This document shows positions 1 to 64,000 of a stretch of DNA of 64,000 bases, in pieces. The DNA comes from Synchiropus splendidus. Its lineage: Eukaryota > Chordata > Actinopteri > Syngnathiformes > Callionymidae. Location: positions 9,133,501 to 9,197,500 of the forward strand of contig NC_071342.1 in the NCBI RefSeq assembly GCF_027744825.2, given 5' to 3'. The translations under genes and the position numbers were made by a program. A model generated the notes under the pieces. That model was not told the origin of the DNA and did no database searches. It worked only from the letters and a program-made list of their open reading frames with translations. Within the stretch, counting starts at the first letter, position 1, and each line of letters starts with the position of its first letter.

Positions 1-147
1 GCATGTAAAAAGTTAGCAAAAAATAACTCAAAAACATCTTTTTTTTTAACAAGGTTAATGAGGGTTTTGGTTCATGCTGTATTTTTATCGTTCTGTTTTA
101 TGTATTATGAAAAATATATTTTCCAGTTATCTTCATGTTGAATATTC

Positions 148-1260
<1,113 letters not shown>

Positions 1261-1272
1261 ACTTGGTCCCAC

Positions 1273-1273
<1 letters not shown>

Positions 1274-1324
<51 letters not shown>

Positions 1325-1330
1325 TTTTTT
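1274..1330. repeat. (AT)n followed by a poly(T) run
   Basis: About 16 AT units run directly into about 24 T residues. Confidence 0.97.
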
Positions 1331-1332
1331 GC

Positions 1333-1700
1333 GGTTTTCTTAAAAGTTCTGGTTACATGAAATATTTTCATTGTAATATAAATATAATAACAATTATATA
1401 GAAATTATATATATATATATGCTATTGTATTGATTTATTCTTTTTTTGCAGTCTTCTTAAAAGTTCTGGTTACATGAAATATTTTCTGTACTTCATCATA
1501 TTGTGTTTTTATTGTTGTAATATAAATATAATAAAAATTATATATACATACATATATGTGTGTGCATTGCTTTATATTTTATTATTTTATTGTTGTGTTT
1601 TATTCTTTTTTCTTTTTTCTTAAAACCTCTGGTTACATAAAATGTTTTGTGTTTTTTATCATTGTAAAATGAATATGATAAAAATAATGTTTTTAATTGG
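1333..1700. repeat. AT-rich tandem triplication, unit about 120-165 bp
   Basis: The block CTTAAAAGTTCTGGTTACAT followed by GAAATATTTTC and ATTGTAATATAAATATAATA occurs at about 1338, 1455 and 1618. The third copy is more diverged (CTTAAAACCTCTGGTTACAT). It lies immediately after the (AT)n-(T)n tract. Confidence 0.75.
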
Positions 1701-1758
1701 CCACTTTTGGCCTAGGAGCCATGTAATATTGTGGCCTGGTAAAGGTCTCACATGGGAC

Positions 1759-1942
1759 TAGTGATGGGCTTATGGGGTTTCATGAAACAGTGCCCTGATT
1801 ATAAGAGGCCACCAGATGGCACTGTCTGCTTTAGAGACTTTGGATTTAATGAAATCTCACAGCATTTAGGAGCCAAGAGCGCCATCTAGAGGCCTGGGAA
1901 AATTAGGACCCTGTTTCATGATGCCTCATCTGTCCATCACTA
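1759..1942. mobile_element. hAT-type miniature element, copy 1 (CTCF-motif family)
   Basis: The copy begins TAGTGATGGG and ends CCATCACTA and is about 184 bp long. Terminal inverted repeats of roughly 60 bp include the TTTCATGAAACAGTG block and its complement. The flanking octamers CATGGGAC and CATGGGCG match at 6 of 8 bases, as expected for an old hAT 8-bp target duplication. GGCCACCAGATGGCACT at 1807-1823 fits the CTCF consensus; the inverted partner at 1878-1895 has one mismatch. There is no coding capacity. Confidence 0.8.
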
Positions 1943-2967
1943 CATGGGCGGGTCCAAACAAAGAGCATTGATTGTCAGACTCTAATACAAGTCAGACAAA
2001 ACCAGGAGATGCTGGTGAGTTTGTGTAACCAACGAGAAAACCAGAGCCGCTTTTGTGTGCAATGACAAACACCTATTAAGCTATGAGAAGCATTTGCACC
2101 AAGTCAGCGCAAACAGTTAAAAAAAGACGGAAGACAGTGTCGTGGCACGTAAGAGCAGCAGATAGACAACAGAGACGCGCAAGAGCTTCCAGAAAAAAAC
2201 ATTTAAAAACATCTGCAAAGCCTCCAGGTGGAAGAGTCTGAGAACAAAAGTTATGTCTAGAGCTTACTTATTTGCAAGAGCAGGATGGATGGACGGGGAT
2301 TTGTCAAAATAAAAACAATTTTAAAAAAAGGACAGATCAGCCTCAAAAAAGACAAAGAAGATCTTTTTCCAGCGGTGGAATACAAATCCAGTTTGACTTC
2401 TGATGCGATGTATTTTTCCCCAGATTTTCAGAGCCAGGGTGAAAGGCTGATCTGAATCAAGCAAATGCTTTCAATGAGGTGATTGATCGCAGCCTCCCTG
2501 AACACATCCATCTGTTTTTCCAGACCTGATGAACCCGATCAAAGACCCTGTGGGCTCCAGCTCCTTCCACGCCGCGGTCACCAATTACAACCCCTCATGC
2601 TCAAACCTGCCTGTTATGTTGCCGGCCAAATACTCCGGAGAGCAGACCACACAAAGGGCCCTGTGACAGAATCAGGAGGAGCGGTTCCATCGACAGCGAG
2701 TCAGCGCTGGGATCATGGTGCAGAGGAGCCGCATTTAATAAAAAAAAAAAAGCCTTCCCCACTGTTTCTCATGAACTCACTCATAGCTGCAGCTAAAGAC
2801 TGTCGTGATCCGAATCAAAACTATCCAAGATACAGTACTAGCACGAACAAGGAAAACAGCAGGCACAAGAAAATGCCCACTGAGAAAACAGGAGGGACAC
2901 ATTGCAGCAGACATTGCAGACCTGACATGGCAGGAAAAAAAGTCAAAAAAGCCCACAAAATAATTTG

Positions 2968-3460
2968 AGAGAACAAAGTCCTAATTCAGTACTCATTTGT
3001 GGGCACAAAATACTAAGTTGAAGGAACTAAATACTTTTTCGAAGGAACGAAGTACTAAGTTGAAGGAACTAAATACTTTTTCGAAGGAACGAAGTACTAA
3101 TTCGAGGGAATGAAGTACTAATGTGAGGGAACTAAATACTTTTGAAAAAACTAAGTGCTCATTTGAGGGAACGAAGTATTAATTTGTGGGCATGGAATAC
3201 AAATTTGAGGGAAATAAATACTTCTTCAAAGGAACGAAGTACTAATATGAGAGAACTAAATACTTTTGAGGGAACTAAGTGCTAATTTGAGGGAACAAAG
3301 TACTAATTTGTGGGCACGAAATACTAATTTGAGGGAACTAAGTACTTTTTAGAAGAAACAAAGTGCTTATTCGAAGGAATTAAGTACTAATTCAAGGGAA
3401 CAAAGTACTAATTTGAGGTAACGCAGTACTAATTTGTGGGAACACTATACTAAATTCCCC
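2968..3460. repeat. minisatellite of about 21-bp units (GAGGGAACAAAGTACTAA)
   Basis: More than twenty diverged units of about 21-22 bp follow each other. Most fit GAGGGAACAAAGTACTAA plus a short ATT/TTTG spacer; a second variant reads GTGGGCACGAAATACTAA. Units contain the self-complementary AGTACT core. A single inverted stretch with the same motif lies at 3582-3620. Confidence 0.85.
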
Positions 3461-4584
3461 TTCTCTCCCATCAGCATTAGCTAGTGTGGCAGTCCTGGGT
3501 GAACTTGCTAAATTGCAGGGTGTTCAAATACTTTTTCTTTTTTCCTCACTGTTTTTTTTCCACACTGTAGTATTTTTTTGCCCAAAAATGAGTACTTTGT
3601 TCCCTCAAATTAGTATTTTGTGTGCATGTTTTACTTATTGCATGGCCACAATTTATTTTATTTTGTTTTTTGACATGTCAGGTCTGGAGCTCCGTACAGA
3701 TGAAATATGTGTCAAATACGATGCATCCATCCACCTGGATAATATTTTTTTAATAATTAAAGTGAGTCAAAAAAGTTGATCTACTATAATACATTTTTGA
3801 AAATCATGTTTTATTTGAAGGACTCATAATCTAAGCCATATAAACTTTAAACTTTACTCGGCTTTGGCCACAGATCTTTCATTCGGTCGCCTCCCTTCAA
3901 TCTCATTGAGCTGCAGTATGTGTGTGGTGTCGTCTCCAGATCTGCTCTTGCATCTGCATTGATGGAAGACGTCCTGCTTTATAACTCGTCTGGAATGATT
4001 TCTGATCTCATATTCACTTTATCTATGTTGCTTGACAGCCCCATACGTGCGGCATTTCAACTTCGAACTTCAGGGACAGCAACTTAATTACCGAAAAATA
4101 TTTGAATTTCATTGGCATGTTATTGATTTGCAGGCAGTGGAGGCAGACAGGGAGCAATTAGGGATGTTGCACAAGGGCACACTGAGGCTTCACTGAAAAA
4201 GATTCTCGATGAAACTGCAGAAACTGCAGATGCCAGAAGAGCAATACATTTCCCCCCATTTACATTCAAGCTTTGGGCTTCTGGTTGCTCATAATGGGAA
4301 CAGAAAATACAGCCAGGAAAGTAGCAGGGCCAGAGATATTTGGCTTGTTCCATAGATCAAACACTTCAGAACAATGGGGATATTGATACGTACAAGACGT
4401 GGAGCAGCATTGCACCAGAACAAACAAACACACTACAATGTTCTGCAACAGAACATGCATCAGCAGAGCTCAGAAAGCTCTGAGCAGAGGACGTGAAAAC
4501 ACCAAGGGAGCCGGCCTTGGGAAGAGGAACACTCAGTTTCATAGTCAGTTCTGCACATCACTGAAACTCGGACAACTGAATGGT

Positions 4585-4676
4585 GAAGCTTCATGAAACA
4601 GCGTCCACATTTTTAATAGAGTGCGCCATATGCTGACTTCTGAAAATGAAGATAGGGTTTCATGAAGCCTCATCAG
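4585..4676. mobile_element. decayed relative of the CTCF-motif hAT miniature element
   Basis: The TTCATGAAACAGCGTCC and GGGTTTCATGAAGCCTCATC blocks face each other about 90 bp apart, matching the terminal repeat blocks of the family. The outer TAGTGATGGG ends are not recognisable and the CTCF-like motifs are lost apart from a GTGCGCCATATGC remnant. Confidence 0.5.
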
Positions 4677-5269
4677 AGGTTTCTGTTGAGTAACCGTGCC
4701 TCATTGGTCGACCACCTTCCTCTCAGCATTTCTAAACACGTTTTTACCTTTGAACTGAAGTTGTGATTTAAGATCACTGCTTTACAATACCATTGATGAA
4801 GCACTGTGTTACTCACCTCTTCTTATTTTTTATTATTATTTTTAATATTTTTTTTAATTCAACATTCTCACAATGTTCACATGACACGTTGAAGAAAAGC
4901 TCTCTTTTTTGAGCATCTGTGTAGCACATTGTGTGTCCAAGGCAGCGGCGTGTCAAGCCGTCAGAAAAATCCCTGAGATGATGGTCGACATTCACAGCGC
5001 CACCAGACAGGAAGTGCTCCGCGGAACTGCAGGTTTCAGTGTGAGCAGTAATTAATGCACGTCATGAGCTTTGAGACCCGAGGAGGTAATCAGTCACTCT
5101 GATATATTTCAGGGATCGCAGGTGTGACTGACTGGCTCTCAAATCCCCACCACAGCTCCTTCAATAGACGCGCACAATCGCAATACAAGGCATTTTATTC
5201 GATGGATGCCGTTTAACAAGGGCAGGCGACATTATTGACTTCAAGAATTTACGGATGAAGGAAAAAAAT

Positions 5270-5365
5270 GGGGCCCAGATGGGGCACTTTTCTCATGCTG
5301 GGGGAAATGGCTGGTGATTGAGCACCACTTGGGGTCTGTGTGTGCACGTCCCTCGGAAGCAGATC
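5270..5365. repeat. short dispersed repeat, partner of 23400-23455
   Basis: GGGCACTTTTCTCATGC followed by GGGG and, further on, TGTGCACGTCC occurs here and again at 23400-23455 in the same order with different spacing. Two copies in one window suggest a small unclassified dispersed repeat. Confidence 0.4.
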
Positions 5366-7683
5366 ACGCAACACCTCGAGCAGAAGATGCAACCATCAGA
5401 ACAGAAGCTCATGGCTGGCACAACCAGCATTAGTGATATTGAAACACTCTGCTCTGAAATTACACACAAGCACCCAAAGTCTGACACACGCCACAGGACA
5501 GCTCGACCACACAAAAGACCCCACCTTCTATAAACAGTCCAAGGCTGAACAACTCTTGCTTAGTGAACATTAAAATACTGGGAAGTCATTAACATGCACT
5601 CAGTGATGTGTGACCGTGCGTTGAATCGCAATTGTAATTTTCAGTAAACCATACTCTATTGACAGATTTGGTGAGTCACAGAAAATATTTTGGGTGCCAC
5701 GCCTCGAGTGACCCATGAGACCCAAGCAACAAAAGTAAGCGTGACATATTTGAAAGAAGATGAAAACAAAAGAAATAGAGACTTGACAAAATATTATTCC
5801 TTTTGAAGAGGTTGCATGAAGTGATTTGTTTTGGCCTTCTTGGCTTGTGACACATTTTTCTTTTTTAATAAAAGTAGCACAATAAAACAAGTGTCACTCA
5901 TGAAAGGTTTGAACTCAGTGGAGAATACCATCTTGTTGAAGTCACTTTAACAGATGGCTGGTTTATAATTGCAGCAACAAACTCTTTCAAACTATCTACG
6001 TTCCTTTCAACATTCCAAAAGCAGCTTATTGCTAAACCAAAAGCTGAGCAAGAGTAATCCACGTCAGGTCTTCCCTTGAGCTTGAGGAGTGGAGCAGGTC
6101 CAGGCTCAACAGGTAACTTGTTGCCGTCAGCCATCTTTTTCAACCCAGTTTACCCCGCTTACGCCTCCCGAAAACCAATCCAGTCAAGTTTTCGTATCGC
6201 CCTCAGAACATCTGTGAGAAGTTTGCTTCAACAGCTCGACTTACTTCCTGCATAGCTTTGACTGATTCGTGATGCCTGTGACAGCAGGTGGGAACAGCAG
6301 CGCTGGTTGGCTGAGGAGACTTAAAACTAGTGGTGCGTTCGTGTGCACCTCGGAAGGTGATGCTTTTCAAACGTGACGCCTTCTCTATTTGGAATTAGAA
6401 ACAACAAACACTAACTCTTTGGTGAGTGAAACATCGGCTGCCTTTACTGATGAAAATGAACAGTTCAAAACAAGGTTGGACGCAGAGTGTCAGTGAGCAC
6501 GGCTGCCGGATGATATGCAACGGAGCAGGGCTATAATGGGTTCAGTTAATCCACTAGAGACGCAGGTCAGAACTGCACTTACTGGATCCAGAAAAGGTGT
6601 TTCAGGTAGAAAGGATTACTGCGGGTCAGCAGGCGATGCAGTTCATGCAGAGGATGGGGAGGATTCATGTCTCCACTCTGGCTGAGGAAGGTCTCTCTCC
6701 CTGTCAGTGAAACTTCTGCTTGAAGGCAATATCTGCTGATTTTTGTTCCATATTTTAGTGTCCGTATCTGAGAGACTCAGCGCAAAACTCATTAAATTTC
6801 CACTCACTGTCTCCTCACTGATACTTGATTACATGAATAGACTGGAGTGGATTATGCTTCTGCTTAACTGACACCGATGGCACTCATCATGCTTTAGCTT
6901 TCATCAAAGTCAAATGCATGTAGATTACTGTGTATTGATAAACAACCATACACTACAATCAGGGCCCAAGACAGGCATGAAAAGTTGACTCTAAAAATAC
7001 AGCTTGTCTCTGTTGTATTTATATCTGACGCACGTACGCAGATTTAAATAGAAACTGAAACTTTCCATCAGAACACATCCACTCTTTTGACACGGAGCAC
7101 AAGAAAACAGGCAGTTAGTTATTTTGAGGATTCAACCTCAAGGCTCAGCTGCTTTGAAACAGAAAATGAGCGTGTTAATAGTTTCCACCCTTCTTCAAAC
7201 AACAGACTCGAGCTAAATTACACATCTGTCTTTATATTTAATAACCGCTCCTCCTGTTAGCTAATGATCCCTTTCTGTTTCTGTTCTTTGCCCCCCGCTT
7301 CTCTCTGTTTCGGATTTGTTTTCCTTCATTAACTGCCTGCCTGTTGTCATCCCTGACTCTGAGTTCAAACAGCAGCAGCCAGAAACACAATATGTGTCAG
7401 TACATCTCGTGTTGGGGAAGTGTTATGAAAAGGCTTATGCTCGACATCATTAAATAATATTTAATTCCCTTTTACGATGGCAGAGGTGACTGTTCAAAGG
7501 TAAACACAAATGAATTATCATGCTTTATTTATGTGTTTTGCCTGTTTAATTTGGAGGCAGTAAATCAGCCTGACATGACTGGTGACTTCTTCATGTACTA
7601 CTTGCAGCAGAGACACTTAATATTAGGCAGCTGCTAGTTTTCTTCGCTGAGTCAGTTGATCATTGTGCAGGATTAGTATTTAG

Positions 7684-7855
7684 TAGTGACGGGTAGATGA
7701 GGTATCATGAAACACCGTCCTATTTTTCTGAGAAAATGATGTGGTGTTTCATTGGATGAGTTGTTCAAGTCCAAACATTCTGCGGCAGACAGTGCCATCT
7801 GGTGGCCTCTGAAAATCAGGACACTGTTTCATGAAACCTTACCGACCCATCAGTA
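7684..7855. mobile_element. hAT-type miniature element, copy 2 (CTCF-motif family)
   Basis: Ends TAGTGACGGG and CCCATCAGTA, with inverted GAGGTATCATGAAACA and TGTTTCATGAAACCTTA blocks. The left CTCF-like motif has decayed. The right one, AGTGCCATCTGGTGGCCTC at 7791-7809, is a perfect consensus match on the minus strand. Confidence 0.75.
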
Positions 7856-8682
7856 GTATTTTATGCACAAGCAAGTAATAGCACTGAGCGAATCCTTGTG
7901 TCTGGTGTGTGTTAAGAGTGTGAATTTGCCCTGATAATTGTGTCTGAAAACAGTTAAGAGTCGACCATCCTAAATGTTCAACATTTCCAACCAAAAATCT
8001 CACACCACGTGTGTGGTGAGATTCCCAACCTGAACTGTGACGTGGATTGGATAGGAACTCACCAAGAAGCAATCCGACAGGAAAACAAGGAAGCAGAGAG
8101 ATGTATTGAATAGACGGTCTCACTACCAATGTGGAGCCACCCTGAACCTGGTTCGTCCCTTCCTATGTCTGGGCGAGTCTGTTCTGTGATGAATTCTTTC
8201 AGGGAAGAAAAAAAAAAAAAACAGTAAACCACCATCCCCCAATGCACTTTATTGTTGTGACTTGTATTTTTCGCTTGTTGCGACGTCTCCATCTCATTTA
8301 TAAAGTGCAATTTCTAGATATTTCAGGCTATTGATCAGTGGTGAGGCAGATTATTTTTGTGTGTGGTGTGCAGCGATGGAACTAGAGGTCACATAATGAT
8401 CAATGACACACTTCCATCTTCATGAGTGGGGTCGAAAAAAAATATTATGTTGCCCATATGTTGCCATGGCAACTCCTGTTTGCTCGTTCACCAAGCAAAA
8501 CAGCAGCAACAAATGAATTGGTTCCTTGAGTTTTGGGGCTTAGACTTTTAGGTCCAATGCAATGTAAAACAGTCTTTTTATTAATATTTTAGGACATCTA
8601 CGTAGTTTATATGAGTTTATTAAGACATAGACAGGGGTGAAGAAGGAGAACTCATTTTCCAACCCATTTTCAAAAATCACTA

Positions 8683-8885
8683 CACGTAACATCCGACTTA
8701 CAACTCGGATCGTTTCCAACCAACCGGTCGTAAGTCAGTTTGGACGTTAGTCGAATGCCATTGAAAATAGCTGACGCAAGGGTTACAGGTACTGCTGTAG
8801 TGGTAGATGACTGTGTGAGAGTGAGGTGCTGGGACACTGTGCTGCCGTAACTGTCGTACACCTTGTCAGACATTGAATTTTATGG
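8683..8885. mobile_element. right-truncated copy of the TA-flanked miniature element
   Basis: Shares CGTAACATCCGACTTAC, ACCGGTCGTAAGTC, the GTAGTGGTAGAT block and CAGACATTGAATT, in the same order, with the complete element at 18480-18767. The right inverted repeat is missing. A TA precedes the left end. Confidence 0.75.
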
Positions 8886-9750
8886 TGTATAGTGAGTAAG
8901 AAGCCAAGAAACCTTGCTCAAGCATTTAGCAACACTAAAGCACAAATGTCAGATTGGATTGGATTAAATACTCCAACGTCAAAATTGTCAATATTGCAGT
9001 CAAAAACGTGCGTATTGGCTGAAGAAATCATCACTATTTTGTGTCACCAGCTAGGATCTTTCAAAGATCAGTCAATTCAAATTAACCAGGCTTCATCGCA
9101 GTATTGACTGAAACATAGCCATCCATATAAACATGACTCCAGTCCTTCATTCTGACGTCTCTCTGTGGCTCACAGAAAAATATTCCCACAGTTTCATCAA
9201 GAATTGATGAGCGGGGTCTGTGAAACCCACCGAGGCTCCACGTTGTGTTTTATATGAACCTGATAAAACTCATGAAATACAAACAGTAATTTAAAGTTTC
9301 TTCAACAGCAACACGCATGTATGAGGAAAAGCGAATGTAATATTTTTTTTTTTAATTCACAGAGACGATGATGATGTTCCTGAGGCGAACTTGAGCTGTT
9401 TGAATCGTGATTCACCATTCTGACTGTGAGTCGGGTGAAACCAGGTGTTAACTCACACCCAGATTGCCCTTCATGCCACCAGAGGAGCTGAATTGCAGGA
9501 CGCTCCGCAGCAGCCATTGGTCAACAGCAGCGGCGCCATTATCCCTGTCACCAACATCTTCACCGCCAGTGAGTGCACAGTCATCAGAGCCGTGCCCCGA
9601 CCACCATGCTGCCGAGCGGGTCTGAAATTAGACGCAGCATCGCGGCAGGAGGCTGGGTCAGCGGTTCCCAGAGGGACAAGACCCGCGCTTGATTGCTGGG
9701 CTGAAGCTGTGATGGAGAGGGTAATTAAAGGAGACAAGGGCATTAATAGT

Positions 9751-9772
9751 GTGTGTGCGTGTGTGTGTGTGT
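9751..9772. repeat. short (GT)n microsatellite
   Basis: GT dinucleotides with one interruption (GTGTGTGTGCGTGTGTGTG), followed by a purine-rich GAGGGGAGAGCGGGAGCGAG stretch. Confidence 0.85.
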
Positions 9773-10207
9773 GAGGGGAGAGCGGGAGCGAGCGAGGGCA
9801 AGCACGCCAAAGGTTCCAGTTTGAAGCACGACCATTCATAAACTCCACACAAATAAACGGTCAGAGGGGTCGGATGGGAAAGAACAGAGTGATATGTATC
9901 AAGTATGAACACACGCCGGCGCCGCCGCTGCCATGGCGACCGAAATAATCACAGAAAAACACCAAATGTGGACTGTGGAGCACAGACAAACTGAAAACGA
10001 AAACAGCTCATTCGGGAGCATCAGGTAGCGACCGTTCCTCCTGAATCATGATGTGACCAAGACACCAAGCACCCATGCTAATCTGTCTCATTTGCTGTGC
10101 TGCTTATGGAAGAAATATAACAATCAGGTCTACAGTCAGGTCTGAGGGTTTGCTATTGAGGGTAAAAGGCTCCCCTATCCAGGACCCTCTTTTCCCAGCT
10201 CAGCATC

Positions 10208-10990
10208 ATCAGAATCAGAATCAGAATCAGAATCAAATTTATTGCCATGGTCAGTGGGGAGCCCACTGACTAGGAAAGTGCCTTGGAATAAAGTGCAACA
10301 AAAAACAAATACAATAAAATAAATAGAATAACATTACAACAAGGCTGTTCATGAATTTAACAGTCTGACGGCCGAGGGAAAGAAGCTGTTCCTGTGACGG
10401 GAGGTTCTGGTCTGGATGGACCGTAGCCTCCTGCCGGAGGGAAGAGGAACAAACAGTCCATGACCAGGGTGAGAAGGGTGGGCTTTGATCCGACCTGCAC
10501 GTCTCTGGATCATGGAGACATACAGGTCCTGAAGAGGTGGCAGGCTGCAACCGATCACCTTCTCAGCAGAACGTACGATGCGCTGCAGTCTGCTCTTGTC
10601 CCTGGAGGTGGCACTGTTGTACCAGACGGTGATAGAGGAGGTGAGGATGGACTGGATGATGGCCGTGTAGAACTCCACCAGCAACTTCGTCGGCAGTCGT
10701 AGTTTTCGTAGCTGCCTCAGAAAGAACATTCTCTGCTGGGCCTTCCTGATGAGGGACCTGATGGTTGGCTCCCATGCGAGGTCCACAGTGATGGTGGTTC
10801 CCAGGAAGCAGAAGGAGTCCACAATAGGAATAGGTAAACCAGCCAACATGAGAGGGGACAGAGGAGCTGTTACTCTCCTGAAGTCTATGGAGATGGTCAT
10901 AGCGATAGCGACACTGTCGCTATCGCTATATACTGTCCCAGGTCTTCCTCCCAGTTGGACGCCTCCCATAACTGTACATACATACATGCA
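10208..10990 (-). mobile_element. LINE fragment: C-terminal end of reverse transcriptase ORF plus 3' tail
   Basis: An open reading frame on the minus strand (10987-10349, 212 codons) encodes the C-terminal tail of a non-LTR retrotransposon polymerase. It includes SLIRKAQQRMFFLRQLRKL, VEFYTAIIQSILTSSITVW and RRAGRIKAHPSHPGHGLFV. The 3' end has AATAAATTTGATTCTGA repeats (plus-strand TCAGAA units at 10208-10234), the short-repeat tail of teleost Rex1/CR1-L2-like elements. The 5' end is truncated. It is probably inactive, but the remaining ORF has no stop, suggesting a fairly young insertion. Confidence 0.8.
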
Positions 10991-11004
10991 TCATGAGTCG
11001 TGTT

Positions 11005-11090
11005 CAGGGATACCGGGGGTGCTGGAGCGTATCTCAGCAGTCATTGGGCGAGAGGCAGGAAGACACCCTGTCCAGGGTCGCCAGAGGCAG
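11005..11090 (+). repeat. L2/Maui-like repeat fragment
   Basis: Contains GTCATTGGGCGAGAGGCAGG followed by ACACCCTGTCCAGGGTCGCC, a block very common in teleost genomes (3' region of L2/Maui-type LINEs and derived SINEs). It directly abuts the LINE fragment on its left. Confidence 0.6.
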
Positions 11091-11099
11091 CAGGGCTCA

Positions 11100-14000
11100 C
11101 CTTTGCCCCACTGTGCCGCCAACCGTGCCTACCTTCATTTCAGTTTTGGCTCCGCCCCTTATCTGTGGCTGAGGACAAAATCAATGCCAGAAGAAACAGG
11201 CGACCTCCAGCCAGTGTGGGAGGCGGGTTTTTGTTCCACCCGAATAAGCACCACACTGACAACGCCTGATTGGTTAAGCTGTGTGTGGCGGATCAATTGG
11301 CAGATCATAGACTTCACTAAGAATATATTAAATCAAATTGTGAAGTATGTCAAGAGGCTACAAACCAAACAATAAAAACAGAGATGAAGAATGTGTCATC
11401 TTGGAAAAATGCTTCACTGCGACTCTCACCAGCGCTAGCTAGCACCCTGAGAGTAAGCCAGGGTCCAACCTGGACTGAGTGGGTGTGCCCTCTCTGTGCC
11501 TGTGTGGGCTGCCACCAGACACACTGGCCTCCACCCTGGTTCCACACACATACAGAGGCTAATAATTATTTTAATTTAAATTGCACGGTGACTGTCTGTC
11601 TATATGGTCCCTGCGATGGCAGCCCAATTAAGCGATCAAGCAACATGAAGACAACAAATGAATTTCCCAGCTGAGTCACATGAGGTGCTCCTGCTCTGCA
11701 CACAACCGGCTGCAGAACCTTCACTGCATTTGGTGAAAAGGTAAAAAGGTAGGTTTGAGAGGGAGCAGAGGACAGGGTCAGATGGAGGAAGACGATCCGC
11801 TGTGGCCACCCCTGAGGAGAGAAGCCGAAAGAGAAAGAAGAAGGTAAAAGCATACCTGTCAACTCATACGTTTTCCCTGTATTCTATACGTTGTTTTTTT
11901 TTTACAATTTCAAAGCATGTACACCGTATAACGACTTTTAATAAATTAGAACAAAAAAAATTCCCACTGATGTTTCCCGCCCGACCGATATCGACTCGCC
12001 AATTTCGGATCCAAAACGGATGGTGTCGTCTCACTGGTAGCTGATGACGGTCAGCGCTTCATACAAAAGTTATCCTCAATCGCGCATTCATTTTTCCCAT
12101 TGCTTTCGGCTTTGGCGATAGGAGTGTTGTGTTGCACTGCGGCCCACATCTGTCATTTTGAATTGTGTTGCAAGAGGAATCATTCAGAGAAAAATCATCG
12201 AAGTAAGCATAGACAAATCCGATTCTTCCATGCTTACTTCTATGATTTTTTGCGTGAAAGACACTATGGAAGACTATGGACGATTGAAAGACACTCTGGA
12301 AGAATTCTTTATTTTAAAACTTGCTGCACATGGTAAATGTAATGCAAGAGCTTTTATATATATCATTTTCCAGTACATTGTCTGTCTTGCTGTGATGTAA
12401 ATAGTAATAATAAAATATTAAAATGCACCGTGAATGTGTTTGTAAGGTTTCTTTTCAATTTATAAGGGGAATTGCACCGCTTTATAAGGGGAGTTATTGG
12501 CAGAGGTTGACACGTATGTTAAAGGTAAAAAGAAGGCTCTGTTGGGTGCGACTGACTAGACAAAGTCTTGAGGGTTCTTGCATGGCTTCCCCAAACACGC
12601 AGTCGCCAGGGTCTAAAGGTAGGTGCTGGGACAAATCGATACCGATCCGGGGGTGTTGGGCAAATGTCCGAGCCAATGATACCCAGAATGCACCTGGGGG
12701 AATGTCGGTGATACACTTTGCAAATTCGAACATAACAGACTCATCCTGCCCTCAGGGGTTCTGAGCCCAACACATCCCATTATGAGCGGCCTTTTGACCT
12801 ATTGTGTGTGAGACCACAACACATCTGAAACACATCACTGTGTGCTTCCAAATATAACTCATGTCATCGCTATAGGCGTGGATGATGACTAGACCAAAGC
12901 CTTGCTGCATCTAAACACACAGACGTTTGTTGTTTCCGATGCCTTCCCTGGTATTTCCCCAGTGAAAGTGACTTGCTTGTCGCTGAACAAAGTTTTGTTC
13001 AGGTGCATAATGACAGCCGTTGAAACTTGAAGTGAACTTTGCAAACCATCTGGGGCGCGCTGTCGGGGTAAGCTTTTGAGAGAGCAGGCACTTTGTGTCT
13101 GACTGGACGAAGCAAACAAAATCATTGTGACCTGTTGGAAGCGTTTTTATGCTCAATAGAGACGGTCAGTCGCCTGAAGAGGAACACAGTGATTATAGTG
13201 TCAGTCGTTCATCAATAATGAAGACTGAAGAACAGAGTCGGAGCTGGAAATGCCTCATCATGGTTGATATTCATGCCGTGTTTCTGTAAATAAAACAAGG
13301 CTGAAAGAGCACGTTGTTGTCTTCCACAGGGTTTATTGAAAAGACATCTCAGGTCTCAACACAGTGTTTTACATCCAATAAGCTTATGAAGTTACGCAGC
13401 TTCTGTTATCGCCTCGACGTTCCAAAATATTAATCCTATCACATGCTGTTAAAGTGGGTCGTGAGTGCATCTGGACCAGCAGGTAAACCCGAGCATCTGC
13501 GTGTCCTTGAACAGAAGTAGCAGCTGTTTGTGTGGGCAGATTGTAAAGAGGAAAACAACATGAAGTGACAGAGAGTTTTGCTCAATATTTCACATCGTCC
13601 TCAATCTGTGTTAGCAGCAGGGGTGTCGGCATGTCACTTTCTCTGGGAAACTTATCTTTGCCCCATTGGCACAAGCGAACCCAGGGATGAGGTGACTTTC
13701 TCCTTTGTGCCAGAGGTCCAGAGAACTTTTTTTTTCTTTTTCTTAAAATTTCTCTTGGGATTTTCTTTGTTTTTGAAATATAGAGCTCTGTTTTATTTTA
13801 CCAGCCAGTAGTGTGAAACAGCTATAGCAGACAGAAGAACGATCTGCAAAACAATATGCACGGCATAATGAAAGAAAGGTTTCAAGGAAACTACAGACAA
13901 GACTTAAGAAGCGAAGGTTAAATGAAAGTAGTCACAAATAGAAAGTGAAATAAAAGCATAAGAGGAAGAAATACTTGCTTAGTTATTCATCTAAATTTAA

Positions 14001-17000
14001 TAAATGATCCATGAAATATCGACTGATGCCAGCCAAGACACGTTGAAACTGAAAAACATTGTAGGTGGGAACAGAGAAGCAATCGCCCCAGCCCCACCCC
14101 CAGAAGGTATTTTAGATTGAATCCAGGTAAGTTCAGAACAATGCGGAGGCCTGACTTGATATTCTGGGAAACGTTTAACACTCTGTTGCTCTGGCTTTCT
14201 CATCGTCAATTAACACATCGTGGACACTGACTCACATCACCAACAGTCTTCCATAAGAAGCACAGGAGCATGTCCGTGTTTTTCATGTTCACTTCGAGCG
14301 AGAAGGTCAGCAGACGTTCTCCGTCGAGTTTAATTAGAGCTGCAACTTTGCTCAAAGCTAGAAATAAACTACCGTCTCCTATGTTATAAGAGAAAGAGCT
14401 GAAGAGAGACGATAACTAAAAAAGTTTTTTTTTCTCTGAAAGAAAAATAATTGTTGGGTTTGTGAAGGTTGCTACTGACTCGTGCTGGCCATGGATAAAG
14501 ACCGCGGGTGATCTTGACATATGGAACATTTGAAGTCAAAGTCCAATCCACTTTCTTTCGACTCTCCCCAAATCCACGCCTCCCGAGCAGCATGGTGTCC
14601 ATCCACTCACTGTTTCCTCATTCGTCATTGCCTTTGAATGGACAAATGCCTTGCACAATTGCGTTCAGATTTTTTTTTTCAACTCTTTAATGGGCAACAT
14701 CAACTTCGAACAAAGGGTTTGATGACATACAAAACATTTATATTAGCAAAAGGCGAAATATGTGGAGCAAACGTAATCTATTGGTTATTGCTTGTATTTG
14801 TATCACACAAAAATCAGAATTGAATTGTGAGTCAATAATTTTGCTCCACGGAAGATGGATTCATTCATTTACAGCGGGAAATATGCGTCAAAGAAGAAAC
14901 TTTTCACCCATAAAATGAGTGTGGGCTACTTCCTGGTCCAAATATCACGTGCTACACGTCGGCCAATCACACCACACCAGGAAATAAAACCTTGGCAAAC
15001 CTTGACAAATAATAATAAGTCTTTTGCTGATATAGCGACATGGTAGAAATTGTCATTGAATCCCTCATTTGAAGTTCCACAAAAACTCTTGAAAAAAGCT
15101 TTCTTTAAATCCAATGGCAACTGCTGGATGTGATGTCGCAGGATGACGTCATGGCATGTCATCGTCCAATCATTTTGAAGAGTGTGAAGGGATTTTAAGC
15201 AGTAAAAAGTGCTTCAGGAGAAAATCTGCCACCTTCCCTTTGATTCCAAAACCTATTCATTTCAGCCCACTACTCTGCCATGAAAGAATATGCAACAAGG
15301 CTTGCTGTTTTTTCAAGGACACTTCATCGCAGTCCTTGAAGGACTACTTCTTAACGGTACTTTTATTTCCCTCCAATGTTCATAAATAGCTATTTCAGAT
15401 TAGACATGGCTCCTCCAGCTTCTTCTTGAGCGATCAGCCAACTGAAATGTTGATTTAAAGCGCCGGTGATAGCGGAGCGATTTCACTTCCACACCAATCG
15501 TCATTGTGTGAACTGCATGGAGGGAACGCCTCCGCTGCTTGAGTTAAAGACTTTGTCCTGATGACTGCAGACGGAAAGTTTGCGTGAAAGAGCACTTACA
15601 AAGTTACAAAGATGAAAAGTCACGCCAAGACAAACTTATTGAAACATGTTTCTAAAAAGTCAAGTCTGATATTATGAGAGCATTTTTTTTTTACCATTTT
15701 TGAAAAAATTGACCAGATCTGTATTTAAAACGCAAATGAAATGTGTGAAGTCGCTCACTGGACAACTAACTGAGATTCATGGATTTGTCTCAGGGTTCTA
15801 CATTATATTAACAAGCATGAGTCTGAAAATTTAATCCAGAGCTAGTTATTCAACAGATTTGATTTATCGTTGCCCAAGGTCATGAATAAAACTGACTTCA
15901 CTTATTTTTAATGGATCCATGCTTTGGATTGGATTGTGGCAGAGTCGGAGTGAACGTTGAATTTCAGATTTCCTCATGATATGATTCTGATGGCTGAAGA
16001 CAGGAAATAGTTACAATAACCTCCCTGAAGGGATTCTCGGGGGCGGGGGAGTGTTCATCGCCCCCTAGCTTCTACTCAGACCGTGCTCCACACAGTGATC
16101 CCACACCAGCTTTACCGTCTTGCCGGTGCACAACCGCCTCTGCTAATTGGAAAAGATGTTGCACCTCCTCCCCGGTTACCTCATTACAGCACTGACATTT
16201 GGAGTCTGGTGATGGACGCCGATGAAAAGTTGCTTTTTGGACTTCAAATGAGGACTTCAAGTGTGATGTGTTATGTCAGGTATAAAGATGGTGAAGCAGT
16301 TAAAAGTCAATTCAGATTTTTTTTTTTTTTTAAGACAAAAAACGGGTTCAATGCTAGATCAGTTTAGAGTAGATCCAGTGAATTTTATGAATTAATAGAA
16401 CACAAAAATGCTGCCCAAAATTATTCCTACTCTTTCACTCTGACGTGAATGTAAGGACTTTTCTCAGGATTTAATTTTGTCCCCAGAATGTTTTCCAAGA
16501 AAATCATTTTGTGGCGCCACTAATGGAAACAATTGTGTGGTGTCAAATGGAAATGACTCGCAAAATAAATGTATGCATATTTTTAAAAAAGATATGAGAC
16601 CATTACTGCCACCAACAGGGGTGAAAAGGTATTCCTTATTTGAGTCAGCAATCCACCATCAACACAACTATAAAGTGACTTTATGAGTTTCATTTCCTGT
16701 AAAGAAAGTCTTGCAACTGAAAGTTTAGCTGTACTTGTGACAGCCTTACAAGGACCCCGCTGCTTTTGTTTAAATGTCACAAGCTGTAAGGGAAATCCCA
16801 AACAAACCTGGGAGGAAGTTCACCAAGGTAGCAGCGCCGGAGCGAGTCAGAGACATTCACTGGAGCTATAGGCTGTAATGAAAACATATTCAGTGCAGAA
16901 ACCAAAGAGACAAAACACTCCCAGTTCGACTATTCTCTTTGTTCAAAAGTGGAAGCAACTTTTCCTCACCCCTGAGGGGAAAATAGTCGTTTGACTGTCG

Positions 17001-18470
17001 TCTAGTCTTTCACCTTGATAGCAGAGAATCTCCCTAGAATCCCTCATGAGGAGCAGTGGCCAACACTTTTAAACACAACTCTTATTTTTCAGCTTCAGTT
17101 CAAACCCTTCGATTTTTGGGGTGTTCAGCAAAACTTTATCGGCTGGTTTTAATAGAACATAAGGTCAAAATCGATGATCTGGGCGTTGGGGCTGGTGATA
17201 ATGACTCCGCTTCATTATACATTTTACTTCTGAAGGATTCAGTAATTCCCATTGAAGATTGAATTCCTTTTACAACCCGGGCTGAAAGAGCCATTAAGAG
17301 CCATCTCAAGAGGCCACATTTGCTCTAGTCACTTGCGTCACTCTGGCATTGATGCAGAAAAATATTAAATCAAGATGAAGCTCACTCTTTAGTTGGTGTT
17401 TTTTTACAGGCTTCCTGACAAATGAATAAACAACGACAGGTCTTTTTTCTCACCGTCTATTTCCAGCACTCCGTACCTGGCTGCAGTCACCTAAAGATAC
17501 AAGTCTCTGCCTGCCCGTCTGAACCTGACACCAAACAGTGAACAATAAAGCCTCCCCTCTCTCCCCTCTCCCAGGATCACCAGCCTGTCTTCACCTCCGA
17601 CCCGTCACCGGCCACCTCAACATGTGGGCGCCCGCGAATCACCATGAGGAAAATAACAGCCGAGACAACCGAGGTGAGCCGCAGCTTGTACCATCCATGA
17701 AGCCCTATCTTCATCGACTGTCATTTCAAGCCAGCTTTAATCATTTTAACATCAAATGAAAAGTTATATAAAGTTACCAGAATACATTATTCATCTCTGT
17801 AATTCAGATGATCTAACTTGATTTTGGGTATTGGCTTGACACTCCATCACAGCCACAGTAAGGCACTTTGGAGCGTATTAACCATCCCCAAAGGTTATCT
17901 CTCCTTTCAGCCGGCTGCCCTGTGAAGCCGAATATCTCATTTGAAGAGGATCTTGGCACGTCCCCTCCTCCTTGTCTCTCTTCTCTCCCGGTGCTGCTGC
18001 CTCATGGAGCACACAGCAACCTGAAAAGGCCAAATATTGATCCTCTTGAAATGACTCTGAGATTTAATTACACAAAATGCCCACTGTGAAGTTTGCAGCT
18101 TCCTCTGCGTCTGAACAGACAACTATGGTCGAAACTAAAATATTAGGGATGTCGGGGCACTTCCACCTTCGTAAAGTGGTGGGGAAAACATCAGCATAAA
18201 AATGAACCGCTAGTTCTTCTTTACAAAGCGCAATGAGAAATACATAGCCCAATAAATAATTGGTACAGAATTTTCACAGATAGTCACCGCTGCCAGATGG
18301 AAACACAGATTGTGAATGTTTGAGACGACTGGTTCAACATGGACGAGAGCATTGCAAACGTCCTATCCCACCGCTAAACCCATAATGCTAATGTTGTGGT
18401 CGCTACCACCCAACCCAAGATCGAACCAAGACCAAGAGTCCAGCCTGAATTGGGTGGGTGGGTTTTCCAA
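11100..18470. other. long non-coding stretch
   Basis: Besides the hairpin at 12191-12250, no gene or known repeat was recognised. Open frames stay under about 115 codons and show no family motifs. Confidence 0.55.
12191..12250. other. imperfect hairpin, 20-bp arms and about 19-nt loop
   Basis: AAAATCATCGAAGTAAGCAT (12191-12210) faces ATGCTTACTTCTATGATTTT (about 12230-12249), with one mismatch. Size and single internal mismatch resemble a small RNA precursor or the core of a miniature transposon. No TIR-type ends or target duplication were found around it. Confidence 0.7.
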
Positions 18471-18479
18471 AATAAAATA

Positions 18480-18767
18480 CAAGTAACATCCGACTTACGA
18501 CCGGGATCGGTTCCAACCGGTCGTAAGTCGGATTGGATGTAAGTCGAATGTCATTCAAAATAGCAGATGCGAGGGTTATAGCTACTACTGTAGTGGTAGA
18601 TCGCTGTGTGAGAGTGAGATGCTGGGATGCTGTGCTGCTGTAACTGTCATACGTGTTGCTACGTGCTGCGTGCCAGACATTGAATTAAAAAAAATAAGCA
18701 CCTGCTGGCCATGGTCGTAAGTACAGGTGGACGTAAGTCGAGCAGGTCGTAAGTCGGATGTTACTTG
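18480..18767. mobile_element. TA-flanked miniature element (mariner/Tigger-like)
   Basis: This 288-bp element starts CAAGTAACATCCGACTTACG and ends with its inverted complement, CGTAAGTCGGATGTTACTTG. It is flanked on both sides by TA (18478-18479 and 18768-18769), the target duplication of the Tc1/mariner superfamily. The GTAAGTCG motif recurs internally. There is no transposase ORF, so it is non-autonomous. Confidence 0.8.
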
Positions 18768-18859
18768 TACCTTATTGTTTGCCTATTAATTCGGGTGAGC
18801 TAAAACAAGATGGAGAATTTACCGGTCGGTCAATGCTCCAACCTTCACTTAAGGTCATG

Positions 18860-19220
18860 AGATTTGGGTTATGAAAGGACAAGGTCAGGGATACAAGCAG
18901 CCAAAATCAGCTTTCTCTGCAGGGTGTCTGGGCCCAGCCTTTTGGGATGGGACACCCGGGTGAGACTCAAAGTAGAACCGCAGCTACTAGGTGTTGAGAG
19001 GAGGCAGATGTGGTGGTATGTGGCATCTGCTAAGGAGGCCATCCAGACCTTTCTTTCAGGCATGTCCGTCTGGGAGGAGGCCAGAAGCCAAACCCAGAAC
19101 ATGCTGGAGAGAATATCTTGCCCAAATGGACTGGGAACACCTCAGATTCCTCCCAGAGGAAATGGAGAAAGTGACCGGGGACAGGAGTGTCCGGCCTTCC
19201 CTGTTGAGACCAAACCAGAG
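18860..19220 (+). mobile_element. non-LTR retrotransposon fragment (C-terminal RT tail, several lesions)
   Basis: The plus strand encodes a decayed C-terminal tail of a fish LINE polymerase. GRRPEAKPRTCWREYLAQM and WEHLRFLPEEMEKVTGDR match the typical GRPRTRWRDY and WERLGIPPEELEEVAGER blocks of this group, probably Rex3/RTE-like. Upstream the match continues through ATTTGGGTTATGAAAGGACA. Frame changes show it is inactive. Confidence 0.7.
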
Positions 19221-20402
19221 GGGCACCCAACACAACAACGTAACTTGTGGAAGGAAGAACAATGTTTCATATATCTTTGTTATTAAACTTGGGTCAGGAG
19301 TCACAGCCAACTCATGAGAAGCAGCTCAATAAAAGCTCTGGTTTTATGGATTAGCGGCAGAAACCAGATTGTTTGATAGAAGACTCAGAGCAACATGACC
19401 AGGGCGAGAACCTTGGAAATATGGCTTTAAGACAGAGACCAGTCCGGAGTGTTGGTTCACTCCTTCATGTAGCCATTGACCACTTGAAGCACTCTTGCTA
19501 AAGAAAAGAACTTCAGCCCCGCAAGACTCTGAAGAAACCAGGGTTGCACCCAGCGGCCCAAGTATCCCCCAAAAAGTACTCCTGCTCGATAGCAAGCTGC
19601 ATTAGTAATATGAGTGGACTGGGTATTTAATGGAGGTTTATACTGTATATATATAAATGCCAAAAAAAAATCTGATGAAATCCAGAGTTCACAGCAAAAT
19701 TCTGTGGTTCCATTTCGAGCGGCAGGTTTGTGTGTCTTCCACGCATTCATATCGTGAATCATCTCCGTCTGAACAAAAGTAGGTACCGAGAGAATACACT
19801 TCAGCTGGCCTCGTCGGATTTATGAATACAACTGTGACATTTTGAGACCCGTGTTGGTGGGAGATCAGAATTCAAGAGCAATGGCATTTGGGAAATATTG
19901 GCACTGCTAAACAGATTTGCTTTATTAAATATCCTCTTTGACCACATCGTCTGCGAGCTGAGGGTTTGCAGCGCCGACGGTGCCTCCGGGGGAAGTCACA
20001 GGGAGAATAACATGGAAGAAAAGGCAGGCCTTTAGTTCCAAATTATGGCGTGGCTCCTGTTTTTCAGTGTGGCTGTGAAGCAGCGGGGGTCTTCGCATGC
20101 CCCTATATACTTCACAGTTGATGTAAAAGAAGTTTTCATAATAGGGCCAACTGAGCCAGAGTGGTTATGTTTTACAGTGGCTTAGAAGAGTTGAGAATAT
20201 AGAGGAGATAATGGTGAAGCTGGAGGTACAAGCAGGAGGGTGGATGAGAAGATGAGCAGTGACAGTCAGAAATGAATGGAGGTGAAGCAGAGAGTGCAGA
20301 CCGGGTGGAGACGACAGAAAGAGGCGACAGAAAAATGGCAGCTGGAGTAAGAAGGACGTAAATACCACAGAAATGTGACCTGCCATGATGCATGGTTTAG
20401 AG

Positions 20403-20585
20403 CAGGGGTGACCAACCTGGTCCTTAAGGGCCACACTGGAGGGTAGGTTTATGCTTCAACCCTGTCTGAAGACAGTTTGGTGCTGCTTGTTTCAGTTGTC
20501 ACTTTGGTTAAACATTGGTTAAATTGTGTGTGGTTTATGGGAACTAAAACCTGCAGCCCTTTCTGAAATAGTTCGGTCAACTCTG
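20403..20585. mobile_element. second hAT-type miniature element (CAGGGGTG family)
   Basis: The left end CAGGGGTGACCAACCTGG and the right end GTTCGGTCAACTCTG are imperfect inverted repeats. The flanking octamers GTTTAGAG (20395-20402) and GTACAGAG (20586-20593) match at 6 of 8. The CAGGGGTG terminus and the GGGCCACACTGGAGGG interior are typical of widespread vertebrate hAT/Charlie-like miniature elements. Confidence 0.75.
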
Positions 20586-20748
20586 GTACAGAGCATGTGT
20601 CAAGCGCAAAGCCCAGGGCTCAAATCTGCACAAAATTCAATTCATAACTAAAAGAAGCACACCGGAAACTACCTGAGCTCATCATGCAGTTGACTTCCAG
20701 AGATGCCAGTGTCCAAGCTTCGCCATTGTACACACCAGGATCTTCAAC

Positions 20749-20911
20749 TAGCGATGGGTAGATGAGAGGTATCGTGAAACGGTATCTGAATTTTCAGAAG
20801 CCACTACATGGCAATGTATTGATCGTACAAGACCAGTCACTTTACAGCAGACAGTACCATCAGGTGGCCTTTGAAAATCAGGACACTGTTTCACAAAGCC
20901 TCATCTACCTA
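20749..20911. mobile_element. hAT-type miniature element, copy 3, with perfect 8-bp target duplication
   Basis: The element runs from TAGCGATGGG to CATCTACCTA. It is flanked by identical octamers TCTTCAAC at 20741-20748 and 20912-20919, the best evidence in the window that the family is hAT-type. The right terminus is a few bases shorter than in other copies. Both CTCF-like motifs are present in position but carry two or more mismatches. Confidence 0.8.
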
Positions 20912-21779
20912 TCTTCAACTGATCTGAAAACTTGAAGCATAAAGAGGGATGCTTTGCTTTTCAAGTTTGCCTCTGAGTCACTGACTTGTCTACACTTCCA
21001 CTACAAGGCTTGACCACAGCAGGCCCCTTGTCTGACCGAGTATGACAATGTTTGACAGACGAAGACACACCAAGAATGTTGGCCATATGGATGGAGGATT
21101 CAGATGCAGAAATTGAAGACGTCGTGAGACAATAGAGGATTCATCAAAGAGGTTAAATTGGAGGAGGATGACAAGCTCTGGCAACCCATGATGGGGAAAT
21201 GCCAGAATATGAAGTTTGATATGCAAAGGGTTTTTTTTAAAAGGCGACATATGTACTTCACTCCACATCGCTTTCACTGCGGTCGGAGGGCAAAGGTTCT
21301 TGGGGCAGGGTGAACAAGAGCAACTGAAGAGGGCGACTGAAATTATGGGATGGCAAGGTGGTGTGGAATGAGACCATAACTTCCCTTCCGTTCCCCAAGA
21401 ATCACAAAAAGACAGATGGGACTAGCTCAATTTTGAGTGGTAGAAACTGGCTGAAAACCAAACCAAACAAACACCTCTATGACGAATAGGTCGATCATAT
21501 GATGACTCCCTTCCTAATCATCAGATTCCACCACTGGAGCAGGACTTACTGTGCTGTTATATCTCATGAATATTTCATAAAGTTTTAATTGTGATTCGAA
21601 AATGTGTCAAACTTTTACCCAATCGCCACTTTTCTGCAGTGAGCTCTTCCAGTTCTGAAGAGAAAACATGCATGAAAACTGGCTCAAGATGTTCAGGAAA
21701 GCATGCTCGGGGAATGTTACACCAAAAATGTGTTTTGTACACTCGGTATCTAAATAAAGCCGCTGACCTCTGCACCCTC

Positions 21780-22350
21780 GCAATGAAGTGTGTCTCTAAT
21801 GAGCAACATTCATGTGGAAATACAAAAGCGAGCGCTACGGGGACGAGCCGCTGCCAGAGTCAGAGAGCAGGCGAGAGCTGGAGGTGGAGAATAACAAAAG
21901 GCAGAGCAAGGTAGTAATACTACTGCGCCGCTCCTCATCTGGCTCGCCTGTGGACAAAGCTTATCAGTTAGAGTGCTGGTCACGCACACGCTGGAATACA
22001 GATGGGCCAGTGAGTGTTTCTGACCTGCCACTCAATGATTTAAGGGGTGAGATTAAACAAGTACAAGTGCTGCCATCTATATGCGCAGTGTGTGCGTGCT
22101 GTGTTGCAGAGCTGCGCACTATGTTTGTCATCGCGCCTTTGCATATTTGCGTGTGTACCTGGTGTTTGTTGGCCGCCATTATTTGCTGGCCAGTCCCGTG
22201 TGTGTACCTGCGGGTGTGCAAACAAGACAGCGGCGAAAGTCTCCATTTAAGCAACGTGTGCTGCGGCTGCAGACTAGAACAGCGGCGGCGGACAAACCGC
22301 TCCTATAAATCTTTTGTTGCAGCGGTAGAGTAACACGAGTCTCCAACGCA
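21780..22350. other. CpG-richer stretch with a 173-codon open frame, unassigned
   Basis: This stretch has more CpG and GC than its surroundings and contains an open frame on the plus strand (21812-22333) whose product has no recognisable motif, with no obvious partner exon. A TATAAAT sequence lies at 22304-22310. It may be a promoter, an enhancer or a first exon; I cannot decide. Confidence 0.3.
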
Positions 22351-22692
22351 CCGGGTGCAAAGTTCCTCAGTTGTGTGACAGCGTGAGGCTCGGAGTTGTT
22401 TTGGGGTGCTCCTGCAGCTTCAAGATAATATGCTCAGTTCGGCTCCAGCGTTCAGCCTCTGACTCTAATCTCTCTTGACGTACAAATTGAGAAGCCCCTC
22501 GTAAACGGAATTGGGCCGCTCCTTATTTGTGACTGCGGTGGTGGAGAGTAAACCAGCACAATTACGCAACTGAGGTTCCGCTGCACAATTAGAGTTATGA
22601 CCAGGATATTGTCTGAGGACAAAGACAGGACTTTAAAAATAACATGCAACAGTTCCACGTCACTTATTTTCAGAGCTATTTCCAGCACTCAG

Positions 22693-23210
22693 TAGTGATC
22701 TGCAGATGAGGTTTCATGAAACAGTGTTCTTCAGCGGCCACCAGATGGCAATGTTGGCTGCAAAATGTTTGAACCTGAACAACTCTTCAACAACTCTTTC
22801 AATGAAACCTCACATCATTTCTAAACCAAGAGCGCCATCTTGTGGACTCTTAGGCACTGTTTCATGATGCCTCATATACCCATCACTACTACTCACCTCG
22901 GTAGTCAGCAAGTTAGCGAGGGTTTCATGAAACAGTGTTCTCCAGCGGCCACCTGATGGCACTGTCTGCAGCAAAATGTTTGGACTTGAAAAACTCTTTC
23001 AATGAAACCTCACATCATTTCTAAACCAAGAGTGCCATCTTGTGGAGTCTTAGGCACTGTTTCATGATGCCTCCTATACCCATCACTACTACTCACCTCT
23101 GTAGTCAGCAGGTTAGCGAGGGTTTCATGAAGGAGTCCTCATTTTCAGCTCACTAGGTTTTCAAAATTTCATTGGTCAAAGGCAACATGAGGGCACTGCT
23201 TCATGAAGCT
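22693..23210. mobile_element. hAT-type miniature element, copy 4, tandemly duplicated (about 2.4 units)
   Basis: Unit 1 spans 22693-22888. Unit 2, about 211 bp downstream, ends at 23088. A third, truncated and diverged unit follows at about 23119-23205. Units 1 and 2 share the non-element linker ending GTAGTCAGCA plus GTTAGCGAGGG, so the duplication happened after insertion and included flanking DNA. CTCF-like motifs lie at 22735-22752, 22831-22848, 22946-22964 and 23031-23048, in alternating orientation. Confidence 0.8.
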
Positions 23211-23399
23211 TCATCAGCCCAAAACTAGCAGGGCACTTCAAGTTAATGTGGATCATAAGGCCAGTGTAACAACAAAACATTTTATGGTGTCTATTGTAAA
23301 GCAACAGCTTTTTCACCCAAGGGCAGAGGACATTGGCAGGTAGGTTACTGGCTTCAAACAGGCTTTAAATCTGTCAAGGATTTTCTTTAGAAAATAAGA

Positions 23400-23455
23400 A
23401 TGGGGGGCTCCAGAGAGGGCACTTTTCTCATGCAGGGGCTGCCTGTGCACGTCCT
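23400..23455. repeat. short dispersed repeat, partner of 5270-5365
   Basis: Compact copy: GGGCACTTTTCTCATGCAGG, then CTGCCTGTGCACGTCC. The shorter spacing suggests that this is nearer the ancestral form. Confidence 0.4.
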
Positions 23456-25038
23456 TGTTTTAAAACAACCCAGTGAGAAGGATTTGGCCCCCAAGCCTGG
23501 AGTTTGACTCATGCCTCACTTGAAGTGACTTCTTGCCCGAGAAAAAAAGCAGCCTCTCACCAACAAGAACGTATTTTAAGTCTGTTGTATTGATATGATA
23601 GAAGCCTATTTCAACGTGTCTGAAACCACATCATGCGGAGCAAACGCCGCCCGAGGAGGCAGTCACCGCCAGCACTGTCATCTGTGTGAAATCGATGCCT
23701 CAAACTCTCCCCGTAGCATCAAACTCTCCCGATCGATAGCTGAGAATATCTAACAGTGATGCGGCTGGACTCCGGTCTGCGGATCATTGCCTGAGTCGGG
23801 TGGAAGGCGTGGAACTGTTTTGCGAAAGAGACTTTATTTTGATTCATTTAAATAATAAATGTCTTCGGGAACCTATGAGCTCTGAGCTGAAAGCACAGAA
23901 GTAATTAAGTATGAACATTGTAAGTTTTGCAGTTTTAATGGCGCCTGCCCTCAGTTTTAAACACATGATAAAAATTTGAAAGTAGCAGAATGAAATTAGT
24001 GTTGGAGAATTTGTGCAAATGGAATGTAATTCGCCGTCTTTAAAAACTCAGGTCTGCGGCGGCGAGGAGGCCGGCGAGCAAATTGCCTACAGTTTCACAC
24101 CGGTGCACGTGCGCAAAGAGCTTCCTTGGATCTGCATGTCAGGTTCTGTCGGTCAACTATCAACAAGTGTGTGTACCTGGTTTAGCCTCATGTGTGGGGA
24201 CCAATTGACAGAACATGTCCTTGTGAGAACCTCATGCTTTTGTTGGGACCATTTGACCAGAACGCACAATTTCAAGCATCAATTTGAGGATGAAGACTTC
24301 AACTTCACCTAGCTCATCCTGGTTAAGGCTATTTTTTTTTTGGATGGTCAGGTTTAGGTTGAGTGAGTGGTCCCCACAGAGATGGAGATACAAACACGTG
24401 TGTGCGTACCATCGCAGACAAGGAGTGTTTTTCTCCAAAGAGAGATCTTTCTTTGAGTGGAAATCAAAAGGCAACTGCAGAGATAAGATATGTGCATATG
24501 TGTTTTAAAATGCAGGTCAGAGGCAGACATCCGGGCTGAGTGTGCACGCCCCCTAGTGGTGAAGCCCCTCAGGCTCAGTCCAGAAGCACACCCACCACTA
24601 ACTTAATATGATGTCAGCCAAGCACAAGTGTGTTCTGCAGCAATAATTAATGGGCCTCGCTGACAATAAAACAGGCATAGAAATATGAAAAACAGTTTTA
24701 ATATTTAATACGTTTGTGATGATGATGTGTGAAAAAAGGCGTTTTCCCTGAGCCTTGCAAACTGTGACCAATGTCTGGCCTGTGGGCCGAATTGCAGCGT
24801 TTGATCATATTTAAACAGCCTGAAGCCTGTGGAACAAAATGCATCACGTGGCCCACCAATAGTGTAAAAGTATGTATAGTGTAGTGACAGTGAAGCGTGT
24901 GACAGACGCAGATTTCTAAATTCGAGTGTGAAGAGAGAAAATATGACAGCTGCACAGTGATTTGGGACAAGTTCATGATCGCGAACTTTGAGACTTCAAA
25001 GTCTGCTGAGAAAAACATGCTGCTCAAAGTTGTTTGAG

Positions 25039-25259
25039 TAGTGATGGGTACATGAGGCTTCCGAAGACAGTACTGAAGGGTTGTTGAGGTTTCACGAAAC
25101 AATATCCTGGTTGTACACGGTCTGCTGTGAATATTTGGATTTGAACAGCTAAGTCAATGAAACGTCACATCATTTCTAAACCAAGAGCGCCATTTAGTGG
25201 CCTTTGAAAATAAGGACACCAACCCTGCAACACTGTTTCACGAGACCTCATCATCATCG
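25039..25259. mobile_element. hAT-type miniature element, copy 5
   Basis: The left end is TAGTGATGGGTACATGAGG. An internal ATGAAACGTCACATCATTTC block and a right CACTGTTTCACGAGACCTCA block are shared with the other copies. The right terminus is decayed. The inverted CTCF-like motif at 25185-25203 (AGCGCCATTTAGTGGCCTT) has one core mismatch. Confidence 0.7.
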
Positions 25260-25683
25260 CGAGTAAAAACAACCCCTTTGGTTTTTCAGTCTAGTGGTCA
25301 AAAGACATACTTCTAATGCTTCACTTTGTTTGCCATATACTCAGTATTTTTTTTTCTGCAAGTGTAACCCATTGTAAAGCATTTAACAATGACAATCGTG
25401 AATTGTAAACACCACTTTAACTTTCTATAAGCCTCAAATTGACATGGACATGAATCAATTCAACATGAATAAAAACATAATCCTGTCATCTTGTGAAATA
25501 TCCCACATTAATGCAATAATATACAGAGGTTGTGAAGCGTGAGCTGTGATCAGGCGACAGATTATTGTACTTGAACTGAAAATGAAAGTCAATTTATCTG
25601 CCTAAAAAAAATTCCTGGTCAACATGCACAAATGGCGATTTTAAATAGAGTGATATTTTTAACTCTTTTCCGACACTGGTGGC

Positions 25684-25869
25684 CAGTGGTGGGTAGATGA
25701 TGCATCATGAAACAGTGTCCTACTTATGGAGGCCACTAGATGGTGCTCTAGGTTTAGAAATGATGCAAGGTCTTGTTGGTTTAGTTGTAAGTCCAAATAA
25801 TTGACAGCAGACAGTGCCATCTGGTGGCCTCTGAAAATCAGAACACTGTTTCATGAAACCTCACTACTG
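25684..25869. mobile_element. hAT-type miniature element, copy 6
   Basis: The left end is CAGTGGTGGGTAGATGATG and the right end is TTTCATGAAACCTCACTACT. The left motif GGCCACTAGATGGTGCT at 25731-25747 has one mismatch. The right motif at 25812-25831 (CAGTGCCATCTGGTGGCCTC) is a perfect inverted CTCF consensus match. Confidence 0.75.
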
Positions 25870-27569
25870 AGGGCAGTAGGTTGGAGTACGGCCTGAAAGT
25901 CACCCTTCCCTTTGAGGGACACAGCAACAAACATCGCAAGCATCACCTCAGGTCAATGATATGAAAACAAAAAAAAGCTGCAGCAGTAAGAACTAAATGT
26001 GAGGGGGACACAGGGCGAGGGACTGAGGAGCAGCAACCGAAAAAACAAGTCAATGGAAAGGCTGCGAGGCTGCAAACTGTACTTCTTTGCAGTTTCTCAG
26101 AGAGGCGTGTGACTGACAGGTGGGAACATTAATCCCCAGCGCTCCTCAGCACTCCTCCTGCCGAGGTGGAACATAGGCCATCAATCTCGTTAACCTATTG
26201 GAAACGCCACTTTTCTCCAGCTCGTGTTCACCACCACCCGCCGCCACTGATCGTCACACGCCGTCCTGCAGATAAAAGATTCATGCGTCTCCCATTGAAG
26301 TGCGCAGGAAGCCGTTTAAACACGTGCTCGGATGTCTCGGGACCAGACAGAGGGGACGTACTCTTGTATTACCATGGTGTTTACTACACTTCTGAATCCC
26401 CAATGTTGGGGATCCGCAGCTTGCGTTTGTCACACATCTGCTGCCTGCGTGAAATCGGGGTTGCCAGGCGGCGTCTCACTCGATTCCCCCCTGCTCCCAG
26501 AGCTGCTTGTAAGTTTGACTCGGAGCAAGCATCTGCAACAAGAATCTTTTGTTTCCATTTAACGGGAGTCAGTCAAGCTGAGGGAACGTGTCCACAAACT
26601 GTCACTACCGGGTGCCGTTAAGTAGATGGGCCGTGCTTTAAATTCTACCTCCGTCCAAGAGAGGTTTGTCAGTGCTGAGGAAAACAGAGCGTAGGCACGG
26701 CACCAATAACAATATCAATGGGGAATATTTTCAAGCATGTTTACTGGAGCGATGTTTTGGTGGCCAGTTGCACGTTTTCTGGCGAAAGCTTGAAAACACT
26801 GTGACCACCTCCGACGTCACAATTTGGATAGTAATGCGGGTGCACGGCCACGTTGGAGACGTTCCAGTGGGATGATGAGCACTGCGGTGGAGAAATGTCG
26901 GAAAGGTACGGAAAGGCGAATGACTTGGTCCACTGAAAAGGACATGATATTTGTGGTGCAGCTCCACACACTGCTGGAAAGAGACCTCAGAAGTAATGGG
27001 GAAAAACTTTGAGTCGGTTCAGGCACCAAATGTTAACACGATATGATATTTTACTGAAAAACCGGGGCCATCAATAGATTCAATTATGCAGTTAACTTGC
27101 AATTTTTTTCATTCGTTCTACAACAACACAAGAGTTTAAAAGGCAATCATTCACAGTTAACTCAAAATTTTGGTTTGAGTTGGTGCTGAATTGTAACTTA
27201 TAGTACCAGTGAGAACTGGGTACTTTACAGCCAATAGTTGCTCTGTTCACAATGTAGTTTTCCTTTAGTTAATCTGTGTTCTGTTTAAAGTGATAGGAGC
27301 CATCTTCCACAATACCACTATTGGCAGTTAAAATTTACATCCATATACTGTTTGTTGGATTTTGTATAGATTCTTTCCTTGTAGATCCTGGTTTAGCTTC
27401 ACTGCCCACAAGTGCCCCCTACAGCCTTTGGCATTGTTCTCCCAGGGAGTCGATAATACGCCCAATGTTTTTCATGGATTAACAAAAATACAATAATTTT
27501 CCATTTACCTCGCTGCCATTCAGGACCTTATTCAGCCCGTATGCATTGTTCACCTGCCGAGCGCCTCCA

Positions 27570-27605
27570 AAGTGGCGACTTATATTATTATATAAGTCGC
27601 CACTT
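27570..27605. other. perfect 15-bp hairpin with 6-nt loop
   Basis: AAGTGGCGACTTATA at 27570-27584 is followed, after TTATTA, by its exact reverse complement at 27591-27605. There is no T-run, and the context is eukaryotic, so a terminator reading does not apply. Confidence 0.85.
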
Positions 27606-27776
27606 ATTATATATGGTGACGATATTTGGGTTTCTTTGGCCATGCTTCATGTATAAATCTCTTGAAAACAGTGCCAGAAAATGTGCAACAGAACGTAGAG
27701 TGACGGTTGTGTGATGAAGTGCAGAGCACTCAGTGCCAGAGATTATGTACTAGGATATCAGTTTGTTTGTACACAG

Positions 27777-27954
27777 CAGTGATGGGTAGATGAAGTATCA
27801 TGAAACAGTACTGCAGGCTTCGTGAAACACTGGACTCATTTTCACAGGCCACAAGATGGCGCTCTTGGTTTCAAAATGATGTAAAGTATCTGGCCATCTG
27901 GTGGCCACTGACAATCAGGACACTGTTTCATGAAACCTCACCTGCCCATCACCA
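27777..27954. mobile_element. hAT-type miniature element, copy 7
   Basis: Ends CAGTGATGGGTAGATGAAG and CCTGCCCATCACCA. The flanking octamers GTACACAG and GTGCAAAA match at 5 of 8, compatible with an eroded duplication. CTCF-like motifs lie at 27845-27862 (GGCCACAAGATGGCGCT, one mismatch) and, inverted, at 27891-27910 (one mismatch). Confidence 0.75.
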
Positions 27955-28612
27955 GTGCAAAATGATTTGATTTCAGTGCAGTTCCCTCACTTCTTTTAGA
28001 TTCACGTCGGTCCTCCAGATTTCTTCCCACCACACTGCTGATCTGTTGGTCACATGACCTGCACTGTCAAAAACCAGAGAAGGCGACAGAACCAACGTCA
28101 CTGGGGATAAAACAGGGGTGCTAGCTCACGGACAGTGCCTCAAACTGCTAAGCTAACAGTAAGAGCATCTGGTAGTCAGGATGGTGCAAGCAACATAAAA
28201 TCTAGTCAGCAGCATGAGCACTAATAAGACAGGCTAAAGGCCTAAATCTACATTGGATAGCAACGTCAAAGGAAGAGCGCAACATAGCTACCATTCATTT
28301 GAATTGCAACCATTAGCTCTGCTTCAGTGCGTTGCAGGAGCTCCATGGCACTGCAGCCACCTGCAGTCTGACTGAGCTCACAAGTAATAAAATATATACA
28401 GTAATATTCAATGTTCAGCTCAGGAATCTTCGAGCCAATAGCTGACCCCGTTTCCTGCTTTTCCTCGTGCTGACTTTGATACACATTGACATAAGTATAA
28501 GCCGACTCTCTAGGCTTCCTCACATGCATCAACATTGGTTGACTGTGCAACAGCAATGCTTATTGTGTAATGCATATTTAAAATGACCCAAAATAGAATG
28601 CAGATAATTTGA

Positions 28613-30694
28613 GATTTAATGCACATTTTAAAAATAATTGCATATCGTATTTTCCCTGCAGAAAACATGGATTTTTAAATGGAAAAAAAACACATTGAAA
28701 ATATAGTGAAAGTAGCAACTTTTTTTTTTACTTTTTGAGATATTTACATGTAACCAAAGACGGTGTCCTTGAAACAGGTACAAACATTGTTTTTAATCTT
28801 GCTGCAATTTTCCAAAATGACAACTCAGAAATATAGTATAAAATAAAAATATCAGCTCCAGGGGAAGGAAAACAAAAGTAGTCTAAGCATCATATTTCAT
28901 TGACCACTATGTACACAAGTATTTACATTCTACAATTCCATTTGGACCGGCGAAAGAAAGGGACAGTAAACAGAGTCGTGTTCACTGAAGCCCTGCAAAC
29001 CAGGTAGGATCTGCAAGTATGGCTGTCATTCGATCAGTTGGAGCAGTACGAGAGGGAGGCTAGACACGGGTTCAAGATCACGGCACAAAAGAATAAATAA
29101 CCGGGATTATGAATGATGCGCAAATAGGAAATGAATGCACAAAGACAATATTGAAAAATCAAATTTGAGGGCCATTTTCACGGGCTCCAACTCTCACTGC
29201 TCCACTGGGGAAATGAACTGAAGCAGGTCACAACTGGGTTGGTTTCTATTGAGTCGACATTTGAAGCCTGGCCTCTTTTAAAAGCACACAACAAAAGGCC
29301 TGGTGCTCAAACGTGAGCGCATAATGGAGCCTGTGTTGTCTGAAATTAATGAACAATGTTGATTCAATTATGATTCACTCTGCAGCTCTAATGAGGAAAT
29401 CTCCAGGTGGTCATGTGACCGCGAACATCGCGCAAAACTGTTTGATAAAAAAGACAGAAATTCAGATCACTGCCGCAACCAAGTGGCTGGACAGATTTGG
29501 GGACAGCAGCAACTCAAACTGCTCAGTATTACTGCAAATGTGACGGCAAGATTCATTTGAGAGACCTCCGCGCTATAATTAAAATATGCAAATATAATCC
29601 AGAGCCCATATGGCACTGACAATGCCGATCAACGTTTGAGTCGAAACGCAATCCTCTACTTCATCAAATCATTCTGGCATCATCGCTCCAGTATTGAGGA
29701 GGAATAGTCTTCCTTTGTTCAACTTATTTTAATTCACCCTAAAAGTTCGACAGCTGTCACCAAGTCTGAGAAGGAGGCCAGCCACCGCCCGACACCTGGG
29801 CGAGGAGGATGATACAAGGAGGTGACACGCAGGACACGCGCTTCCGTTCGCAAACCAGGAGGAAGGCTTCATTTAAATACATAGATGCTCTGATGAAAGA
29901 TTGAAAACGGAAGCACACAATTCATCACAGGCTGTGTTAAAATATAAATAAGATCTAAGCTTGTTAAAATATGTCCGGGTAGACGGTGGGAGGAGGGGGG
30001 GAAAAAACTGGACGAGCTAAGAGAAATGTCTAACAGTGGGCAGATACACAGGGTGTTTTCGTAAAGCAACACATGTTGAGAGGAAAAGAAATGCCCTGCA
30101 TGACGGAACGACAACTCGATAGTTTAAAACAGCTAAAACCAAAGGATTCGTAAAAGTAACCGCTGAGGTTAAGGAAGGTTATAAATCTAATTTTTTTTAA
30201 AAGCTTTTCTTCAACATTCAACTCGACAGCAAACTATTAGTCTATGGGTGTATGCATTCAAAAACAATTCCGCACACGCATAGAGACATCACGCGGGCAT
30301 CCATGACAGTGATTGTTTTTCATGTGAATCGATGATTTCACCCTCGGCTTTGACGTGGATATGCAGAGATTAAAAGGAAATGACCCATGAAATTTGATTC
30401 AGAGGTTCACACTCCAGCCAGTGGACCAGGAATCAACGGCGGTGTCTGTCGCCACCATCCAGTCTTCAACATTCCACACAGTATTTGGAATCTGGGCGAT
30501 CCGGACCGACAACTCGCTCGGAACGTTCAATCTGATGCCGATGCCGGGACTCCGTGGGCTGCCGGGGCTTTGGTTGAGGCTGTGCTCCAGAGAGGTTGAT
30601 AGAGACTTTCTACTTTACATGACGCCACTGATGCTCCTGTCGTGATGGGGAATGCGCTCAGACGACCCCGCAAGTGTGCAGTCAGAACCCCCCG
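28613..30694 (-). other. wapl: probable wapl 3' UTR
   Basis: The minus-strand sequence after the stop codon is non-coding. No AATAAA is seen in the first 2 kb, but ATTAAA occurs at 29733-29728, near 28795-28790 and near 28618-28613 (read as TTTAAT on the plus strand). These allow 3' UTRs of about 1 to 2.1 kb. Which one is used cannot be decided from sequence. Confidence 0.4.
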
Positions 30695-33323
30695 TTAGCA
30701 GTGCTCCAGGTAGTCGATGACCCGTGAGATGGACTTTTGTCCCGTGGTGCCCATGGCGCACTGAGTGAGGAGATGAGACAAAGAAAATGGTGTTGGTGTG
30801 AGGGTGACTGAGACCATGTTTAGAAGCAGATGCTGCCGTCTGCAGCAATGACTCATACAAGGCTGCACATCTGTGGCCATCCATGTGAACACCAGTCCTG
30901 CACATTACCTCGCCATAGTCAGACAAGGCGCCCTCTACTGTTGAGCTTGCTGCCACCTCCAATTCGCAATTGAGCTCAATGTTCATTCAAGTCATGAAAG
31001 TTGAGTTCAGGCTTTTGACAGCTTAAGCCTTACAGATTGTTCAAGGCTGAGATTTACTTTGGCTATAAAATATTAACAGATGATTAATTGCATTTGAACT
31101 CACACATTCAGGAGGCGCTTCTAAATCCGAAAAGGAGGAGCATTTTTCTCAAAACTTTGATCGCTGCACAGTTTGGCTGAGTAGCTACACTTGGGTCACA
31201 TAGGAAAGTCGACATTTCCCATCAGCTGTGAAGCTCAGCCTCAGGTAAAAATCATCTGAAATGATCAGATCTCTAAACACACTGCCGTCTCTTTCAACTT
31301 TGGACATTTGGAGAAAAAACAATTAAACTGCCCTAAATGATATTTTTATGGGATTGATAGTGATAAGTATTATACGTAATACGTGCCCGTATTTGTTAGG
31401 GCAAGAAAGATTTGAGATCCTTCAGTAAAGAGACCTGTTAACACATGCACAAGTCCCATGATAAGTAAACTCAAACATTACTCTGACTTTTCAATATTGA
31501 ATCATACCCAATTGTTGCTCCTGGCTGTTTTTAATTCAAAATGTGTAATTCAATTCAGTCAGATGAGCAGCACGTTTGTTACATTTTCTCCATTGGCATC
31601 ATGATCCTTGAATGAAAATATAGAATTTGTACTTTTAGCTACAACTATTTGTAACCTTTTATTCTGGATCACGATTTATAAATATTTTCCTCACCACAAC
31701 TTCTCATCACTCATTGGAAACTGTAGTACACATACTGATGACAGTCACTTACAGTGAGGTTCATGAAGTTCAAGAATTTCTTCAGCATTTCCGTCATGAT
31801 GGAGAAATCTCCCTTAGGCAGATGTTCTCTCACAGTAGTCACGTTGACCTTGTGGACAAAAGAATTGGAGAAAACATCCAATGAAGATCAGGGGATGGGA
31901 AGACATGTTGGTTATTGAGGAATCTCACCTGACTCCCCTGGCAGAGGCAGCCCAGCAGCAGAGCCGTGTAGGAGGCGACAATGCTGTCCTCCATATGTTT
32001 GCCTGCATGCTGCAAAGCTGCAGGAAACACAAGACAGAAAAAGAGAAATAAAAAGAAGAATTATTTCACAAGCTGTTTGTCTTCATATAAATGACGATGG
32101 TTTGTTTCAAAGGTTAAGTGGATCAAAACAGCAACTGACACCTCTCACAGCCTCAATTAGACTCAGTTTTAAAATTTGACGTGTATCTTGTCTAATTCAA
32201 ATTCAATTCTTTTCTAAAAGTGTATTGTGGTGTATGGAGCTGCAACACAGCACTATGATATGCATTTCTTGCTCCGGCTCCACTCGATTGAGATGTCAAA
32301 TGCATTCAAGTCGATGGCACAGAATCAGCTCTGCAACGCTGAGCACATTAGATTTTGGTTTAAGGCAATGTTAAGAAAAGGCTTCTCTCTCATGCACACA
32401 AACGTCTACCTTTATTTAGGTCCAACTCTTCATCCTCCTCCTCTTTCTTCTCCTTCGCATTCTTATCTTCTTGGCTGTCGTTGGTTTCAGCTTCCACCCA
32501 CTGGATTTCCCCGGATGTTTCTTGCCACTCTCCACTTTGGTCCAGTGCTGGCTTGGGTGCCTCACTGATGAGGTCATCAGTCTTCGCCTCTGCCAGGATG
32601 GCTGCACGCTCTCGCTCCAAAAAGAGCTGAAATTAAGAGACAAATTATCAGGTGAAAAGATAGACAGACAGAACAACCATAAAAACTAACGTGGCCCAAA
32701 TCCAAATTCTATTCAAATTATCTAAAGGTCGATGCGACTGTCTCACAGAACAAGTTTCAAGAGACACCGAGCATTTCAGAACTCTACCTTCACCAGGGCA
32801 GCTAAAGCACCAGAGGCTTCTTCTTTCAGTTTCTCTGTCCCATCACCCTCAGGCTCTGCATCACACTGTGAAACCGACTCTGACGCTTTTGGGTCAGCAG
32901 GAGGCAGCAGTGAGTCTTCTAGACATGTGTTGTCAACTTTGTACTCCAAATCGACTAGACAGTGCCGGTTTCTTGAGCTGTACTCCACAAGATTAATAAG
33001 TAGTCCCAACCCCTGAAACAAAGATGGAAAAGCTTAGAAACACGAGATGTTGCATCGTGGTGGGTGACAGAAGACACTTCGAACTCATTATCTCCTTCCA
33101 AAATAAATGACAATGTTAAGGTCCTAAGGCTACTGTACATCTATCGCAACAGAAGATGATAGAGCTCAAGGCTGCAATGTACTCATGGGTTCACCTGAAA
33201 AGATGGGATAGCAGGGCAGTGCCCAGGGCGCAATAGCCAGTATGAAAATCATGGAGGTTTTATGTTTGAATTTCTAATTCAAATTTTCTATAGCTTGTTC
33301 AGTCACCTTGAAGTATTTGGCAA

Positions 33324-33371
<48 letters not shown>

Positions 33372-36103
33372 TCTATATAATTTTTATTTTTTATTCAAAC
33401 ACGAAATCTTGATAACTGACTTACCAGGACTCTGACGTCGAAGCGCTGCTCCGGGGGAATGTAACGTGGGACTCTCAGGACACAATTCAGGGCCGTTACA
33501 ATGAGATTCTCCTGCTCACCGGTCTTTGTGCTACCCCACTCTGCTCAGACAAAAAAATACATCATCATGCATGCCATTAAAATGATTGATCAAGATCTAC
33601 AGCCATAAACAACAGGGGCAACAACTGTTGCCATATACTACCGTTGTCGTGCGTGAGGTTGAGCAGCACTCCAATGACGGCCCTCATGCAGTCCTCCACA
33701 GCCTTTCCAACATTACTGAAACTACAGTGTGGCAACAATGCACCAGATGATGTCAAGGAGCTGTTGTTTAATGCCCTGCTGTACCGCTGAATCATGTCCT
33801 CGCAGTGCCACAGAGCTCTGAAAAAGGCAACAAAACAAATCGATTTGAGAAGTTGAACAAGGGTTTCCAAGAAACAAAAAAAGATCCTTCCACCAATTTG
33901 CTATCTTCATACATTCACTTTTAGCTAGCATTCAAAAAGACATCAAACCTTCCTCATGTATCAAACTGGTTGACAGTTTTAATTAAAGCAACCTCAAAAC
34001 ATAATCCCATGTAACAGAAACAATTCGGTCTTTGCTGCGTTTTATGTTAATTGAAATGAAAAAACCATCAAAGTGAAAAAGGTGTTTGCTTATGGTATGA
34101 AGAAGCCATTAGTGAATATGTGCTAATAAAATGCGTTTCAAAAACTATGTGAGGTTTGATTTGTGGTTAAATGAGAGACCTTTACGCTAAGAACGGCTGC
34201 TGTAATGGTCCTAGTAACTTGGAAACAAAGTGGAATAAGTAAATTTTAGAGTTTGAATTAAATTCTATTAGTTCTCCACATTGACACACTTTATTTTATT
34301 ATGGACACAGCATGGTGAATAGCATTAAATGTTGCGTCCAAGAGAAAATACTTTGCTGAGAAAATACATTTAAGTCAATGACAGTACTTTTTGGAATTCT
34401 TAGAAGCAGTAACGTGAAAATGATTTACCAAAAAAAGACATCTATTTTGCAATACATTTGTCTGTGACCTGTTTCACCCACCGACTCTTTCGGGGGAACT
34501 GAGGTGGGAATTTGGCACCACCATTTAACAGTTGCTGCAACACCAAGAGAGCTGTGTACTATCATGGCAATTTGTAGAGCTCTGCATGCATGTCTTATAA
34601 AATGTTTTACATCAAATTATGACACACTAAAAATGCCACTAAACTGCAGCGGAGCTGGTCTCATAAAAAAATATGCGTTTGACATCTGGAAAACATGCTA
34701 ACTAGCCTGCTAGTGAAAGGAGTGTTTCTGCAACCAGGAAAAAAAACCCTACAAAGCTGCATTTTTGTTTACCTGGCGGAGGAGACAATGAGTTCAGAGT
34801 CTTTGTAAGCAATTAAGTAGCCTTGGTTTTCTGGGTTCTGCACTGTCACCTGTTGGCAGATGATGAAAGAAACACAATCAATAAGAGGGACCCCAAAATA
34901 AAAATAGACAGGGAGAAAAGAAAAGAGAAGCACATAGGTCTTTGCAATAAATTAAATTTGCAAGACCACTGATAAATGATGGTGCATAAAAAATTACATG
35001 AGAATATCACAATTTTTCAAATGTCGTTGGGAACCACTACTTAATGACTTCAAGTTGAAAACACACTGGTGATTTAAGATACTTACACTTTCAAGTACCC
35101 GAAGACACCTTTCTGCGCCCCATAAAGAGGCCACCAGATTCTCCTTGTCATCCTCTTGGCTCAAGTTCTGGACACACTCCTTGACTGTAGGAACAGAAGC
35201 AGAGTTCCCATCTGTGGTAACCAGTCTGACAGCTAAATGACAGTGATAGACGTGCAGACTTGACCTCTCATCCTTCTCTCCTCACCTTTGTCAACAATAT
35301 GGTCCAATCCCCCAAGTAGCCGCAGTTCCTCTTTAAACCAATCACCTGCTCGCTTGGAAGTCAGGGAAAGTAAGGTTTCCATTGCAAGGTGACCCGTCTG
35401 TCGGTGAAAACTTGCGTGAATCATGCAGTAAATAACAATGCAAAATAATGTTCACTCTTTTAAGTGCTCATTTGCTGTTTGTATTTGAACCGAAGACATC
35501 AAAAAAATACAAATATATAATTACATCAGTGAGGTAATTGCAAAGCTGATTTTTGGTTACAACCAAGAAACTAAGCATTTACTTCACAAGAAAACCAAAG
35601 AGTGAAAATGCATTTCTATCCAAGATGCTCCGACTACCCACCGTGATGTTTTCCAAGTCAAGGTGTTTATTGTGCACAGTCTCACACAGCTTTCTAATCT
35701 TCTCCTTGACCTTAGCCACCTCTTTTGCAGTGAGTTGATCCTGGTGGGCTGAATAGTCCTGGTCTAGTTCCAAGAGCTTGATCATTAGCTCCAGACAGGC
35801 TCTGTCCAGGTCCATGTTAAGACGATCTCGGCTCAGAATGTACATTAGCGCAGCTGTGCAGAGAGCCAGGTTCTGAAACACAAACCAAAAAAATGTATCA
35901 TCTTTACCAAAGACCTTTTGTACGCATTACATTGCCTTTTTTTTTAAGATTAATATTTTCTCAATGTCTTAAAAATACCTTTTAAGTTTGTAACGTTCTC
36001 AGGGTAAGGAACAGTGAATTACACTATGTGGTCAGTCACAGTTTCTGTACAACTACTAGTGCATATACATAGCAAGACTTCCAAAGAGGTAAAAGCCATC
36101 AAA

Positions 36104-36149
<46 letters not shown>

Positions 36150-37997
36150 TAATATTTTGTGACATACAGAGCAAGGATTTGAGGAGCTCAATTATAAGGC
36201 TAATTCAAAACGCTTCAATATGTTTTACAACATTATGAAGGAGACCTTTCCAAAAGGCAAGCCCACATACCTAAAAACAACACCACACAATATGATAAAT
36301 ACTAAAACACAGGAAAACAACTTACTGGGTGTTGGGGAGCATCACTGAGTATTTTAAAAACCTGCGCCACTTTCCCTCTCGCCCGTAGGTGCATCCTGAA
36401 ACTCGGCATTGCGCATCGTGTTGCTAGACTGATTATACTGTGATGGAGAAAAGAGAATGAGCAAGTAAAACTGGAAGCAGCAACAGCCACCATTTAATAT
36501 ATCTAATCACGTCAGAAGTATGAGGTGGGAGCAAATGTTAAACACAAAGCACTTTAAATTTAATGAAGTAATTGGCATTCAGTACAAATGAGTGCGGTAG
36601 GAAGAAAAGGAAGGAAAAAAGGAGGGAAGTCGTGCTTATACCAGTGTAGCTCAGTGTGTCTCACACAATCATCAAAGTACCCACCTAAGGCATCTTGTGT
36701 TGAGAGGCTGACTGCTTTTCAGACCCGTCTGCAGGTACTCAAAGTCGTCCGTGAACTCTTGATTCTCTCCGAACTCTACGACGTCATTGAAGTGCTTCAC
36801 ATGCTGCACCACTGTGTACAGCTGGCAGAAGGAGAATGGGGTTAATTAGGAATCAAGGCATCTGTCCAGAGATGCAAACAACTCTCGCAAAGACACAAAT
36901 GCAGATAGGCTCATTATTAAATCTCCTTTAAACTGGTACCATTACTGGCCTATTGTTGACTTGCTAATACACTGAAATCAATAACAGCTCAGCATGTGAT
37001 GTCGGGGTAACATCTGCAGTTGACTCTTGTGTGTTTACTGGCATAAACAAGCCTGCTGTGTGTGCACTCAAAATGCCACAGGGGGAGACCTCAGTTTAAA
37101 ACACCAGAGTTTGTAGACAGCTTCAGAGCCAAGTTCCCTCGGGGGTCAGTGGTACAAGGGCTGAACTGAGGTCCAGAGGAGTTTAAATAAGCCACAGTTG
37201 TGTCCAAACATTGTTTTAAATAGATAGGACCAGGCATGTCGCGAAAGTTTTACAAAGATGATCAGGCTCGAGAAATATTACTTGAGATTAATAAAAGGTA
37301 TAACGGTGACAATATACAATACAGTAACTGGACACTTCTCTTTTCTTGTTGCCTCGCAGCAGAGACCTTCTGCAGTCCCGAAAACACAACATGTAACAGT
37401 ACAAACACACCTCCTTGTGCTCTTTTCTACATTTGAGAGCCGTGACAATATCCTGGTTGAGACGCGTTGGGATGGTTTCTGACTTAATGACTTTGGGTGG
37501 AGGTGGAGGGGCTTTGAACAAGCCATCATCCTTATGGGAGTTGCTGTCCTTGTTGGAGCTCGACAAAATGGCCTGAGGAACAAACAAATCAAAATTTGTA
37601 AAAATCTGTTGAAAGACATCCCTGTTGGATTTCACACATACGAAAAGTAAACAGACATCTTTAAAAAGTGCTTTAAACAGATGGATCAGGTAGTGTAACT
37701 TAGACTAAGACAACTTTGACTTCCAAGTGGCGCATTATATTGTGCTCATCCACTTCCGCTGGCCATGCAGCACAGCAAATTTAGTCAGATCAAGCTTAAT
37801 GTCTGTGAAATTCAAATCCAATAGGCATCATGCCGAAAACAGATAATTACTATAACACTGGAATCACAAGCAGTGTGAATGCTCAAGAGGTAAAGTCTTA
37901 CCGGAGCTGTTTGAGATCGAGAGAGCGGCGGAGTGGGAATCTCCTCAGGCTCTGGTTGGTTCCAGTGACGAGCGTTGTATACCGCTTTAGCAGGCGA
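30695..37997 (-). CDS. wapl: wapl exons for the C-terminal WAPL (HEAT-repeat) domain, residues 514-1182
   Basis: Fifteen exons encode the conserved C-terminal half. Landmarks in order are [192 protein letters not shown] and [14 protein letters not shown]. In human WAPL this region folds as HEAT-like repeats that bind the cohesin core. Order and spacing match the family and no frameshift or stop is seen. The least conserved stretch is the acidic linker around residues 970-1020. Confidence 0.95.
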
Positions 37998-40900
37998 CTG
38001 AAATCACAAAAGTAATTCAGGTGGATTAATAAAAAAAAATAAAAAAAAAAAAAAGTAAATTTTATCCTTGTAACAGGCTGCAAGGGCAACTTGTGCCTGC
38101 AAGGCTTGTATATGAAAACAAAAAGGAAATGAAGGAAGAAATCCCTGCGGTTAGTAATATCAGGGTCTTGTCAGCTCTGAATACAAAGTTTCCAGACGTC
38201 ATCCTTGTATATAATGAGTGATGTACTTGGCGCAACTGCCAGTCGACTTTGGAGATTCTTCACCAGAATGCCTGCTCACCTCTTGAAGGATATTCAATAT
38301 GTCTAACTAACTGGATTCTTTGTCTCGATAAAACACAGCCCAGGAATGAAGCTGTCTGGGGGCACATGGAGTGCTGCCCTCTCCAGCCCAATATACCTAG
38401 TTCTGACATATAGGAAAGACTTAACATACCTAAAAAGGTTCGGAAAATATTACATTTAAAAACAAAAAGAAAACGTAGCAATAAATGAAAAGGCAAAATG
38501 GAATGACTATATTCCAGCCTGCATTCAGGCAAACAAAGCAAACTCAGTGTGTAGCAACAGTCCCAGAGCTGCATATTTCTTGGAAATCAAAAATTGTGAG
38601 AATCAATTATGTAAGGTTAGGACAATGTCGCTGTGTTTTGCTTGTGACGTTAGCCAGTGGGAAAAGAGAATAAAGAAGACAAAGAACAAATAACCCAGAG
38701 CCAGAGGAACACGAGGAAGAACAAAAGAAGATATTTATATTAAACAAAACAAAATGACAAGCAGGGAAGGGGGCATTATGCAAACGGAAATATATTGGAC
38801 TAATGGTTAATATCCAAACTGTGGCCCAAGTGTCCTTTTTTGTTTCGTGGTTTACTCACTGGTATCAGTATCTGAGTCACTCTCAGCCTGAAGTGCACCA
38901 AAAAGATTCAGTGCATCGCTGCTTCACACAGACAATATAACAATGTGGTGAGCTACTAGAATTTTAAGAACAATTAGTAAAAGGCAAATGTTTGATACTT
39001 CTTTCATATTACTGCAGGTTGACTTGGTCTTCCTGGTTGACATAGTTGACCCAGAACCTGACATATTTTCGTCAAAGACACAGGCATAAAACCGCTGTAA
39101 GCACAGTGGTATGACGACATACTGGATTTAACATTTTATTCAAAACATTATTCATGATGCTGTTCAGTCTCCAGTTAAGAGGAAACAAAAATCCTGTTCT
39201 GGTACAGCAACAATAACAAATATCATAAATCATTTATAATGCTGGCTTAAAACAGCAGTTACTGTTTCACAGTGCGCGTTTGCTGCTGTCCACAGAATGA
39301 GGCAAAAGAAGAAGGGAAAACACTCCAGAAGGCCTCACCTTTTTGGGCCCACTAAAGATCTTTTTGAATCCAATACCACTTTCCTTGGATTTTTCGATCT
39401 GCTTTGCTGCGCGTCCTTTTTGTCCGTCAGTGCCCCCGGGACTGGAGTCATCAGAGAAGTCAAAAGCATCTGCTGACCACAAGTTAAATGAAATTTATGA
39501 GGTTGATAATGTAAACTAGAGATTTTTTAAATAACTCACCTGTATTGCTACTGGCTTGACTATCCTGGGAGTCACTGGTATGAGGACTGTCCACACTGGC
39601 GCTTAGAGCGGCCAACATGGCTGCAGACTTTTTGGCCTTCTTCTCTTTGGCAGGAGCACTGTCGTCATCACTGTCGCTCTCACTTAGGTCATCAAAGCCA
39701 AAGTATTTGATCTTGTAACTTGTCTTTCCAGCCACGCCAACATCTGAACTCTCCTGTGCTTCCTGGTCGTCTTTGTCCTCAAATCCAAAGAACTCCAGCT
39801 TGGTCTCAGTCTTGGTTTTTTTGGGCTTTGCCTGCGCAGGTCTGTATCTGTGAAAACAGGACAAACTGCAATTGCTGATAGCAGTAACTACATTTTATAA
39901 TAATCACAAGGTCGACAACATGGTGACAGAGTGGGCGACTTGGGCAGCCTCACTCATCACCAGGCATAGGACGGAGAAGCTAAAAGGATGTCTTGGATAA
40001 AATGCTTACACACCACTATACAAGCATCAAGTGGACATACCTCATGTGTTACAGTAATATACTTCATTTATTTTTAATAACAGACCAAATACTACAGCAG
40101 ATTAAATTCATTTGGGAAGTATGGGACCCCAAAGAAATGGATAGCTCTCACTAGTGCATGTTACCTGCCTAGTGTTGCACTCGTACCCTTTTTTGATACA
40201 CTACAACTTTAGTGATCTCATATATTGTAGCTCAGGAATAGGGCATGAGAGAAAACAAATAAATCTTAAAATTGATAAATAGGTGCAACATGTCTACAAT
40301 ATAAGCTACATAGTGAAATAGGTGTTTATGCTACCCCAAATTGAAACAGTTTGTTTCTCACCTATAACAAATTACACTGAGCTTCTGAATCTTTGGTTAA
40401 CATTCATTACTCTGTGTAGCCAAAATTAGAAACTGCAGCACAGTAAGATTTGCAGTTTGTCATTTGTACTCTACAGGATTGTTATCATGATACCAACTAA
40501 ATGAGTTGAATTTTGTCCACAGTGAAACAACCATGTATTATTTGGATGCATTACAAAGACGTACCTGTTTGTTTTTTGTGGTGGGGGCTCCGACTTCTTC
40601 TTCATCTGTCCGGCCTCACCAAGATCTGCCGGCGTAGCTGGGGTCACAAGCTCTTCCACGTTCCGCTCTATCGAGTCTTGGATTGTTACATTGCACACCG
40701 ACACACAGGAGGGGTGCAAAACTGTATAGTCCCGCACCCTTCCCCCACCCCTGCCAGCTGGCTTGGCTGTCGTGTTAACAGTTGAAGCAGAATTACTTGC
40801 ATTGGCAGGAATGGCACTGTTGGGTTTAGCCTGGGCAGTCGCTGCCACAGCAGGCTTGACGCTGTCACTATTGGTTTCAGTAATTTCATGGGAAGTTTTG

Positions 40901-42035
40901 TTAGGCCGACTGGGCCGCTGGTATTTCTTGCAGTTGGAGGCCCTCAGAGTAAATGGGGAAGGGGGTATGTTGTCAACTGGCTCTGGTGGAGGCTCTGTTT
41001 GAGTTTCTAGCTCAGAACTTGGAATGCCTTCCGATGGCCCTGAGGCAACAGAAGTCTCAAAGTCTCCACTGCCACCTGGTGCATCAGCATCCTGTTCAAC
41101 AGTCGTCTCCATTGACGAAGTGAAGATGAACTTCTGTGTTCCTGAGTTTTGCTCATTAGAAGGTACTGTGTTAAACGCAGAGGCTGTGTACACAGACTTC
41201 TGGCTGCTGTCTGGCGTGCTTTTGAACCAGGGCTTGCTATTTTTAGCAACTCCATCTGTAGGTCGCAATTGGCCTAAAAGAAAAAAGACAAAACATACAA
41301 AACAGTAAGAATCTTCCAGGATGGAAAACCATGTAAAAAAATTTCATTCTTTGGAAACCTCCTCACTAGTGGCACAACTGATAATGGAATCAAAGAAATA
41401 AAGCTACATATATAGTTATTGTCTTAACTGCAACACAACTGAAAGACAGAATTTACAGGGCAGTTATTTAATAATAACTTGTGAATTGCAGTACAGATTA
41501 GATTCGATTACCTTAGATCTAATCTAATAATAAAAAGACCTGTTGTTCCTGAACTTAGCATCAAAGACTAAAAACAGAGCTCTAGGCTACAAGAGTTAAA
41601 TGCGGAACAGTTGTACATGGCTATGGGAAATCATAATCTTTACTTACTTGGGGTTGTGGTAGTAGCAGTTGGGATCTTCGGTGCAGCAGTCGGAGCAGCA
41701 ACAGCACCGACGACTTGCACTGCAGCCACATTTGACCCATTCCCTTCATTGACATTGACCTTGGGCTCGGTCTGAGATGTCACCGTCTTGGAGTCATCGT
41801 CACTGTCGAACCCGAAAGGGTCATCATCGCTACCACTGTCCTCGAGTCTCGGTCTTTTCGGAAGTCCAGAAACATCCGAGTTTGAGGAGGGCCTTTTGGG
41901 GCCTAGCTTAGCCTTGTAAGTGGTCTCGCCCCATTTTGTGGTCAGAGAGGGTTTTTTACTGGAAAAAACCTCCTCAAATTTTGAATTGGCTTCACCACCT
42001 TTGCGGTTATACGTTTTCCCAAATCTGGATGTCAT
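30695..42035 (-). CDS. wapl: Wings apart-like protein homolog, cohesin release factor (19 coding exons)
   Basis: WAPL, with PDS5, opens the SMC3-RAD21 gate and removes cohesin from chromatin in the nucleus. Coding exons, 5' to 3' on the minus strand: 42035-41648, 41273-40565, 39847-39540, 39472-39339, 37997-37902, 37572-37411, 36821-36685, 36437-36326, 35872-35642, 35397-35286, 35184-35087, 34849-34773, 33817-33642, 33540-33425, 33012-32788, 32626-32410, 32017-31929, 31848-31753, 30760-30695. Each junction is GT-AG and all phases join without a stop, giving 1182 aa; human WAPL is 1190 aa. The protein starts MTSRFGKTY and ends [12 protein letters not shown], as in the vertebrate family. Three FGF motifs lie at residues 74-76, 386-388 and 415-417. 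The C-terminal HEAT-like WAPL domain occupies roughly residue 600 to the end. Exon edges were chosen by eye and could be off by a base or two. Whether this is the a or b teleost copy cannot be told. Confidence 0.96.
33327..33372. repeat. (GT)n microsatellite inside a wapl intron
   Basis: About 22 uninterrupted GT units in the intron between coding exons 33540-33425 and 33012-32788, about 50 bp on the 3' (wapl sense) side of the 33425 donor. Confidence 0.95.
36104..36149. repeat. (AT)n microsatellite inside a wapl intron
   Basis: About 22 AT units in the intron between coding exons 36437-36326 and 35872-35642. Confidence 0.95.
39339..39472 (-). CDS. wapl: wapl exon ending in KIFSGPKK (residues 469-513)
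   Basis: This 134-nt exon encodes ADAFDFSDD at its start and [10 protein letters not shown] at its end. KIFSGPK is conserved in vertebrate WAPL immediately before the [12 protein letters not shown] segment, which is the next coding exon at 37997-37902. The donor is GTGAGG at phase 0. The 1.3-kb intron that follows contains exon-like sequences discussed in the findings. Confidence 0.9.
39540..39847 (-). CDS. wapl: wapl exon with second and third FGF motifs (residues 366-468)
   Basis: The exon encodes [12 protein letters not shown] and, 29 residues later, [18 protein letters not shown]. These are the second and third FGF motifs that vertebrate WAPL uses to contact PDS5 and cohesin. Acidic Ser-Asp clusters, typical CK2-like sites, follow the third motif. 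The exon is flanked by a CAG acceptor and a GTGAGT donor and leaves phase 1. Confidence 0.95.
40565..41273 (-). CDS. wapl: wapl large disordered exon (residues 130-365)
   Basis: This 709-nt exon is low in complexity and rich in Ser, Thr, Pro, Ala and Asn, as expected for the disordered N-terminal half of WAPL. The recognisable anchor is near its 3' end: [20 protein letters not shown] followed by TPADLGEAG, which is strongly conserved in vertebrate WAPL. It joins upstream at phase 1 (Ser130) and downstream at phase 2 (Arg366). Confidence 0.93.
41648..42035 (-). CDS. wapl: wapl first coding exon (residues 1-129)
   Basis: The ATG is at 42035-42033. It is the right start because the following residues [14 protein letters not shown] align directly with the conserved WAPL N terminus. 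This exon holds the first PDS5-binding FGF motif, [10 protein letters not shown], at residues 72-81. The tyrosine motif near residue 9 reads YNR here, where the human protein has YSR. The exon also carries about 26 nt of 5' UTR up to an acceptor at 42062-42063, and it ends in a GTAAGT donor at phase 1. Confidence 0.95.
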
Positions 42036-43571
42036 GTTGTTGGCTGTATGTTACATATTCCCTGTGAAGAAGCAGAAACAATCTTAAATTAAATACAAAA
42101 TATTTAAAAAAGCATTTTTACAGTTTAATTACAAAATACAGCGCAGAGAGTTTTATTTTAAGTCAGAAGACATGCAAGTATAGAAAAAGAATTTCCTACC
42201 ACACATCAAAAACATTTTGCTAACTAGTCAGGGTTTACCCTTAAAACTGTAAAGGAGGACAATAAACAAACTTTCATTGGATTACAAAGACAATACAAAA
42301 TAAACTGTTATTACGCATATTTTTTGCAGTCAGTTTTTAGTTATATTTATTTACTATCTAGTGTATTCTATTCATTTAATGTATTTTTACAGCCAACTGT
42401 ACTCGTTTTTACTACATTTCTTTCATAAAAGTTTATTTTATTCTAATTTATGTTGTTTTAATTGTGCATGTGCAATATGTGGCGCCCTTATTTATTGCAA
42501 TTTGAATGTTCAGTGTTTACTTGGAAGGCTTAAATGACTAGCTTATCTTGAAGTGCCTGGCTGAGAGGGTTTAAAAAGATAAAAGAAGTCATATTGATGT
42601 TCAATATTTGGAATACTTCAAGTTGTACCACATGCCAGACAAATTTAGGACGACAACATATTAAAAACATGCAATACTAATATGAGTGAGCTCAAATTAG
42701 AATGACCATCCATTTATAAATATAAATATATGAGGATTTGTCTTAAAATTGGGACTATCATCTGATTTACTAACTCAAGGCATGCAAAGGTTACACACAA
42801 AGCTATTGCCTCAGCGTCGTTGTGTATTTTAGTTGACTCTGCAGCACACAGGTTTAATGTACGACTTTCATCCAATAGAGTCCTCTACAGAATTAACCTT
42901 AATAAACATAGTCAAAACAGTAACATTGTCGAACATGCCTGTGACTTCCACTGGTACAGCCAAATGGCACCATTACACTGACAGGACTGAGCAGTTGTTG
43001 CCCAGCAGGCCACTTGTTTGAGCTCAGACTCAACCAGGCTTGTTAAAAAGCAACTGTTGATCGGAGAATATTTTAGTCGTGTCGGCATTTTCACATTTTG
43101 GTTGTTTCAGCAAAATACTGCGGTTAACAAGAGATACAAATGCGTTGTTGGGAAACCGGCGCCTGGCCATGGATGTGTGCTTTTCGATCTGCAAGTTAGT
43201 GAAGTGTATAATACGAGCTGACAACGCAGAAAGTTAGCATGACTGTTATGCTACCCTGCACTGAAACGATGACAGCTCAATTGCCAAGTGGACGCTTTTC
43301 AATAGATTGGTTTGGGAAACTAGAAACTAAACTACATCTAGCACAGAATGAAGGGGACAGGCAAGTCGGTGTTGTTCAAATTGATCCGCTCCAAGTTCTA
43401 AAGTTCCTACAAACTTAGCTATGAGCTATTAGCTTAGACGATGTTACACTCTCCCAACACTGAAAACAAATCACGACTTCATGAGACACCGTTTTTAGGA
43501 AAAGAACCTACTTTATGCATCCAAATGCACAAACACAAACTAAAAAACTGTGAATAATAAGCAACGGTTAC

Positions 43572-43870
43572 CTTTGAAATGCGGCGAGTTGCTCACCGAG
43601 CGCCTGTTTGTTAGCCAGCCGGCTAGGCCTGATCTCCCCCCGCTCACAGATCAAGCGGGTAAAAGTCCGCGCAGAATCAACACTAATAGGACATTTTTAC
43701 AAAATAGCACATGAATTAAAGCAATCCGTTCGGCGGCAGTGCTCGTGTCCACGTAAAAGACTCGAGGGACATGCAATTTTTGCTTCTAATCGGGACTTTT
43801 TGCAAATTGTAGTGCAACTGTCGGCCATTAAAATCTCCCCTCCCTCCGCGCTGCTTGGCTAGGTCCCCAG
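43572..43870 (-). other. wapl: wapl non-coding first exon (5' UTR), approximate 5' end
   Basis: A consensus donor, AAAG followed by GTAACC on the minus strand, lies at 43571-43566, about 1.5 kb upstream of the coding exon. That coding exon has its own 5' acceptor at 42062, so at least one upstream 5' UTR exon is needed. The sequence upstream of the donor is richer in CpG than its surroundings and leads into a promoter-like stretch. The transcription start is a guess. Confidence 0.5.
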
Positions 43871-43965
43871 TAAATCGCCACACGGACTAATAAACCAACC
43901 AGAAGCCGGGAGACTTCTCCGTGTTTGAGTAATGTGCAACTCGATTGGCTGACGTGAAATCATTG
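43870..43965 (-). promoter_or_regulatory. wapl: probable wapl promoter with CCAAT box and CRE-like site
   Basis: On the minus strand there is a CCAAT box (ATTGG on the plus strand at 43944-43948) beside TCACGTCA (plus TGACGTGA at 43950-43957), one mismatch from the palindromic CRE TGACGTCA. NF-Y and CREB/ATF sites a few bases apart are typical of TATA-less housekeeping promoters. The position just upstream of the inferred first exon fits a wapl promoter. No TATA box is seen. Confidence 0.5.
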
Positions 43966-45845
43966 TTAAAGATAGAGGGCGCTGGTGGACCATGTTAGAG
44001 ATGAGCAGATTTGTGTCCCAAAATGTTGTTGGGAGAGGATTTTCGGCAAAAATAGGACTTTGAAGGCACCTGTGTGGTCACGACTGGAGTCTAGTCAGAC
44101 ATCCATCGTCTTCCCATCTGTCTCACTCTTGTTTAAACTATTGGAATCGAAAAGAGCGTTCAATTATAATTACAATAATTGTTTGTAACTCCCAAATATA
44201 AAATATTTTACTTTCATTGGGCCATACATGTAGTCAGCTTACTCAGCCATTTTCCAAAAATAGGAATACAACTGCTCTGGAATGAAGAATTTGGTTCCGC
44301 TACCATTCTGTAATTCAATTTTATCATCCACTGACACTCACTCCAGACTCCAGGGGTCAGGAGGTCATTTGGTTTGGGTCACGTTTTTCATGGAGAAGAA
44401 CATATGAGAAAAGGGGACGATTTCAACCTCACAAAGCACAGCAAGTAACACAACTGACCAAAGAGACACACGTCTAAACCAAGACTGACACCCGCCACAC
44501 TAAACGCAACACTCACGCAAACACTCATCACAGAGCCTGACGCAGTCTTGTCCTGGATACTTCACCACTTTTGAAAGTCTCTTATTCAGTTAGAGCAGCT
44601 CTCATCGATTTTTCCATCCGTCTGAGAGTAGTTTTTGTTACAGTGTCATTTTGAAATGGATTTTCCCGCTGCAATGATTGCTCTGTCTCGTTAGATGGCA
44701 GCACCACTGTCCATCAGTCGAGGTGCTTATTGTTCGATTTTATTTAAAAAAAAACGGATCTTTTGTCTTAAAAAGAATATTATTATGAATAATTACAGAG
44801 AAAAAAATGTTTTTTTTGTAGGAAATAATTAACTGGACACTACTTTGGGTCCCATGTCCATCACACCGCATGGATAAGGAGACAACTACTAAATTAGAGG
44901 TAACCAGAGGAAACCAGAGAACTTGCACCCACCAGTTTGTTGGGTTGAGGTTGCAGCTCTAACCACTATATCACTGTGCAGTCATCAATAATCGATGGAT
45001 AACATTTTAACAATGGTTAACTGAGTGCTGTGTCTGAATTTTACTTTCGGGTGAAGCGAATTGTAGCTGTCTAACAATCTAAATTTGCAGTATGCTTTAT
45101 GTCTCTGGACAAAAATACTTTTGTTTCATGAGTGCTGACAGTGAAGCGTTTCCACTTCTGCTAAACTAACTAAATCAAAGCACTAAATGAAAGAAAAGTT
45201 TCCCATCAGTGATTTTTCTTGAGCAGCTTCATCTTTCCCTGAGAGACTCACTGTTTTACTGTGCGGTTGCTTGTATTATTAAGTTTTTGTCGTAAATTAA
45301 TGTGGTCAACTGAAATATGCACTGAAACAGAAGATACAATCCAAAACATCTGCAGTCTCTGCATCTCTGATCAGCGGCTTGTCTGGTTTGCTCTCATGGC
45401 CCTGTGGTCTCGGGCACACAGTGCCCCCCCGCCCTAACATCGCACCACAACACTATCAAGACCATATGAAAGCAATAAAATCAAACTGAAACCAAAGCTG
45501 GATTGTTTTGAAAGTCAGTTTATGGACATGTGTTTATGCTAGAAATCGTTAGCAAAACACAAGAAAAGACTGAGATGTCAAAAGTGTACCTTGAGATTAG
45601 TTTGACCTTCAGTTCAGTCAATGTGTTTGGGCACTTTTTTGTTGGAACTGCAGCAAGCCTTTTTCTTTTGCACTTAAAAAGTTGCTAACCCTTTCTACCT
45701 TCCTACCTACCTACCTACCTACCTACCTATATATCTATCTATCTATATATCTATATATCTATCTGTCTGTCTGTCTGTCTGTCCAGTCATAGAAACATCA
45801 CGTTACTCCATAGCGGAATAAGAAATAGCAATGAAGAGGAAACAT
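43960..45845. other. htra1-wapl intergenic spacer
   Basis: About 1.9 kb separate the wapl promoter region from the htra1 poly(A) signals. Only the compound microsatellite and a weak, decayed SINE/L2-like segment near 44880-44975 (GGAAACCAGAGAACTTGCAC) were noticed. Confidence 0.55.
45695..45782. repeat. compound tetranucleotide microsatellite (CCTA, CTAT, TGTC)
   Basis: CCTA units, then CTAT/TATA units, then GTCT units lie back to back in the spacer between htra1 and the wapl promoter. Confidence 0.9.
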
Positions 45846-46191
45846 TTTATTTATTTATTCTTACAGTCACATAAAAACATTCTACAGTACTCGTGAAGTT
45901 AGTTTAAAAAATGAGTGGAATTGACCAGTAGGACTTTAATGTCCAACACAAAAAAAAAACAGGATTAAAAAAGTGTTTGTGACCAAGCAACATTGATCAA
46001 AACACTGAAGGATAAAAGTGAAATTCATAAAGTTGCGATCAGAGCGTCCATGGTGTTTTATTCTTCAAGCCAGAGTCAGTGTTGAGCGATGCTTGGCTTT
46101 CAGACACAGAGGGGGCCGGTCATGAGACCCCCACCTCCACAATAAGGTCTGCTGGTGAAGTTCAAACTACTCTTTGAGGTCTCTTTAGGGG
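45846..46191 (-). terminator. htra1: htra1 3' UTR with poly(A) signals
   Basis: After the stop codon, the minus strand has AATAAA at 46062-46057 and three overlapping AATAAA hexamers at 45859-45846. This suggests either a short 3' UTR of about 150 nt or one of about 350-370 nt. Both lie before the compound microsatellite in the htra1-wapl spacer. Confidence 0.6.
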
Positions 46192-50044
<3,853 letters not shown>

Positions 50045-53000
50045 CTAAATTTGAGGTCCCGTTTTCTCATGCAGTTTTGCAGCTTGTCAGAATAAAATTA
50101 GCACATTTAAGGAGTTTTTGAAACACGTTTTTTTCCTGCTCATATTTTTGCTGCAGCAGAGATTCTGTTTGACACAGTTCACCTTGTTTTTTGACACGTT
50201 AAATGACCGACTCATGTATTATTAGGAGCATACCAACGGCTGCCAGCGGGTCTGGATGAAACCAAGACATGCAGCTAATTATTAAGTATCTATCCAGGAC
50301 TGATCATCATCAGGTTTGGTGAGTCATCACCAAACCTTCCTCTAAACACAACCTAATGCTTGGAATGAACTCCCACCCAAAAACAATGACTTGGTTTTCC
50401 ACGTAATAAGCATCGTCTCCTCCAAAAGGCAGATGTTAATAGGGCAGATCAGAAGGTCGGACTCCAGCCTGCCGCCCTGCACGCATGTCAAACACCGCAG
50501 ATGCTGGAAAAGCAGCTAATATAGGTAAATAATGACTACTTGACTCTCTGGCACGCTCCGCTGCACAGGCCAGGCCACTCACAGCCTTCCAGACAGACAC
50601 AGAAAGGTTATATTTATCTGCCCGCAGGGACAGCTTTCTTTTTCAGAATGAAATCATCTCTCTCAGGCTGCCGTAAAACGTCACCACATCACGTCCACTT
50701 GCAGCAGACAGCAACATCCTGGCGGCAGGCGAGATGCTTCTTAAAAAAGCCTGGGTTTGGACCAAGATTTTTTTTTTTTTTCATTTGCAGTAAACACCAG
50801 CTCAGAGATGGTGTAAAGTAGAATTACATACACATTAGACTGTAGCAAACACTAGCGAAGATTTCAGGTGATCAAATAAAGCTTGATACATCCAGTTTCC
50901 TCAGTCTGTTCTTGGGCTGAGTAATTAATCGTGCACAATTAATTATCGTTTTTGGTCGATGTCTGTTATCGGCCGTGACCCTGTTTATTGATTGGACATG
51001 CTCCCACTGCCCAACAGAGAGGTTCCCGTGTTCTGAGTCCAGCTGATGACAACATTCAACATATGACGTGTGGTCGAAGGAGTGAGATCACACTTGGTTG
51101 AATAAATGTATTGAAGTCAGCAACAACAACTCTCAGCACCTCGCTGTTTACGGAACTGAAGCACTGAAGACGCCTAAAAGAGTCAGGATGAAAGAAGAAG
51201 GCTGGAAGGAAATGTACAATTTGTGATTTAAAAATAGCGTTTCTTGTTTTTTGTTTTTTTTTTTTTAATTGTCATCCATTCAATAAATGACAAAATTCCT
51301 CCTTTGCTTCAATGTTTGTCAGTAGGATCACTGGATTGGCCTTAAAACCTTCCAGATTATGTCAATGGACCGTCATTGGACATGCTGGCATCACAGCCAA
51401 ACCAAGACACCATGGAGTCAGACCGTGTGTCCTATCATTTTCTACATTTTCCATTACTGTACTGTATTGGCTAACAGTTCATATCCATCAAGGGGTCAGT
51501 GTCTATACAAAAAAGTTTTCCATCTGTTCCACAAAACACCCCCTGTGAGAGCTGCAAGTCATTTTCTTGATCCTGAAGGGACACTACTGCCATCTGCTGT
51601 TACATTGAGCACAAAGCTACAAACAATATTTTCTATGCTAAATGAGACATCAGCTAATAATAAGGTAATAATGGTGTTTAAAAATGATCACAATACAGGT
51701 GTATATCGGTTGCTTGGAGGTCAGAGGGTTTTGTACATGCCTGTATCTAAATAATCCAAGGAGCACAATGAAAGCTGAAATCCTCTTCACAAAACAAGAG
51801 TATGTTTATGATTATTAGCATAACAAATATGGCAAAAAAATGACTGCTTGCTTATGAATTGATATAGGATTCAGCAGGAATGCAGTGGAAACATTCAGGA
51901 GTCGTTCAGATGGGCGAGGTGTTAGCCACCAGCTGGTGTGGATGATCTTGACCCTAAAGGTGAAGTTATTAATAGAAAATGACAAAGATAGTGATAGATG
52001 GTAACAGAAGCCCTGTCACCTCCTAAACTTTGGAACATGTGCGCATAGAAAAACATGGCAGGAGCAAGTGGGTCACATACATTTGACTTGACCTAGTGTC
52101 AGGCAGATTAACCAGCAATGTTTATCACTGCACTGTCAACTGGATTTAATCACTGGTTCTTTAAAGGATTATTACATTTACGATCCACCAGACTGTTTTA
52201 TGTGTTTGTGTGTATTTTTAGCAGCATTTCTTTCACCAGTGTTTCACCAGTTTCACAAGTGTCAAGGCTTTTTTTTTTGTTAAGGTGGTTGAGGAAATTG
52301 CCAGTGTGAGCTAAACAACTTTAGCACGACAACCTTTGCAATAAATAGTTGTCTGGTCCACATTTCTTTTTTTCACTGAAAACCCTCAAGCAGCCAACAC
52401 AGTTTGGCGCAATCACTTCCAGTATGTCGTTAAATCCTGTTTCTATTTATTCTTTCTCACCATAGTCCCTTTTTTGAGCAGCGGCTGAGACGCCTGGTCC
52501 CCTGTCCAGACGGTTTTCATGCTGACTCTGGTGACAAATGCTTCTAGATACACCAGTGAATCACAAACCAAGTGTGCATCTGAGACTGACGGGGTGCGCC
52601 TGAGTGTTGTGGAGTTTCACTGGGGGTGACAGCTGTGTGGAGCAAAGCGAATGGATGTATCTGGTCTGCTGCTTCCTGGTGTTGAGCCTTGAGATGGATG
52701 ATTGGTGATCTTTATGCAATTGACTGTTAAGGCTGGGTCTCCATGTGTAATGGTCTCAACAAGACTGATATACTGTAAAAGTAAAGAAATGAGGACGCTC
52801 GCACACAATCTCTGGACTATAGAGAGCTTAAATTTAAGAAGGCAAACAGACCTTGTTCATACTTAAGCCACAGCGTCTATAAGTCGTGGGTGCAGTGGTG
52901 CTGTCTGTGCCGTAGAAAGGTCAGTGGTGCACCCGGCATAAAAATGCATGAGGATCACATTTAAACTAGTTTTGGGGTCAAGCATCAAGACTGAGTCATG

Positions 53001-53061
53001 AAACAAACTTCATGAATCATGAACTCCTCACATCTTTTATTTACATTAAAGCCCTCAAAAT

Positions 53062-53375
53062 GTGCTGCTGTCCGAAGCTCCGACACGAAAGCTGGTCTCA
53101 GCTGCTGCTTCTTGTACCCGGTTCCCCGGGACCCAGGAAATCGGATCTGTTGGTGGAGCTGCGGGAGCTCAGGAGGAAACAGAGCATTTTGAGCGGTTTA
53201 AGGTTAATAAAACCTGTGATTTCATCGGTGTGATGTGAAAAGGCTCAATATTTTGGCAGCATGACGCACATTAGCCTGTAAAAATCCATATATTAGCTGC
53301 GTTGTTCTATAAGCTGCAGTGTTCAGACCGTGAGAAAAAAAGTAGCAGCTTATGGTCAGGAAACTATGGTATATA
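53062..53375. mobile_element. decayed transposon-like repeat (CTTATGGTC / AAAATCCATATATTAGC family)
   Basis: The segments AAAATCCATATATTAGCTGC, GTAGCAGCTTATGGTCAGGA and AATAAAACCTGTGATTTCAT resemble a dispersed vertebrate element whose typical text is GCGGCTTATAGTCCGGAAAA. I cannot assign a superfamily from this copy. Boundaries are approximate. Confidence 0.4.
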
Positions 53376-55307
53376 AAATGGAAAATAATGACACAAAAGA
53401 ATCGAACCACTCACTGAAAACACACAATACGCTACATAATGCCTTCGACATCTTTCTAAACTCCAAAGCAGAAACATATATTGAGTTATCACCTGATATA
53501 AAAGTAGGAAAATGAGGAAACTGAGCTTTTGCCAGTATGAAGCATCATGGCTGAGCGCCTCCTCTCCTATCTCGCAGACAAAACTCATCAAAAACAGATA
53601 TCATTTAAACAAATTAGCATTTTAACATGTTTTTGAGCATATAATAGCCAACTTTTTTCCAATTCAGTTGCATTTTAAACCAACTTTCATCCCATCACAC
53701 ATGCCCCATGACAAATGGTGGCAGACGTGTGACATCAATGAGACACTGTCAAAACACAGGGTATGTAGTGTAGTGTCATAGATGAATGACATAGACTTTT
53801 TGCAACAGAAGGAGACTTTACATATCTTCAGAATAACGATTTTGTGAATACAAAAGCAAAGCGCCCGACCTTAAAATGCAGAGTCAAGGTACACTGAAAT
53901 AGGAGTCATATTTCACTGCATTTTGGCCAAAAGGGGGGCGCTATCCACCTTAAACACTGAAGAGGACCCTGTTGATGTGTTTATTTTTTAGTTTTGCTGA
54001 ATATCATCATAATAATGTAACTTGTTGTACAGTCTATTATCGTCAAAAACCACTGAGTCCCCAGTTTGGGCCCGGGTGCGGTAGATGAGCAACCACAGCA
54101 TTGTAGCCGACAACTCTTTAATTACGAAAATGGTCAAAAGAAGAAACACAGCCTTGTAATTGTTGTTGGAGGCTCCACCTCACAAAAGGCAGGACTAAAG
54201 GATGTTGGCAGACAGTACAACTGCACACCGTTTCAGAGCCACAAGCAGCAAAAAAGAGGGTTCGACACAACTTCAAACAGGCTGTGGAGAGGTGGTATGA
54301 ACTCCTAAACCATCACTAAAGTCAGGTGACACAGATCGTAGCTCGGTCCGATCACTCCTCTCTTGTTAATACGAGTGAAAGAAAAAACAGATGGCGAGGA
54401 AGTGAGACCAACGTACAGCAGAGAGAATGTAAATCAGTGCCAAGACATTCAAGCCTGGGATTCCATTAGTGGCGGTTTTTGTCATAACAGTGCTGTTGTG
54501 ACGCTGATGGCTGCTCACAGCTGAATCCTCCAAAATGTCAACTGTATGAATGAGCTCTGATTTAGTGTGAATTGGCACTCATGCATTCAGGAACACGCAC
54601 AGATGCACGGGAAGACCGAGCAGGGCCTCTCTGCTCATGAACACCCACTCGAAATCACAATGCATCTCGAAAAATCGTCCAGTGCAAAATGCATCAGTGC
54701 GTCGACAGCCAAACAGGAGGCAGGCGAGAAAGCAGAACAAACACTTCTGAACTTCCCTCCGACTTGTCAGGACCAGTCAGCAAACTGAAGCGACTGGCGG
54801 AAACATGTTCCTGGCAGAGGGTATCCGATTCCTCTGACCAGCTGGGTGACTCACGCTGCTATTTCGGTGAAAAGCGGTGATGCACGCCGCATCACTCACA
54901 ACACCCGCCACACTTAAGGGTTGGAGACAAGGTGTTAGAGGGCAAGAGGGGAACAACAAACACGACAGACCGCAGCGAGGCTCTTGCAGGGCTTGGCATG
55001 GCTGACGCTCTGGAACAAGTCCACGTTGTCAGTGGAGGACCAGACTACTGGTATAAGAAAAAACTCACACTGACGCTTATCTTCACAACAATCTGGTATA
55101 TTTAAAATGTTTTCTTCTTTAATGTGAGAAATATATATGTAGATATTTACTTTTTTTACATACTGATCTTGACTTTGAAGTCGATTGCCTTGCTCAATTA
55201 TTAATATGAATTCATTTCTACTTTTACATTAGATTGCATGTTAAAACAATTTTTTTTGTCATTTCTTTAATAATAAATATATGATTTTTTAATATATATA
55301 TAATATA

Positions 55308-55313
<6 letters not shown>

Positions 55314-55340
<27 letters not shown>

Positions 55341-55344
55341 TATA
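55314..55344. repeat. AT-rich microsatellite
   Basis: (AT)n of about 14 units in a 150-bp very AT-rich stretch (55250-55350) that also contains TTAATATATATATAATATAT. Confidence 0.9.
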
Positions 55345-58300
55345 ACACTACAAAAAAGTACAAAAGCTTTCACTAAAACTTACTATAGAGTCCTAGCATT
55401 ATGAAACATCCATCCATTTTTTGAGGTCCCACAGGCAGCTGCTGAAGGGGTCAAGACTGCCCTTCTACACCTCTTCAAGGTGAATACCGGAGCACACCGA
55501 TGTCACATGACAGATACAACATGTCTGGGTCTGTCCCATGGGCTCCTCCCCATTGGGCATTCCCGGAACACCTCACCAGATAGACATTCTGGCCTACCTG
55601 ACCAAGCAATTTCACTTTGAGTCTGTTGTGCACCTTCTCAACAACTCAGGGAAAAGACCCATAAGAGAACCCATCTTAACTGGAGTCTTCCATCAAATGA
55701 TGCAGTCATTACTCAGAGCTTGTGGACATACAGTAAGTGGGCATAACTGTATCACACCCCACCTGGAGATGCTTGTTGTGGTTGTCGTAGCCAATGCAAG
55801 TTCCCCACACTGACACGATTCTAGCCTGGAATAATCACTAATAAAGTTCACGATAAACACTGGAGTATTAACCGTTAATAAACAAGTAAGTCATTCACTA
55901 TTGGTTAAAGTGCTCCCAAATCTAAAGTGTTTGCTCCTCATCTCCATTCTCTAAAGTTGTTTTGGGGAAGTTTAAACTATTAAACAGACATTTTAGGAGA
56001 GGAGAGAATCTGACGGAGCACAGGAGGCGGTGTGTGGGTTGAATGGCTCAAACCTACAGACGACAGCACGCTTAAGCATAAATGGAGAGATTCATCAAAT
56101 CAAAAATTAACCCACCTACACGCAAACCCATAAATCTTCAAATTAAACCACACACACCTGTTATTTCGTGGGCCCCATTTCAGCTGCGAAGTGAGCTGGA
56201 TAAGCTCGCCTGCGCTCATTCTTGTTCCCCAGTTCCGACTTCAAAGTGTAAAAACACGGATACATACAGCTGAGGTTGCAAATTCTATAAGGACATGAGG
56301 TTCTACTGACGTCTGAATTTATGGCCCAGGGCTTCTGCTAACGCCATAAGACGTGAGACAGGATTCAGCAGGTTGGTACAAATCATCACTTCAGATAATC
56401 TCAGATGGAGGAGGAGAGAGTGTGTGTCAGCACGTGTGTGTTCCCTGGAATGTTGGATTTGTTTCTTCTTTTTCAGTCAATCTGCATTTCTACTTAATAT
56501 AAGCATATTGTAAGTCAATGTGTTCCCTGATCTTAAGCACCGTGCAGTTTGGTTTTAAATTTCTCTTTGAGAAGTCTGATCTTGATCATTATTTAAACAG
56601 TTTTCTGTTTCATGACTGTGTATATCGGGGAGGTTAAATTTAAGTTCTAGTCAAATATTGAAAAGAAATTGAAAAAAGAAAGAAAATCTGATGAAAGTAT
56701 GACGAGTATTTTAGAAATAAAATGTCTTTAAAATATGGAAGAAAGCTAGTGAACTATTATGATTCCGTTTTATTTCCTGGCCTGAGCAGGTTTTTCAAAG
56801 AGTGACATCACAATTGGCAGAATGGCTAACCAGAACGGAAACCAGTATGGTTTCCATATGTTGTTGCTTCGGTTTCCTCGCCTCTATAAGAGCAAGCATG
56901 TGTCTACAAGTGTGTGTGAGTCTACTGAAGAGCAGTTAAGCACGAGAGCTCGCAGGACTTCAGGGTGTTTCTGTTCCGGCGTGACACCACAACACAAGTG
57001 CCATTGATGAGAGGAGATGAGGTTTTTATGTGCACATTCCCTACTATGAGGTTGACTTCAGCTTTTTATTTGGAGTAAGGTCATGCTTTTACTCCGGCTG
57101 ACATGATTCCGATGAGCAATTTTTAGCTGTTCCCCTGCGAATCATCAGAGTTTGCCAGGGCGACTGGAGCATTCCGACCATGACGAGGAAGTGCGGTTTA
57201 ACATAAATGTTGGTTTCAAAACAGGCAGCTTATATACAGCATTTTATAGGCTGCTAACCAATGGGGTGATGAGGAGGCATCAGTGTGACGTCAATGGCTG
57301 TCTTCAAGATAAGACAATAAACAAGACAGCAATGTTTCACCCGCAATTTGCCAACAAAATCACTTGTTTTCAATCTTTAAAAGATAATTAAGCAAGCAGA
57401 TTCAAATAGCACTGAGGTAAGCTCAGCAGAATTTTGGGGACTCGCATGTCTTCTTCAAACACTCGGGAAAAAACGGACAACTCCCCCTCACTTTGAGAAG
57501 AACTGGGTAGGTATTTCTTTCTTCTTCTCTGGAAATCTGATCCTCCTCCTAGATCTGAGGTTCAGCAACTGCTCAGATCCACCACTCCAACACCTAAGCT
57601 TTGCCAGGTGGGCTGAGTGATTCGATAGCTTTGTAACTGCGACACACCCTCAGGCCCCCTCATTTGCTGATCCACCCACACGGTCCATCCTCATTAAGTC
57701 CTGTCTCAGACTTCCACGCAGAGGTTGTGCAGCAGCCACAACATACAGGCTCACTAACAGAGCTGAAAAAGTGAATTTCACATCCTTAACCAGACAACTA
57801 CAGCTCGCCCTTCTTCTTCTGGTAAGATCCCAAGGGCCTAGAATGGAAAACAAAACCAACAACAAGCAGAGTAAACACTGAAACAGACCATGTTGAAACA
57901 CAAACACTGTCATAATGTTTACTGCTAAAACGGCTGCCTTCACTTTGCACGTCATGCAAACAAGTCTTGCTTCATTCTCAGTGATCAGGTGAAGGAAGAA
58001 AGCTTTGTCTGAATCAGTATATATTCACGTCAGTCGTGACAGCAGACACGTGAGCAGGTTGCGTTTAGATTAGCATTTACAGCCAAGCATTTAATATTGC
58101 CAGAAGCGCCTGCCACACGCGTTGGCTACAAACCATTAATTCGGACACTTTGGAACTCTGGTTTTGACGGAAATCTATTTTTCATGTGTGGATCCTTATG
58201 TAACTGTCTAGACAATCATTTATTATATTTTACACATACGCAGCGGGAGCCTTGTTCCAAACGTTCCACCTGGATCCTGCATTTGTTTTAACTGGAGTTG

Positions 58301-58408
58301 TGAGAAGAACACACACAAAGTCATTAGATGCTTCCTGTCAAGCCAGGTTCAGATCTGAGTGAGAAAGTAGGCCAAGGCAAATTGTATCAAAGGCATGTTG
58401 AACAAAAG

Positions 58409-58428
58409 TGTGTGTGTGTGTGTGTGTA
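58409..58428. repeat. short (GT)n microsatellite
   Basis: About ten GT units, with no further structure. Confidence 0.85.
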
Positions 58429-59559
58429 TGTTTTCGCTGGCTGATGTCCCATCTGAACACATCCTCAAGTATGGAGGCAATTTTGGAGGGGAGGGCAGCT
58501 GATAAGGAGGGTAGATTAGTTCAGGGCAAGCTGGAACTGTAGTCTGACTTCAGAGCAGCCTGGTTTTTCATCTTTGCTAAAATAGAGTAAGCTGACATGT
58601 TTGGGGGGAACTTTTTTCAGTTTCAGATACAAACACAGATAAATGCAGATGCGCTACACTACGCAAAGAAATATCCATCTCCTTCCTCTCGGCACATAAA
58701 CACACACACACCATCCAGCAGCAGAGGTCTGGACCATAACAGCAGCAGGCAAATGGTTTGAGACTCGTAATACGCTTTGATGGATACAGCAGGGACAAGA
58801 AGTGCCACTTTTGCTGCCGGACCATCTGGGAAACAGGCAGCGCTCTGCAAACATTTGTGAACCTACTTGTGACACCAACTAATGGCTCATGATTCAGGAA
58901 TGTAATTAGGATGACTCAGTGGGTTTTCAGCAGAACCTCTTTTGACACGTCTTCCCTGATGACGGAATGGTAAAAAATCCAACATCCTTAACAGACACGG
59001 AGCGTCTCCACTGGAGGGTGAAACTTGGTTTGCAAAGAGCATTCTTTTGAGAATTGCATTTGGAGAGGATGGTCTTTTTTATTTGCTTTTCCTCAGGCAG
59101 TTTAAGTCAACATAAAACAGAGGGAACTTTTCTCTCAATGAAAAAGTGTGGCTATCCACAAAAATCAAGAATAGGATCGGTGACAAATCACATTCCTGGC
59201 TGAGGATTGATCCAGCCATCCATCAGTCTGTATGAGGTCCCCGCCACACAACTCACTCTCCTTCCCAACGGCAGAGCGGTGAAGGCCAGGGGGGTCCCGT
59301 GTTGGGCGATTGGGAGGCTGGCAGAATGTGTCTTACATCCAAGAGTCCTCCCTCAAAGCCCTCATAACTGCCGTCCTTAAAGGGAGACATCAACAAAAAC
59401 ACTGAAACTTGTGTTGATTTGTGAAGTGTCTTGGGGTGAGGGAAAGATGGACTGACAAATGGATAGGCACTGCGTCCACAGTGATGCTGGTGTGTTTGGG
59501 TAAAGAAAGGGCTGAACAAGAGGACAAAGACCTTGATATGCAAGCCCCATTAGGGTCCT

Positions 59560-59960
59560 ACTCTCACCTACGGTTGCAAACTTTGGGGAGCAACACAAAG
59601 ATGAGGAGGAAATTTAGTTTTCTCTGCTGGGTGAGATGACTCTCCCTTCAGAGACAGGGTGGCAAGCTCAGTCGGCCAGGAGAGAATCTAAATCCAACCA
59701 CTGGTCTACAGAGACCAATTCCATTTGAGGTCCGCCTGGCATCTTTTTAATACGCCTTTCCTGGTGGGGTGTAGGCATATCCGACTGGGAGGAAGCCCCT
59801 GGCAGAACCGGTGCTCCAAGGAGAGACTTTGTCTCTCAGTTGGCCGGGGACCATCGTGGTATTCCCCAAGAAGAAGAAGAGCAGTAGGAGACCTTTGCAT
59901 CAAGCTGATGTGCCTGCTCCCCCTGACCTTGGATAAGTGTTGGGCGATGAATGGTTGACA
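59560..59960 (+). mobile_element. second, more decayed copy of the same non-LTR retrotransposon tail
   Basis: Carries the same series of blocks as 18860-19220: TTTTCTCTGCTGGGTGAG, CTCTCCCTTCAGAGACAGGG, CTCAGTCGGCCAGGAGAG, GGCATATCCGACTGGGAGGA and CCCCTGGCAGAACC. It is broken by stops and indels. It lies on the strand opposite to htra1. Confidence 0.65.
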
Positions 59961-61074
59961 ACAAAATATTTGGCTGCATGGCATACAAGTATAATGTCAA
60001 AAAAGCATAAACTTGAGTGTCGGATTAAAAATAAATATGGGGTGAATGCACATTAGAGTGATGTGTGTGCATTGTTGACTGGGATTTAATCCTCACCAGA
60101 AGAAACTACAGTGTTTGGGACCAAATATGGCAAATGATAAGCACATTTTCATAACCTTTACTGCCAAGAAAAGACAATAAATCATTTGTAGTCACTCCAG
60201 CACATTGCACTTGCCCAGAAGTCCTTCGGGTTCAGTGAAAGTTGATAGGTTGTGAAGTCAGCAAACCGTCAGCTCAGAATCCTTTCAGGTTAAACATGTT
60301 CCAATTCCGGGTTCACTCATCCAAAAGAATGAGTCACCATCCAAGTCCACAGTGAGTGAATAAGGTGAATGAGCAACTTTCATCTCCATCCTGCATTACG
60401 GCATCGTACCATGCCTCTCTCTGCCTGTTAACTCATACTACTCCAGACGTGTGGATCCCTTTTCCCCTCTACCTTTGTCCATCACCTCCAACTCTTCCCC
60501 TGGGTAAACACTCTGGACAGGAACAAGTGAGCCCAGCCCTGTGCAGACCCAGCTGCAGGAGACAGACTAATGCATTCCCCAGAGTTGAGGGCTAAACCAC
60601 AGTCCCAGAGACGGCCCTGCTACCAATAAACTCCTATTTCACCTTAGAAGACGGGAGGAAGGAGTCATTACAGTCCAGGAAAAAGTTACTTTCAACCTTT
60701 CAATTCAATCCAGAGGCAGTTTTCTAACTGTTACTTAACAGTCTGGAAAACAGCAGACACAAGGGGAGAGCATGGATTTCAGGTTACCTTAGCCGCATCC
60801 TTACCAGCTGAGTGTACCAATGATGAATTCTAAATGTTCTCTCCAAGCCACTCAACGCACCTTGGTCTAAATAGGGATAATATTTCTTCGTAAAGGGATT
60901 GTCTTTTGCAGACTGGCTTACATTAAAGGTCACCACAACAACTCCACATTGTCTGTAATGACTGATTATCAGCCTATTTAAAATCCATTACCTCTCTGTT
61001 ATTTGTGGTACCAATGGGTCACAGAGCTGCCCGGGCAAGTGGCCCGACCATTGCTGACAATCATTCATTTTCTT

Positions 61075-61205
61075 CCGCCTATTCCCGAATGAGGTCGGAA
61101 GGAGCTGGATCCTATCCCGGCTACCTGGGACGAGAAGCAGGGTGCACTCTAAACTCCAGGCACGGACCACCATCCATGCACACACTCACACCTGCAGACA
61201 ATTGA
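61075..61205 (+). repeat. L2/Maui-like repeat fragment
   Basis: The block GAGCTGGATCCTATCCCGGC, then GGGACGAGAAGCAGGGTGCA and CATGCACACACTCACACC, is the common teleost L2-type 3' segment. It is degraded and truncated. Confidence 0.6.
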
Positions 61206-62937
61206 TAGATCCATTCATTAGACTGTCTGTTTTGGACTGTGGCAGGATCCAGGAACCTGGCTTAAGCAGGGGGAGAACTCCGTGGTTCATGCTGGAATCG
61301 AAACTGTGACCTACATCATCAATCTGATCGCAAAACAAAGTGCCTACGTTAATAAAAACGTACTGCTACCGAGGATAAAGGACATGTCCAAACCAATCCT
61401 TTTGTTACCGGCGTACCGGCACCTTGCTTTGGATTGTTTTCAATCTTGCTTGGCATGTACTTTTCCAATAAATTACTTTGGACTTAAAAGTAAAACTGTA
61501 ACAAAAACAATAAAGTCATTTCACAAATTTGCCATGAATATAAAAGAAAAAGAGCTTCTTTACATTTTCAAACATTTCAGGACACCCACCAAGGTGTGAA
61601 AAAAATCCTGGTGAGATATATTACACCAAACTATAAAGCCATTTCAATGTGGGCTGTGATCCAGATTCCAACATAAACATCAGGGTTGTAATAAACCAAA
61701 TTTAAACTTCTCTCTGAGCAATTTTCTGTCTCATCTTGTCATCCTCTGTGATACTTAACCAAACAAGAAGGTAAGACGAGAAAGTAATGATCACTCTCAC
61801 ATCGCATCCATACAGGAGGCTTCAAATGACTATATTTCCCTTTTATAAATGAAATCTTAAACAGTATCTTCTTTCCTCTTATTATAATTCACTTGTCCTA
61901 TAATTTGTCATCAGATGGGAAGTGGCTTAGAACGCCAGTCCAGACAAGTTCGGTCTTCATGCATCGGAGTAAAATAGAAAGTAAGTCAATGCGTATCAAG
62001 CTGTTTGTTACGATCACCTGTTGTTTATTGGCCTGTAAAGAGTGGAATGAAGCAAATAAAAATGCATCAGTGAGTGCAGCAGAGCGCGTCGTAAACAGCT
62101 ACCTTTGTGGCGCTTGTGTTTACATCGCTGCTGATGAGTGTCGTTTTCATGTTTTTACAACATGCCACGGCACAAAACTGATAACACAAAGAGCTTTTGA
62201 AACCAAGTCAGAAACCAAAGAGCAGCCTGTCATCAGTAAACATGACAGTCATAATGCAACAGCTCTTTCAGCTTTCTGCTCACAATTGAAGGCCTGGGAC
62301 AACACTTTGGGTCGCTGTCAAGAGCATCTGAGTCATGAAAAAGAGCTGAGTAAATGCTCCGCGTCGCTGCCACACATTCCTTCACATGACTCCTGACTGC
62401 GACTTAAAGAGGATCTTCCTCGTCTGGCAGACATAAATAAACATTCTGGAAGAGATGTGGTGAGAGGAAAAAACAATGACGCAGATAGATGATCAGTCAA
62501 GTGAACAAGAAAGACAAGGAGAATATAACTTTTGGTTAAAAGATGAACAATGCCACTGATGACACACAATGACACAACTGTAAGATTTATTCTTAAAACT
62601 GACGCTTGTTCCGTTTTGGTGGTGGTTTCTACAGAAATGGAAACATGGTGAGACAGAGAAAAAGAAACAGCATTATTCAAGCACAGCCCAGACACAAATT
62701 AAAAGGCTAAAAGCAGAAAATAGATCCCACATTGAACCCACAGGTGTTTATTCCGCCCAATATTCGCACCGTTGTTGTCAGATCATTGGTAAAAATCTGT
62801 AACATGGTGAATATTGTGCTCTTAAATCACACCTTTGGCTCATTTAAAAGTGTAATACGGAACGGTCTCGGATGAAAATATTGTCTTTTTTTATACAATA
62901 AAGGCATTTGGGTTATTCTATGAAGCATAAATCTTAC

Positions 62938-63057
<120 letters not shown>

Positions 63058-63204
63058 TATAATACTGTATCAACAAGTATCCACCCAGGGAGGTAAAGTC
63101 CTAAAAGTCTTTGCCTTTGTAATAAACTGAACATGCACACGTTACGGGGAGGTGTGTTAAAAAAAAAACGGGCATACATACATGCATCTTCATTTAACCA
63201 CCAC

Positions 63205-63440
63205 TTAGTCCTGCAGCAGTCATTGGGCGAGAGGCAGGAATACACAGCATTCGCACACATGTACTGCTAAGGGCCACTTAACCCACTGAGCATGTCTTTG
63301 GACTGTCATGGTTTGAAATAACAAATTATACTTTTATTGAATAGTATGATATCTTGTCTGTGGGAGGAAACCAGAGAAAACCCACGCACATACAGGAAAA
63401 CAAAACTAGGGAATGAAACTCGCAACCTTAAGTGTTACGC
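63205..63440 (+). repeat. L2/Maui-like repeat fragment, interrupted by a 51-bp AT-rich insert
   Basis: GTCATTGGGCGAGAGGCAGG, then CATGTCTTTGGACTGT, then GTGGGAGGAAACCAGAGAAA and ACCCACGCACATACAGG follow the usual order of this repeat. The normally continuous GGACTGTGGGAGG segment is split by AT-rich sequence at about 63307-63357. Confidence 0.65.
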
Positions 63441-64000
63441 AAAAGTGTTAACCACCTTATAACCATGATTAGAAATGTGAGCTCTTTTCATGAATATGTT
63501 CTGTGTCAATGCGATGGGACTTTCCTGACATGCCTACAATAGTCAACGCTCACAGTAAAAATGATTAAAAAGTGTAGGGTGTATATTAGCGACGACAAAG
63601 AGAAAGCAATTACCAGCTTTGCTCAAATTGACTTTTTTGGTGATAAAAGGACTCTTTTATTGTTATGTGCATGAAAGGAGTCAAACTACCAACCAGCAGT
63701 TTAGTGTATATATATTTACATCAACCACAGTAGCAGCCGACACAACTTAACATCCAATGTTGCGCAGAAATCTTCTTAACCAATGCTCATTAATGCATTA
63801 GGTTTGCAAATGACGCATTGTTGAGCTATCCATATCCATCATATCCTGATGCCGGGGCAGCGCATCGGAAGATGGGGAGGATGCTCCGCATGTGTTCCAA
63901 CCCCCTGCATGAAACACGCGTCCCTGGAATGTCACACAGGAGAAGAAAAACTCCTATGTGTCAACATACAACATGGAAGACTTCCTTCAGCAACAGTATA

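What the first reader, a model, noticed from the sequence alone, without database searches (positions are those of the whole stretch)
1759..27954. A hAT-type miniature transposon family whose inverted repeats carry a convergent pair of CTCF-consensus motifs
Seen in the sequence: at least seven copies share TAGTGATGGGTAGATGAGG-type ends, a TTTCATGAAACAGTG block and, at the inner end of each ~60-bp inverted repeat, GGCCACCAGATGGCACT or GGCCACTAGATGGCGC. Known: the vertebrate CTCF core is close to CCASYAGRKGGCRSY. Perfect core matches on one side are at 1807-1823, 7791-7809 and 25812-25831; most other copies differ by one base. Because the motif sits in both inverted repeats, each complete copy has two sites facing each other about 75 bp apart. 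Inference: transposition of this family would scatter paired CTCF sites, as SINEs did in mammals, but from a DNA transposon in fish.
Basis: partly seen in the sequence, partly recalled or inferred. Interest (0 to 1): 0.8.

Follow-up and report, generated by a model that had tools for sequence, protein, structure and literature searches.

The report
Fish mini-transposon spreading paired CTCF sites
A short, very abundant jumping-DNA family in a fish carries two facing copies of the DNA word read by the genome-folding protein CTCF, and one of the two words appears to have resisted mutation since the copies inserted, which suggests that the fish's CTCF uses it.

Summary
The window has eight copies and two fragments of a non-autonomous hAT element (219-bp consensus, 8-bp target duplications). 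Both inverted repeats end inward in a strong CTCF core. In sampled copies that keep both sites, the sites always face each other (86 of 86; 67 bp apart in the consensus). The 583-Mb genome holds roughly 12,000 copies. Of 11,165 exact CTCF-core matches, 5,940 are the element's own variant and 3,542 of these also carry its arm sequence. In 166 copies not picked by motif state, CTCF-breaking changes in one site (arm A) run at 0.34 of the element's own rate (95% 0.24-0.44) and CTCF-tolerated changes at 1.23; arm B is nearer neutral (0.80). E-box and YY1 readings do not fit. Target-duplication divergence suggests that most mutations came after insertion, so resident copies look constrained. One of three samples did not reproduce the matrix-shape test. 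CTCF occupancy could not be tested. hAT-borne CTCF sites are already published for lamprey and zebrafish, so this is a new variant of a known kind; the pairing, the genome share and the constraint are new. The search for an autonomous partner did not complete.

The parts
1759..1942 (+). Complete copy 1 (A arm left), flanking 8-bp duplication CATGGGAC/CATGGGCG
1809..1823 (+). Arm-A CTCF core, perfect (22.7 bits over 1806-1824)
1878..1892 (-). Arm-B CTCF core, 1 mismatch (19.1 bits)
7683..7856 (-). Copy 2, arm-B site deleted
7791..7805 (-). Arm-A CTCF core, perfect (22.7 bits)
20749..20920 (-). Copy 3, weak sites (best 13.3 bits at 20852-20870, -)
22691..22891 (+). Copy 4, both sites present
22738..22752 (+). 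Arm-A CTCF core, 1 mismatch (21.9 bits)
22831..22845 (-). Arm-B CTCF core, 1 mismatch (18.4 bits)
22901..23091 (+). Copy 5, near-tandem duplicate of copy 4 with altered left end
22949..22963 (+). Arm-A CTCF core, 1 mismatch (19.3 bits)
23031..23045 (-). Arm-B CTCF core, 1 mismatch (16.0 bits)
25038..25262 (+). Copy 6, arm-A site deleted
25186..25200 (-). Arm-B CTCF core, 1 mismatch (14.4 bits)
25683..25875 (-). Copy 7, both sites present
25733..25747 (+). Arm-B CTCF core, 1 mismatch (18.3 bits)
25813..25827 (-). Arm-A CTCF core, perfect (22.7 bits)
27776..27957 (-). Copy 8, both sites present, interior shortened
27849..27863 (+). Arm-B CTCF core, 1 mismatch (20.6 bits)
27889..27907 (-). Arm-A CTCF-like site, 15.9 bits
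4574..4696 (.). Decayed fragment of the family
23106..23230 (.). Decayed end fragment of the family

Best explanation
This is a non-autonomous hAT family (a MITE) of roughly ten thousand copies, presumably mobilised in trans by an Ac-type hAT transposase that was not found here. Each inverted repeat ends inward in a CTCF core, so a complete insertion installs two CTCF sites facing each other about 67 bp apart. Shown: the family, its target duplications, the motif pair, its genome-wide abundance, and that the arm-A motif lacks mainly those substitutions that the CTCF consensus does not tolerate. Inferred: CTCF binds the arm-A site in many resident copies, and selection for binding has kept the site, whereas arm B is bound less or is redundant. 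A convergent pair should act as a short two-way barrier to loop-extruding cohesin (established CTCF-cohesin polarity, recalled).
For: Family: 2,067 places match a 30-mer of the end with up to 2 mismatches, control 0. hAT: matching 8-bp flanks above 2,000 of 2,000 shuffles, nTnnnnAn composition. Motif: both consensus cores over 22 bits, next best placement 2.9; 86 of 86 two-site copies convergent, 0 of 1,127 background windows with two sites. Genome: 11,165 exact cores, control 54; 5,940 are the element's variant, control 0; 3,542 of those carry the arm sequence. Constraint: CTCF-breaking changes 64 against 189.5 expected, tolerated 48 against 39.4 in 165 copies; E-box and YY1 readings do not separate. 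Arm-A breaking ratio 0.34 (95% 0.24-0.44), below arm B (0.80) in 1,000 of 1,000 bootstraps and stable when any one contig is left out or sites near gaps are masked. The CTCF placement on arm A ranks first of 322 in sets T, N and pooled. Parsimony changes per arm-A site 6.4 against 16.7, 0 of 20,000 permutations as low; permitted changes 43 of 64 against 23.9 expected. Post-insertion clock 0.147 per copy (0.113-0.190) against a divergence of 0.111 and an arm-A rate of 0.029.
Against: No occupancy data. Set F (59 copies) did not reproduce the matrix-shape result: arm A ranks 115th of 322, tolerated changes there are 0.73, and none of 59 has the T-to-G change at core position 9; breaking changes were again low (0.27). 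In the 18 copies anchored at the B end the unmasked arm-A ratio was 0.84-0.92; it fell to 0.46-0.55 when sites near gaps were masked, on small numbers. The T-to-G excess at core position 9 includes copies with like flanks or from one stretch of one contig. The target-duplication clock rests on 8 bases per copy and includes BLAST-picked copies; its two middle positions alone would give about 0.07. So strong a depletion averaged over sampled copies is a lot to ask of host selection.
Confidence: 0.66

Rival explanations
1. Element-level selection: an intact arm-A motif was needed for propagation (through CTCF-kept open chromatin or as a subterminal transposase-binding site), so source copies kept it, and resident copies then decayed freely.
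For: On the tree, the 7 arm-A non-degenerate sites have no internal-branch changes, against 3.8 per neutral site. The Hermes hAT transposase is reported to bind its DNA asymmetrically (PMC10368747, title and start of abstract in the listing), which could explain why A and B differ.
Against: The target-duplication clock puts most of the divergence after insertion. Arm-A change rises little with copy divergence: 0.043, 0.030, 0.033, 0.075 against neutral 0.065, 0.096, 0.126, 0.198. A transposase site would not be expected to follow CTCF's degeneracy. The internal-branch result is weak, because on a star-like tree slow sites show few internal changes by chance alone.
Confidence: 0.2
2. Lower mutation or better repair at CTCF-bound DNA in the germ line, without selection.
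For: It would also act after insertion and only at a bound site. In set F tolerated changes are also low (0.73).
Against: Protection should act on all changes at a position, but pooled tolerated changes run at 1.22 and breaking ones at 0.34 in the same 13 positions.
Confidence: 0.07
3. The motif is chance or serves only the transposase, and the apparent constraint comes from how copies were picked and aligned.
For: Set F was picked by exact flanks next to the motif. Set N was detected with a profile of the whole element, motif included. The B-anchored subset (18 copies) shows no constraint before masking.
Against: Sets T and N, picked in different ways, give 0.25-0.39 on arm A apart from the B-anchored subset. 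Arm B, with nearly the same letters and the same alignment, is much nearer neutral. Masking around gaps leaves the pooled result.
Confidence: 0.07

Closest known systems
Arctic lamprey repeat #274, DNA/hAT-Tip100 (PMC5504073; passages read)
   Same: A hAT repeat spreading canonical CTCF motifs; 489 of 586 copies are associated with CTCF ChIP-seq peaks.
   Different: Proven by ChIP; hundreds rather than thousands of copies; the passages read mention no convergent motif pair and no test of motif decay.
Zebrafish HATN9_DR (PMC9341505; passages read)
   Same: By its name a non-autonomous hAT family; it contributes 647 CTCF-bound sites, inferred from ATAC-seq footprints.
   Different: Sequence relationship untested; the passages read do not describe motif pairing or constraint.
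Mammalian MER20 and MER91B DNA transposons (hAT, recalled) and mouse B2/B3 SINEs (PMC9902604; passages read)
   Same: Transposon families that supply CTCF sites to loop anchors and domain borders.
   Different: Other hosts and families; loops were mapped there, here only sequence was available.
TE-derived loop anchors in human and mouse (PMC7156512; passages read)
   Same: Reports that TE-derived CTCF anchors show constraint comparable to native ones.
   Different: Those anchors were chosen because they bind and loop; here constraint appears in copies not chosen by binding or motif state.

Membership tests
hAT superfamily | 8-bp target site duplication | tested here: met
   Mean 4.34 of 8 matching flank bases in 41 copies against 2.50 shuffled, 0 of 2,000 shuffles reach it; a mixture fit assigns a duplication to 42% of 116 copies with both ends and 74% of the 52 with clean ends.
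hAT superfamily | Ac-type target consensus nTnnnnAn (recalled) | tested here: met
   Position 2 is T in 45 of 80 and position 7 is A in 48 of 80 left flanks.
hAT superfamily | Mobilised by a hAT transposase with the same ends | not tested
   The search for PF05699 in the genome did not complete.
MITE (non-autonomous DNA transposon) | Short, inverted repeats, high copy number | tested here: met
   219-bp consensus with inverted repeats; 2,067 places match a 30-mer of the end. That it is non-coding rests on its length alone.
CTCF binding site | Match to the CTCF core matrix | tested here: met
   Consensus sites of 22.7 and 22.2 bits; chance rate at 22 bits 2.2e-8 per position; matrix recalled.
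CTCF binding site | Occupied by CTCF in vivo | not testable with these tools
   No chromatin data for this genome.
CTCF binding site | Substitutions follow CTCF's own base tolerance | tested here: met
   Arm A pooled: breaking 0.34, tolerated 1.23; not reproduced by the matrix-shape test in set F. Arm B nearer neutral (0.80).
Zebrafish HATN9_DR or lamprey repeat #274 | Sequence homology to the published repeat | not testable with these tools
   I know of no collection held here with either sequence; no search was made for them.

The most novel reading that the evidence does not exclude
Thousands of insertions of one hAT MITE have been kept by host selection as CTCF sites in this fish, so that a single DNA-transposon family supplies about a third to a half of its exact CTCF core motifs, delivered as prefabricated convergent pairs.
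Probability: 0.42. Interest if true: 0.8.

Novelty: new variant of a known kind. Interest (0 to 1): 0.6.

Why it matters
If CTCF occupies these copies, one transposon family would have rewritten the CTCF landscape of a vertebrate genome with two-sided barrier elements. Thousands of related natural insertions, with one or both sites broken in known ways, would be a ready test set for how site orientation, pairing and spacing shape cohesin loops. The apparent post-insertion constraint in copies not selected for binding bears on an open question: whether TE-derived CTCF sites are mostly neutral or mostly kept.

Tried and rejected
E-box (bHLH) and YY1 readings of the same letters were tried and rejected: their breaking and tolerated changes do not separate (0.59/0.45 and 0.61/0.42). 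GC-biased gene conversion was considered and rejected from the counts: the A bases at core positions 3 and 6 are among the 15 best-kept columns, and C-to-T at position 5 runs at its neutral rate (12 against 10.0). A first constraint test on 107 copies was followed by a second sample, phylogenetic counting, gap masking and a leave-one-contig-out test.

What was dropped or sampled: T is 80 of the 87 exact places listed (one lay in L028, six were not fetched). F is 60 of the 100 places listed, all on contig C1. N is 35 copies, seven of them in the window, found with a whole-element profile. The 28 BLAST-picked copies (set B) were kept out of the constraint tests, except as a separate row (arm A 0.18), but they are in the target-duplication clock. 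Copies scoring below 350 against the consensus were dropped (2 of 80 T, 6 of 35 N, 1 of 60 F), and one more N copy. L001 was dropped because it lies in the window. CpG columns 62-63 and 135-136 were excluded from most later tests, because CTCF-breaking change there is frequent (arm A core position 12: 14 C-to-T; arm B column 136: 16 G-to-A).

The place lists show almost only + strand places beyond about 3 Mb of the first contig although the counts are balanced; I take this as a listing cut and used only the counts. The evenly placed sample of 40 kb held one copy and was too small to give a density. Four literature searches gave nothing that I used.
Full report
WHAT IS THERE. The window (C9:9133501-9197500 of a 582.7-Mb assembly in 96 contigs) holds eight copies and two fragments of one repeat. 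Copy 1 shows the layout: ends TAGTGATGGG...CCATCACTA, flanked by CATGGGAC and CATGGGCG, with CCACCAGATGGCACT on the + strand in the left half and a CTCF-like core on the - strand in the right half. The consensus used, put together by me from the copies read, is 219 bp; arm A has its core at 51-65 and arm B at 133-147, 67 bp apart. The two arms match each other, apart from an insert of about 19 bases in one of them, up to the end of the core and diverge beyond it.

CHANCE. Up to one mismatch, the core matches 14 times in the window against 0.30 expected; 11 of the 14 are in copies. With a CTCF matrix (JASPAR MA0139.1, recalled; its column sums of 908-913 are consistent), the consensus scores 22.7 and 22.2 bits at the two places and 2.9 bits at the next best. 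A score of 22 has a chance rate of 2.2e-8 per position. Within 302.6 kb read around copies and elsewhere, sites of 14 bits or more number 93 inside the repeat (12.4 kb) and 32 outside, where chance would give about 3; that sample was chosen mainly for copies.

FAMILY. A 30-mer of the A-type end matches 1,054 + 1,013 places with up to 2 mismatches, and the reversed control none. In 35 copies found mostly as neighbours of others (set N) the same 30-mer matches 6 times, which gives a rough 12,000 copies. Flanking 8-mers match far above shuffles, with T at position 2 and A at position 7 favoured, the Ac-type hAT pattern (recalled). No autonomous partner was found, because the search for hAT transposase genes did not complete.

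PAIRING. At 14 bits or more, 73 of 80 T copies, 28 of 35 N copies and 58 of 60 F copies keep at least one site; 35, 14 and 37 keep both, and all 86 pairs are convergent. Of 1,127 background windows of 240 bp, 29 have a site and none has two. By the strict consensus, 13 of 80 T and 11 of 60 F copies have a core on both strands. The gap figures printed are 2 too high by my own reckoning of the indices.

SHARE OF THE GENOME'S MOTIFS. The strict core has 5,596 + 5,569 = 11,165 exact matches; the reversed control has 54. The element's variant CCACYAGATGGCRCT has 2,956 + 2,984 = 5,940 (53%), control 0. In the 302.6-kb sample that variant occurs 47 times inside the repeat and not outside; the strict core 54 times inside and 2 outside. 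With six arm-specific bases added, 1,737 + 1,805 = 3,542 remain, 32% of the strict cores; 37 of 47 did so in the sample. So about a third at least, and perhaps half, of the exact cores come from this family. Whether the remaining variant matches all lie in copies was not checked genome-wide.

CONSTRAINT. Three sets of copies were read without picking on motif state: T (80; exact 30-mer of the end), N (35; neighbours, window copies and one from an evenly placed stretch, detected with a whole-element profile) and F (60; exact 10 bp on both sides of the arm-A motif). The element's other positions in the same copies give the expected rate for each base change. In the first test (107 T and N copies) the eight non-degenerate arm-A positions had 36 changes against 96.3 expected (0 of 20,000 base-matched draws of positions as conserved), and 70 of 92 changes at degenerate positions were permitted ones, against 37.5 expected; arm B had 84 against 92.6 (draws without the CpG site: p = 0.045) and 40 of 77 against 32.0. 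With CpG columns removed, the arm-A ratio is 0.36 in T, 0.31 in N and 0.34 in F; arm B 0.83, 0.52, 0.83. Pooled over 165 copies, breaking changes are 64 against 189.5 and tolerated ones 48 against 39.4. Over 166 copies the ratios are 0.34 and 1.23 for arm A and 0.80 and 0.93 for arm B, with bootstrap intervals 0.24-0.44, 0.91-1.62, 0.68-0.96 and 0.65-1.26; leaving out any one contig changes the arm-A breaking ratio only between 0.29 and 0.36. Masking sites within 4, 8 or 12 bases of a gap leaves arm A at 0.31-0.33 and arm B at 0.79-0.82. Counting changes on a tree built from non-motif columns gives 6.4 per arm-A site against 16.7, with none of 20,000 base-matched permutations as low; arm B 14.7, p = 0.17; permitted changes are 43 of 64 against 23.9 for arm A and 31 of 70 against 26.2 for arm B. 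A simulation of decay in gap-free copies put the mean matrix score of both arms above all 200 runs (arm A 20.8 against 14.6; arm B 17.4 against 14.1), so arm B may not be wholly neutral.

IS IT CTCF'S SHAPE? Laying the matrix over 322 placements (position and strand) and correlating its base preferences with the excess or lack of each change, the arm-A placement ranks first in T (0.49), in N (0.50, with arm B second at 0.46) and pooled (0.64, next 0.41). In F it ranks 115th (0.06), which counts against the claim; F has few changes there. E-box and YY1 readings do not separate breaking from tolerated changes.

BEFORE OR AFTER INSERTION? Copies are nearly star-like: pairwise distance is on average 0.905 of the summed distances to the consensus. 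The two copies of a target duplication are identical at insertion, so their difference dates it: 52 copies with clean ends, among 116 with both ends (BLAST-picked copies included), give 0.147 changes per site per copy (0.113-0.190), against a divergence of 0.111 from the consensus and 0.029 at arm A. The estimate is noisy, and its two middle positions alone imply about 0.07, still above the arm-A rate. So the arm-A motif appears to have been protected in resident copies. Selection before insertion is not excluded (one search finds no internal-branch change at arm A).

WHAT IS KNOWN. [quoted passage not shown] In zebrafish HATN9_DR contributes 647 CTCF-bound sites by footprint (PMC9341505, passages; the one paper of the held library with the term hatn9). 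The DNA transposons MER20 and MER91B do so in human (PMC9902604, passages). TE-derived loop anchors in human and mouse show constraint like native ones (PMC7156512, passages). In the listings of nine searches I saw no paper that, by title or start of abstract, describes convergent CTCF pairs inside transposon inverted repeats or a decay test of this kind; only open-licence papers are held.

VERDICT. A real, abundant hAT MITE with built-in convergent CTCF cores; one core looks functionally kept. Occupancy and the two-way barrier remain inferred.

Noticed in passing
window 35579-42050 (-): WAPL, the cohesin release factor, lies about 8 kb beyond the last copy: 35579-35926 matches Pfam PF07814 (1.9e-14) and PDB 4k6j. 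The N-terminal exon at 41640-42050 was named by eye only; Pfam found no family there.
   Followed up: partly
G000 contig C1, about 3.05-8.1, 32.6-34.4 and 41.9-43.0 Mb: Listed copies cluster in blocks, with none before 3 Mb; only the first 100 of 1,957 places were listed, so the genome-wide pattern is not known.
   Followed up: no
window 22691-23091: Two copies about 200 bp apart, 94% identical over 152 nt: a local duplication of one insertion.
   Followed up: no
L014:3840-4001 and 6254-6511, L017:2579-2742, L019:8818-8884: The outer end of the element is repeated in tandem at about 32-bp steps in several places.
   Followed up: no
window 2946-3472: Degenerate 21-bp tandem array, unit AGTACTAATTTGAGGGAACTA.
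   Followed up: no
window 10349-10990 (-): Reading frame with an ALKBH8_N Pfam match and no other family at E 0.01; I suspect a LINE reverse-transcriptase tail but did not test it.
   Followed up: no
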